DNA of 64,000 nt from Corylus avellana (Eukaryota; Streptophyta; Magnoliopsida; Fagales; Betulaceae). The position numbers were made by a program, and so were the translations under genes. The notes under the pieces are model-generated. The model was not told where the DNA came from. It made no database searches and worked only from the letters and a program-made list of their open reading frames with translations. Shown piece after piece: positions 1 through 64,000 of this stretch. The DNA lies in NCBI RefSeq assembly GCF_901000735.1, contig NC_081542.1, positions 42,109,064 through 42,173,063 of the forward strand, read 5' to 3'. Every line of letters starts with the position of its first letter. Positions within the stretch are counted from its first letter, which is position 1.

Positions 1-33
1 TTCAAGAGTAAATTGATATGAAATACCAGGAAG

Positions 34-37
<4 letters not shown>

Positions 38-70
<33 letters not shown>
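38..70. repeat. (AT)n microsatellite
   Basis: Uninterrupted AT dinucleotide run. The corresponding run is at about 21532-21561 in copy 2. Confidence 0.95.
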
Positions 71-73
<3 letters not shown>

Positions 74-206
74 AGGCACAGTTCACGAAGTTCATGAAGT
101 TCTCGTGTCATTTGTCAAACCTTCACACCTTTTATATGAATATCACAATTTTCAGATTCAAATGATCAAGAAACTTAGTAAACAATCAGATTTTATTTTG
201 CAAGGA

Positions 207-1770
207 TCACCAAAAATAACTTCCTGGGTGACTGCATATATTTAATACCATTACATACCTCTCTGGGGGTAGCCCTACAGCTGTACAGATCAGTGTCCGC
301 AAATTGATTTGTGAGTGACAACCAAAAAATTCTACCCCTGGAAAATGAGAAAGATATTCATACCTAACTATATTGAGTTGAAACCTGAAAATAGTAAAAC
401 AATGGTAGAGAAAGGGAAAAGTGTACTGGTGAGAGTAATATTTCCCTCCAAGCCCCTCTTGCCGTTGCCCATAGTTTTCATATAGGGTAGACACCATTCA
501 CATAGAAATTAGCAGGATCTTCTCTCCATGTGGTATACTCCTTTGAATATCTCTCCTTAGCATCCACTGCCTCCAAATTCAGAATATGATTTAGTCTTAT
601 GTAAAAAGAACTAAAGAGAGAACATAAATCAAGGACCATTATAAATCTACAATTTAACTAAAGCAAGTTTCAAGCTAGCTAGAGATGACTAAATTCAATG
701 TGTAAGATATAAAGTAAATCAATTTAATAATGTCACTACGAATTAGATAAAGTTGCATCAAATACAGCTCTGAAGTTTTAGAACTCTCTGTATAAAAGGA
801 GACAGACCATTTTTCATGCCTTCAAGAAAAAATAGATGGGCTTCCTACAGTGAATCAACGAAAACAAGTGGTTCTTCCCTCCCTTGCCATATAACTTCAG
901 CAGTGGACTGCATTAAACACTTAGAGATAAAATTGGTCAAGTACTAAAAATCAGCACACTAAATTGTGTTAGTTGAACCTTAGCACGAGATATTGGACTT
1001 GAAAAGTGTTGATCAAATATTTGCCAAGGCTTTTCTGCACCTCTCACTCCAGTTTCTGTTAGGATTGATAAGTTTGAGCTTCCTTGAATGTAAATATAGC
1101 AACCAAGTTAGTTGCTAGATACTCTAAAGAATGAAGTGGTTTTTTTTTTTTTTTTTACAAGTGTGGATCCAAGTGTTGCTTTTTACTACCACGTTATCCA
1201 GTTGTATGACAATTGTACATGAGTCTACTAAATAGCATTACCCTCAATATAATGATAATAGACAAGGTGAAGAGTGGGACTTGAACTTTTGTTCAACCAT
1301 AGAAGCCTTCAAGAAAAATGATTAACTAAGTTGGGTTAAATGGTTCTTTAAATCCTAATACAGTGAAAGAGAATAGCAACATAAACATTTGTATATAGTG
1401 AAAATCAATTTTAGCAGTTCAGGTACTTCTGTTTCTTGTCAACGAATGAAACTGAAAATACTTCATTTTTTAATGCGCATAACTTTGAAATTTTTTTTTT
1501 TTTTTTTTTCATTCTAACATGATTATAGGATAATGCTGAAACATAAGAGAAGATGGATAAAGATTTTAAAAAAGCAGAGGAGGAACACACCTGAACTTTA
1601 CTCTCTTCATTCCAAGAGCTATGGCCGTGCCTCACAAGAGTTACCTTCTTAGACGACGACAATGACTGATTGGAAAGTGATGTCGTTGCTCTTTCAAAAT
1701 CAAATGCACCACCAGTCATAGAACCATCATTTTGGAATTTCTTTGTCGTAAAATGCGTCATTGGAATCAA
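207..1770 (-). pseudogene. 2-carboxy-D-arabinitol-1-phosphatase-like pseudogene, copy 1
   Basis: Decayed multi-exon histidine-phosphatase gene. In order on the minus strand: 1591-1770 encodes KKVTLVRHGHSSWNEESKVQ, with the RHG phosphohistidine motif, and ends in a CAG|GTGTG donor; about 1024-1089 encodes SSNLSILTETGV; about 795-910 encodes STAEVIWQGREEP and then EAHLFFLEGM; about 490-585 encodes WREDPANFYVNGVYP; about 220-345 encodes LRTLICTAVGLPPERY. These match, from memory, plant chloroplast CA1P phosphatase, which removes phosphate from the Rubisco inhibitor 2-carboxyarabinitol 1-phosphate. In-frame stops (TAG before EAHLFF, TGA after GVYP) and the absence of a recognisable transit-peptide exon mark it as dead. 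Both stops are also in copy 2, so it died before the duplication. It lies downstream of the F-box gene on the same strand. Confidence 0.8.
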
Positions 1771-3437
1771 CTACAAATTTGATCAAATATATGCAAGCAC
1801 CTTGCGGATTTCTTAGAGCAACTGAACGCTTGATATACATTCTAGTTGATATACGTTCAGTTCATATATTAGATCACAAGATTATCTCATAAGAAAGATT
1901 TACTATTGATAATTTGTAATTAGCAGACACTGCGCAAACTGGGTTCAGGCATATCATTAGATTCATACCATCATAACTCTACAACTTTGGGAATCTAAAA
2001 TAATGGAATCCCTAGAAACAATTCAATACCCCTATAGATAATGATTCAAACAATGATATCTATCCATTCTCCAAATGCCAAGGCAACACAACTAAAACAA
2101 CAATACATTTAGCAGATGGACAGAATATGCTTCAAAGTATCTTGACAAAAGGGCAATATGCTTGCTTAACAGCCTGGCTTTATGCACCAAAGATCTATGA
2201 ACCTCCTACTTCCTATTTGTAACGCAGAGTAAAGTGACAACCCAATTTTAAGTAAAATTGTACATCAACAGCGCATTCTCTCTTAGACAAACAGGCACAA
2301 AAAATTAGCTATAGCTGTTCACAATGGCCAGCAAATGATCATCGAGTAAAATAAATACAACTATTTTCACTTTCAACTTCCTTAAAAATATATATATATA
2401 TTGGGACAATAACAAGTTTAGCACTTTTATCAGTTTCAAATCAATAAGGAATTTCTTTCAACCTATAGGCAGTTAATTTCCATCTCTACGGAGGACTCAA
2501 GCAGCCAATTTTTATGCAAAACTAATCTCAAAGAGCTCCTATCAGTGAAGAATTTCAGAGAGCTTCTTGCTATTTTTGACTGAAATTATTACTATTAAAA
2601 AAAAAAAAAAAAAAATGTCAAAGTCAGAATTAAGACATTTTATTTACTTTCAAACAATTGAACTCTTTGGACCCATCAGGCCATCACTGTTCCGAATTTG
2701 CCCAAAAAGTTTGTTTTTTCAACCAGCTGAACAATCTTTTATAGCAACCTGCATTACCTATTACACTTAAAGCATCTATGTTGCCTTAAAAGCTTAACAA
2801 CCCTTATCAACTTTTACTTCATATAGTTCACGGACAAAATTTCTGTTTGTAAAACAAGGTAGCCATAAGCCTTTTCGAAGTGAAATTTCAAATTTTCAAA
2901 TATAAACCCAAATAAGTGTTATCATTAACAAACCAAAATACTTTTAGGCATTGGATTTTATGAAAATAGGGGAAGACTGAAGAAAAAAAAAAAAAAACAT
3001 TGATTATCAGGTTCAAATGTGCTATGTCATTTTTTTATGAAATCAAAGAGCTCAATTTTGAAAATTATGTCCACTGGTCCCATCAACCATACTTTAAGTA
3101 CCAAAACCTCTTCAAGAGTAAATTGCTATGAAGTAGCTAGAAAGAAATATCAATATATATATATAAACGAAACACTAAACTTATGGGATGGTGAAAAGAT
3201 AATTCCTCATGATAGTTAAAATAAAGATGGTGTGAAGAACCCTCGTACAACTGCTTATTTAACCATGAAAATCTTTCAGGGGGGGGGGGGTTTGTTAAAT
3301 GTAAGTGTATAAATACTTGAGAAAGACAACTTTGACAAGAATAAGCATAATATATTATCTCAGCACATATATGCTGCCTGAAACACAATTGGAACAGATA
3401 TAGAAACATGGGCCCTCAAGCATTGTCAACAATTGCC
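1771..3437. other. Intergenic, no gene seen
   Basis: AT-rich spacer between the phosphatase pseudogene and the F-box gene. It contains poly-A runs near 2597 and 2982, a short AT run near 2390 and an 11-G run near 3281. The part from about 3010 to 3150 has a diverged relative at 21380-21530, at the left junction of copy 2. Confidence 0.8.
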
Positions 3438-4580
3438 CTACTCTTCAAATTCATTTCCTCCCTTGACAGAAACTAGGGTCTCCATGTAGGTAACCAATTG
3501 CATCGAGTCTCTGTCTCCATGAATTTGGAGATCAGTCATTTGTTTGGTAGAGGGGTCATACAAGACCAGTTGTCCACCATTTTTATTCCAGAACATGATG
3601 TCATTCTTCCAAAATCCTAATGGTCGGCACATGTCACCTGCAGACGGTTCAATAGTAAAAAGCCTAGTCCAGGAGTCCTCAACACCAACTTTAAGCAACA
3701 ACCATATATCATACTGCCATTCTTCATCAACCGGCCTTTGAGCAACCATGGCAATCGATTCATTCAACACGAAAAGCGCTTCCCCAAAAGCATTATCAGG
3801 AAGTGGTGTTTTTAGGAATACCTCATCGCTCATGTCAAATGACAAAACAAATAAGTCCCGCATATGAATATGATCAACATATGCCAGCCAAGAACCCATC
3901 CCAGTGGTGTATGTCATCGGACCATGATGATCTTCAAAAATAAAACATGGGGGTCCATCAACTTTTCTCCAAGAATCGGTGCCTAAGCTGTATACCTCTT
4001 TTTGGTATATGATGTCCTGAACGTCTTGTGAAAAATAGCCGAAAGTGGGTTCATACATACTAACAAAGTTGATTATCTTGTAGTCATTAGTTTTGGCATC
4101 AAAACCAAATCCCGTACCTTGAATATGGGTGCAATAGCCAGCGGGGGCGAAGAGGGGCAGGTTTGATTCGGGGACAACCTTTGTTTCTTTAGTTGTAGGG
4201 TTCCATATAACAACATTCAATGTATCGTAAGCATGGAGACAAACGAGACCATTGCAAGAACCCACCACACAAATACAAAACTTCTCGCCGTTCTCAAAAT
4301 ACGTTCGAGGTAGAGGATGTGTAAGGGATATTTGGAGTTCTTCATAAGAAATGGTGGATATAACATAATAGTCCATTGTTTTGTTGAACGTATTAAGGAG
4401 AATGTGGGTGTTGCTGTTCTTGTTGTGTAGGAGGTGTTTTCTTACGAAGTTATGGTGTGTGATGAGAGCGTACCAGGATTTGCAGACGCACTTGAAACGC
4501 AAGAGAGAGACGACCGGAAGCCATAGCAGAATCTGCGTCACCAAGTCTTCAGGCAATTCGTTGGCCATCATCATCATCAT
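3438..4580 (-). CDS. F-box/FBA protein, SLF/SFB-like, copy 1
   Basis: Intact intronless 380-residue ORF, the usual size and structure of S-locus F-box proteins. Residues 8-48 form the F-box (LPEDLVTQILLWLPVVSLLR, then FKCVCKSWYALI), which binds Skp1 in an SCF ubiquitin ligase. The rest is an F-box-associated domain with typical landmarks: SCNGLVCL (108-115), WNPTTKET (126-133), GFGFD (157-161), EVYSLGTDSWR (195-205), LSFDM (246-250), SWTRLFTI (303-310), PLGFWKND (320-327), LVLYDPSTK (338-346). The start is a run of five ATG codons; which is used cannot be decided. In S-RNase systems such proteins recognise non-self S-RNase in pollen. This family is also large outside S-loci, so that role is inferred from the T2 RNase at 60 kb. 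It differs from the second copy only at H43 and K67. Confidence 0.9.
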   Translation of the reverse strand: MMMMMANELPEDLVTQILLWLPVVSLLRFKCVCKSWYALITHHNFVRKHLLHNKNSNTHILLNTFNKTMDYYVISTISYEELQISLTHPLPRTYFENGEKFCICVVGSCNGLVCLHAYDTLNVVIWNPTTKETKVVPESNLPLFAPAGYCTHIQGTGFGFDAKTNDYKIINFVSMYEPTFGYFSQDVQDIIYQKEVYSLGTDSWRKVDGPPCFIFEDHHGPMTYTTGMGSWLAYVDHIHMRDLFVLSFDMSDEVFLKTPLPDNAFGEALFVLNESIAMVAQRPVDEEWQYDIWLLLKVGVEDSWTRLFTIEPSAGDMCRPLGFWKNDIMFWNKNGGQLVLYDPSTKQMTDLQIHGDRDSMQLVTYMETLVSVKGGNEFEE

Positions 4581-4681
4581 CGAGTAATGGGTACGTGTGT
4601 TGCTTGGTTAGGGAAAGCAGAGATGATTCGCAAGGAGGGACACGAAATGTAAAAGAGAGATTGAAGTTCAACATTTGCCCA

Positions 4682-4756
4682 TTTGGTCTTGGGCTTGGGA
4701 TTGGGATTGGGATTGGGATTAGGCTTGGGCTTGGGCTTGGGCTTGAGCTTGAGCAG
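4682..4756. repeat. Hexamer repeat GGGATT/GGGCTT upstream of F-box copy 1
   Basis: About twelve tandem hexamers 100-175 bp upstream of the F-box start. On the gene's strand they read AAGCCC/AATCCC. The equivalent tract in copy 2 is shorter. It lies in the likely promoter or 5' leader. Confidence 0.85.
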
Positions 4757-5181
4757 ATTCGTATAAAATTTCTGTTAAATGAATTAGAAAAACTAAAGCC
4801 CACAAAAAGGCAAATGCCCGTAACCACTACTTACTTCATCCAAACCCATAAGGCTGTTATAATTTGGGCTTGGAAAGATTAGTATGGATGATGGAGTAGT
4901 ATATATTTGGCGACACATGCAGCAACATAAGGTCGTTATAATTTGACATTAGCATGTGTTAGCCTCCTCTCTTGGCCTGAATAACTTTATTTTCTACTTG
5001 GAATTTTCTCAATAATAATATGCATATACTGTCAGGCTTTTGATGAATAATCTCTCGTTGACATCAATCAATTCCTTTTTGTTTTTGTTTTGTTTGTTTT
5101 GTTTATCCAACCCCAATTAATTACGTAATTGACGTAACAACCACATTCAAATAATTAGGAAATTGGATAACACCAAAACTT

Positions 5182-6442
5182 ATTTTGAAAGGAAAAACAT
5201 TCCATACTCATTCATTGATAAAAGGTTGCGAGCAAGAGCTTTTTACAAACAGAGCAAAAAACTCTGAAGCAAATCATAGGCGAAGCTAAAGTTACAGTCA
5301 TCAACCAATTAGGCCAAACAAAGGCAATAACATTAGCTAACCCATGACTATTCATCAGGTTTAAGATTAGATCTGCACCAAATAGACACCATCTAATGCA
5401 TATGTAACGCTTATTCCTCGGCCCTGAGAGCAAAGAACCCCCATGCCGAAACTTATCCTCCTCAACCCAACAGCCAGGATAACGTTCACATCCACAACCC
5501 AAAGGTCTAGACCAAAAGCAAAAGTGGCAGATCATAGAAGGAGGACAGAGCCTTATTACAAACAAAAAAATAGGAAAGAAAAAACATACAAGGAAATAAA
5601 ATAGGAAAGTAAAAAACAAATACATGGAAAACGGAAATACAACAAAAGGAAGCCCACAATACAGGGAAAATAACAAGAGAAGCACACAAAGCTGATAACA
5701 GCAGCCGAAAGAAGGCTGATCGCGTACTGCCCAGAAACCGACGTGGAGGGTGGTGTTAGAAGCTCATTGCGAGGGACGTGTGAAAAGACCTGGCAGCTAA
5801 TAGTGGACGGCAAAGCAGACGCGGAGGAGATCAGCAACACACTCAAAGAAACTGAGGGGAGAGTTTAAGTGAATCCCCCAAGAGCGGCACCTACAAAGTG
5901 TGCTAAACAAGCAAAAACAACAAGAAACAAACACAGACACAACGAGAAACAAACGGCAAACAACAGGCAAAAACAAGAAAGGAAAAAAGCCACCAAAACA
6001 AAACATAAACAAATCACAGCCGGAGTGATGAATCCAATGCGAAAGGTGGGATGGATACTGACGGATCCAGAGAACGGGAAGGTGGGGCACACGTCGAGGT
6101 GGGTCAGACAGAGGAAGGGAGATCAAGCTAAGGCAAGCCGATCCAAAGCCAAGCCCGACCCAGACAAGGCACGATAGAGACAGATGGTGGTGGAAAAAGA
6201 CGGCACAGTGGAGAACGGCTATGCGGGCACAATGGCGAAGGGAGAAGGGCAAAACGCCAGAGAATAGAAGAAAAAGGAAAAAAAGGAGCGGCATAGAAAG
6301 AAGAAAACCGCACAAGTTGAAGGGGGCAAGGGGAGGAGGGAGGCATCCAACGACCGTCCCTCCTCCCCAAACCTGGGTTTACCTTACCTATGCGGCGCTC
6401 TAGAAAAAGAGCTAGGGTTTGGGAGAGAAGGAATAGGGTTTT
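5182..6442 (-). mobile_element. Non-coding retroposon family, copy in duplicate 1
   Basis: A 1.26-kb insertion flanked by the direct repeat ACCAAAACTT (5172-5181 and 6443-6452). On the minus strand it begins with a pyrimidine-rich segment containing AAACCCTAG, runs through T-rich low-complexity DNA and ends with ATGAATGAGTATGGAATG, a T/C tract and a short A run. That 3' end resembles the 3' ends of the LINEs in this window. The long ORFs here are low-complexity (F/C/L-rich) and not shared between copies, so I do not call genes. Relatives: 26662-27930, 14631-15691, 52713-52949. Confidence 0.7.
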
Positions 6443-6452
6443 ACCAAAACTT

Positions 6453-7165
6453 TTAAATATTAATATAAAAGAGAGCCCCTTCTATCTACACATGTTGTAA
6501 AACTAACTTTTACAATCTCCAATCAAAATTTGACACATAACTTCAAAACACAAAATGAAATAGAAGTAAAAACAACGTATCTTTAAACCAAATCAATTGA
6601 TCCACCAAACTTTTTCATTTTTTTCCATCCATTCTAACTTCATGCCTAAACCAAATCAATTGTTTCTTCTTTCTTTTTGCTCGTGTCAACTTTATATTGA
6701 ATGTTGTAAAAGTGTCATTTTACACATCCTGAATAAAGTTATTCTCAAAATATAATACTAATTCACTTGTGTAGAATTAGTATGCTTCCTAATTCATGGT
6801 GTGGTACTCAAAATAAAACCATGTACAACAAATTTCGTGCTCCCAAATAAGTTTTTTATTTTTGTAAAAAAAAAAAAAGATTAACTGCATAATTTGAATA
6901 AGATAATTTAATTACATCAAGGTTTGAGGATATATAAACAATCAACATTATGGTCTATATGAAGAAATGAAATTTCACTCAATTGCTATTACCATTATTA
7001 CAAACAAAGCTTTTTGTTTTTTATCTTTCACTCATCTTTTGTTCATTCTCATACAAGAGATTGATAAATCTACCATTGAATATGTAGGATCACATGTATA
7101 TCACATAAATTCAAAGGTAAATTTACAATAAAAAAAAATATATGAATAAAAGATAAATGGTTAAT
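6453..7165. other. Intergenic, no gene seen
   Basis: AT-rich spacer between the retroposon and the decayed LINE, present also in copy 2 (27941-28690). No ORF, RNA gene or clear repeat seen. Confidence 0.7.
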
Positions 7166-7306
7166 TAACAACAATCTCGTGTCTCTCTTCTCTCTAAGCT
7201 CTTTGCTAGGGTTTACAAAGGTAGAGTTTCTTCTTGAACCTTTTATAAGGGAGAGCTAGGGTGAGTTTTTGACTTTTTTTTCGAAGGGTACGTTCATACA
7301 GGAGGT

Positions 7307-8884
7307 ATGGGGAACATAGCTGAAGATCTGATGAATTTGTGGGGAAAGTTTTCGTTGTTGGAGTAGGAAAGCACAAGGATTGAGATACAGGAGAATGTAT
7401 ACAATCCAATAGTGCAGTAGGGTTTAACTTGCCTGGTGGGAAAACTACTGTCGGATAGGCACATTAGCAAGGAGATTCTCAGAACTCCTTTGATACGTGC
7501 ATGGAGGCCAGCGGGGAGGGTTTTGTTTAAAGACTTGGGGGGCCTAATCTCTACCTCATTGAATTTGAGCTTGAATGGGATAAGTCTAGGATTATGGAGG
7601 GTCGTCCATGGACCTTTGATGGAAATCTCGTATCTCTGTCAGAGTTTGACAGTCTCACGCCTCCCACGGAGTTGGACTTTAATAAAGCAGCCTTTTGGGT
7701 GAAAATGTTTAACCAACCTCTTGCCTGCATGGGAAATGAGGTGGGGTTTCAAATTGGATCAACAGTTGGCGAGGTGGAGGACGTCAACGTTCTGAATGAT
7801 GGTATCGATTTGGGAGAATACCTGCAGGTGAGGATTATCCTAGATTCATCAAAATTGCTATCACGAGGACGAGTTTTGAAGTCGAAAGACAAAAGGATTT
7901 GGGTAGCTTTTCAGTAAGAAAAAGATCCCAAAATATTGCTTCACTTGTGGTGTGATACGATATGGAAGTAAGGGGTGCAGAAAGCTGGGAGGATGTACGC
8001 TTCAAGGGGCGGAGAGTGAGATGGAGTTCGGCCTTTGGCTCAGGGCAACTTCACCAAATCGTAGACATGGTTATGGTGGAGGACGTCCAAGAAATTCTAA
8101 GGCGGATAGGACACATGATGCAAGTTTTTCTGATGGAGGAACAAGCCACACCTCCAATAGTGGCTAGAGTGGAGATGGCAGAGGTATGGAGGAGGGTTAA
8201 GGCGGAGGGCAGCCAGACTTAGAGGAGTCAACTCCGCAGGGAGAGGTTGGTCATTTTTCGATGAGACCGCTGACCACGCTAGAAAAGGAAAAACCTAGTT
8301 ATGGCAACCAAGTCATGGGATCTGCTAGGAAGTCATGTCGGATTGGGATTTTTAAGGCTCCCCAAATCTTGGGATTGGAGAAAAAATCAAGGGATTCTAA
8401 TCGTAGTAGTGATTCCCGAGCATTTATAGTAGAGGAGGTGCAAGGAAATTTACAAAAAGAAAGAGGATCAAATGTGAATGTAGGTCAATGGGATGCATTA
8501 AAGGAGAAGATGGTATGGGGGACAGCTGGGATAGATTACGTAGGGAGGCTTCAAAACAATATCGCAAACTATTTCAATGACATGGAAGGCTCCTCCAACA
8601 GTTTTCCGCCAACTATCTTCCTAAACAAGAAAGGGATGAGTTTGGCTAAAGAGAAAGGAGAAGAAAGGGGAGTACGGGAACTAAGGCTCCAAAGGAGGTA
8701 AGGGGGCAGCATCAGTACTGGAAACGGGTGTGTCGTTAGGGGACTAAAGGGGAGGAAAGGAGTGGAAGTGATGTTATTTTGGGGGGCTGACAATGGGAAG
8801 AGAGGAAAAGCAACTGCACCGGAGTACATCTCCACAACAACAACTATGGCAGAGGCTTGAACACAGCCCCGTCGTGATCAATGA
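7307..8884 (+). pseudogene. LINE A ORF1 remnant
   Basis: Begins with an ATG giving MGNIAEDLMNLWGKFSLLE and then a TAG; copy 2 reads GAG GAA there and is open. Later pieces include RPWTFDGNLVSLSEFD and FWVKMFNQPLACMG, the DUF4283-type core of plant L1 ORF1 proteins, which bind RNA. Frame changes are needed several times. The reading frame ends in a TGA overlapping the ATG of ORF2 (ATGA at 8881-8884), the same arrangement as in the intact LINE at 58029. Confidence 0.7.
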
Positions 8885-11800
8885 GTGCCCTATGTTGGAA
8901 CTGTTAGGGGCTTGGGAACCCCGATATGATTCGAGACCTTTGCCAGATGGTAAGGGAGAAGAAACCCCTTTTGATTTTTCTCATGGAAACCAAAATGACG
9001 AATTAAAAAAAAATTGAATTTTTGCAAATAAAGTTGGGCTTTAATCAAATGTTTGCAGTGGATAGTGTAGGACGTAGTGGAGGTTCAATGCTACTTTGGC
9101 AGGACGAATTTCAGGTTACCATTCAAAATTTTAGCTGTAGACATATAAATGCTGTTATCACAAGACAGATTGATGGGGGTGGAGTGGAAATTTTCAGGTT
9201 TCTATGGTCATCCCGAAGTAGCAAAACGAAGGGAAGCATGGGCCTTATTGCAACATCTTGCATTATTACCCCCAATGCCATGGCTATGCATGGGTGACTT
9301 TAATGAAATTATCAATCTAATTGAAAAATGGGGGGTGGCGTCAAGAGCTAGAAGCCTTATGGAGGATTTTTAGGGAGCACTTCTTGATTGTCAACTAAGT
9401 GACTTGGGTTTTGAGGCCCAAAATTTACATGGATTAATGGGAGGCAAGGTAGAGCTTTCACAAAGGAAAGATTGGATAGGGCTTTAGCAAATGAAGAATG
9501 GTGCAATTTATTCCTGGAGGTTGAACTCCTAGTTTTGGCGCGGCGAAGTTCTGACCACAATCCCTTATTTATTTATTTTGGCTCTTTGAATGGGAATAGG
9601 AGACCTTCAACAAGGCAGTTTCAGTTTAAGGCCAAATGGGCAAAGTTGGAGGCCTTTCAAGAGACCATTACACAAGTATGGAGGGCAAAAAAGTCTGGGG
9701 AAAATCCATGATCAACCGTGAAGAGGAATCTATCTTCTTGCCAAAGATCTCTTAAAGTTTGAGTGCGGAAAATAGTGCAATCCAATGAGAAAATTATTAG
9801 TAGGAAATCAAAAAAGCTAGAAGAGAGACAAGCTGCACCAAGAACGCCGGACCTCCAAGCTGAGCATTCTCTCCAAAAGGAGATACATGTATTGTTGGAA
9901 CAAGAGGATTTGAAGTGGAGCCAACAAGCTAAGGTGGAGTGGTTGAAAAATGGGGATCGGAATACTAAATATTACCATGCGTGTGTCAAACAACGCATGA
10001 GGAGGAACCATATCACTTCTATTAAAGATGCACAAGGACAAGATTGCACAACACCGAATGATATTAGGAAAGCCTTTGTGGATTTTTTCCAAAATCTTCT
10101 TACCTCTACCAAGCTGAAGGAGTTTGAGGAGTGTCTTCAAGGCCTTGACAGCACTGTGACGCCGGCCATGAATCAGAAGCTGATGTCAGCCTTTACGGCA
10201 ACTGAGGTGAAGATGGCACTAGATCAGATGGCTCCTATGAAGGCCTCGGGACCTGATGACTTTTCAGCTGATTTCTATCAACAAAATTGGGCAACTGTAG
10301 GCCCGGAGGTATGTCAAGCTATTTTAAATTTTTTGAATGGTGCTCATATGGATGGAACTATTAATGCAACTAATATTGTTCTTATTCCCTAGTCTAGAAA
10401 TGCTAGTCATGTATCAGATTTTAGGCCTATTAGCTAATAGGTTGAAAGGGATTCTCCCACATATTATCTCTTGCAATCAGAGTACTTTCATTCTAGGGCT
10501 GATTACCGATAATATTCTGGCAGCTTATGCGACTATGCATTCTATGCACACTAAAATGTGGAGTAAGGTGGGTTTTGTGGGCATAAAGCTAGATATAAGC
10601 AAGGCTTATCCTAGTGAACTAATTTAATTATGAATTGTATCCATACTGTTATTTATGGGATTGCGGTTAATGGCAGTCCAATGGGACATATTATACCTTC
10701 ACAGGGGTTGAGACAAGGAAATCCAATTTCACTATACTTGTTTTTCATATGTGTGGAGGCACTTAGTGCAATGTTGAGGAGGGTTGAAAATAGGGGTATT
10801 ATTACAAGAGTTCCCACTTCTAAGAACGGCCCCTAAATTAGTCACCTCTTCTTCGCAGATGTTAGCCTTTTGTTTTGTAAAGCAAATTTGGTGGAATGGA
10901 GGAGGCTCACAAAAATACTTTAGAAGTATGAGGAGGCTTCGGGGCAGAAACTAAATAAAGAGAAGACCTCTATTTTTTTCAGTCGCAATACAAGTGTTGA
11001 ACGAAAGGCAAAGATCTATCATTTATCAAGTCTCCCAACTTCTAACAGTTACAACAAATACCTCGGACTACCAACTCTTGTGGGAAAGTTTCGGGTGCAG
11101 GGCTTTAGAAGCATTAAAGATAGAGTGTGGAAATGTATTCATAATTGGACAGTCAAATTTCTCTCCCAAGCCGGAAAGGAGATTTTGTTGAAGGCGGTGG
11201 CCTAAGCCATCCCAACATATTGTATGAGCGTGTTCAAACTCCCAGGGGTGCTTTGTAAAGAAATAAATGGAATGATGGTAAAATTTTGGTAGGGGCATAA
11301 GGAGAATACCTCCAAGATTCATTGGATGAGTTAGGAATGGATGGGACTTTCAAAGTCAAGCGGAGGGTTGGGTTTGTGGTTTTTCATAGGGCCCTCTTAG
11401 AACAACAAGTATGGCACCTTTTGCAAAATCCAAATTCTCTAGTCTCAAAGATCTTTAAAGCATAATATTACTCCCATATGTCTATCTTGGAGGCAAGTGT
11501 GGGGAAGCGACCATCCTTTGCATGGAGGAGTATTCGCTCAGCAAAATCGGTAATTTCACATAGGCTTATTTGGAGAATTGGGGATGGCCATGATGTACGG
11601 GTTTGGGGGGACAAATGGATCCCACAACCAATTTCTTTTTCCATCCAGACTCATCGTTGGCTTTTGACAACACAAGCAAGGGTGATTGATCTCATTGATC
11701 AGGATACTAAAAGGTGGAATGGGCCGTTGGTAAAAAGCATTTTCTCAAAGGAAGAATCTAATCTCATTCTCCATATTCCTTTGAGCCCACTTTTCCCTAA

Positions 11801-12900
11801 GGATGCTTTAATTTGGAGATGCACTTCCAATGGAGACTTTACCGTTCGGAGTGCTTACCACATGGAGATGGAGTTTGCATCAATGAGTGGGTGTGAAAGT
11901 TCTGGGCAATCTACAGGGAGCACAGTGTGGAAAGTGTGTTGGAATCTTAGGGTTCCCAATGTTATTAAAATGTTTCTTTGGAGGGCTTGTCATAACCTCC
12001 TCCCCACCAAAGCCAATCTTTTTAAAAGGGAGGTAGTGGATACTAATACTTGCTTGATATGTGAGAACAGGGAAGAGACAGTAGAGCATGCACTTTGGAG
12101 TTGTCCAGCTGCCCAAGATGTGTGGGGAGGTAGCACTATGAAGTTGCAAAAAAGGGTGTGTGGGGATAATTTTTTCATCATTGTCTTAGAAGAGGTAATA
12201 GAGATGTGGTCAGAAGGCTGTAGAACTTTTTGCTGTCACGGCTAGACAGATTTGGTTGAAAAGGAACTCGGTCCTACATGGTGGAATTTTCCTGCACCCC
12301 AACCAGGTGGCACTAAATGCTTGTAAATCCTTGGAAGAGTTTAGGCAGACAAATGTAATTCGAAGTGAACAACTTGAGCCCATGGATTTGGTGGTGAGTA
12401 AAGTATGAAAGCCACCGCCTTTGCATCAGACCAAGATTAACTGGGACGCAGCAGTGGCAAAGACGAAGGGCTGTGTGGGCATGGGAATTATTGCCGGAGA
12501 CTGTTTGGGCAAGGTTCGAGTAGCTAGGAGCATTACAGTTCAACAAATATTGGACACAACGGTGACAGAAGTGATGGTTGGACTTTATGCTATGCTACTA
12601 GGAAGAGAACTTGGAGGTAAGGGTCTTATCTTAGAAGGAGATGCCATGCAAGTTGTAAGTGCTGTCAACCTGAAGAGTTCTTGCCGAAGCACATATGGCC
12701 ACTTTGTGGACGATATTTAGGCTGGTTTACGGACGATGGGCAACTCTTGCATACAACATATTCCAAGGGATGCCAATTATGCCTCTCATGGGTTATCTCA
12801 AGAAGCTACCAAGCATGTCATAGATTCTACATGAAAGGAAGAAATTCCGCCATGTATCTATGGTATTGTGTGGAGAGAGGAAGTTATTCCATCTCCATGA
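8881..12900 (+). pseudogene. LINE A ORF2 remnant (endonuclease, RT, RNase H)
   Basis: Starts MSALCWNC. The APE-type endonuclease is seen as METKMTN-like and CMGDFNEIINL pieces. The RT region (about 9763-11200) has EWLKNGDRNTKYYHACVKQR and GLRQGNPISLYLF, and FFADVSLLFC where the catalytic motif should be FADD, so the active site is lost. A TAG follows TTTTGG at 11290-11292, the position where the other LINEs here also have TAG. The downstream part (11478-12245) holds WRIGDGHDVRVWGDKWIP and a Cys/His segment ending in CPAAQDVWGG. The RNase H core is at about 12421-12830 (INWDAAVAK, LEGDAMQVVSAVN). Multiple stops and frameshifts make it non-functional. Confidence 0.8.
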
Positions 12901-12980
12901 ATTTTGTTATCACTAAGGTTTTTTTGAATAAGAATCTATCTTTCTTCAAAAAAACAAAAAAACAAAAACAAAAGAAAGTG

Positions 12981-13362
12981 TAACACTTCTCATTACACCA
13001 CCATCAACCTATCTTCATTTGCTAAGTGTGATATGCCAGTTAGTGGGCATTGAAATTAAGGCGCTCACCAAAGAATCCTCAAATAAGATGTTCGCATTAA
13101 AAGCCCCATAAGATATAAAATACTTAATTCAAATGCCCTCTAAAAAAAAAGATAAAACCCTAAAAAATTATGTTTTAATTAATGATGGCAACATCTTAGC
13201 TGGTCAAACATGTTCTGAATTTATTTTAATTACTATTTTGTTTTTCAAGAAATACAAAAATAAAAAAAGATAAATAATGTAATTAAAGAAAAAAAAAAGA
13301 TAGAATTAAATTATTATCACCAAACTTTTAATGCATCTAGGTGAAGCAATTTCAAGCCACTT
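12981..13362. other. Intergenic, no gene seen
   Basis: AT-rich DNA with A runs between the LINE tail and the truncated LINE insertion. Present in copy 2 as well (about 50401-50785). Confidence 0.6.
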
Positions 13363-13377
13363 GAGTCTTTATTCCTT

Positions 13378-14005
13378 GTTCAGTGAGTAAAGAATGGCGT
13401 GGCTGATTATGAAACGGCTGTGAGCAATGAGCAACATGAAGGGGAACACACGAGGAGCTTGGAAGCATAAAAATGGTCAGCACCTCCCGTCGGCAGCTTT
13501 AAGGCCAACTGGGATGCCGCCATAAATCTGAAATGTGGGAGGATGGGAATGGGGGCGGTAATTCATGATCATAACAGGTGTGAGTGGGAAGCAAAATGCA
13601 GCATCATGTCTAGAAGGTTTAAGCCCTTAGTTGCGGAGACCATGGCAGCCATTCACACTTTAAAATTTTGCAAGGCGTTGGACGTGGACAAGATATGTCT
13701 GGAGGGAGATGCAAAGAATGTGGTGGATGCCTTGAACTCAATGGAAGGAAATTGGAGTAGAACGGGACACTTAGTAGAAGATGCAAGAAATCTGCTTAAT
13801 AATTTCAATCATTGGGAAATTAATTTTGTAGGATGTAACACTAACTCTGCCGCTCATCATGTTGCAAAATTAGCGGCAAATATGGGGGTAGAGAGGGAAT
13901 GGTTGGGAGAAATCCCTAATTGTATCTCAGATATCATCCGGGGAGAGCAATTTGTAATCTTTGTTTGATTGATTAATAAAGCGATGAATGCATATTTTCT
14001 CAAAA
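13378..14005 (+). mobile_element. 5'-truncated LINE insertion, RNase H end only (copy 1)
   Basis: A 628-bp insert between 15-bp direct repeats GAGTCTTTATTCCTT (13363-13377 and 14006-14020). Its ORF tail (about 13500-13968) is the last RNase H domain of a plant LINE: NWDAAINLKC, LEGDAKNVVDALNSMEG and AAHHVAKLAANMG, ending at a TGA. The 3' end has ATGAATGCATATTTTCTCAAAA, like the other LINE tails. Truncation at the 5' end is the normal result of incomplete target-primed reverse transcription. Shared with copy 2 (50801-51430). Confidence 0.85.
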
Positions 14006-14020
14006 GAGTCTTTATTCCTT

Positions 14021-14615
14021 AACCATGACAAATGTCCTTATGAATTCCTATTTGTTCAGGTCTCACAATGTCTTAATTAAAATTACATCTCTATTCACCA
14101 ACTTCCACCTATTTCTTATTCCTTTCTTTTATCTTCAAAGGAAGAAGTGGTTGAGCTTTTGCCCAAACACAAATCTCTTCTCTCGTTTTCCGAAATTTCT
14201 TAGTAGCATGAGAATGGAACAGGATCCTCTCTATTTCAAAATCTCTCAATTTCCTCCATTTAGTGTATTTTGAAGGGTATCGCATTTAATGCACTATCAT
14301 TAATAAAACTTTTGGACAACACTACCCTTCAAAATGCACTAAATGGAGGAAATTGAGGAATTTTGAAATTGAAAGGATCATTTTCCCATGAGAATAAGGA
14401 TTTGGCTAATTAAATATTGTCTTAATTATTGTCCATATTTAATTTTACAAAGGGTTTATATTTAATTTTATTTTTTCTCTCTCAGTCATAAAAAAACGTA
14501 AATTAATTAAATAGAGACAACAAAAAAACTTCAACATAGATGCTGGAGTTTTTTTACATCAATATTTATAAAAGACATATGTCTCAATTATGTGATAATT
14601 TAATTAATCCAAGAG
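14021..14615. other. Intergenic, no gene seen
   Basis: AT-rich. Contains a small inverted-repeat block around 14215-14390 (a stretch with CTCAATTTCCTCCATTTAGT and its complement AATGGAGGAAATTGAGGAAT), possibly a MITE remnant. The duplication match to copy 2 is lost at 14085 because a TIR element interrupts copy 2 there. Confidence 0.6.
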
Positions 14616-14630
14616 TGTCAAATCAATTAA

Positions 14631-15691
14631 AACCTTTGTGGATTTTGTCGAAAACCCTAGCCTTCGTCTCTCCCAAAAAAAAACCTAGCCCCTGTTTGAG
14701 TGAGCGCCGCACAGGTGGGGAGGAGGGGTGGCCTTTGCTGCCTACCCTCCTCCCCTCCTCCCCTTGCCCTCAACCCTTTGTGCTAGGCAATGTACTTGAT
14801 GCTCCTTAGCCTTTGTGCGGTGCTTCCCCCCTTCTCTTCCGCCCCTTTCCCCTCTTGTGTCTCGTTTTTTTTATCCCTCTCCTCCTTTTAGCTCAACTTT
14901 TTTTTTAATCTCAAGCTCTGCCCTGTTGTCTCGTCGCCTTGCCTTCTCCTCCGTTTTTCCGCTAGATCTGACTGGCCTCCTTTCGATGAGGCTTCTGTTT
15001 TGGGTTTTGGGTGTTTTCTACTTTTTTCTTTCTTGTTTTGGTTCTTTTTCCTGCGTTTTTTGCTTTTTGTTTTTCCTGTTTGTTTGCTTGGGTTTAGATG
15101 TTTTTATTTCATGTTTGTTTGTTTGTTTTTTTGCTTGTTTGGCACACTGTGCAGGTGGTGCCCATGGAGTTTCACTCAAACTCTCCCCTCTGGTTCTAAG
15201 TGCACCGCCGATCTCCTCCGCACCCACTTTGCCGCCCACCGTCCACTACCGGCCTTTTCTCGCATCCCCCCGCGATGAGCTTTCAACGCCACCTTCCGCG
15301 TCGGTTTTTAGCCAGCACACGATCAGCTGTCGTTCTTCCCCATAGTGTGTTTTTCCTGTATTTTCCTTTGGTTGTATTTCCGATTTTGTCTATTTTTGCT
15401 TGTATTTCCGTTGGTTTTTTCCCTGTACGTTTCTTCTATTTGTTCCTTTTATTTGGTTGTATTTCCCTTTTTGTCTTTTATTTTCCGTGTACATTTTTTT
15501 CTTTCCTATTTTTGCTTATAATAAGGCTTTGTCCTCTCTCTTTGTTCTGCCCATGTGTATTTTGATGATATGCAGGGTATCTGCTTTTGGTCCAGACCTT
15601 TGGGTTGTGGATGTGATCGATATCTTAATTTTCAGGTCGAGGAGGATGAGTATCGGCTTGTGGTTTTTTGCTCTTAAGACGGAAGAATAAG
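14631..15691 (+). mobile_element. Non-coding retroposon, 5' part, cut by an assembly gap
   Basis: Same family as 5182-6442 but on the plus strand. It has the AACCCTAGCC start, GC-rich then T-rich middle, and the segment GGTCCAGACCTTTGGGTTGT before the gap. The 16 bp on its left (GTGTCAAATCAATTAA, 14615-14630) recur right after the A tail of the retroposon 3' end at 52713-52949. The two pieces are therefore halves of one insertion or of two duplicate copies of it. Confidence 0.75.
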
Positions 15692-15791
15692 NNNNNNNNN
15701 NNNNNNNNNNNNNNNNNNNNNNNNNNNNNNNNNNNNNNNNNNNNNNNNNNNNNNNNNNNNNNNNNNNNNNNNNNNNNNNNNNNNNNNNNNN
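15692..15791. other. Assembly gap (100 N)
   Basis: Run of N inside a retroposon. The sequence on its right does not continue the retroposon. Confidence 0.99.
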
Positions 15792-17575
15792 GTAAATGCA
15801 CGTTATTGGTTTGACTTCTTTTGTAAACAATTTGTAATATGCATTTAAAGACTTTTCAAGTCTTCTTCAATTTTTAGTTTCTATATATTTTTTTTAAAGC
15901 ACTAGTTTCTAATAATATATTTCGTTTCTATGGCACTGTAGTAGAATTTGATGAATAAGAGAATTGTTTTCACAATTTGCCAGAGGAATATTACTATTCA
16001 TGCTAGATGCCAATTTGTGATGTGTGTATGGTTGCTTGAATCAGCGTTATACAATTTCTAGAGTCATTTGAATACAAGAATTTTAGGCGAAACAGAGAGA
16101 CAGTTTGAGCGTTAGAGAGATTGAGGATAAATTTTGCTCTAGCGCATAGTGAGACTTTCCTATCCATTTTTTTTTTAAATATTTTTTATTTTATTTTTCT
16201 ATTCTAAAAACTATTTCTTTTATGTTATTTATGCGAAATGAATGATGGTTGAAAGAAACAATCTATAGAAAATATTGTCCTTCTCTATTATATTAATATT
16301 TTTTTATTTTCGGTTTTTTGTGTTCTAACTTATGTCATTTTTATTCACTTTTTTTTACTTTTACTTTTACTTTTACTTTTGTAAATTTTACACAAAATGA
16401 TGGAGAGAGAGAGAGAGTTTCCTATTGGTGTTTTTGATAAGAGATATAGTGATTTTTTAGTTACATTGATAGTTTTTTTTCCCCTATGTCTACATGCTTT
16501 TTTTTTTTTTTTTTTCCTAATCATGTTTACATGATTAATTGATGGACACCATTGGCTTTCAAGGTTTTATTGGAGCAAAAAAAAGTATATAGAAAAGACA
16601 GCTCTTTTCTATTATATTAGTATTTTTCATTTTCTGTTTGTTTGTCTTTATATTTTGTGGTCCTATTCTTCTCTTTTCGATTTTTGTCTTTATCTTCTAT
16701 TCAAATGTATACATATTTTGTTAATTCTAATTGCTTAATTTTCCTTTTCCATAAATTTTATATTGAATTCAGAGAAACTATGATGAGAGAGAGTTTCCAA
16801 TCATTAATTTTGGTACGAGGTATGATTATTTTTTAGTTTATATATATATCCACAACATTGCCTCGCAAAAAAAACAAAGCATAGGAAAAAAAAATTTTGA
16901 TCAACGACATTGGCTTTCAGGGTTTTATAATAGATTATGATTATTTTTTTTTCCTTAAAAATTTTTATGAGGTTATATCAAATTAGTTTTTGGGTAGCCT
17001 ATAAGACAAAAAAATATTTATAGTTCCTTTCGTTTTATACTACATCCGTAGGAACAAATATTTAAGAGAAACGATAAAAGTCATTCTCTTGACCATCTTT
17101 CAATCATCTCCATTTAGTGAATAGGTGAATCTATCATTGAATTTTTGTGGGACCCACATGATTCCACAAATCTAATAATGGATCAATTAGATTTATAAAA
17201 AAATAGATGGTTAAAAGATAGTTGAGAGAATTATGTGTTTATTATTTATTAAGTATTAAACTTTATAAATTTCTAGATTTAATTCATATAAATGATATGC
17301 AGGTTTATATAATTTAGTAAAGAAATATGGTTCAAAATGATTTTATGGACATTTTCTATTTTTAGCAGCTAATTAGTTAATTGAGAGAGGAAAGGACATT
17401 GATGATTGAGAGGTGCTGCTGTTCGGTCGTGGCAGAAATGAGGGGAGTTTTTGCCACCAATAAGAAGCTGCCACCTAACCCAATCTTATCAAACTCAAGT
17501 TTACAAAAAAAACACAACTACATCTGATTATTGATTTAAAACATTAATTAATCTTTAAAAAAATTAAAATTTGGA
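15792..17575. other. Intergenic, no gene seen
   Basis: AT-rich DNA with long T runs, a CTTTTA-type tandem run near 16352-16382 and an AG run near 16406. Two short segments resemble each other (about 16225-16460 and 16550-16830, both with CTATTATATTA and gagagag). No coding signal. Confidence 0.65.
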
Positions 17576-17885
17576 AGGCCAAGTGGGGAGGAGCAACCAC
17601 CCCAAGTGGGGACGAGCAGCCACCACAATGGTGGCTAGGGTGGCCACGCGCCACCCCAGATAGATCTAGGGTGGCGTGCAACCTCCCCTACCACCATTGG
17701 GGGTGGCTCGCGGCCACCCCATAGGCCATGGGGTGGCCCACGAGCCTCCCCACGTGGTGGCGTAGCCCGCCCCCCCCACCACCACGGCCAAAGGCCCTGG
17801 GGTGGCCCGCTAGCCGCCCCTGTGGTGGCGGTGGCGAGTCACCCCCACCTCCCTCTAGGGTGGCTCCTCTTCCATTTGGGTGGCT
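17576..17885. repeat. GC-rich imperfect repeat block
   Basis: Sudden GC-rich block in AT-rich DNA, built from repeated GTGGCC, CCACCCC and GGGGTGGCC-type words that occur in both orientations, giving many overlapping hairpins. It ends at a TATATATATA run. No ORF of note. It may be a foldback element. Confidence 0.7.
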
Positions 17886-17918
17886 GGTTATATATATATA
17901 AACCTAATATAATCACCC

Positions 17919-18070
17919 ATGTACAGGGCTAGAAGTTAAAAGTTACAAATGAGTTACAACAGAACGACACCAAGACAACTGGTTAAGCTATTTCTCAACG
18001 TTGTTCATTATGTTCCATTTCCACGTACATGAAACAACTGTATGTGTGATAATCTCTTAATAATTTTGAG
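17919..18070. repeat. Dispersed repeat R1, copy a
   Basis: Contains GCTAGAAGTTAAAAGTTACA, then a stretch with CACCAAGACAACTGG and CATTTCCACG. Related to 18649-18866 and 63884-64000. Confidence 0.8.
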
Positions 18071-18183
18071 AATTACATTACATCCATGTCTACATGGCTT
18101 GTCCATAATAGGGAAAATCTCAGAGCATGCTTGATGGTAGGCAAAATTTTCTGTCTCATTTGTGTTCCTGATGTTCATACTAG

Positions 18184-18369
18184 TTAGTCAGATTGCTTAT
18201 CCTCATATCCATCTTGAAATTGATTGTTGTTAATCTCCTGAAGTTCAGCCTTCAATTTGTCAACAACATTGTTTTTGTAGGCATATACTAAACTCTGGTT
18301 AACTAGGATTTGATCCTCGTGCGAATCATCCAACGACATTAACAAACATAAACTACGAGAATGAGGCAT
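18184..18369 (-). other. Unrecognised short ORF, present twice
   Basis: 61-codon ORF ending ELQEINNNQFQDGYEDKQSD, preceded by LVYAYKNNVVDKLKA. I do not recognise the family. A diverged copy at about 20738-20870 keeps the reading QSLVSAYTSNVVDKLNAEL without a clear start, so this is probably an exon or gene relic carried by an old local duplication. No promoter or splice context could be assigned. Confidence 0.35.
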
Positions 18370-18620
18370 GATATATTGAACATTTTGTGTGTTAGAGTAT
18401 ATTTGAATGACCCTAAAGTTAGGGATTTGATGAAGATTAGATTAGCCTAATTTATGGTGATTCCTAAGGGCTACATTATGCTTATTCAAATATACTAACA
18501 TTGTGCACATGAGCGTGGACAAAGAACCATTAAGGATGCATGATATCAACGCCAAAGGGTATCCACAAATTCATATGAAGCCATCCATTGTTGTAATGGG
18601 GAGCTTGTATTTCTTCAACT

Positions 18621-18648
18621 AAACCCTAACCCTAAACCCTAAACCCTA
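18621..18648. repeat. Short telomere-like tract
   Basis: Four CCCTAAA-type units, one of them missing an A. Too short to be a telomere. It sits exactly at the junction between the 18.4-18.6 kb repeat and repeat R1. Confidence 0.8.
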
Positions 18649-18866
18649 TCTTACAAAGAATTAGTGCCTTGAGCAAATAGGGAAATCATATCACACATGT
18701 ACATCGCTAGAAGTTAAAAGTTACAAATAGGTAGATAAAGAGTTACAGTAGAACGGCACCAAGACAACTGGCTAGGCCATATTTCTCAATGCTGTTCATT
18801 ATCTTCCATTTCCACGTAAATAAAACGACTGCATGTGTGATAATCTCTTAAGAATTTTGTTAATAT
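18649..18866. repeat. Dispersed repeat R1, copy b, 3' flank of an F-box relic
   Basis: Begins CTTACAAAGAATTAGTGCCT and contains GCTAGAAGTTAAAAGTTACA. The same sequence in the same order is found at 63884-64000. Here it lies about 110-320 bp from the 3' end of the antisense F-box relic at 18975. Confidence 0.85.
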
Positions 18867-18974
18867 TCGCTCTCTATTGCTCTAAAAGAGGTATCGGTTA
18901 AATGTAAGAATAAAAATATTTGAGAAAGACATCATCTGAAAAGAATAAGCAGAAAATATTGTCTCAGCACATAA

Positions 18975-19490
18975 AGATGGCCATTGTCAACAACGATCCT
19001 GCTCTTCAAATACATTTTCTCTCTTGACAGAAATTACGGTTTCCTTGTAAAAAATCAACTATGACTAGGTACAATCAATTTGGAGATCAGTCATTTTTTT
19101 GGTAGAGGTGTCATACAAGACCAACTGCCCACCATATTTTTCCAAGAACATAGTGCCATTCTTCCAAAATCCTAATGGTTGCATAATATCTGTAAAGGGT
19201 CCAATTGTGAAAAGCTTAATTCAGGAGTCCTTAACACCAATTTCAAGCAACAACCATTTATCAAAGCAAATAATATACATCCATTCTTCATTCAAATCAT
19301 CCCAGATACCATCATCAGCCATCACACCAACTGCCATAGCAATTGATTCATTCAACACGAAAAAGTCTCTAATACAAATCAAAACATCATTTGGCAGCTG
19401 TGTTTTTAGGAATACCTCATGTCAAATGACAAAACACCCTCCTAATCATCTGCATATGCCCCCCAACAAGCCATCCCATTGATGTAGGTA
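18975..19490 (-). pseudogene. F-box/FBA gene relic (C-terminal part)
   Basis: Aligns along its length with about 3461-3915 of the intact F-box gene, covering the FBA C-terminal half. Matching pieces on the plus strand include GGAGATCAGTCATTT, CTTCCAAAATCCTAATGG, CAGGAGTCC and CAATTGATTCATTCAACACG. Small indels and stops break the frame and the F-box motif itself is absent. It is more diverged from the two intact genes than they are from each other, so it comes from an older duplication. It shows that the F-box family had expanded here before the recent duplication. Confidence 0.85.
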
Positions 19491-20090
19491 TGATCCAAGT
19501 GTTTTTAGGAACCCAGGTTTCAAAAGAAACTTAGGTTTGTAGGTATGATCAAAGTCAAAAACTACCAATAAATTTGATTTTAGCACGCAGAAGTATTCCA
19601 ATGCCACATGAGGTTAACTAGAGATCCAAACAATAGGGGCATACTAAGTAGTCCTTTATAGAATTCAAACATGCAACCTACTCAGGAAGGAACTTAAGCA
19701 TATCATGATGCTAATGATGAAAATTGAAGTGCAATTAACACTCAGAATATAGCTTAATCAGGAAAATGAAACCTTATTAGATAGAAGTCCTACTATCAAA
19801 CACCGGTGCGCATGACTTACGGAGAAAGCTAGAAATTCTCTGTTTTCAGCACTCTGATGAAGAAAAGATTCCATCTCAATCAATCAAGCTTATTATTCAT
19901 CACCATAATGGTATTCCCATGTAGAAAACTTCTAGTATTTATAGGAGTATAAGAAGAAAAGAATTTTGGAAAAAACTAATAGGAAAGGAAGCTCCTGGAT
20001 TGAGTTGTAGGAGGTGGATTTCTAAAGAGACTTGAGATGACTTTATATAGAGGCGATCCAAGAATCTACATGTAACCGAAAGGCTTAGGT

Positions 20091-20178
20091 GATAACACCT
20101 GCCTAGAATGGGTCTATAGCTATCAATCATAGTGGTAACGCCTGCCTAAGTCCGGTCTATAGCTGTCAACCATGAAGA
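20091..20178. repeat. Two-unit tandem repeat, about 43 bp
   Basis: Two consecutive diverged units, each with ACACCTGCCTA or ACGCCTGCCTA followed by GTCTATAGCT and a TCAA(T/C)CAT end. Confidence 0.6.
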
Positions 20179-20737
20179 ATGTAACGTTAGATCTGTCAAA
20201 TGGTGGCCAAAACTTTTGTGCTGCAACAACAAATGGAGTAAGCTGCAATACATTTATCATAAATACCTGTTTTTAGTTCTCCTTTTTTTAGTAGTTTGAA
20301 CATTAAATTTGAAAACAAACTACCTGAAAAGATTCATATTTATATTGCATGTCTTGTTATCTATAACTAAACATAGTCTAATAGTTAGCATTCAATGGCT
20401 TGACAAACATAAATGTACATGGAACCCTAAACCAAAGAGAGAGAGAGCGAGAGAACAATCATGGTAACAATCTTAATAGTCAAGAATGGTTTCAACAATA
20501 TTAATTTTGAATCAAGAGTTTTGGATATGCTAAAAATGCAATGGAGCCGTAAAAGACATGAGTTACACCAATCAAGAATGGTGGTATATGAAGTAAGCAC
20601 TTTATTTTTTTTAATGATGGAAATCTCCCTGGGTAGGGCCACTTCATGTACCAACTACTGAAGGGCAGACCATGGACCCGTGTCTTCTTTCTTTGTTCCA
20701 TTGCTGCCACCAAGTTGTGGACCACCTCTCAAATTGC

Positions 20738-21000
20738 TTATCCACAGATCCATCTTGAAATTGATTGTAGTTAATCTCTTGAAGCTCAGCATTTAATTTG
20801 TCAACAACATTGCTTGTATAGGCAGATACTAAACTCTGCTTAACCAGAATTTGATCCTTGTGCGGATATATTGAACATATTGTGCACGAGTGTGGACAAA
20901 GAACCAGTAATGATGCATGATATCAACGCCAAAGGGTATCCACAAATTCATATGAAGCCTTCCATTGTTGTAATGGGGAGATTGTATTTATTTGACTGAA
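20738..21000. repeat. Old duplicate of 18184-18640
   Basis: Shares ATGCATGATATCAACGCCAA, GGTATCCACAAATTCATATG and the short ORF relic with 18184-18640, with a deletion in the middle. The telomere-like tract of the first copy is absent. Confidence 0.8.
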
Positions 21001-21339
21001 ACCAGAGTTTTCACAACCGAGAATAGCACACCATAAGTTTTAAAGACTATACAGTAATCATTCATGAATGTAACAGGTGTGCAAATAATTCGGATCCAGA
21101 AAAATGTAGTTTCCCAGCAATATCATCAAATCAAATTAGTATTTCACTTGATTTTTATGCTTCTCTTTTGGTTTGCAAGAATTGTGCAATGCCTGCCACT
21201 CCAACAATAACCTTATGCACACAGAAGAAGATACTGTTAAAAGTCTGCAGAAGAAAGCCTGCCAATTTCTGGTTTCTAGCAACTTTTTACCTTTTAATCT
21301 TATATGAGCAGCATCACATTGTCGCTACTTTTAGGAATT

Positions 21340-21525
21340 GGATATTATGAAAATAGGGGAAGTACTGAAAACATTGACCAACAAGCCCTAATGTGCTATC
21401 TCATTTTTATCAAATCTGACCTCTAATCAAAGAGCTCAATTTGAAAATTATGTCCACTGTCCCCATCAACCATATCTAAGTACCAAAACATCTTCAAGAG
21501 TAAATTGATATGAAATACCAGGAAG

Positions 21526-21530
<5 letters not shown>
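21340..21530. repeat. Relic of F-box 3' flanking sequence at the duplication junction
   Basis: Resembles 2945-3170: ATGAAAATAGGGGAAG, AATCAAAGAGCTCAAT and AAATTATGTCCACTG occur in the same order. Copy 2 of the large duplication starts inside it (21493), so the junction lies in an older F-box flank repeat. That suggests the duplication arose by unequal exchange between such flanks. Confidence 0.7.
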
Positions 21531-21565
<35 letters not shown>

Positions 21566-21698
21566 AGGCACAGTTCACGAAGTTCATGAAGTTCTCGTGT
21601 CATTTGTCAAACCTTCACACCTTTTATATGAATATCACAATTTTCAGATTCAAATGATCAAGAAACTTAGTAAACAATCAGATTTTATTTTGCAAGGA

Positions 21699-23260
21699 TC
21701 ACCAAAAATAACTTCCTGGGTGACTGCATATATTTAATACCATTACATACCTCTCTGGGGGTAGCCCTACAGCTGTACAGATCAGTGTCCGCAAATTGAT
21801 TTGTGAGTGACAACCAAAAAATTCTACCCCTGGAAAATGAGAAAGATATTCATACCCAACTATATTGAGTTGAAACCTGAAAATAGTAAAACAATGGTAG
21901 AGAAAGGGAAAAGTGTACTGGTGAGAGTAATATTTCCCTCCAAGCCCCTCTTGCCGTTGCCCATAGTTTTCATATAGGGTAGACACCATTCACATAGAAA
22001 TTAGCAGGATCTTCTCTCCATGTGGTATACTCCTTTGAATATCTCTCCTTAGCATCCACTGCCTCCAAATTCAGAATATGATTTAGTCTTATGTAAAAAG
22101 AACTAAAGAGAGAACATAAATCAAGGACCATTATAAATCTACAATTTAACTAAAGCAAGTTTCAAGCTAGCTAGAGATGACTAAATTCAATGTGTAAGAT
22201 ATAAAGTAAATCAATTTAATAATGTCACTACGAATTAGATAAAGTTGCATCAAATACAGCTCTGAAGTTTTAGAACTCTCTGTATAAAAGGAGACAGACC
22301 ATTTTTCATGCCTTCAAGAAAAAATAGATGGGCTTCCTACAGTGAATCAACGAAAACAAGTGGTTCTTCCCTCCCTTGCCATATAACTTCAGCAGTGGAC
22401 TGCATTAAACACTTAGAGATAAAATTGGTCAAGTACTAAAAATCAGCACACTAAATTGTGTTAGTTGAACCTTAGCACGAGATATTGGACTTGAAAAGTG
22501 TTGATCAAATATTTGCCAAGGCTTTTCTGCACCTCTCACTCCAGTTTCTGTTAGGATTGATAAGTTTGAGCTTCCTTGAATGTAAATATAGCAACCAAGT
22601 TAGTTGCTAGATACTCTAAAGAATGAAGTGGTTTTTTTTTTTTTTTTTACAAGTGTGGATCCAAGTGTTGCTTTTTACTACCACGTTATCCAGTTGTATG
22701 ACAATTGTACATGAGTCTACTAAATAGCATTACCCTCAATATAATGATAATAGACAAGGTGAAGAGTGGGACTTGAACTTTGTTCAACCATAGAAGCCTT
22801 CAAGAAAAATGATTAACTAAGTTGGGTTAAATGGTTCTTTAAATCCTAATACAGTGAAAGAGAATAGCAACATAAACATTTGTATATAGTGAAAATCAAT
22901 TTTAGCAGTTCAGGTACTTCTGTTTCTTGTCAACGAATGAAACTGAAAATACTTCGTTTTTTAATGTGCATAACTTTGAATTTTTTTTTTTTTTTTTTTC
23001 ATTCTAACATGATTATAGGATAATGCTGAAACATAAGAGAAGATGGATAAAGATTTTAAAAAAGCAGAGGAGGAACACACCTGAACTTTACTCTCTTCAT
23101 TCCAAGAGCTATGGCCGTGCCTCACAAGAGTTACCTTCTTAGACGATGACAATGACTGATTGGAAAGTGACGTCGTTGCTCTTTGAAAATCAAATGCACC
23201 ACCAGTCATAGAACCATCATTTTGGAATTTCTTTGTCGTAAAATGCGTCATTGGAATCAA
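21699..23260 (-). pseudogene. 2-carboxy-D-arabinitol-1-phosphatase-like pseudogene, copy 2
   Basis: Near-identical to 207-1770, with the same exon pieces (RHG motif piece at about 23082-23260) and the same two in-frame stops. The few differences include an R-to-G change in the 21699-21989 frame and single-base changes near the RHG exon. It shows no restored function and no further decay, as expected for very recent duplication or conversion. Confidence 0.8.
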
Positions 23261-24930
23261 CTACAAATTTGATCAAATATATGCAAGCACCTTGCGGATT
23301 TCTTAGAGCAACTGAACGCTTGATATACATTCTAGTTGATATACGTTCAGTTCATATATTAGATCACAAGATTATCTCATAAGAAAGATTTACTATTGAT
23401 AATTTGTAATTAGCAGACACTGCGCAAACTGGGTTCAGGCATATCATTAGATTCATACCATCATAACTCTACAACTTTGGGAATCTAAAATAATGGAATC
23501 CCTAGAAACAATTCAATACCCCTATAGATAATGATTCAAACAATGATATCTATCCATTCTCCAAATGCCAAGGCAACACAACTAAAACAACAATACATTT
23601 AGCAGATGGACAGAATATGCTTCAAAGTATCTTGACAAAAGGGCAATATGCTTGCTTAACAGCCTGGCTTTATGCACCAAAGATCTATGAACCTCCTACT
23701 TCCTATTTGTAACGCAGAGTAAAGTGACAACCCAATTTTAAGTAAAATTGTACATCAACAGCGCATTCTCTCTTAGACAAACAGGCACAAAAAATTAGCT
23801 ATAGCTGTTCACAATGGCCAGCAAATGATCATTGAGTAAAATAAATACAACTATTTTCACTTTCAACTTCCTTAAAAATATATATATATATATTGGGACA
23901 ATAACAAGTTTAGCACTTTTATCAGTTTCAAATCAATAAGGAATTTCTTTCAACCTATAGGCAGTTAATTTCCATCTCTACGGAGGACTCAAGCAGCCAA
24001 TTTTTATGCAAAACTAATCTCAAAGAGCTCCTATCAGTGAAGAATTTCAGAGAGCTTCTTGCTATTTTTGACTGAAATTATTACTATTAAAAAAAAAAAA
24101 AAAAAAAATGTCAAAGTCAGAATTAAGACATTTTATTTACTTTCAAACAATTGAACTCTTTGGACCCATCAGGCCATCACCGTTCCGAATTTGCCCAAAA
24201 AGTTTGTTTTTTCAACCAGCTGAACAATCTTTTATAGCAACCTGCATTACCTATTACACTTAAAGCATCTATGTTGCCTTAAAAGCTTAACAACCCTTAT
24301 CAACTTTTACTTCATATAGTTCACGGACAAAATTTCTGTTTGTAAAACAAGGTAGCCATAAGCCTTTTCGAAGTGAAATTTCAAATTTTCAAATATAAAC
24401 CCAAATAAGTGTTATCATTAACAAACCAAAATACTTTTAGGCATTGGATTTTATGAAAATAGGGGAAGACTGAAGAAAAAAAAAAAAAAACATTGATTAT
24501 CAGGTTCAAATGTGCTATGTCATTTTTTTATGAAATCAAAGAGCTCAATTTTGAAAATTATGTCCACTGGTCCCATCAACCATACTTTAAGTACCAAAAC
24601 CTCTTCAAGAGTAAATTGCTATGAAGTAGCTAGAAAGAAATATCAATATATATATATAAACGAAACACTAAACTTATGGGATGGTGAAAAGATAATTCCT
24701 CATGATAGTTAAAATAAAGATGGTGTGAAGAACCCTCGTACAACTGCTTATTTAACCATGAAAATCTTTCAGGGGGGGGGGGGTTTGTTAAATGTAAGTG
24801 TATAAATACTTGAGAAAGACAACTTTGACAAGAATAAGCATAATATATTATCTCAGCACATATATGCTGCCTGAAACACAATTGGAACAGATATAGAAAC
24901 ATGGGCCCTCAAGCATTGTCAACAATTGCC
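23261..24930. other. Intergenic, no gene seen
   Basis: Copy of 1771-3437, almost base for base. Differences are mainly run lengths (for example the AT run near 23880 and the A run near 24090). Confidence 0.8.
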
Positions 24931-26073
24931 CTACTCTTCAAATTCATTTCCTCCCTTGACAGAAACTAGGGTCTCCATGTAGGTAACCAATTGCATCGAG
25001 TCTCTGTCTCCATGAATTTGGAGATCAGTCATTTGTTTGGTAGAGGGGTCATACAAGACCAGTTGTCCACCATTTTTATTCCAGAACATGATGTCATTCT
25101 TCCAAAATCCTAATGGTCGGCACATGTCACCTGCAGACGGTTCAATAGTAAAAAGCCTAGTCCAGGAGTCCTCAACACCAACTTTAAGCAACAACCATAT
25201 ATCATACTGCCATTCTTCATCAACCGGCCTTTGAGCAACCATGGCAATCGATTCATTCAACACGAAAAGCGCTTCCCCAAAAGCATTATCAGGAAGTGGT
25301 GTTTTTAGGAATACCTCATCGCTCATGTCAAATGACAAAACAAATAAGTCCCGCATATGAATATGATCAACATATGCCAGCCAAGAACCCATCCCAGTGG
25401 TGTATGTCATCGGACCATGATGATCTTCAAAAATAAAACATGGGGGTCCATCAACTTTTCTCCAAGAATCGGTGCCTAAGCTGTATACCTCTTTTTGGTA
25501 TATGATGTCCTGAACGTCTTGTGAAAAATAGCCGAAAGTGGGTTCATACATACTAACAAAGTTGATTATCTTGTAGTCATTAGTTTTGGCATCAAAACCA
25601 AATCCCGTACCTTGAATATGGGTGCAATAGCCAGCGGGGGCGAAGAGGGGCAGGTTTGATTCGGGGACAACCTTTGTTTCTTTAGTTGTAGGGTTCCATA
25701 TAACAACATTCAATGTATCGTAAGCATGGAGACAAACGAGACCATTGCAAGAACCCACCACACAAATACAAAACTTCTCGCCGTTCTCAAAATACGTTCG
25801 AGGTAGAGGATGTGTAAGGGATATTTGGAGTTCTTCATAAGAAATGGTGGATATAACATAATAGTCCATTGTTGTGTTGAACGTATTAAGGAGAATGTGG
25901 GTATTGCTGTTCTTGTTGTGTAGGAGGTGTTTTCTTACGAAGTTTTGGTGTGTGATGAGAGCGTACCAGGATTTGCAGACGCACTTGAAACGCAAGAGAG
26001 AGACGACCGGAAGCCATAGCAGAATCTGCGTCACCAAGTCTTCAGGCAATTCGTTGGCCATCATCATCATCAT
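24931..26073 (-). CDS. F-box/FBA protein, SLF/SFB-like, copy 2
   Basis: Intact, intronless, 380 residues, with the same F-box (about residues 8-48) and FBA domain as the gene at 3438. By eye only three bases differ over the coding sequence: two change residues (H43Q at the end of the F-box, K67T) and one is silent. The same five-ATG start is present. The upstream hexamer repeat is shorter here, and the 5' flank differs at about 3%, so regulation could differ even though the protein hardly does. Presumed SCF ubiquitin-ligase substrate receptor. A pollen S-determinant role is inferred from the nearby S-RNase-like pseudogene and is not shown by the sequence. Two such similar proteins would be expected to share targets. 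Confidence 0.9.
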   Translation of the reverse strand: MMMMMANELPEDLVTQILLWLPVVSLLRFKCVCKSWYALITHQNFVRKHLLHNKNSNTHILLNTFNTTMDYYVISTISYEELQISLTHPLPRTYFENGEKFCICVVGSCNGLVCLHAYDTLNVVIWNPTTKETKVVPESNLPLFAPAGYCTHIQGTGFGFDAKTNDYKIINFVSMYEPTFGYFSQDVQDIIYQKEVYSLGTDSWRKVDGPPCFIFEDHHGPMTYTTGMGSWLAYVDHIHMRDLFVLSFDMSDEVFLKTPLPDNAFGEALFVLNESIAMVAQRPVDEEWQYDIWLLLKVGVEDSWTRLFTIEPSAGDMCRPLGFWKNDIMFWNKNGGQLVLYDPSTKQMTDLQIHGDRDSMQLVTYMETLVSVKGGNEFEE

Positions 26074-26174
26074 CGGGTGATGGGTACGTGTGTCGCTTGG
26101 TTAGGGAAAGCAGAGATGATTCGCAAGAAGGGACACGAAATGTAAAAGAGAGAGATTGAAGTTCAACATTTGCC

Positions 26175-26232
26175 CATTTGGGCTTGGGATTGGGATTGGG
26201 ATTAGGCTTGGGCTTGGGCTTGGGCTTGAGCA
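26175..26232. repeat. Hexamer repeat upstream of F-box copy 2 (shorter allele)
   Basis: About eight GGGATT/GGGCTT units, fewer than the tract at 4682-4756. A deletion also removed part of the flank near 26255. Confidence 0.85.
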
Positions 26233-26544
26233 GATTCGTATAAAATTTCTGTTAAATGAACTAAAGCCCACAATAAGGCAAATGCCCATAACCACTACTT
26301 ACTTCATCCAAACTCATAAGGCCGTTATAATTTGGGCTTGGGAAGATTAGTATGGATGATCGAGTAGTATATATTTGGCGACACATGCAGCAACATAAGG
26401 CCGTTATAATTTGACATTAGCATGTGTTAGCCTCCTCTCTGGGCCTGAATAACTTTATTTTCTACTTGGAATTTTCTCAATAATAATATGCATATACTGT
26501 CAGGCTTTTGATGAATAATCTCTCGTTGATATCAATCAATTCCT

Positions 26545-26575
<31 letters not shown>

Positions 26576-26661
26576 GTTTTGTTTATCCAAACCCAATTAA
26601 TTATGTAATTGACTTAACAACCACATTCAAATAATTAGGAAATTGGGTAACACCAAAACTT

Positions 26662-27930
26662 TTTTTGAAAGGGAAAACATTCCATACTCATTCATTTATA
26701 AAAGGTCGCGAGCAAGAGCTCTTACAAACAAAGCAAAAAGCTATGAAACAAATCATAGCCGAAGCTAAAGTTATAGTCATCAACCAATTAGGCCAAACAA
26801 AGGTAACAACATTAGCTAACCCATAACTATTCATCAGGTTTAAGATCAGATTTGCACCAAACAGATACTATCTAATGTATAGGTAGCGCTTATTCCTCGG
26901 CCCTGAGAGCAAAGAACCCCCATGCCGAAACTTATCCTCCTCAACCCGATAGCCAGGATAACGTTCACAGTCACAACCCAAAGGTCTGGACCAAAAGCAA
27001 AACTGGCAGCTCATAAAGGGAGGACAGAGCCTTATTACAAACAAAAAAACAGGAAAGAAAAAACATACAGGGAAATAAAATAGGAAAGTAAAAAACAAAT
27101 ACATGGAAAACGGAAATACAACAAAAGGAAGCCCACAATACAGGGAAAATAACAAGAGAAGCACACAAAGCGGATAATAGCAGCCGGAAGAAGGCTGATC
27201 GCGTACTGGCCGGAAACCGATGTGGAGGGTGGTGTTAGAAGCTCATTGCGAGGGATTCGTGAAAAGACCTGGCAGCTGACGGTGGACGGCAAAGCAGGCG
27301 CGGAGGAGATCGGCGACGCACTCAAAGAAACTAGGGGGAGAGTTTAAGTGAATCCCCCAAGAGCGGCACCCACAAAGTGTGCCAAACAAGCAAAAACAAC
27401 AAGAAACAAACACAAACACAAACACAAACACAACCAGAAGCAAACGGCAAACAACAGGCAAAAACAAGAAAGGAAAAAAGTCACAAAAACAACATAGAAA
27501 CAAATCACAGTTGGAGTAATGAATCCAATGCGAAAGGTGGGATGGACACTGACGGATCTAGAGAGCAGGAAGGTGGGGCACACGTCGAGGTGGGTCAGAC
27601 GGAGGAAGGGAGATCAAGCTAAGGCAAGCCGATCCAAAGCCAAGCCCGACCTAGACAAGGCACGGCAGAGACAGATGGTGGTTGAAAAAGATGGCACAGT
27701 GGAGAACGGCTATGCAGGCACAACGGCAAAGGGAGAAGGGCAAAACGCCAGAGAATAGAAGAAAAAGGAAAAGGGGCGGCACAAAAAGAGGAAAACCGCA
27801 CAAGCCGAAGGGGGCGAGGGGAGGAGAGAGGCATCCAACGACCGTCCCTCCTCCCCAAACCTGGGTTTGCCTTACTTGTGCGGCACTCTAGAAAAAGAGC
27901 TAGGGTTTGGGAGAGAAGGAATAGGGTTTT
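26662..27930 (-). mobile_element. Non-coding retroposon family, copy in duplicate 2
   Basis: Counterpart of 5182-6442, flanked by ACCAAAACTT at 26652-26661 and 27931-27940. It keeps the same 3' end and low-complexity middle, with an extra run of ACAAAC units near 27410. No conserved reading frame is shared with copy 1. Confidence 0.7.
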
Positions 27931-27940
27931 ACCAAAACTT

Positions 27941-28690
27941 TTAAATATCAATATAAAAGAGAGCCCCTTCTATCTACACATGTTGTAAAACTAACTTTTA
28001 CAATCTCCAATCAAAATTTGACACATAACTTCAAAACACTAAATGAAATAGAAGTAAAAACAACGTATCTTTAAACCAAATCAATTGATCCACCAAACCT
28101 TTTCATTTTTTTCCATCCATTCTAACTTCATGCCTAAACCAAATCAATTGTTTCTTCTTTCTTTTTGCTCGTGTCAACTTTATATTGAAGGTTGTAAAAG
28201 TGTCGTTTTACACATCCTGAATAAAGTTATTCTCAAAATATAATACTAATTCACTTGTGTAGAATTAGTATGTTACCTAATTCATGGTGTGGTGCTCAAA
28301 ATAAAACCATGTACAACAAATTTTGTGCTCCCAAATAAGTTTTTTTATTTTTGTAAAAATTAAAAAAAAAAAAAGAAAAAAAAAAAGAAGAAAAAAAGAT
28401 TAACCACATAATTTGAATAAGATAATTTAATTACATCAAGGTTTGAGGATATATAAACAATCAACATTATGGTCTATATGAAGAAATGAAATTTCACGCA
28501 ATTGCTATTACCATTATTACAAACAAAGTTTTTTGTTTTGTTTTTTTATCTTTCATTCATCTTTTGTTCATCGTCATACAAGAGATTGATAAATCTACCA
28601 TTGAATATGTGGGACCACATGTATATCACATAAATTCAATGGTAAACTTACAATAAAAAAAAATATGAATAAAAAATAAATGGTTAATTA
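27941..28690. other. Intergenic, no gene seen
   Basis: Copy of 6453-7165. Contains an expanded A-rich run near 28360-28398. Confidence 0.7.
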
Positions 28691-30412
28691 ACAACAATCT
28701 CGTGTCCCTCTTCTCTCTAAGCTCTTTCCTAGGGTTTACAGAGGTAGAGTTTCTTCTTGAACCTTTTATAGGGGAGAGCTAGGGTGAGTTTTTGACTGTT
28801 TTTTTTCGAAGGGTGGGTTCATACAGGAGGTATGGGGAACACAACTGAAGATCTGATGAATTTGTGGGGAAAGTTTTCATTGTTGGAGGAAGAAAGCGCA
28901 AGGATTGAGATACAGGAGAATGTATACAATCCAATAGTGCAGTAGGGTTTAACTTGCTTGGTGCGAAAACTACTGTCGGATAGGCACATTAGCAAGGAGA
29001 TTCTCAGAACTCCTTTGATACGTGCATGGAGGCCAATAGGGAGGGTTTCGTTTAAAGACTTGGGGCCTAATCTCTACCTCATTGAATTTGAGCATGAATG
29101 GGATAAGTCTAAGATGGGATAAGTCTTGGATTATGGAGGGTCGTCCATGGACCTTTGATGGAAATCTCGTATCTCTGTCAGAGTTTGACGGTCTCACGCC
29201 TCTCACGGAGTTGGACTCTAACAAAGCAGTCTTTTGGGTGAGAATGTTTAACCTACCTTTTGCCTGCATGGGAAACGAGGTGGGGTTTCAAATTGGATCG
29301 ACAGTTGATGAGGTGGAGGACGTCAACGTTCTAAATGATGGTTTCGATTTGGGAGAATACCTGCGGGTGAGGATTATCTTGGATTTATCAAAACCGCTAT
29401 CAGGAGGAAGAGTTTTGAAGTTGAAAGACAAAAGGATTTGGGTAGCTTTTCAGTAAGAAAAAATCTCAAAATATTGCTTCACTTGTGGTGTGATATGACA
29501 TGGAAGTAAGGGGTGCAAAAAGCTGGGAGGACGTAAGCTTCAAGGGGCGAAGAGTGAGATGGAGTTCGGCCTTTGGCTTAGGGCAACTTCACCAAATCGT
29601 AGACATGGTTATGGTGGAGGATGTCCGAGAAATTCTAAGGCGGATAGGACACATGATGCAAGTTTTTCTGATGGAGGAACGAGCCACACCTCCAATAGTG
29701 GCTACAATGGAGATGGCAGAAGTATGGAGGAGGGTCAAGGCGGAGGGCAGCCAGGCTTGGAGGAGAAAACTTTGCAGCAAGAAGTTGGTCATTTTTCGAT
29801 GAGACTGCTGACCACGCCAGAAAAGGAAAAACCTGGTTATGGCAAGCAAGTAATGGGATCTGCTAAAAACACGGAAGTCATGTCGGACTGGGATTTTTAT
29901 GGCTCCCCCAAATCTCGGGATTGGAGAAAAAATCAAGGGATTCTAATCATAGCAGTGATTCCCGAGCAATTATGGTAGAGGAGGTGCAAGGAAATTTACA
30001 AAAAGAAAGAGGATCAAATGTGTATGTAGGTCAATGGGATGCATTAAAGGAGAAGATGGTATGAGGGACAGTTGGGATAGATTATGTGGAGAGGCTTCAA
30101 AACAATATCGCAAACTATTTTAATGACGTGGAAGGCTCCTCCAACAGTTTTTTGCCAACTGTCTTCCTAAACAAGAAAGTGATGAGTTTGGCTAAAGAGA
30201 AGGGAGAAGAAAGGGGAGTACGGGAACTAAGGCTCCAAAGGAGGTAAGGGGGCAGCATCAGTATTGGAAACGGGTGTGTCGTGAGGGGGCTGAAGGGGAG
30301 GAAAGGAGTGGAAGTGATGTTATTCTGGAAAGGAAAGAGGAAGGAGGTAGCTACAGAGGAGGAATGGAGGGCTCACAATGGGAAGAGAAGAAAAGCAACT
30401 GCATCAGAGTAC
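28691..30412 (+). mobile_element. LINE A, copy in duplicate 2, 5' segment (ORF1 remnant)
   Basis: Matches 7166-8826. ORF1 begins MGNTTEDLMNLWGKFSLLEE (the first stop of copy 1 is absent here) but stops at a TAG after NPIVQ, also present in copy 1. The piece RPWTFDGNLVSLSEFD follows. It keeps about 40 bp that copy 1 lost near 8785. It ends at an LTR element inserted at AGTAC (30408-30412). Confidence 0.85.
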
Positions 30413-31916
30413 TGTTGTGCCAAATACTATCTAAATTAATAGATAATATTTAGTACGTTTTAACTTGCAAGTGCACAAGATCAAAACATTAGTATAATGC
30501 AGCAAGTACGAGGTCGATCCCACGAGGATTGTGATTTTATTTCAAATTAATTAAAATATCAAATTGTCATAGATTTGATATTAAGAAAAATAAAAAGATA
30601 TAAAGATAAAGTAAAGGTAAAGGCATGGCTTTGATATCCACCACTAATTATGCTCAATTAATATAACAATATGCCAATGATCCAATCATATTATGAATAC
30701 CTAATGTTTGCCAACCTAAGAGCATGTGTGTATACTCCTTAAGCTATTGATTTCCTTAAGCTATTGATTTCCCTAAGCAACGAGTTAGGCATAGGTGTAT
30801 ACTTTAACTCTTTTCTTTCTTGAAGGATTAGCATGGTATATACTAAGTTGTTATTTAGAAAAGCATATGTTCTATGAAAATCGACAAACACATGAGGCCT
30901 AGGGCATAAGTGTATATTCCCGGTTTCCCATGTTGATCAACCCAAGAACCCGGTGTGGATTTCTTTTGTTACTTATGTTAAACCTAGGACTCGGTCATCC
31001 AAATTGATTTAACTAACTAGTCCGTACCACATGCATATAATGGCCAATCACATACATATGAGGAATTCATGAAAATAAGAATTAATCAAGTTAAATATCA
31101 CAACATGATCATCACAAAGGCGCCAATATTGAAATATTAAATAAGCATAATTAGGGCTTCAATCTAGCCCTCCTTAAGAGTTAGTTACACATAATTAAAA
31201 TAAAAGAAAAAAGAAAAGGTAAAGAAAGAACCGAAAACCGCTCCTAGAAGTAGCCTCCAATTCCTCCCCCCAAAGTTGTCTCCTTCTAATTCTCCTAAAT
31301 TTGTCTCTTGAATTGTGAGGCTTAGAGGTCTATTTATAGGGCTTAGGAGAGTCCTAGAAGCTCTAGTAATCCTAGGAATTTCGGAGATTTAAGTCCAAGT
31401 CCAATTAGGATAAAGAAAACCCAAGTCCAAATCGGAATAGGATTCGCCAAGAATTGTGGTCCCATCTTGTTGCGTGATTTTGGCCTTACGGCGCTCTGAA
31501 TTGGGAAAATGCTATTTCACAATGATTTGTAGCATTTTGAGTTAGCTTTCCAATACTCACTCGAATCACCTCAATCGGATATCTGAAATGAAAATTATGG
31601 CCAAAATACCGAGAGGTATGCAGAATTCAATTTTGCCTCCAATCCGATTTTGACTATTATTTGAAAAATTCCGATTTACTCATTTCTTTTATTGGATTAA
31701 ACTTAACCATAATTGACTAAGCTTAACCATATCTTCTAGGTCTTCCCCATTTGCCCTTTAAACTTTGAATTTTTCCAGAAACGCTTTCTTTTCTTCCAAA
31801 AACCTATAAAACAAAGAAAATACAAAAATGAAGTAAAATAACATGAATTAACTAAAACTAAAGGATTAAAACATGTAAGTTAAGGGCTAAAAATATGAAT
31901 ATTTTGGCACTTAACA
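30413..31916 (-). repeat. LTR (3' LTR of element 1)
   Basis: 1504 bp, TGTTGTGCCAAATACT to GGCACTTAACA. By eye it differs from its partner at roughly 5-6% in the first 140 bp. Confidence 0.9.
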
Positions 31917-31930
31917 CACCCTCAAACTTA
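31917..31930 (-). promoter_or_regulatory. Polypurine tract of element 1
   Basis: On the minus strand TAAGTTTGAGGGTG abuts the LTR. Nearly the same sequence precedes the 3' LTR of element 2 (45691-45707), so the families share their 3' end. Confidence 0.75.
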
Positions 31931-32394
31931 CATATTGCTAGTCCCTTAGCAATACAAAGCTAAAAAAAAACAAAATGGAAAGCAGGAAACAAAAAGATAA
32001 ATCCATCTTTCATGGAATGTACGATTGCATTTAGCATATGCAACAAGCCTTTTAAACCCCCTAGGAATTTCCTAGTGGACGAGTGAAGTCTCATGAGGGT
32101 TTTCCAGATATGTTACCCACAAACATCATGCACTGTTCATGTTATCCAAAAATTAAAGCATCACTTCAAGATTATGATTTTCACTCATAAGCAAGCTTAA
32201 AAAGGTGAACTACATCCTCACAATGAATTAGAATTTCAAAGCTCAATTACTTACAAAAGACATGCTAAAACATCACAAGTTTGAAATCAGTGTAAGGTGA
32301 ACTAGCACATAATTATGAGTTTCCAAATCTTTCCAATGTGTAATATCTCCATATCTCAAGATTCACTGAAATCCTTATTAGAATGAACAACAAT

Positions 32395-32397
<3 letters not shown>

Positions 32398-32445
<48 letters not shown>
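32398..32445. repeat. (AT)n microsatellite
   Basis: Long AT run inside LTR element 1, followed by a TTA run. A CA run follows at 32739-32762. Confidence 0.95.
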
Positions 32446-32448
<3 letters not shown>

Positions 32449-32738
32449 ATTATTATTATTTTGTCAGGTTGTGCAATGTTTGGTTCCCTTAAGCTTTCTA
32501 ATTAACCCATGTAACAAGTGTTAAGTCAATGACTCCCAAACTATATGGTTTTAGGGCATTAGGTGTAGAGACACCCCTAAGACTTACTAACTCGAGTCAA
32601 AAAGGCTACTAAACCAAACTAACCATGACATTAACCAAATAAAAATTCTTCACCTTTTAACGTGAATACTCAATACTTTGAGGCAAGAGGTCCAATTACT
32701 TAGTAAAAAGCTTATCAATGATCATATATATATTTTAT

Positions 32739-32774
<36 letters not shown>

Positions 32775-33125
32775 AATGCCAAAGTATCCATCTAATAAAT
32801 CATCAATTTTCACCCAAGACATAGAAACGCACACATCAGACTTCATGTCAGACCCCACAAATTATGTACTAATATGCTTGTGCAAGATCAGATCAAACAT
32901 GTGAATTCTCAACTGTCCTAAGCAAGTAACCAAACTGAAAAATTCAATTTATTAGATCATGTGTTCAAAATTTTAAGCTCACCAATGAGTATCAAATCAC
33001 AATTTTTTTTTAAGATTAACCAAAATTTTAAGACCACATGAACATGCATATATTTATATTTTTTTCTATTTCAAAAATGGGACAAAGTGTGTGTAAAGTG
33101 TCTCCCATACCCCCAAACTTAAGTT

Positions 33126-33145
33126 ACACATTGTCCCCAATGTGT
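33126..33145 (-). other. Conserved 8-bp-stem hairpin, element 1 first repeat
   Basis: ACACATTG, 4-base loop, CAATGTGT. On the element's strand it follows a G-run tract (TTAAGTTTGGGGGT-like on the minus strand lies next to it). Repeated at 34657-34678 and, with paired base changes, at 44845-44866 in element 2. Confidence 0.7.
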
Positions 33146-33843
33146 GTATAACATGGAAAGATCTTACCCGGGAGATGGATGACATGTTTGGAATGGCATG
33201 GCTCATAACACACCCCAAACTTGAATTGAAGCACATTTGTCTCTGTAAAACAAAATACTAAAATAACAACAGAAAAAATAAAAATAAAAAATAAAAAAAA
33301 ATCAATAAAAAGGATATGTTGTGGGGTGCCTCCCATGAGCGCTAAGTTTAACGTTTTCAGCCAGACTGTGGCACTTTAAGCTTGAAGCACCAATCTTTCC
33401 TTCTCTTGCACCAAAGGGAATGATTCTTTTCTGTTGAAAGGTGATTCCAAATGTCTATAGATTGGGAAGGACTACTCTGAGTTTACTCAAACAGTTTCTC
33501 ATCCGGTGGGGAATCATAAACTGGAATAAAGTAAGAAGAAAACTTAGGGAACTTTTCTATCTTGATGTCCTCAATTTGCTCATGTGGTAACTCTAACAGA
33601 CTTCACTCCTGGCTTCTTGGTATTTTAGGAAGCTAATGTTGAAGAAATCTCAATGCTCTCTTCTTTTTCTTGATGTGGCTCCTATGAAACTTTGGTTTGC
33701 TCCTCCTTCCCCTTTTCTACTTGATTTTCAACCACTTTCTTCACTCCTCATTGTGACAGCTTGCTCATAACAGTAGGTGCACTCTTCCTCCATGTAGTGC
33801 TCATTAGGATTGGCCACCAACTGACTTTGACACTCTTCTTCTT

Positions 33844-33943
33844 NNNNNNNNNNNNNNNNNNNNNNNNNNNNNNNNNNNNNNNNNNNNNNNNNNNNNNNNN
33901 NNNNNNNNNNNNNNNNNNNNNNNNNNNNNNNNNNNNNNNNNNN
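33844..33943. other. Assembly gap (100 N)
   Basis: Gap between the two tandem internal units of LTR element 1. The duplication itself may have caused the assembly break. Confidence 0.99.
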
Positions 33944-34656
33944 TTTTTTTTTTTTCTTTTTTGGTCAGGTTGTGCAATGTTTGATTCCCTTAAGCTTTCT
34001 AATTGACCTATGTAATGAGTGTTAAATCAATGACTCTCAAACCATATGGTTTTAGAGCATTAGGTGTAGAGACATCCTTAAGGACCTACTAACTCGAGTA
34101 AAAAAGGCTACAAAACCAAACTAACCATGACATTGATCAAATCAACATTTTTCCACCTTTTGATGTGAACACTCAATGCTTTGAGGCAAGAGGTCCAGTT
34201 ACTCAGTGAAAAGCTTATCAATGATTTCTTTTCTTCTCTTTCTTTTTTTTTTTTTGGTTTTTTTTTCACATGTATATATGCCAAGGTATCCATCTAATAA
34301 ATCATCCAGTTTCACTTAAGACATAAAAACACACACATTAAACTTTCATGTCATACCCCACAAATTATGTGCTAATGTGCTTGTGTGATCAGATCACACA
34401 TGTGATTTTTCAATTGTCCTAAACAAGTAATCAAACTAACAGATTCACTCATCAGATCATGTGTTCAAAATTTTAAGCTCACTGATGAATTCAAGCCACA
34501 ATTCTTTTAGATTAACCAAACTTTTAGGATAAACATGATCATGCATAATTTTTTTTTTTTTTTTCCTTATATATCAACAAACAACAAAACAAATAACATG
34601 AAATTGGGATTAAGTGTGTGTAAACAACATGTGTGCCCATACCCCCAAACTTAAAT

Positions 34657-34678
34657 GACACATTGTCCCCAATGTGTC
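34657..34678 (-). other. Conserved hairpin, element 1 second repeat
   Basis: 9-bp stem (GACACATTG / CAATGTGTC) with loop TCCC on the plus strand. Same position relative to a CCCCCAAACTT tract as at 33126. Confidence 0.7.
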
Positions 34679-34907
34679 TAAAACAAGAAAATAATTTACC
34701 CGAAAGATGGTCGACATGATCTTGAAAAGCATGGCTCAAAGCACATACCCAAACTTGAATCGAAGCACACTTGTCCCTGTAAAATAAGAAAACACAAAAA
34801 CAAGTAAAAAGAAATAAAGAAAAAAAACTAAAAATAAATAAAAAGATTAACTTAAAACACACTAAACAAAACAAAATAAAAAGATAACTATAGGATGCTG
34901 TCCAAGA

Positions 34908-35135
34908 GCGCTCGATCGCACTTGCGCAAGACTATGCATGTGTGGGTGATGTGCGCTCGAGCGCGCACAAGGTGCGTTCGATTGCACTAACAGAATGTAT
35001 AATAGCCAAAAGTTGGTTACTGCGCTCGATCGTACTCAGGGTGCGCTCGATCGAAGTAACAGAATGCAATGAACCACAAGTGGAGACTTGCGCTCGAACG
35101 CACGCAGGTTGCGATCGATCGCAGTAACAAAATGT
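34908..35135. repeat. 68-69-bp minisatellite with CGATCGATCG-type cores
   Basis: About three and a half units. TGCGCTCGA starts at 34952, 35021 and 35089, with a partial unit at 34908. Each full unit carries two palindrome-like cores (such as TGCGCTCGATCG and TGCGATCGATCGCA) and ends TAACA(G/A)AATG. It is present only in the second of the two tandem internal units of element 1. Confidence 0.8.
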
Positions 35136-35610
35136 AAAAACATGACAAAAGACTTGAAACACTAAAACACCAAAGAAAAACAAAACACAAAAGAAATATA
35201 TATATATAAACTAAAACAAACAACAAAACAAAAGGACATGCTTTGAGGTGCCTCCCATGAGCGCTAAGTTTAACGTCTTCAGCTAGACTGTGGCACTTTT
35301 AAACTTGAAGCACCAGTTTTTTCTTCTCTTGTACCAAAGGGAATGAATCTTTTCTGTTGCAAGGTGCTTCTGAGTGTTTCTAGATTGGGGAAGACCACTC
35401 TGAGGTTTCTCAAACAGTTGCTCATCCGTTGGGGAATCATGAACTGGAATATAGTAAGAAGAAAACTCAAGGAGCTTCTCTATCTTGTTGTCCTCAATTT
35501 GCTCATGTGGTAGCTCTAACAGACTTCTCTTTTGGCCTCTTAGTGTTTTAGGAATGAGAGCTAATGGTGAAAAAAATCTTAGTGCTCTCTTCTTTTTCCT
35601 GATGTGACTC

Positions 35611-36264
35611 TTATGGATCTTCAGTTTGCTCCTCTTTCCCTTCTTCCACTTGAATTTCAGCCACCTCTTCACTCCTCAATGTGACAGCTTGCTTATGATA
35701 GTAGGTGCACTCTTCCTCCACGTATTGTTCATTGGGGTGTTCCATCAACTGCCTTTGACATTCTTCTTCTTGGTATTGGTAAGACCTATTGATGCGAAAC
35801 GTACTCAGCTCCTTGGCAAATTGTTCCATTTGTACTTCCAGTCTTTGAATGGCTTGATCATGCCTTGTATTGATTTGTTCATATGCAATCACAAATTGCT
35901 GTTGTGAAGTCACCAATTGTCGTACAAGATCCTTCAGGTCATCCTTCTCTGGCTTTTGAGCTGGTTGGACTGCTTGTTGTGGAGCTGATTGAGAGCAATA
36001 TGCATGATCATAGAATTGCTGATATAAGGGATGTTGCGGTCTAGGAGATTGTTGAGCATGAATTCTGGGAGCTTGAGCTTGCCATGAAAGATTGGACTGT
36101 TGGCTCCATGTTCGGTTACAGGAATCAAAATAGCGGTCGGTCCTCGGTCTAGAGAATGATGTGTTCTTATGCCCAAAATTTTTGTTAGGAATTTGTCTTG
36201 TTGAAGGACATTCTCTAACATGGTGATAATGGTTGTGACATAAAGAACATGGTCCATGGGGCAT
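35611..36264 (-). pseudogene. gag-like fragment with zinc knuckle (LTR element 1)
   Basis: 217-codon ORF with a zinc knuckle CSLCHNHYHHVREC (C-X2-C-X4-H-X4-C) near its start, a Q/P-rich segment, a coiled-coil-like stretch (EVQ.. pattern around RLEVQMEQFAKEL) and an acidic C-terminus. The composition and the ECTYYH / AVTLRS pieces resemble the region after the zinc knuckle in plant Ty3 gag. The capsid part is missing, and an overlapping frame at 35283-35672 continues it after a frameshift. A more decayed copy lies at about 33340-33843. It could package element RNA only with a partner's capsid. Confidence 0.65.
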
Positions 36265-36415
36265 CAGAATGCCTCCTCACGTGAAATTAAAAATAAAAGA
36301 AGTTAAAATTAAAAAGGAAATAAAAACAGAATTAAAAATAAAAACTTACTAATATGCAGACTCGAATGATCTTGCATGAAATAAAAGAAAAAATCAGATC
36401 TATAATTAGTGCAGT

Positions 36416-36471
36416 AACTGTGCTGCTCTTTGGATGTGCGATCGATCGCACATCCAAAGAGCAGCACAGTT
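36416..36471. repeat. Perfect 56-bp palindrome
   Basis: Each 28-bp arm (AACTGTGCTGCTCTTTGGAT followed by GTGCGATC) is the exact reverse complement of the other, with no spacer; the centre is GATC|GATC at 36443/36444. A second GCGATCGATCGCA follows at about 36479. It lies between the gag remnant and the primer-binding-like site of element 1. Confidence 0.95.
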
Positions 36472-36593
36472 GGTTGGGCGATCGATCGCACCTCAAGAGG
36501 CAAAACATGAACTGCGAAAAAAAAACTATAAAAACAGAAAAATTTAAAACAAAAACAAACTAAGGAAAATAATTCCAAACAAAATCAAACAAT

Positions 36594-36610
36594 CCCCGGC
36601 AACGGCACAA
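36594..36610 (-). promoter_or_regulatory. Primer-binding-like site of element 1
   Basis: On the minus strand GTGCCGTTGCCGGGGA lies a few bases inside the 5' LTR. It resembles the TGGCGCCGTTGCCGGGGA site common in plant Ty3 elements and attributed to tRNA-Asp priming (from memory). Two changes at the 5' end may reflect decay. Confidence 0.6.
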
Positions 36611-36616
36611 AAAACT

Positions 36617-38070
36617 TGTTGTGCCAAATACTTCCTAAATTAATAGATAATATTTAGTACGTTTTAACTCGCAAGTGCACAAGATCAAAATAATAGTATA
36701 GTGCAGCAAGTACAAGGTCGATCCCACGAGGATTGTGATTTTGTTTCGAATTAATTAAAATATCAAATTGTCACAAATTTGATATTAAGAAAAATAAAAA
36801 GATATAAAGATAAAGTAAAGGTAAAAACATGGCTTTGATATCCACCACTAATTATGCTCAATTAATATAACAATATGCCAATGATCCAATCATATTATGA
36901 ATACCTAATGTTTGCCAACCTAAGGGCATGAGTGTATACTCATTAAGCTATTGATTTTCCTAAGCAACGAGTTAGGCATGGGTGTATACTTTAACTCTTT
37001 TCTTTCCTAAAGGATTTAGCATGGTATATACTAATTTGTTCTTTAGAAAAGCATATGTTCTATGGAAATCGACAAATACATGAAGCCTAGGGCATGGGTG
37101 TATACTCCCGATTTCCCATGTTGATTAACCCAAGAACCCGGTGTGGATTTCTTTTATTACTTATGTTAAACCCAGGACTCGGTCATCCAAATTGATTTAA
37201 CTAACTAGTCCGTACCACGTGCATATAATGGCCAGTCACATACATATGAAGAATTCATGAAAATAGGAATTAATCAAGTTAAATATCACAACATGATCAT
37301 CACAAAGGCGCCAATATTAAAATATTAAATAAACATAATTAGGGCTTCAATCTAGCCCTCCTTAAGAGTTGGTTACACATAATTAAAATAAAAGAAAAAA
37401 GAAAAGGTAAAGAAAGAACCGAAAACCGCTCATAGAAGTAGCCTCCAATTCCTCCCCCCAAAGTTGTCTTCTTCTAATTCTCCTAAATTTGTCTCTTGAA
37501 TTGTGAGGCTTAGAGGTCTATTTATAGGGCTTAGGAGAGTCCTAGAAGCCCTAGTAATCCTAGGAATTTTGAAGATTTAAGTCCAAGTCCAATTAGGATA
37601 AAGAAAACCCAAGTCCAAATCGGAATAGGATTCGCCCAGAATTGCGGTCCCATCTTGCGGCGTGATTTTGGCCTTGCGGCGCTCCGAATTGGGAAAATGC
37701 TATTTCACAATGATTTGTATTATTTTGAGTTTCCAATGCCGCTTGAATCACCTCAATCGGATATCTGAGTTGAAAGTTATGGTCAAAATACTAAGAGGTA
37801 TGCATAATCCAATTTTGCCTCCAATCCGATTTACTCATTTCCTTTATTGGATTAAATTTAACCATGATTGGCTAAGCTTAACCATTTCTTCTAGGTCTTC
37901 CCAATTTGCCCTTTAAACTTGGAATTTTTCCAGAAATGCTTTCTTTTCTTCCAAAACCTATAAAACAAAGAAAATACAAAAATGAAGTAAAATATCATGA
38001 ATTAACTAAAACTAAAGGATTAAAACATGTATGTTAAGGGCTAAAAACATGAATGTTTTGGCAGTTAACA
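36617..38070 (-). repeat. LTR (5' LTR of element 1)
   Basis: 1454 bp, TGTTGTGCCAAATACTTC to GGCAGTTAACA. Next to the target duplication at 38071. Confidence 0.9.
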
Positions 38071-38956
38071 AGTACATCTCCACAACAACAACTATGTCAG
38101 AGGCTAGAACACAGCCCCGTCGTGATCAATGAGTGCCCTATGTTGGAACTGTCAGAGGCTTGGGAACCCCGAGACGGTTCGAGACCTTTGCCAGATGGTA
38201 AAGGAGAAGAAACTCCTTTTGATTTTTCTCATGAAAACCAAAATGACGAATAAAAAAATTGAATTTTTGCAAATGAAGTTGGGCTTTAATCAAATGTTTG
38301 CAGTGGATAGTGTGGGACGTAGTGGAGGTTCAGTGCTACTTTGGCAGGACGAATTTCAGGTTACCATTCAAAATTTCAGCCGTAGACATATAAATGATAT
38401 TATCACAAGACAGATTGATGGGGGTGGAGTGGAAATTTTCAGGTTTCTATGGTCATCCCGAAGTAGCAAAACGAAGGGAAGCATGGGCCTTATTGCAACA
38501 TCTTGCATTATTACCCCCAATGCCATGGCTATGCATGGGTGACTTTAACGAAATTATCAATCTAACTGAAAAATGAGGGGTGGCATCAAGAGCTAGAAGC
38601 CTCATGGAGGATTTTCAGGGAGCACTTCTTGATTGTCAACTAAGTGACTTGGGGTTTCGAGGCCCAAAATTTCCATGGATTAATGGGAGGCAAGGTAGAG
38701 CTTTCACAAAGGCAAGATTGGATAGGGCTTTAGCAAATGAAGAATAGTGCAATTTATTCCTGGAGTGGAAGTCCTAGTTTTGGCGCGGCAAAGTTCTGAC
38801 CACAACCACTTATTTATTTCTTTTGCTCTCTGAATGGGAATAGGAGACCTTCAACTAGGCAGTTTCGGTTTAAGGCTAGATGGGCAAAGTTGGAGGCATT
38901 TCAAGAGACCATTACACAAGTATAGAGGGCGAAAAAGTTTGGGGAAAATCCATGGT
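38071..38956 (+). mobile_element. LINE A, copy in duplicate 2, middle segment (endonuclease)
   Basis: Continues the LINE directly after LTR element 1. ORF2 starts at 38129 with MSALCWNC inside an ATGA overlap with the ORF1 stop. The endonuclease piece CMGDFNEIINLTEK ends at a TGA. It stops at the insertion of LTR element 2 (target ATGGT, 38952-38956). Confidence 0.85.
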
Positions 38957-39811
38957 TGATAAGCGCCGAATGTTGCACATTCAAGCCCCTTAATTTACAT
39001 ATGTTAATTCCTTAGCATTGTTATTTGTTTGATTTTGTTTTGTTTTTGTGTTTCAGATCTTATTTGACAAACCATTGAAAATTGGGCTTAAAAGCACATT
39101 TTGAGAAGACCTAGAAGATATGATTAAGCTTAACCAATCATGGTTAAGTTTAATCAAATAAAGGAAGGGATTAATTCGGAATTTCGCAAATTGGAGTCAA
39201 AATTGGATTGGATTCAAATTTGGATTCTGCATATGTCTCGATATTTTGGCCATAACTTTCAGCTCAAATATCCGATTTAGGTGATTCAAGCGGCAATGCA
39301 AAGCTAACTCAAATTTCTACAAATTATTGTGAAATAGCATGTAACATCTCATATAGCGGAAAACTGTAATTATCAATACAAAAAATACTGTTAAAAATAC
39401 TTTTCTTTATACAAAAAATACCCAAAGCTATGTCGTACAAGGCATTTATACAAATCTATCCGACAGTCTAAACTCTAGACAAAACTTAACCAACTTGGAA
39501 TCTCTGTACATCTCAATATGAATCTCTAATCACAACTGCATAATTACCTTGATTTTCCATTCCTGCAAGCACTACAAAAACTGTGAAGTAGTGAGTCAAT
39601 TGATTTCCAACAATATAAATCATTGTTGAATCATATATATCAAAATGCTAGACAAGTTATAAAACCACAAAAATCCGTATTATTGGATATCAATATCATA
39701 CTCAGTAAGTAAGAATACTTACAGTGGATTACATGAATGGATCATCCAAGGTAATTACTTGAAACCCGTTCTGCTGCAGTTGGTCCATACCCATAACAAT
39801 CCCTTCACTGA

Positions 39812-39813
<2 letters not shown>

Positions 39814-39848
<35 letters not shown>
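39814..39848. repeat. (CT)n microsatellite
   Basis: Pure CT run inside LTR element 3. Confidence 0.95.
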
Positions 39849-39850
<2 letters not shown>

Positions 39851-40252
39851 CTAAACTCTCTTCCTTCCTCTTCAGCTCTCTGTCTTAAATTTCCCATCTC
39901 ACTCTCGGTTTCTCTTGTGTTCTTTCTTTCTTGTAGCGCTTGGTCTCGCCCTTTCTCTCTCTGTTCTGAGTAAACACTCTTAGAAAGAAGAAAGACCGAG
40001 TAAAAAGCGGAAGAAGGAAGAATATATGCAAGAGATGGAAGAGAAGATGAGTGGTGAAAATTGTGAAGGAGAAGAGCTCTATTTATAGGAGAAAATCAAA
40101 CACTATTCTACCTTCAATTTACAATTATACCCTCATTTTACTATTTCACCAACCCTATACTATTTCACCAACCCTATACTATTCTACATACCCTATACTA
40201 TTCTACCTTCTTATTCTACCATCCTTATACCTACCATTTACTATCATATTAT

Positions 40253-40289
40253 NNNNNNNNNNNNNNNNNNNNNNNNNNNNNNNNNNNNN
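40253..40289. other. Assembly gap (37 N)
   Basis: Short sized gap inside LTR element 3. Confidence 0.99.
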
Positions 40290-40385
40290 CCCAAGAATTA
40301 AAATCCTTAGCTACAATGGATATTAAAATAACATCATTATCAAAATAATCTATTTAAATAGCTTTGAAAATTCTAGGGCACTACA

Positions 40386-40485
40386 NNNNNNNNNNNNNNN
40401 NNNNNNNNNNNNNNNNNNNNNNNNNNNNNNNNNNNNNNNNNNNNNNNNNNNNNNNNNNNNNNNNNNNNNNNNNNNNNNNNNNNNN
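40386..40485. other. Assembly gap (100 N)
   Basis: Gap inside LTR element 3, with near-repeated sequence on both sides. Confidence 0.99.
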
Positions 40486-41780
40486 AAAAAGCGGAAGAAG
40501 GAAGAATATATGCAAGAGATGGGAGATGAGATGAGTGGTGAAAATTGTGAAGGAGAAGAGCTCTATTTATAGGAGAAAATCAAACACTATTCTACCTTCA
40601 ATTTACAATTATACCCTCATTTTACTATTTCACCAACCCTATACTATTCCACCAACCCTATACTATTCTACCAACCCTATACTATTTCACCAACCCTATA
40701 CTATTCTACCTTCTTATTCTACCATCCTTATCCCTACCATTTACTATCCTATTATATCACCAATTATTACAATCATACTCCAAATTATACCAATCAATCA
40801 TCAATTATCATATCTCTTAAATCTCCCAATAAAATAATCAATATAAAATCATCATCATGATATAATAACCTCAAATCACTATTCATTCCAATAATATTCA
40901 TAAGATCTAATAAGTTCCTCAAGAATAAATATTATTACCTAATATCATCAATAAATATCTCAACCTCAAAGTAAATGCCATTACCTAATATGAATATTAA
41001 TATAATCATAGCATCAATTTAATATCTCTAAAATAAGACTTTAAAAATCTGGGTTGCTACATAGCATTTTGTGCCGCAATGCCAAAATCGCCCCTCAATA
41101 TAGGAACGCAATTCTAGGCGAATCCTATTCCGATTTGGATTTGGTTTTCAGTCTCCCAATTGGACTGGGAGACTGCTCTCCTGTTTTCTCAGGGTTTCTA
41201 GGGTTTCTAGGATTTTTAGGACTCTCCTAAGCCCTATAAATAGGCCTCTAAGCATTGAGAAAACACACCGCTTTTAGAGCAAAATTCAGTAAAATAGTCT
41301 GTGGAGCTTAGGAAATCATGAGCAGCTAAACCCAATTGTGGGGTATTGATGTAGCCCTTTCCAAGCACAATGGTTTGATTGTATTTAATTTCTAGTCTTT
41401 CAATTTATGCATGTTGATTGTATAACCCTGAGGATTGCTACAGTTGATTTCTGTTCTTCATATTAAATGCAGTTGTTCTTTAAATTTTAAATCAATATTA
41501 GTAAAATTCTTATCTTGTCTTAGAAATTATTTTACTATTATTGAACTCAAATCCTTCTTATTTTCTGTGATCATAAGAATGATGATTATACAATGGTATT
41601 TAATTGGCATGCAATCAATAGGGTTAGATAGACCATACCTACGGAAGACGGATCGTACTACATCTTAATTTAGTGTAATTTAGGTAGACGGTCCGTGCCA
41701 ATCAAAGATTGATTATGCTTATTCTTTAATAAGGTTTTTTTTTTTTTTTTCCTGTTTTCTTTTAAATTTCTGTTTAGTTT

Positions 41781-43730
41781 ATGTTAGGTCGTCGTTCTTT
41801 ATCTTTTCCATTAATTTCTTGCGACCTTGAAATTGAACGCACTTTTAGACAAATTAGATCCCAAAAGAACTCTAATTTGCTAGAAGAGCGTTCCACTGAG
41901 ACCATGGGGGACGGTAACCACGTAGCATTGCAAGATCACTATCTTCCCACCACTTACACTACTCCCACATGCCTCCGGTTGCCGGAAATTACGGCAACCC
42001 ATTATGAAATTAAGCCTAGCACTATACGAAGTTTACCTTCCTTTTTAGGGCTTAGCACTGAAAATCCTTATGAATTCCTCGGTGATTTCGAAGCAATCTG
42101 TGAGACCACTAAAATGAATGGATTCACTGAGGATGCCTTAAGGATGCGACTTTTTCCTTTCTCCCTCAAGGAAAAAGCCAAACATTGGTTTCAGTCCTTA
42201 ACACCCAATTCTATCACTTCTTGGGCTCAATTGCAACAAGAATTTCTTAAGAAGTACTTTCCCATAGGCATGACCAATGATACTAGGAGAGCCATTACTA
42301 CATTCTCCCAGTACGAGGGAGAGGATTTCCATGAGACTTGGGATAGGTTGCAGACCTTGCTTAGATCATGTCCACACCACGCTGTCCCAAAATGGCAGCT
42401 AGTGCAATGTTTTTATGATGGCCTGACCGAGTCCAATAGAAAAATGGTAGATGCATCATGTGGGGGGACATTCATGTTGAAAAGCGAAGATGAAGCATGG
42501 TCTATGTTTGAAAACTTGAGTAACAATTCTCTTCAGCAAGTTTCCGCCAGACGAAGGGTACCAACACCTAAAGCACCCAAGACGGAGAGTTTGTATGAAG
42601 CAGGCCATTCCCCAAACATAGCCAACCAAGTAGTTGAGGCTATCACCAAGAAGCTAGATCAAGTTTTGATGACTGCTGGTTTTACTCCTAATACTGCTCA
42701 CACACACAATGAATCAAGCTCATTCTATTCCAGTCCTATGCATCAGGTAAATAACTGCCATGTTAATGAAAATTATACTGATATTGCAAATGAGCAGGTT
42801 AATGCAACTTTCTCCAGACCGGGTAATGATCAGTACTTCAATACCTACAACCCCGGGTGGAGAAATCATCCAAATTCCTCATGGGAGAATTCAAATTCGG
42901 GCAACTCAGCCCCAGGGCCATACAATCAAGCTCAATTCAACAGGCAGCCCTACCAACCTCAGTCCACTTACCGGCCTCCACAGCAGCACTACCAGGCTCC
43001 CTCAGAGTCTAATTTTGAGGATTGGATTCTAAAAGCAATGACTGAGCTAACCAGCGAGATAAAGCACTCAATCAAATCTCAAGAGGAAAGAGTAAACTCA
43101 CATACCCACTCCATTGCCAAGCTAGAAGCTCAAGTCGGACAACTTGCCAATACCCTCAACAAGAGGGAAGAAGGAAAGCTTCCAAGTCAGCCAGTGACCA
43201 ACCCTAGGGGACTATACATGGTAGAAGAAAGCACGCCTCATCTGGAGCAAGTTCAAGCCGTCACCACATTGCGAAGCGGAAGACTGGTTGACAATCATGT
43301 GGAAGAAAAGAAGGATGAGCAAATTGAGGCCCCACAGAATCGGCATCAGGACAAGGGTAAACAAGTAAGCATCGAGGCATCTTCCTCATCTGCCCCCACT
43401 CCTGAGGTACCATATGAGCCTAAGGTCCCATTCCCAGAGCGGCATAAGGCACCCTCCTACTTTGGGAAACAAGGAGAGAAGATACAAGACATGATGGAAA
43501 CCTTCAAGCAGGTTCAAATCAACATCCCACTCCTTGAGGCCATCAAGCAAATTCCAGCCTATGCAAAATTTCTCAAGGACTTGTGCACTCAAAAGAGGAA
43601 GAATCAGAAGCACATTCCCAGGAAGGTCATTCTCACTGAGCAAGTAAGCTCTCTGATTCAGCATAACACTTCTCCAAAGTTCAAAGACCCTGGAGCGCCT
43701 TCGATTTCGTGCGTCATCGGAAACACTTAG
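41781..43730 (+). pseudogene. gag polyprotein (Ty3-like) of element 2, open to a TAG before protease
   Basis: 649-codon ORF. A likely true start is the internal MGDGNHVALQDHY at about codon 42, since such gags usually begin close to this point. Capsid-type gag region at about codons 95-260: IRSLPSFLGLSTENPYEFLG, LFPFSLKEKAKHWFQSL, EFLKKYFPIGMTNDTRRAI, YDGLTESNRKMVDASCGG. A Q/P/N-rich linker follows, then a coiled-coil-like stretch (VNSHTHSIAKLEAQVGQLAN) and a C-terminal acidic part. No zinc knuckle was seen. The TAG at 43728-43730 falls in the conserved run into protease (CVIGNT, stop, IERALLDLGAS). In relatives this is one frame, so the TAG is either a nonsense mutation or a readthrough point. 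Confidence 0.8.
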
Positions 43731-44342
43731 ATTGAGAGAGCTCTCCTCGACTTAGGAGCTAGTGTTAATTTGCTTCCATACTCGGTATATCAGAAACTGG
43801 GCTTAGGGGAATTGAAATCGACAAGTACTGTCTTGCAATTGGCTGACCGCTCGATCAAGAAACCCCGCGGGATTGTGGAAGATGTCATTATCAAGGTGGA
43901 CAAGTTTTATTATCCAGTTGACTTTATAGTTCTGGACACAGAACCGGTTCCAAATCCAGAGAAGCATATTCTTGTCATCCTTGGGCGTCCTTTCCTCGCC
44001 ACAGCCAATGCAAGCATCAATTGTTGGACCGGAGTAATGAAGATCTCCTTTGGGAATATGAAGATCAGACTGAACATCTTCAATGCCTTTCAGAATGCAC
44101 TTGATCAGAATACATGTTTTTTCTTGGATGACATTGGAGAAACTGTTGAAGACCCACCTCCTGATCCTCTATCTGAAGTTCTATCATGGAGCAACCCACC
44201 GGAGCCTATGCCTCTCACTTCAAGTACTCCACCACCTGATGACAACCCCACAGGGGACATATTTCATTCAGAGGTTGCTGAAGTTGATTTCATTGGGGTG
44301 GAAATTTTTTTTGGCAAATTCCCTGGCTACCCCAGTTTTTGA
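43731..44342 (+). pseudogene. Retropepsin-like protease region of element 2
   Basis: Same frame as gag, after the TAG. The active-site motif LLDLGASVNLLPYSVYQKLG, the flap region and VILGRPFLATANASINCWTG identify a retroviral-type aspartic protease as found in plant Ty3 elements. It matures gag. The frame ends at a TGA after FPGYPSF, and the downstream DNA lacks the reverse transcriptase that would normally follow. Its first in-frame ATG is past the active site, so it needs readthrough of the TAG to be made. Confidence 0.8.
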
Positions 44343-44844
44343 GAACTTCCATAGAGACAAGAGGTTGATCATGAAACCAGTTCGGGACAAACACCCTGAA
44401 CATTGTCATGGGGAGAATCAAGACCTATTCGCTGGGAGAGGCAGTTTCGGGATGTTAAGAAGAATCCTCTTCCTTGTGGAGTGCTACATGATCATAAAGA
44501 AAAAAGGGATGGAAGAGCTTGATTGGACTTCTGAAGGATCAAGGTAAGATCCTTCGGGACTCGGACTTACATTGAGAAATACCTCCTAGGATCAAGTGCA
44601 GGCCCTGTGCGCTTGACCTCCACTCCACCAGGGCATATGATCTCCATCCAGGTTTATTTTATCCATTGTTGTTTCATTCTTTGTTTATCTTTTTACAACA
44701 ATGTGTGCACTTGATTGGTATTTGGTTGGAGTATCACTTTATTTTTAGGACATGTGTTTTTGCATTCAAGTTTGGGTGTATGATATGCCCACATCTGCTC
44801 ATTCAGGTATTCCTATACTCTTGATCTTATTCTTTAGTTCTATA

Positions 44845-44866
44845 CATACATTGAGGACAATGTATG
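44845..44866 (+). other. Conserved hairpin, element 2
   Basis: 9-bp stem CATACATTG / CAATGTATG with loop AGGA, then a G-run (AGTTGGGGGGT). Relative to element 1 both sides of one stem pair have changed together (C-G to T-A). Confidence 0.7.
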
Positions 44867-45219
44867 ATTCAAGTTGGGGGGTATGGAAAAACAAAACACA
44901 ATCCATTATTATTGTTATGTCATTCTTAAGCATATGGTTGAGCTTTGATTTTGGTTTGAAATTCATTGATAGGCTTAAAGTTATGAACACATGATCATAT
45001 GACTTAGGGATTTTAAGTCTTGTTACTTACTTTTGGCAACATGAAATGCTTCTTATTTCAATTTAAATCTATATTGAGCACACTAACACATATCTGTGAG
45101 GTATGAATTTTGAGACCAATTATGTTTGTTTTCAATATTTTGAATTTTGTTGGGTGACATATTGGGTGAATAACTTTGGCATGCTATAAAAAAAAAAAAA
45201 ATTAAAAAAAAAAATAAAG

Positions 45220-45319
45220 NNNNNNNNNNNNNNNNNNNNNNNNNNNNNNNNNNNNNNNNNNNNNNNNNNNNNNNNNNNNNNNNNNNNNNNNNNNNNNNNN
45301 NNNNNNNNNNNNNNNNNNN
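45220..45319. other. Assembly gap (100 N)
   Basis: Gap after an A-rich run in the internal region of element 2. Confidence 0.99.
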
Positions 45320-45690
45320 AGCCTCATGACTATGTGTTAGTTCACTTTGCACTAATTGAAATTTGTGTATCTCAATCTGCCATTGGTAAGTGATTTGACT
45401 TGTAATTCCTTGGAATTTTGAAGATGGAGTTTATAATTTTAAGCTTGCTAATGAATGAAAACCATTATTTTTGTGATGCTTTATCCATTTGAATGACATA
45501 ATGATGACAATGTTTGTGGGTATCATTCCTGGAAAACCCTCACGAGACTTCACTCGTCCTCTAGGGAATGCCTAGGGGTTTAAAAGGCTTGTTGGATACG
45601 CTAAATGCAACTGTACATCCCACGAAAGATGGACTTATCTTTTTGTTTTTCAGTTTATTTTCTGTTTTGTATTGCTAAGGGACTAGCAAT

Positions 45691-45707
45691 ATGTAAGTTT
45701 GGGGGTG
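45691..45707 (+). promoter_or_regulatory. Polypurine tract of element 2
   Basis: ATGTAAGTTTGGGGGTG immediately before the 3' LTR, the priming site for plus-strand synthesis. Confidence 0.8.
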
Positions 45708-47108
45708 TGATAAGCGCCGAATGTTGCACATTCAAGCCCCTTAATTTACATATGTTAATTCCTTAGCATTGTTATTTGTTTGATTTTTTTTTTTTTTTTT
45801 TTTGTGTTTCAGGTCTTATTTGACAAACCATTGAAAATTGGGCTTAAAAGCACACTTTGAGAAGACCTAGAAGATATGATTAAGCTTAACCAATCATGGT
45901 TAAGTTTAATCAAATAAAGGAAGGGATTAATTCGGAATTTCGCAAATTGGAGTCAAAATTGGATTGGATTCAAATTTGGATTCTGCATATGTCTCGGTAT
46001 TTTAGCCATAACTTTCAGCTCAAATATCCGATTTAGGTGATTCAAGAGCGGCAATGGAAAGCTAACTCAAATTTGTACAAATCATTGTGAAATAGGATTT
46101 TCCTAATTCGGAGCGCCGCAATGCCAAAATCGCCCCTCAATATAGGAACACAATTCTGGGCGAATCCTATTCCGATTTGGATTTGGTTTTCAGTCTCCCA
46201 ATTGGACTGAGAGACTGCTCTCCTGTTTTCTCAGGGTTTCTAGGACTCTCCTAAGCCCTATAAATAGGCCTCTAAGCATTGAGAAAAACACACACCGCTT
46301 TTAGAGCAAAATTCAGTAAAATAGTCTGTGGAGCTTAGGAAATCATGAGCATCTAAACCCAATTGTGGGGTATTCATGTAGCCCTTTCCAAGTACAATGG
46401 TTTGATTGTATTTAATTTCTAGTCTTTCAATTTATGCATGTTGATTGTATAACCCTGAGGATTGCTACAGTTGATTTCTGTTCTTCATATTAAATGCAGT
46501 TGTTCTTTAAATTCTAAATCAATATTAGTAAAATTCTTATCTTGTCTTAGAAATTATTTTACTATTATTGAACTCAAATCCTTCTTATTTTCTGTGATCA
46601 TAAGAATGATGGTTATACAATGGTATTTAATTGGCATGCAATCAATAGGGTTAGATAGACCATACCTAGGGAAGACGGATCGTACTACACCTTAGTTTAG
46701 TGTAATTTAGGTAGACGGTCCGTGCCAACCGAAGATGGGTTATGCTATTCCATTGATTGTATGAGATTATTTTCTTGTTAAAATTATAACATGCATAGAA
46801 TGAATTACTAGAGTTAATTATGGTTAACCATTGATGTGTGGATCATGGTGAAGTCAATACCCTACTCTCTCTCTCTCTCTCTCTCATAAATTTACTCCCT
46901 TTATTTCCGTTTATTTATTGCACTTTAAATTCTCACAACCAATTCACTCTCTTTTAATTAAGTTAATTTTGATCTTTTAATTTTGATAATTAAACCCCTG
47001 CAGTCCTTGAGGTTCGACACCCTCAATATAGCCCTATCCTACGGGATTCGTTCTATTGCGAGTGGTAATTTTATTATTGATATTTTTGGTCACAAAAATA
47101 CCACATCA
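45708..47108 (+). repeat. 3' LTR of element 2
   Basis: 1401 bp, TGATAAGCGCCGAATGTT to ACCACATCA. A TATAAATAGG box at about 46259-46268 (matched near 41236 in the 5' LTR) is the probable promoter. Confidence 0.9.
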
Positions 47109-50100
47109 ATGGTCAACCGTGAAGAGGAATCTATCTTCTTGCCAAAGATCTCTTAAAGTTTGAGTGTGGAAAATAGTGCAATCCAATGAGAAAATTATTA
47201 GCAGGAAATCAAAAAAGCTAGAAGAGAGACAAGCTGCACAAGGAACGCCGGACCTCCAAGCTGAGCATTCTCTCCAAAAGGAGATACATGTATTGTTGGA
47301 ACAAGAGGATTTGAAGTGGAGACAACGAGCTAAGGTGGAGTGGTTGAAAAATGGGGATCGGAATACTAAATATTACCATGCGTGTGTCAAACAACGCATG
47401 AGGAGGAATCATATTACTTCTATTAGAGATGCACAAGGATAAGACTGCACAACACCGAATGATATTAGGAAAGCCTTTGTGGATTTTTTCCAAAATCTTC
47501 TTACCTCTACCAAGCCGAAGGAGTTTGAGGAGTGTCTTTAAGACCTTGACAGCACTGTGACGTCAGCCATGAATCAGAAGTTGATGTTAGCCTTTACGGC
47601 AACTAAGGTGAAGATGGCACTAGATCATAGATCATATGGCTCCTATGGAGGCCCCGAGACCCGATGACTTTTCTGCCGATTTCTATCAACAAAATTGGGC
47701 AACTGTAGGCCCGAAGGTATGTCAAGCTGTTTTAAATTTTTTGAATGGTGCTCATATGGATGGAACTATTAATGCAACTAATATTGTTCTTATTCCCTAG
47801 TCTAGAAATGCTAGTCATGTATCAGATGTTAGGCCTATTAGCCTTTGTAACATGATTTACAAATTGATCTCAAAGGTTTTAGCTAATAGGTTGAAAGGGA
47901 TTCTCCCACATATTATATCTTGCAATCAGAGTGCTTTCATTTCAGGGCTGATTACCGATAATACTCTAGCAGTTTATGAGACTCTGCATTCTATGCACAC
48001 TAGAATGTGGAGTAAGGTGGGTTTTGTGGGCATAAAGCTAGATATGAGCAAGGCTTATCCTAGTGGACTAGTTTAATTATAAACTGTATCCGTACTGTTA
48101 CTTATGCGATTGTGGTTAATGGAAATCCAATGGGACATATTATACCTTCACAGGGGTTGAGACATGGAAATCCAATTTCACTATACTTGTTTCTCATATG
48201 TGTGGAGGCACTTAGTGCAATGTTGAGGAGGGTTGAAAATAGGGGTGTTATTACAAGAGTTCCCACTTCTAAGAACGGCCCCCAAATTAGTCACCTCTTC
48301 TTCGCAGATGTTAGCCTTTTGTTTTGTAAAGCAAATCTGGTGGAATGGAGGAGGCTCACAAAAATACTTTAGAAGTATGAGAAGGCTTCGGGGCAGAAAC
48401 TGAATAAAGAGAAGACCTCTATTTTTTTCAGTCGCAATACAAGTGTTGAACGGAGGGCAGAGATCTATCATTTGTTGAGTCTCCCAACTTCTAACAGTTA
48501 CAACAAATACCTCGGACTACCAACTCTTGTGGGAAAGTTTCGGGTGCAGGCCTTTAGAAGCATTAAAGATAGAGCGTGAAAATGTATTCATAATTGGACA
48601 GTCAAATTTCTCTCCCAAGCCGGAAAGGAGATTTTGTTGAAGGCGGTGGCCAAAGCCATCTCAACATATTGTATGAGCGTGTTCAAACTCAGGGGGGTGC
48701 TTTGTAAAGAGAATACCTCCAAGATTTGGTATGATGGTATGATGGTAAAATTTTGGTAGGGGCATAAGGAGAATACCTCCAAGATTCATTGGATGAGTTG
48801 GGAACGGATGGGACTTTCAAAGTCAAGCAGAGGGTTGGGTTTGTGGTTTTTCATAGGGCCCTCTTGGCAAAACAAGTATGACGCCTTTTGCAAAATCCAG
48901 ATTCTCTAGTCTCAAAGATCTTTAAAGCAAAATATTACCCCCGTCTGTCTATCTTGGAGGCAAGTGTGGGGAAGCGACCATCCTTAGCATGGAGGAGTAT
49001 TCGCTCAGCAAAATCGGTAATTTCACATAGGCTTATTTGGAGAATTGGGGACGGCCGTGATGTACGGGTTTGGGGGGACAAATGGATCCCACGGCCAATT
49101 TCTTTTTCCATCCAGACTCATCGTCGACTTTTGACAACACAAGCAAGGGTGATTGATCTCATTGACCAAGATACTAAAAGGTGGAATGGGCCTTTGGTAG
49201 AAAGCATTTTCTCAAAGGAAGAATCTGATCTCATCCTCAAGATTCCTTTGAGCCCACTTTTCCCCAAGGGTGCTTTAATTTGGAGATGCACTTCCAATGG
49301 AGACTTTACCGTTCGGAGTGCTTACCACATGGAGATGGAGTTTGCATCAATGAGTGGGTGTGAAAGTTCTGGGCAATCTACAGGGAGCACGATGTGGAAA
49401 GTGTGTTGGAATCTTAGGGTTCCCAATGTTATTAAAATGTTTCTTTGGAGGGCTTGTCATAACCTCCTCCCCACCAAAGCCAATCTTTTTAAAAGGGGGG
49501 TAGTGGATACTAATACTTGCTTGATATGTGAGAGGGGGGAAGAGACAGTAGAGCATGCACTTTGGAGTTGTCCAGCTACCCAAGATGTGTGGGGAGGTAG
49601 CACTATGAAGTTGCAAAAAAGGGTGTGTGGGGATAATTTTTTCACCACTATCTTAGAAGAGGTCATAGAGATGTGATTGGAAGGCTGTAGAACTTTTTGC
49701 TGTCACGGCTAGACAGATTTGGTTGAAAAGGAACTCGGTCCTACATGGTGGAATTTTCCTGCCCCCAACCAAGTGGCACTAAATGCTTGTAAATCCTTGG
49801 AAGAGTTTGGGCAGACAAACGTAATTGGAAGTGAACAACCTAAACCCATGCATCTGGTGGTGAGTAAAGTATGAAAGCCACCGCCTTTGCATCAGACCAA
49901 GATCAAATGGGACGCAGCAGTGGCAAAGACGAAGGGCTGTGTGGGCTTGGGAATTATTGCCCGAGACTGTTTGGGCAAGGTTCGAGTAGCTAGGAGCATC
50001 ACGATTCAACAAATATTGGACACAACGGTGGCAGAAGCGATGGTTGGACTTTATGCTATGCTGCTGGGAAGAGAACTTGGAGGTAAGGGTCTTATCTTAG

Positions 50101-50400
50101 AAGGAGATGCCATGCAAGTTGTAAGTGCTGTCAACCTGAAGAGTTCTTGCCGAAGCACATATGGCCACTTTGTGGACGATATTCAAGCTAGTTTACAGAC
50201 GATGGGAAACTCTTGCATACAACATATTCCAAGGGATGCCAATTATGCCTCTCATGGGTTATCTCAAGAAGCTACCAAGCATGTCATGTATCTATGGTAT
50301 TGTATGGAGAGCGGAAGTTATTCCATCTCCGTGACTTTTGTTGTCACTAAGGTTTTTTTGAATAAGAATCTATCTTTCTTCCAAAAAAAAAAAAAAAAAA
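47109..50400 (+). mobile_element. LINE A, copy in duplicate 2, 3' segment (RT, zinc region, RNase H)
   Basis: Continues LINE A after LTR element 2 and matches about 9710-12980. RT pieces: EWLKNGDRNTKYYHACVKQR, MIYKLISKVLANRLKGILPH (better kept than in copy 1, which lost about 45 bp at 10430) and FFADVSLLFC with the lost catalytic Asp. TAG after TTTTGG at 48757-48759. A long open stretch at 48888-49676 covers the Cys/His region, and 49887-50290 covers RNase H (LEGDAMQVVSAVN). It ends in an A run near 50383-50400. Non-functional. Confidence 0.85.
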
Positions 50401-50800
50401 GTGTAACACTTCTCATTACACCACCATCAACCCATCTTCATTTGCTAGGTGTCATATGCCAGTTAGTGGGCATTGAAATTAAGGCCCTCACCATAGAATC
50501 CTCGAATAGGATGGTCGCATTAAAAGCCCCATAAGATATAAAATACTTTATTCAAATGCCCTCTAAAAAAAAAGATAAAACCCTAAAAAATTATGTTTTA
50601 ATTAATGATGGCAACATCTTAGTTGGTCAAACATATTATGAATTTATTTTAATTACTATTTTGTTTTTCAAGAGATACAAAAAAAAAAAGAAAGATAAAT
50701 AATGTAATTAAATAAAAAAACGATAGAATTAAATTATTATCACCAAACTTTTAATGCATCTAGGTGGAGCAATTTCAAGCCACTTGAGTCTTTATTCCTT

Positions 50801-51430
50801 GTTCAGTGAGTGAAGAATGGCGTGACTGATTATGAAATTGCTGTGAGCAATGAGCAACATGAAGGGGAACACATGGGGAGCTTGGAAGCATAAAAATGGT
50901 CAGCACCTCCCGTCGGCAACTTTAAGGCCAACTGGGATGCCGCCATAAATCTGAAATGTGGGAGGATGGGAATGGGGGTGGTAATTCGTGATCATAACGG
51001 GTGTGTGTGTGGGCAGCAAAATGCAGCATCATGTTTGGAAGGTTTAATCCCTTAGTTGCGGAGACCATGGCAGCCATTCACACTCTAAAATTTTGCAAGG
51101 CGTTGAACGTGGACAAGATATGCCTGGAGGGAGATGCAAACAATGTGGTGGATGCCTTGAACTCAATGGAGGAAAATTGGAGTAAAACGGGACACTTAGT
51201 AGAAGACACAAGAAATCTGCTTAATAATTTCAATCATTGGGAAATTAATTTTGTAGGACGTAACGCTAACTCTGCCGCTCATCATGTTGCAAAATTAGCG
51301 GCAAATATGGGGGTAGAGAGGGAATGGTTGGGAGAAATCTCTAATTGTATCTCGGATATCATCCGGGGAGAGCAATCTGTAATCTTTGTTTGATGGATTA
51401 ATAGAGCTATGAATGCATATTTTCTCAAAA
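50801..51430 (+). mobile_element. 5'-truncated LINE insertion, RNase H end only (copy 2)
   Basis: Counterpart of 13378-14005 with the same 15-bp target duplication GAGTCTTTATTCCTT (50786-50800, 51431-51445). The RNase H frame ends at about 51393, with an early change (TGTGTGTGTGG expansion near 51001) that shifts its first part. Confidence 0.85.
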
Positions 51431-51510
51431 GAGTCTTTATTCCTTAACCATGACAAATATCCTTATGAATTCCTATTTGTTCATGTCCCACAATGTCTTA
51501 ATTAAAATTA

Positions 51511-52612
51511 GGGAAAACTACACTTTACCCCCCCAAAGTTTGGGGACATTTTCAATTCGACCTCCAATGTTTTAATTTTTGCAATCCACCCCTCCAAACT
51601 TGCCAAACATTTGCAATTCAACCATTCCGTCAGTCAAAGCCGCTTTGACTGACGGGTCGCACGTGATCACTTTTGTTTTTTTTTTCCTAAAATGCCCCCA
51701 TCCTTGTTTTTTCCTTATTTGCCGTCGGAGCTAAGGGGTTCATGAAGAAGAGCTTCTCAATACCCTCCCTACTGATCTCCGGCGAGAAATCAAATGTCAT
51801 CTCTGCCTCTCTTTAGTCCGACGATTAAGTTTGAATTATAAATTAATTGAATTAATTTAGAAGCTCAGAAGCTCATCCAAAAGTCGGAATATTGGTTGTT
51901 CACGGCGGCGGAATACTGGCCCCAACTCATGGCGGAATATTGGTTGTTCAGATGTCGAAGTTTTTCAACAAAAAGTCGTCGATGCTAGGGAAAATCCCGT
52001 CGGCCAAGACCTGTCGTGGGTCTGGCCAGACCCAGGCGGGTCGTGGCCAGACCCACGCCTAGACCAGGCTACTCGTGATTGTGAGAGACCAAGCTCGCTC
52101 TCTCTCCTGGGTCTGGCAGAAATTGTTTTTTGAGCTCTGATGGCCCCAACTCAGAAGCTCATCGAGTAATGATCATCAGCACAAGTATTGAAAAGAAAAT
52201 CAAGAATTAAAGTGAAGGGGGCGAAAGAAGATTACACAGAGTTTGAAATGAAGAGGAAAAGGGAGTTGGAGAAGGTGTCAGAAATAAGGTCTGCCATTGA
52301 AGAGCTCTCTATGATGGCCAAACTTAAACCTGATGACAATCATGATGCTGCTCACATCCCCAAAAAGCCATTTCTTCATGTCTGCAACTTGGTTATTCAA
52401 ATTCTTCGTTGGTTTAGGAAAAAACAGGGATAAGGGCATTTTAGGAAAAAAATAAATAAAAGTGATCACGTGCAAGTACGTGATCACTGTTCCGTCAATC
52501 AAAGCGGCTTTGACTGACGGAATAGCTGAATATTGCAAATATTTGGCAAGTTTGGGGGGTGGATTGCAAAAATTAAAACATTGGAGGTCGAAGTGAAAAT
52601 GGCCCCAAACTT
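51511..52612. mobile_element. TIR DNA transposon, Pack-MULE-like, right end in a gap
   Basis: Left end GGGAAAACTACACTTTACCC to about 51670. Its inverted copy is at about 52450-52612, reading toward the gap and cut by it. Each arm also contains a small hairpin centred on CAAAGCNGCTTTG (51630-51657 and 52492-52520). The inside is host-like DNA, including a captured exon. The element interrupts copy 2 exactly where copy 1 continues (14085/14086), so it inserted after the duplication. A 9-bp target duplication cannot be checked because of the gap. Confidence 0.75.
52188..52433 (+). pseudogene. Captured glycolipid-transfer-protein first exon
   Basis: 81-codon ORF: MKRKSRIKVKGAKED, then EIRSAIEELSMMAKLKPDDN, HIPKKPFLHVCNLVIQIL. 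From memory this resembles the N-terminus of plant GLTP-domain (GLTP3/ACD11-type) proteins, which go on with an LDKIGP-type segment. Here, at about the expected exon end, the frame turns into unrelated RWFRKKQG and stops inside the TIR arm. A single gene fragment between TIRs is the Pack-MULE pattern. It has no lipid-binding core and is unlikely to work as a transfer protein. Confidence 0.5.
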
Positions 52613-52712
52613 NNNNNNNNNNNNNNNNNNNNNNNNNNNNNNNNNNNNNNNNNNNNNNNNNNNNNNNNNNNNNNNNNNNNNNNNNNNNNNNNNNNNNNNN
52701 NNNNNNNNNNNN
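52613..52712. other. Assembly gap (100 N)
   Basis: Hides the right TIR end and the 5' part of the retroposon whose 3' end follows. Confidence 0.99.
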
Positions 52713-52949
52713 CGTTACTTATGCATTGGATGGTGTTTGTTTTGGTGCAGATCTTATATTAAACCTGATGATTAGTCATGGGTTAGCGGATGTTTTTGTA
52801 ATGAATGATTTGGTATGTTGGTGACGACTGTAACTTTAGCTTCGGCTATGATTTGCATCAGAACTGTTTGCTCTGTTTATAAGAGCTTTTTGCTTGTGAC
52901 TTTTTATCAATGAATGAGTATGAAATACTTTCCTTTCAAAAAAAAAAAT
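52713..52949 (+). mobile_element. Non-coding retroposon, 3' end
   Basis: Matches the 3' end of the 5182-6442 family (GCATTGGATGGTGTTTG, CAGATCTTATATTAAACCTG, TCAATGAATGAGTATG), ending in an 11-A tail. It is followed by GTGTCAAATCAATTAA (52950-52965), identical to the 16 bp before the retroposon 5' end at 14615-14630. Confidence 0.8.
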
Positions 52950-53231
52950 GTGTCAAATCAATTAAGGATTTGATTTGATTTATTTATGCTTTTAGTTTGT
53001 TGTTTGTTTGCGAAAAAATGTACACGGGAAAAGAAATTTGGTTGAAATTTGAATACGGGGTTTCTCTGTTGTGGAATATGAGTAATTATTGAGCCCATAA
53101 TTATGATGCATATAGATCGAGATTATGAAAAAATCAAAAAGCATAGCATTAAATTCATATGGTCCCAAAATGTATATCTGCGGGCATTTAATCATTTTTA
53201 TTAAATTACGTTATCAATGATGTAATGTATT

Positions 53232-53484
53232 TTTTTTTTTTTTTTTTTTTTGATAAACTGCAGACTTCTCATTAAAATTCAGGCATCTAGAGCAACTTGC
53301 TCTGAGAGCACGGCCTCACGTATACAATCAGGGGGTATATCTTTCCAACAAAATTCATGGAGATATTCCATAGCATGTTTGGCTAATAAGTGAGCCACCT
53401 GGTTACCTTCCCTCCCAATAAAAGTGAGCTGCCACCTTTGGAATCCCTGGAGTTCCAATTTTATGTCCTCTATGATGTGCCCCA
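53232..53484 (-). mobile_element. Small 5'-truncated LINE insertion
   Basis: Poly-T (the A tail on the minus strand), then 250 bp coding for the end of a LINE RNase H domain (HHLGHIIEDIKLELQGF, WQLTFIGREGNQVAHLLAKH). Flanked by a 16-bp target duplication AATGATGTAATGTATT (53216-53231, 53485-53500). The frame's apparent start at 53524 is host DNA, so it is not a gene. Confidence 0.9.
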
Positions 53485-53500
53485 AATGATGTAATGTATT

Positions 53501-53847
53501 AATATTGTAGTTTAATTCCTTCATTAATTATTATGTCCATAGTGCACAAACAAAGAATTAAGGTAGGTATAGACGCGTAGGGTAATTGAATCAAATTAAT
53601 ATTTTTCTCATATATATATATATTTGAAAGTAAGGATTTTTCTGATATTGTTAACCAGTGCATTTATTGATGCAATTCATTGTTAATCAAGATGGATCGG
53701 AGCATTAATTACTCATATTTAGTTTTCGTTTCTCCTTCCGCTTCCTTATTGCCACAATGCCATTCAATGCATATATATAATTCTTACAGCTAGTTATTGA
53801 AAATTCTGCGAGAAGAAAGAAATTAATAAAGACTTCACTTGGAAAGC
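53501..53847. other. Intergenic, no gene seen
   Basis: AT-rich, with a short AT run near 53611. Nothing recognisable. Confidence 0.6.
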
Positions 53848-53910
53848 AGTTTTGTAATATTTTTTTTTTTTTTTTTTTGAAATAGGAATCTTCTCTCATT
53901 CATATAAAGC

Positions 53911-56900
53911 TTACAAGGGTGGAGCGGAATACTCCATCCTAACGATATCAGTGATACAATCAGGAATAGTAAAAAGCCACTGGGTAGTTACATTATTCTT
54001 TATAGCCATTTTCGATAGAGTATGCGCCACTTTATTTCCTTCTCGACAAATAAAAGACATCCGCCAATAGGGGATCGTTTTAAGCTCTACCTTTATATCC
54101 TCCAGTAACATTCCTATTTGGCTCCAGTCCTCCTCTGAAGCATTTATTCCATCAACTACAATCTTCGAGTCACCTTCAAAGTGGATCCGTTGAAAGCCCA
54201 GAGATTTGCACAGATTAATCGCCATAAGACCCGCCCCTGCTTCAGCCAAAGTCGGATCAAAGCAGCCCAAGAATGTTTTGCACTGTGCAGCAACAACCAT
54301 GCCTTTCTCGTCCCGTAAAACAGCACCATAACCCACCCTGCCTGAGTCCTTCTTGATAGAGGCATCCCAATTCAGCTTCAACCAACCTGGGATAGGAGCG
54401 CTCCACTTCCTGCAAACTTCTGTCCTTCTCTTGTTTCGGTGTATAGCACTAGATTGCAGCAAATCAGTGTAAGTTGCTGCAGCAAGTATAGCATTCTGTA
54501 CCACTGCAGTAGGATGCCTAAATGTCCCCCCATGGACTACCTCATTGCGTCTGAGCCACAAACGTCGGGTTATGCCTGCAAATTGGATTGTCTCCTCCTT
54601 CTTACATTTCCTGAAGACCTCTTCTATAATTTCAGAAAAACTCTTTCCAGAGCATGAGCTCTTTTGTAGTTTGATGCTTCCCACACTCCATGCATCCCTC
54701 GCCGATGGGCATTCCCACAAAATATGCAGAGCCGTTTCCTCCTCTAAACCACAAATAGGGCATAGGGGGTCATCAATGATCTTCCTTAGTTGTAGATTTT
54801 TCTTTGTGGGAAGTATTTCATGGCAAGCCCTCCACAAAAAATTCTTTTCGACATTCGGAACCTGCAAGCCCCATATATTTCTCCAGATTGTGCTGTGCCC
54901 CTTGGCGGAAGAACTCCCAGCCATCCCCTTTGTTTCCAGTTCCCTCTGAATATAATAAGCAGAGCGGACAGAAAACAAGCCATTTTTAGTGCCGCGCCAA
55001 ATACACACATCTTCCCTATTGGAATGGCTGATTGGTAGGGAGAGAATCAGCTGCACCTCCTCCTTTGAGAATAAACTTTCCAGCAGCTGGGTCTTCCACC
55101 AACGTGAGTCCCCATCAATAATTTCACAAACCTTGGCATCCGGATTCAACAAAGAGGGCGGAGAAAGAATCTTGAATGTGGAAGGCCGAGGAACCCATCT
55201 ATCTTTCCATATACGAGCTGTCGACCCATTCCCTATTCGCCAAATCAAACCCTCCTTTAGTAAAGCTTGAGAACTATGAATGCTCCGCCACTCAAAGGAG
55301 GGACGATTACCAAGTGAGGATTCAAGAAAATTCTGCCCCCTGTAGTATTTAGCTTCCATAATGCGGGCTGTAAAACTATTGGGCTGTTTCCAAAGACGCC
55401 ATGCTTGTTTCGCCAACAAAGCTTTATTAAAACTTTGGAGATCTCGATATCCCATTCCACCATCACTCTTTGATAACCCCAAACGGCTCCAACTCATCCA
55501 ATGTATCCTTGACTTTTCTTGGTGCCCCTACCAAAATTGTTGCATCAAAGAATTCATCTCCGAACACAACAATTTAGGTAAGAGGAATACATTCATACTA
55601 TAGGTAGGTATAGCTTGAATAACTGCCTTAAGCAAAATCTCCTTCCCTGCTTGAGACAGAAATTTGATTTTCCAATCCTGAAGCCTTTTCCAAACCCTAT
55701 CTTTGAGTTTCTTGAAAGCCGCCATCCGGGATTTTCCCACCAATGCCGGTAGGCCCAAATAAGTGTCATACCGTTGTGTGACTGGAATCCCTGCTACCTC
55801 GACAATCTCCTCACGGGTGGCCAATGGCGTGTTTTTGCTAAAAAACATTGCCGTTTTATTGCAATTCAGCCGTTGTCCCGAGGCTTCTTCATACTTTCGT
55901 AATAGTGATGTCAAGTAATTCCATTGAGTAAGAGAACTCCTGCAAAAAAGTAAACTGTCATCCGCAAAAAAGAGATGACTAATTCGCGGCCCAAACTTCG
56001 ATGTAGGAACCCCCAAAAGAGCTCCCTCCATGTTTGCTTGAACCACCAAAGCACTCAGGGCCTCTGCACAAATAAGAAACAAATATGGAGAGATGGGATC
56101 CCCTTGTCGCAAACCCCTAGATGGGGTTATACTCCCACACGGTTTCCCATTCACCATAACAGAATACTTAACCGATGTCACACACATCATTATTAAATCA
56201 ATCCACTTAGAAGCAAAACCCATCCGTCTCATCACACCCTCCAAAAAGCACCACTCTACCCGGTCATACGCCTTGCTCATATCCAATTTTACCGCCATGA
56301 AACCATTCTTTCCCGACAACCTAGTATGCATAGTATGTAAGGTTTCATAGGCAGCTAGTACATTGTCAGTAATTAACCGCCCTGGGATGAAAGCACTCTG
56401 TGTGTGTGATATAATATCAGGCAAAATCAACTTCAATCTATTAGCTAAGACCTTCGAAATTAGTTTGTACAAAACATTACACAAACTAATAGGTCTAAAT
56501 TCTGTAACACTTGATGGGTGTTTCACCTTAGGGATAAGAGCTATATTTGTCATATTCAAACAAGATGGCATAACTCCCGAGTTAAGAACATCAATAATAG
56601 CCCGACAAACCTCCTCACCCATTACCTCCCAATGGGCCTGAAAAAATCCAGCAGTGAAGCCGTCGGGGCCCGGGGCCTTTAAAGGTGCCATTTGTTTGAG
56701 TGCCATCTCAACCTCCTCTTTGGTGAAAGCTTTCAACAGATTTTCGTTCATCTCCGTAGTAACTTTTGGATTTATGGGCTGAATACACTCCCCAATATCT
56801 CCTACATGTCCAGCAGAAAATAGATTAGCAAAATAATTCACAAAGGCTACCTGAATATCCTCCGGAGAGTCCCACGTGGCACCCAACTCATCTCTGATTT

Positions 56901-58032
56901 TGGAAATCAGATTTGTTTTGCGACGTTGATTGGCACATGCGTGATAGAATTTTGTGTTGCGATCTCCTTTCATAAGCCAATCTGCCTTTGCCCTTTGTTT
57001 CCACTTCATATCCTCTTGATCCAATAAGGATTCAAGGTCCTGCTGAATTGTTTTAAGCTCCCCTACAGCCCGTGGAAGGTCACTGCCTTGTGCTTCATTT
57101 AGTTGCTGTTTTAGTCGTTCAATAGCTGCTGGTGCCAAGCCAGACACTCTCCTTCTCCATCTGGAAATGTTATTTTTACAGCTAGATAACTTCTCCCCCA
57201 GCTGAGTCCAAGTGTCACCCACTACCGAAAGTTTTTTCCAAGCTGTAAGGAAAGCATCTTGATACCCCGGGTCAGACATCCAGCAGGCTTCAAAACGAAA
57301 AAACCTCCCCTTCGATTGATTTAAACGCTGCCCCAATAGCTGTAACACCAAAGCTGCATGATCCGAGCTAGTCATGGTTTCAACCATTACTTCGGCATTT
57401 GGAAAAAAGTCTCTCCACCCCGAGTTAGCTAGCCCTCTATCCAATCTTTCTTTAATAAATTCATGCCCTTCTCGGCAATTGGTCCACGTATATTTGGGTC
57501 CCCTATACCCCAAATCAGTGAGTTCGCAAAAGTCCAATGCGGATTGGAAACTACGTAATTGGGTATTTGACTTAACCCCTCCGCCCCATTTTTCTGACAT
57601 GCACACCACTTCGTTGAAATCACCCAGGCATAGCCACGGGTCCGGAGAGAGGCTTGCCAAATGACGTAATATATCCCAAGCCGCACTTCGTTTAGTAGCA
57701 GCCGGTTGGCCGTAGAATCCCGTAAATTTCCATTGTGCATTGGAAATTGGATCAGTCACTATACCATTAATATGTCGGCAACTGTAATTTTGTATCTCAA
57801 CCTTAATCTCATCGCTCCATAACAGGGCCAAGCCACCACTTTTTCCGACACAATCCACAACAAATAAATTTTTAAAACCCAGTTTACACCGAACAAACTC
57901 CATTTTTTCTTTCCGTGCTTTGGTTTCCATTAGGAAAACCAAAAAGGGACACTTCTCCTTTACCAAAAGGCATAGGTCTCGAACTGTCCGAAGGTTCCCA
58001 AGCCCTCGGCAGTTCCAACTTAGAATCCTCAT
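53911..58032 (-). pseudogene. LINE C ORF2: endonuclease, RT, zinc region, RNase H, one TAG
   Basis: 1,373 sense codons broken only by TAG at 55528-55530 (codon 835). Order: APE-type endonuclease (codons 1-230: MRILSWNCRGLGN, LCLGDFNEVV, SSDHAALVL), RT (about 450-750: EFRPISLCNVLYKLISKVLA, KLDMSKAYDRVEW, GLRQGDPISPYLFLICAEAL, catalytic FFADDSLLFC), then FW-TAG-GH. After it come the Cys/His region (CPICGLEEETALHILWECP) and RNase H with catalytic acids in LNWDASIKKD, EAGAGLMAI and FEGDSKIVVDG. It nicks target DNA and copies LINE RNA there. The TAG replaces what relatives normally have as a second Trp. Two proteins, or readthrough, are alternatives to simple loss. Confidence 0.9.
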
Positions 58033-59546
58033 TGCGGTCGGCGGGGCTGTTCAACAGCCGCCGCCATCCCCGAACCATCTTTTGAAATAGCCAAACCTTC
58101 ATTACAAACAATTGTTTCAGACTCCACCAGATTTAAATCATCCTTTGAATTGCATTTTTTCCGTTTCTCCTCTGTCTGTCCAGAATACGTTTCTACCAGT
58201 TTGTCGAAAACTCTACGGTCTCGCTTCTTCGTGCTTATTTTTTCTGGGCTTTCCATGGAAAACAGCTGGTTCCCTTTGATGGACCTTGCCACTTCAGAGA
58301 TAAAAGGGCCCATATATCCAGTTGGGCTCTTTGAAAATAACTCCTGGTCTAGTAAAGACTCCTTCTGTCGCTCAGTAATGTGATTAGCCTTTCCCCTTAT
58401 TTCTCCCTGCAATGTGGATTCGCCCTTATTTATTGCATCACACCTGCTTTCCTTATGGGAAATCCGTGTAACCTCCTCCCAAGATCCTGATCTGCCACAA
58501 TTTCCTCCCAAAGCTTTATTTGAAAAAAGCGCTCCCATATCTTTTTTTGAAAATTCAGAATCTCCTTGATTTCCTCCATTCTTCTCATAATCAATTCCAC
58601 AATTCCCTCCTTGATTCTCGCCTGAATTGCTGCTGTTACCATAATGAGCTTTTTGCGTCCCCTCTCCCGGAGATTCACCGGCAACACCTCCCCTACCGCC
58701 GGTTTGATGGGAGCTATTTGCCTCACGAAATTTCTCCTCCGTCGCCTTGTTATAATTGGAATGGGCTGGTCCCTTTCTTGCCGGAAAGCGACTGTTACTC
58801 CGCTCCGTTCTCCTGGTGGGTGAAGGTGCTCGCATCCACGGCCCATATTGGTTTGGCTCCTGTTGTCGGAGATTGCTTCTCCTAGGACATCCCAATCTTC
58901 CATGACAAATAGCCCCACACTGATAGCAAAATTTAGGTAAACGTTCATACTGAAATTTAATCAGATGCAAGTTTCCTTCAATATTAATCTTCCTTCCACG
59001 CTGAAGAGGTTTTGTTAGATCCATAAGGATTTTAACTCGGAGGAATTCCCCCCACCCCATACCCCGGGCATCCGTATCCACCGCCTCAACCACTCCCATG
59101 GAGGCACCGATTTTGCGACCAATCTCCCTTCCCATACAAGCTAATGGAAGATTGATCATCCGCACCCAAAACGCTGCCTTGTCAAAAATGAATTGTGATG
59201 GCGATTTGGTTCCATCAAAATCCTCAAGGAGAAAAAGGTTCCTTTCGAAGACCCACGGCCTCCCCTCCATCACCCTTTCCTTATCCTTGGGATCACTAAA
59301 TTCGATCAGAAACAAGTTCTCCCCAAGGACTTTGAAAGTAAAACTGTCTGAAAGTTTCCACCATTGCATAAGAGATGTTCGGATCGTCTCTCGACTAATC
59401 ATCCGATCCGCCACCAACTTTGCCAAAACACAAGCTTGACCAAAAGTTTCCCCTTCGATCAGCTCCTCCCTCTAAAAAGACAATTCCACGTCCTCATCCT
59501 CCGTCAATGACAGGTTCTCCCACATTGTAGCTAGTTCGTCCGCCAT
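58029..59546 (-). pseudogene. LINE C ORF1: DUF4283-zinc knuckle RNA-binding protein, one TAG
   Basis: Begins MADELATMWENLSLTEDEDV and meets a TAG at codon 25 (59472-59474), then is open for 480 codons. N-terminal DUF4283-like domain (VMEGRPWVFERNLFLLEDFD, FWVRMINLPLACMGREIG), zinc knuckle CYQCGAICHGRLGC (C-X2-C-X4-H-X4-C, about codon 211), then a low-complexity polar tail. It binds LINE RNA as a chaperone in the ribonucleoprotein. Its TGA overlaps the ORF2 start in ATGA (58029-58032), which suggests ORF2 is made by termination-reinitiation. An internal start after the TAG would still leave the whole DUF4283 domain. Confidence 0.9.
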
Positions 59547-59671
59547 TCGGAATCAAAAACACCAAAAAGATTATATTCTTTCACAGGCCAAACCTGGAAA
59601 AATCAATACCTTCTCATCTAAGATTGACTAGAGAGAAAACTTTGTTAAGAACCTATAGTTTTGTAATATTT

Positions 59672-60085
59672 GTATTAGAAATTAAATAAAAATAATATAT
59701 ACAATATGATTCGCTCAATTATTGTTTAAGTAAAACCAATTAATTAATTATGTTGAGTAGGGAATTAATCTGTATATAAGAATATAATAATTAGTTAAAC
59801 AATGAAAGAATATTGAATATTATTATATATAATTATATCATCTTTTTTAATTGTATAAGAGCTAGCTAGCTAGTCACGTATATATGATTCATGTTAAGCA
59901 TAAATTTGTCGTGAGATTGGCCCATGTGATACAGTAAATCGAAATTGCCAAAATAATGAAATCCAGGCTCTTCTTATTATAATTAGTAGGTAGGTAACAA
60001 TTGAAGAAGAAAAGATCTCAAAGGCATGCATTTGGGAAAATAACATAAAGAGCCCTAGGCCAGCACTATCTACATTGGAAATGTA
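59672..60085. other. Intergenic / 3' flank of the RNase gene
   Basis: Very AT-rich. No ORF. Probably contains the 3' UTR of the RNase T2 pseudogene; no polyadenylation signal stands out. Confidence 0.5.
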
Positions 60086-61030
60086 TCATGGAAGAGGAAG
60101 AGCATGCGTGCCCTTCTGACCACACGGCATAATACTACTCTTCGATGTACAGTTTATGAATTGAAGTCCAGTGTTGTCGGTACAGAACCATATCTCATGT
60201 ATCTGAGTCACCTTGTTCTATCCACTGAAGTCGAAGTTGCATTTAATGTGCATTTCCAGTGGCCGGCCGAGTTTCAAGCCCACTACAGCTTGGATGGCAC
60301 TCTTGAAGTATTGAACTATATATTTCTTACCAATACTGATTCCTGTTATAGAAAATTAAAGAGAAAAGAAAATAAGTAGGAGTTTTTTTTTAGAAAAAGA
60401 AAGAAAGGAAAGAAAGGAGAGATTAATGCAAAATAAACCAGCTGCTTGATTGAGCTCCTGAACTAGCTGGAGAACTCCGAGATCATTGGCCCTGTCAACA
60501 GCTATTTTAAAGTAATCATGTTGAGTGAAACTGGTAAAGGCTCCATGTTGATCCCATTCGTGCTTCCAGAATATCTCGTTAGGCATTGTGACTGTTAATC
60601 CGGGCCAAATTTGTTGCATTGTTTGGTAGAGAGCTAGGTCACTTTTCACCTGCATGCATAACAAATAACAAATTAATTAATTATGAGAATATTGCATGTA
60701 AAGTTGAACATATATAGTAAAATAAGAAATCGAAATTTCCTGAAAGTACTAAAACAGAAATATATATAGGCATGAGAAACATAGTTACCTGAACATTGTC
60801 AAATGGTTGTTTAACAGGAGGAGGAGGGACTGGGGCCCCATTGTTCATCTCTTGCCATAAGCCATGGATGGTGAAGTGGTTTGGAACATTTGTGCAACTT
60901 AACTTATGCGAGCTCCTAAGTTGCAGAAGGACTTCGGCCATTGTATAGTGAGGTAGTAAAAATCAATAGCCAACGTTCCAGCTTGAAAACACAAAGCACA
61001 TACTAGCAAGCAAGCAAAAACTAGCTTCAT
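60086..61030 (-). pseudogene. S-RNase-like RNase T2 pseudogene
   Basis: Three exons: 60789-61030, 60439-60649, 60086-60342. Introns of 139 and 96 bp have GT-AG ends, the second with a strong pyrimidine tract. A signal peptide (MKLVFACLLVCALCFQAGTL-A) precedes IDFYYLTIQWPKSFC, a typical mature T2 N-terminus. Then come catalytic box I FTIHGLW, intron 1 in the following variable stretch (the position usual for S-RNases), catalytic box II FWKHEWDQHG, and in exon 3 the Cys-containing C-terminal pieces HIKCNF and EIWFC...FINC. Defects: a frame change in exon 1 (TAA in the signal-peptide frame at 60899-60901), TAG at 60218-60220, and HGAF where T2 enzymes have HGTC-like, losing a disulfide Cys. A working copy would be a secreted RNase, in S-loci the pistil determinant that degrades RNA of self pollen tubes. 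Confidence 0.88.
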
Positions 61031-61080
61031 TTTTTTTAAATTACTCTCAAGATGTTGCTTAAGTGATCCATCTAGCACTT

Positions 61081-61090
61081 ACATATATAG
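61081..61090 (-). promoter_or_regulatory. Probable TATA box of the RNase gene
   Basis: Minus-strand CTATATATGT about 55 bp upstream of the signal-peptide ATG, leaving a short leader. It is the only good TATA-like word immediately upstream. Confidence 0.5.
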
Positions 61091-61392
61091 ATGAATTGGC
61101 ATTAAAGCAGTCAAAAAATTTGGTGTGGCAGTTGGGGTAGATGAATTGAATTATGTAATTGAACGTTCTCTATCTTAATTAAGTCAATTACATAATTAGT
61201 TGGCTTAATTAGCAAGTGGTAGCTTATTCAGCTGATGTTAGAGTTTGATATTGAAAAATGGTTATTTTAACTCCAACTTCGTAAAAGATTGAAGTTTTAA
61301 AAGACTAAGAATATATATATATTGTAAGATAAGCAAATATTAATGTTTAGTCTATATATATTTTGATCAATTAATGGACTTGCAATAGACAA

Positions 61393-61397
<5 letters not shown>

Positions 61398-61436
<39 letters not shown>
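61398..61436. repeat. (AT)n microsatellite
   Basis: AT run about 370 bp upstream of the RNase start. Confidence 0.95.
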
Positions 61437-61439
<3 letters not shown>

Positions 61440-61579
61440 GGACAAATATACTTTGGCTTATGAACTAATAGCGATTTTTTATAAAGCCCCATGAACTGAC
61501 AACTATGAAAATACATTAAACTATCACTTTGTTGCAACTTAGCCCCATTTGTCAGTCTTGAGCGTTATGTTGGACAGGA

Positions 61580-61855
61580 AACCAATTTTAACCAGAATCT
61601 TCCTAAAATACCCTTAATTTGACCATTTCAAAACCAATTTTACCCTTCATAATTATGAATTGGTAAAAATAAAGACTACTAAATTTTTGTTTAGAAAAAA
61701 AAAAAAAAAATCTAAGGTCCTCATGTGCAATGCATATTAGAGCCACTCAGCCACGTCACTTTAAAAAATATTTGTTTTTAACTTTATTAAACAAAAAATG
61801 AGATAAAAAATTTAAGGGTGACTGAACCACTCCCGTTTTTATTTGGAAAAAATCT
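61580..61855. repeat. Direct repeat R2, copy a
   Basis: Shares with 62528-62783 ACCAATTTTAACCA, TTTGACCATTTCAAAACCAA, CATGTGCAATGCAT and CACGTCACTTTAAAAAATAT. Probably a mobile-element remnant; type not determined. Confidence 0.8.
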
Positions 61856-62527
61856 AAAATAAATCTTGGTGTCATACCATCATTTTAAATATCTTTTCAA
61901 TATTTTTTTTTCAGTTTTAATATACATATTAAAAAAAGTTGTGACATTTATAAAAAAGTTCTAATATCAAATTTTCATTTAATTTTAAGATATATTATCT
62001 AGAAAAGAACGGTCCAATCAAACAAGATGCGTTTCCCCATGAAAGACATTTAATTAAAGATAACATGACCACTATGATGTTGATAGTTGATCCGCTAGCT
62101 TGATGTGGCTTGGGGTAGATGAATTTAATGAGAGCAGATAGACGAAATAATGATGAAGAATATTTGAAGAAGAAAGCAACAAGAAATTAGTAGGAATATT
62201 TGTTGTGGTTAAGGAATAAAGACTACGCTAACAACTATCACTTCTTGCAGTTGCTTTACCCATTTATCTTTGCTTAATTCTATAATTAATTGCTTTCTTT
62301 ATTATTATTATTATTTTGTGAAGATTTGATGATTTTATTCTTAACATTGAAGCTACATATATATTTTCTGAAGTATTTTATTTCTTACGGGATTTTAATG
62401 CTTTTAATTGCATTAATGTCATCTAGTTGGCATTTTATACCAAAGATGGGTTTTGTCGTCATCCAACTTCCTTATTTTATTTGGATGTAGTAATATTAGA
62501 GACAATCCTTTTATTTTGTTTTTATCT

Positions 62528-62783
62528 TTTTAAAACCAATTTTAACCATAATCTTCCTAAATACCCTTACTTTGACCATTTCAAAACCAATTTTACCCTT
62601 TGTAATTATTAATTGGTAAAAATAACGACTACTATATTTTTGTTTTTTAAAAAAACCAAGGTCCCCATGTGCAATGCATGTTGGAGCCACGTCACTTTAA
62701 AAAATATTTGTTTTAACTTTTATTAAAAAAAAAAATTGCGATAAAATATTTAAGGGTGACCGAAGCACCCCAGTTTTTATTTG
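62528..62783. repeat. Direct repeat R2, copy b
   Basis: Second copy of the repeat at 61580-61855, with small indels. The stretch before it shows no extension of the match. Confidence 0.8.
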
Positions 62784-63303
62784 GAAAAAATATATATATT
62801 TTTTTGTTAACTTTTACTAAAAAGTAAATCTTTAAATTTTTTAAATATCTAAATAAAGAAAAAAAAAAAGTTTTAAGATGTCTCTGCATGTCCTCCTCTT
62901 CTTCTCGTCCTTCAAATTCCCTCGTCTCATTTCACAATTGTCATTCATGTCAAACAGTCCCAATTTTCATATCAAGGATCATAATTTCAAGGTACACGCC
63001 GCTTGGTGTATGTATACGATATTTTCTTATTTCTTATATAAACCATTAATTTACAACAATTATAAATCAAAATCAAAACCTAAATCCCCAATTTTTATGT
63101 ATAAGAACTATAAATTTTGAAATTTCGAAATTTAGTCGAACCCATTGCAATTTGAATGAACCTACATGTAATTCTATACAGACTTGTTCATTAGTTTTGA
63201 AACATTAGAACGAGATAATGAAAATCTCCAATTTCATCATCTTAGAACCCTAATTTTAAAAATTCTCAATCCACAACAATCTAACTAAAATTTTCTCGTC
63301 TCC

Positions 63304-63406
63304 AAAGGGTAACTCAATTGGCTGAGGATCACGCTTCATGAAGCAGAAGTTACTAGTTCGAATCACCCTCTTCCCTTTCCTTATGTGAACATGTTAAAAA
63401 AAAAAA
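63304..63406 (+). mobile_element. tRNA-derived SINE
   Basis: A-box-like AACTCAATTGGCTGAGG (63310-63326) and B-box-like AGTTCGAATCACC (63355-63367) at tRNA spacing, then a short unrelated tail and an 11-A run. The T stem does not pair, so it is not a tRNA gene. No clear target duplication. Confidence 0.6.
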
Positions 63407-63883
63407 TGCACGTAATTCTAGTATGCATCTTTAATTTTTATAACTAACCATTGTAAGTCAACAATTAAGGTTATAGTCGAGCTGAGCCCGAACTTATTAT
63501 TGAGTTAGATAACTTGTTTAAACTTATTTTATTTATTTTTTGAACAAACTCAAGCTTGATTACAAGTTACTCAATTTATTTGTTCATTTTATTTATAAAG
63601 TAAATATTGTGATTGTTTAAGTTTTTTTTTTTCTCGTAAATCCATACAAATTATTAGTTAATTAATTAATGTTAAAGATTTTATTGTTGGAGTTAATTAA
63701 ATAAATTAACTTGAATCTTAAACAATCTAATTTTAAGTCTATATGTTTGTCTGTGCATATATATTTATTACACACATACACACACAAATATTTATATCAA
63801 GGCTCTCAATTACAATAATTCAAACTATATCTATTACATTGCAAAGAGAGTTTTACTTTATTACAGATGCTTTTACTCTCTTT

Positions 63884-64000
63884 ATCTTACAAAGAATTAG
63901 TGCCTTGAGCAAATAGGGAAAACAAATCACCCATGTACATGGCTAGAAGTTAAAAGTTACAAATAGGTAGATAAAGGGTTACAGCAGAACGACATCATGA
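63884..64000. repeat. Dispersed repeat R1, copy c, cut by the window end
   Basis: TTATCTTACAAAGAATTAGT and GCTAGAAGTTAAAAGTTACA in the same order as at 18643-18760, where the sequence leads into the 3' side of an F-box relic. Confidence 0.85.

Follow-up and report, generated by a model that had tools for sequence, protein, structure and literature searches.

Self-incompatibility (SI) of the type-1 kind, known from Solanaceae, Plantaginaceae, Rosaceae and Rutaceae, pairs an S-RNase of the T2 family, one per haplotype, with F-box genes termed SLF, SFBB or SFB. According to PMC5598434, S-RNase genes carry an intron at position 5 alone, or at positions 1 and 5, and their products have a pI of 8.10-9.73; a looser rule, given in PMC4451870, accepts a pI above 7.5 with one or two introns. 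Similar gene pairings away from any SI locus, the S-like loci, are described from cacao, cotton, common bean and clementine (PMC5598434), and from Antirrhinum chromosome 7 and others (PMC8774079). For wild cabbage (type-2 SI) and cowslip (type-4), PMC8774079 reports no type-1 S-like locus, and it carries the proposal that the old locus was deleted before new SI arose.

Hazelnut (Corylus avellana) rejects pollen through a system described as sporophytic and governed by a single locus (PMC11152071). That locus, with PIX7 and MIK2 kinases, occupies 193.5 kb of linkage group 5; genes common to the S intervals of C. avellana and C. heterophylla include 3-dehydroquinate synthase II and aldose 1-epimerase (PMC8921776, PMC11152071). 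The main text of PMC11152071 makes no mention of 'F-box' or 'ribonuclease', and none of six Fagales terms occurs in PMC5598434, PMC8774079 or PMC9250077 (main texts). Among the titles and abstract openings listed for the open literature, none describes the locus reported here; an earlier notice in subscription papers or supplements is possible. We analysed a 64-kb window on contig C2 of the hazelnut genome together with the gene cluster that surrounds it, and conclude, with moderate confidence, that the window forms one block in an ancient Fagales S-like locus of type 1, relict or repurposed.

Duplicated F-box genes and a decayed RNase in the window

The window, by which we mean the whole stretch C2:42109064-42173063, was compared with 369.9 Mb of genome, a single collapsed assembly in 12 contigs, of which C2 contributes 50,858,233 bases. 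As an earlier note on this DNA had stated, two intact intronless F-box/FBA genes lie on the minus strand (Table 1). Both frames are open, with Pfam F-box values of 2.9e-11 (FB1) and 2.8e-11 (FB2) and FBA_1 values of 3.4e-05 and 3.3e-05, respectively, and the two genes are 3 base substitutions apart. They are borne on the two copies of a segmental duplication, whose identity is 97.2% for 1-6878 versus 21493-28369 and 92.5% beyond the first 6.9 kb. This duplicated DNA had also been described correctly, as had an F-box relic, whose match to P0037 extends over 168 aligned residues. An Rfam search of the entire 64-kb window gave 0 matches.

Table 1. Features of the 64-kb window (positions are those of the window)
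Feature	Position	Strand	Basis
FB1, intact intronless F-box/FBA gene, 380 aa	3438..4580	-	open frame; Pfam
FB2, intact intronless F-box/FBA gene, 380 aa	24931..26073	-	open frame; Pfam
F-box relic, FBA part only, other subgroup	18990..19493	-	61% to P0037
Segmental duplication copy 1, bears FB1	1..8782		sequence comparison
Segmental duplication copy 2, bears FB2	21493..30328		sequence comparison
Decayed type A gene for a T2 RNase, with three exons	60086..61030	-	frameshift and in-frame TAG; 92% to P0121
T2-bearing segment common to intact T2 loci L009 and L010	59657..61508		sequence comparison

The exons of the T2 gene run 61030-60789, 60649-60439 and 60342-60086 on the minus strand. This structure contains the intron after catalytic box I that the earlier note had seen and, beyond what it claimed, a second intron. 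The same note had called the RNase broken, and two lesions confirm this: a small frame-shifting insertion near 60900, relative to L009, and an in-frame TAG at 60220-60218. The second catalytic box (CAS II) of the decayed gene reads FWKHEWDQHG. The segment that carries the gene is shared with L009 (95%, 59657-61322) and with L010 (90%, 59657-61508), and its occurrence at all three loci indicates that the T2 genes spread by segmental duplication.

The C2 cluster, its map position and its age

F-box loci were located with a window F-box protein as query, retaining matches of at least 54% and grouping them by hand; the window relic is excluded and all counts are lower bounds. T2 loci were found by searching the whole genome with the Ribonuclease_T2 profile. 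The stretch from C2:41.98 to 43.36 Mb (1.38 Mb) contains 8 T2 loci, 4 of them intact, and no fewer than 41 F-box loci. The F-box loci comprise 30 that are near full length (26 of the 30 without stops) and 11 that are partial. The subgroup closest to the window genes (at least 78%) includes a C11 locus among its 17, of which 16 are full length without stops. Further F-boxes of the same family were found at C2:4.758-4.789 Mb (three) and C2:8.16 Mb (one).

The T2 genes fall into two types. Type A is present at C2:42.086, 42.1695 (the window gene) and 42.189 Mb, type B at C2:42.907, 42.944, 43.0786, 43.0833 and 43.103 Mb. Both other type A genes are intact, as are two type B genes in inverted arrangement with 1 difference in 678 coding bases; the type B copies at 42.907 and 42.944 Mb are broken, and the one at 43.103 Mb consists of exon 1 followed by an N run, with an F-box gene about 0.3 kb away in the assembly. 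The intact type A loci, L009 at 42.086 Mb and L010 at 42.189 Mb, are the T2s nearest to the window and encode P0121 and P0122 exactly (omega 0.47, Ks 0.166); a second, intact T2 gene, for which the earlier note had advised looking nearby, therefore exists on either side. Its suggestion of a self-compatible haplotype, made in view of the broken RNase, does not survive this inventory: the broken gene is one of eight T2 loci, and the other seven comprise 4 intact, 2 broken and 1 exon-1-only copy at an assembly gap. The type B protein P0124 carries the source name 'ribonuclease MC-like'.

Could the cluster itself be the operative hazelnut S-locus? Its gene content resembles that of a type-1 S-locus, but SI co-segregates with the receptor-kinase genes of linkage group 5 (PMC8921776, PMC11152071), and the genome search placed the two marker families elsewhere than the C2 window: of 12 exon matches to the synthase family, 10 fall within C5:33.005-33.033 Mb and 2 on C6, and among several aldose epimerase genes one is found at C5:33.037-33.038 Mb, so that the two families occur together at C5:33.005-33.038 Mb. 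On grounds of position we reject this reading as very improbable. The proposal of an 'S-locus or S-locus-like' region consequently stands in its second half, which is favoured by the large T2/F-box linkage, a second site on C2, and Carpinus and Carya (see below), while the first half fails on the assignment of SI to linkage group 5.

Another reading is that the two families are functionally unconnected neighbours: secreted RNases, perhaps of a defence type, would share a repeat-rich, duplicating region with a family of FBA genes that multiplies fast. Both families grow here by segmental duplication, T2 genes are commonly found near F-box genes in plants according to PMC5598434, and the 10 kb surveyed at the type A pseudogene of C1:27.0 Mb contain no F-box. 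Against it stands the repetition of the pairing at other sites and in other genera, and we regard it as possible, though doubtful. Within hazelnut, a second, small site at C2:4.75 Mb has a T2 gene (P0125) with an F-box gene about 8 kb off. The coincidence of T2 genes with this F-box subfamily at 2 of 4 T2 sites has a rough binomial probability of 2e-4, for sites that were chosen post hoc and one of which later looked class-I-like.

Outside hazelnut, synteny with Carpinus fangiana is evident from gene numbering, its T2 gene FH972_000496 lying between an F-box fragment (000495) and two F-box genes (000498 and 000500). In an F-box tree of 46 of 120 listed homologues, the two window genes and two loci, the window F-boxes are sister to FH972_000500 (support 100/97), then to 000498 (92/82), and a 63-row T2 tree unites the Carpinus T2 with the three type A genes of hazelnut (100/100). 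The Carya T2 I3843_07G025000, in the wider Fagales clade described below, is numbered near the F-boxes 07G023800 and 07G024200. The pairing is therefore old, being common to Corylus, Carpinus and Carya. The Juglans T2 P0126 and the Morella T2s P0127/P0128 are probably on the same chromosome as the F-boxes P0064 and P0082. No Alnus T2 occurs among the best 120 of 778 T2 homologues and Alnus F-boxes are present among the best 120 of 636 F-box homologues, a faint hint that Alnus may have lost the T2. The latter list contains no SLF-named protein, and the PDB holds no SLF relative.

Placement of the RNases within the T2 family

Three T2 trees were built: one of 63 rows (56 of 118 newly listed proteins, P0121-P0123, the window gene and 3 PDB rows), one of 52 rows after removal of 11 long-branch rows, and a third that omits one further row and includes two partial hazelnut sequences. 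In each, the F-box-linked T2s of Fagales form a clade, supported at 98/93 (52 rows), 99/98 (third tree) and 83/76 (63 rows, long branches included). Its members are hazelnut types A, B and the C2:4.75 gene together with T2s of Carpinus, Juglans, Morella and Carya; several of these rows are long, and their order within the clade is consequently unsure. In the 52-row tree, class I/II T2s form a separate branch (99/97), as do those of Malvaceae (100/99), and Prunus S-RNases group with RNase MC1, Arachis and two Fagaceae T2s (88/76). A constraint uniting the Fagales clade with the 14 Prunus rows was rejected (p-AU 0.0141), in a tree to which Prunus, and not Maleae, Solanaceae, Plantaginaceae or Citrus, contributes the S-RNases.

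These results eliminate the window T2 both as a class I/II enzyme and as a member of the Prunus S-RNase clade. A firm grouping with class I/II, which the earlier note had named as grounds for abandoning its proposal, was not found; the separation from the Prunus sequences, the only S-RNases sampled, weighs against the proposal. With classes I and II excluded, the F-box-linked T2s of Fagales would be class III enzymes.

Types A and B both have two introns, one following CAS I in phase 0, the other following CAS II in phase 1. Judged from the text of PMC5598434, we take them to be at positions 5 and 9, the pattern (III-A) given there for T2s of cacao, cotton, castor and others; the S-RNase pattern is not that of the hazelnut genes. 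Predicted pI values are 6.92 for type B, 7.58 for P0121, 8.44 for P0122 and 8.75 for the Carpinus protein P0123, so that 2 of the 4 proteins fall within the published S-RNase range and 2 of the 3 distinct hazelnut proteins fall below it. Under the rule as stated in PMC4451870, type A would qualify in pI and intron number.

Type B retains FTIHGLWP and EWTKHG intact. Hazelnut type A has FTIHGLWQ and EWDQHG at the corresponding positions, with the histidines kept, whereas Carpinus has WP and DKHG. We take these positions to be the T2 catalytic motifs, and the WQ and DQHG changes may weaken catalysis by type A.

Selection, interpretation and comparison with known systems

Selection was estimated from 15 open close paralogues (two identical, leaving 14 distinct), using gap-free codons only. 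The F-box motif part (46 codons) has a maximum-likelihood omega of 0.35 (p 0.044 against 1) and the remainder with the FBA domain (304 codons) an omega of 1.33 (2dlnL 4.76, p 0.029 against 1); pairwise counting gives 0.32 and 1.05, respectively, and windows of 40 codons range from 0.33 to 3.70. Whole-gene omega has a median of 0.98 among close C2 copies, with 47 of 100 pairs above 1, and is 0.82 among more distant C2 copies (1 of 20 pairs). The control comprised 20 loci from three T2-free hazelnut clusters (C5, C1 and C9), two of which had short frames and gave no pairs; the median was 0.62, with 3 of 25 pairs above 1 (Ks 0.02-0.6). All these figures come from open copies chosen as such, one locus pair being identical, uncorrected for gene conversion, and the pairs are non-independent. 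Rapid evolution is a common trait of hazelnut FBA clusters, more pronounced in the C2 cluster. Since the T2-free clusters are fast too, the C2 signal is stronger, not unique; an omega near 1 is weakened as a hallmark of T2 linkage, and the likeness is a further point for unconnected neighbours.

A further reading holds that the cluster is an active second pollen-pistil barrier in addition to the SI of chromosome 5, with the F-box set at work in pollen and intact RNases, above all type B, in the style. The four intact T2 genes, the preserved type B motifs, the near absence of stops from the closest F-box subgroup and the elevated omega of the FBA part agree with it. Hazelnut rejection, however, is described as sporophytic and single-locus (PMC11152071), and the type A substitutions, set against the Carpinus residues, may mean a weaker enzyme; we consider such a barrier unlikely. 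Equally improbable, in our estimation, is the broader idea of two independent pollen-recognition loci, one sporophytic on chromosome 5 and one a living, Fagales-specific RNase/F-box locus on C2, with intact RNases and a diversifying F-box set that would continue to work as a style-level barrier, and with a T2 lineage that would have been paired with F-box genes independently of Prunus.

The S-like locus is the preferred reading. Counted in its favour were the size of the cluster, the site at C2:4.75-4.79 Mb, the pairing in Carpinus and Carya, the T2 clade, the C5 markers and the difference in omega between motif and FBA; counted against it were the separation of the T2 clade from the Prunus S-RNases, the speed of the T2-free F-box clusters and the lower clade support in the long-branch tree. 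With RNase copies partly decaying, most F-box copies open and the cluster away from the SI map position, a relict or repurposed state of this S-like locus is the most likely. By analogy with S-RNase systems, the secreted RNases, physically linked to the tandemly expanding F-box/FBA family, would act as cytotoxins; the F-box proteins, as SCF adaptors, would recognize them and bring about their degradation. The constrained F-box motif would dock to the E3 core and the diversifying FBA domain would be the recognition part. Gene content, linkage, synteny with Carpinus, tree position, location off the chromosome of the mapped S-locus and the pattern of selection are observations; such toxin/antidote logic, its use between pollen and pistil, and descent from an SI locus are what we infer, the last in particular because the T2 clade is not that of the Prunus S-RNases.

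Hazelnut has receptor-kinase sporophytic SI, yet has kept a large T2/F-box cluster that is shared with Carpinus and partly with the walnut family. If the cluster does descend from an SI locus, Fagales would be a group in which to study how SI is lost and regained while both loci persist, and breeders would have a second gene set for tests of crossing barriers in hazelnut.

Among known systems, the type-1 S-loci resemble the hazelnut cluster in the tight linkage, across roughly 1 Mb, of secreted T2s with numerous intronless F-box/FBA genes, and in a conserved F-box motif combined with a variable FBA domain. They differ in that the hazelnut cluster lies off the mapped SI locus, has four intact T2s, two of them near-identical, instead of a single S-RNase, and encodes T2s that branch apart from Prunus S-RNases, with other introns and a pI of 6.9-8.4, partly below the S-RNase range. 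The sporophytic hazelnut S-locus is on another chromosome and consists of other genes. RNase MC1 of Momordica belongs to the same protein family as the hazelnut T2s but groups with the Prunus S-RNases, which they do not. A further likeness is to the relict or duplicate S-like loci of PMC5598434 and PMC8774079, in which more than one class III-type T2 lies beside several F-boxes, some copies with stops; intron pattern III-A is that reported for cacao and cotton (PMC5598434). Unlike these relict loci, the hazelnut cluster belongs to a Fagales T2 clade separate from Malvaceae and exists in a plant whose SI resides at a receptor-kinase locus. A type-1 S-like locus is characterized by the linkage of class III T2s with F-box/FBA genes at a place other than the SI locus, and the hazelnut cluster, with its putative class III T2s, displays such linkage.

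Mobile elements and gene annotation in the window

Among the matches listed (the best 120 of 636), no protein exceeded 82% identity to the window F-box, and the database does contain proteins from the same chromosome, C2. The two intact F-box/FBA genes may be absent from the annotation. The LINE in the window ends directly downstream of the ribonuclease T2 (T2) pseudogene.

Features of the window and of the Corylus avellana genome
Feature	Location	Content
F-box/FBA genes	window 3438-4580; 24931-26073	intact
Gag ORF	window 41781-43730	retrotransposon gag, 649 aa
LINE	window 53911-59426	an ORF with DUF4283/zinc knuckle, followed by ORFs of endonuclease/reverse transcriptase and RNase H-like type
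L017, L043	C2:4.749-4.789 Mb	second T2/F-box locus, opposite arm from the window
L014/L015	C2:43.0786 and 43.0833 Mb	two intact type B RNases, mutually inverted
L018	C5:32.628-32.648 Mb	degenerate T2, four F-box copies
S-locus markers	C5:33.005-33.038 Mb	marker genes of the mapped S-locus

Other T2 sites in hazelnut

The two RNases of the inverted pair differ at 1 of 678 coding bases, and the pair either arose by inverted duplication in recent time or is an artefact of the assembly. P0125, the T2 of the second C2 locus, pairs with Carya 07G025000 (87/88) in one tree, that of 63 rows. No exon bearing catalytic box I was found for the L018 T2, whose closest neighbours in the third T2 tree are class I T2s, on a branch without support; in the same tree, joining it to the F-box-linked Fagales clade was not rejected (p-AU 0.346). 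This site lies approximately 0.36 Mb from the marker genes of the mapped S-locus.

Fagaceae proteins and the Prunus S-RNases

Two Fagaceae proteins, P0214 (Lithocarpus SO802_001140) and P0226 (Castanea dentata ACB092_09G193900), lie on that side of the T2 tree which holds the Prunus S-RNases and MC1, a placement obtained with 63 rows (94/87) and with 52 (88/76), and their N termini are S-RNase-like in appearance; it is possible that both represent S-RNase-lineage genes within Fagaceae.
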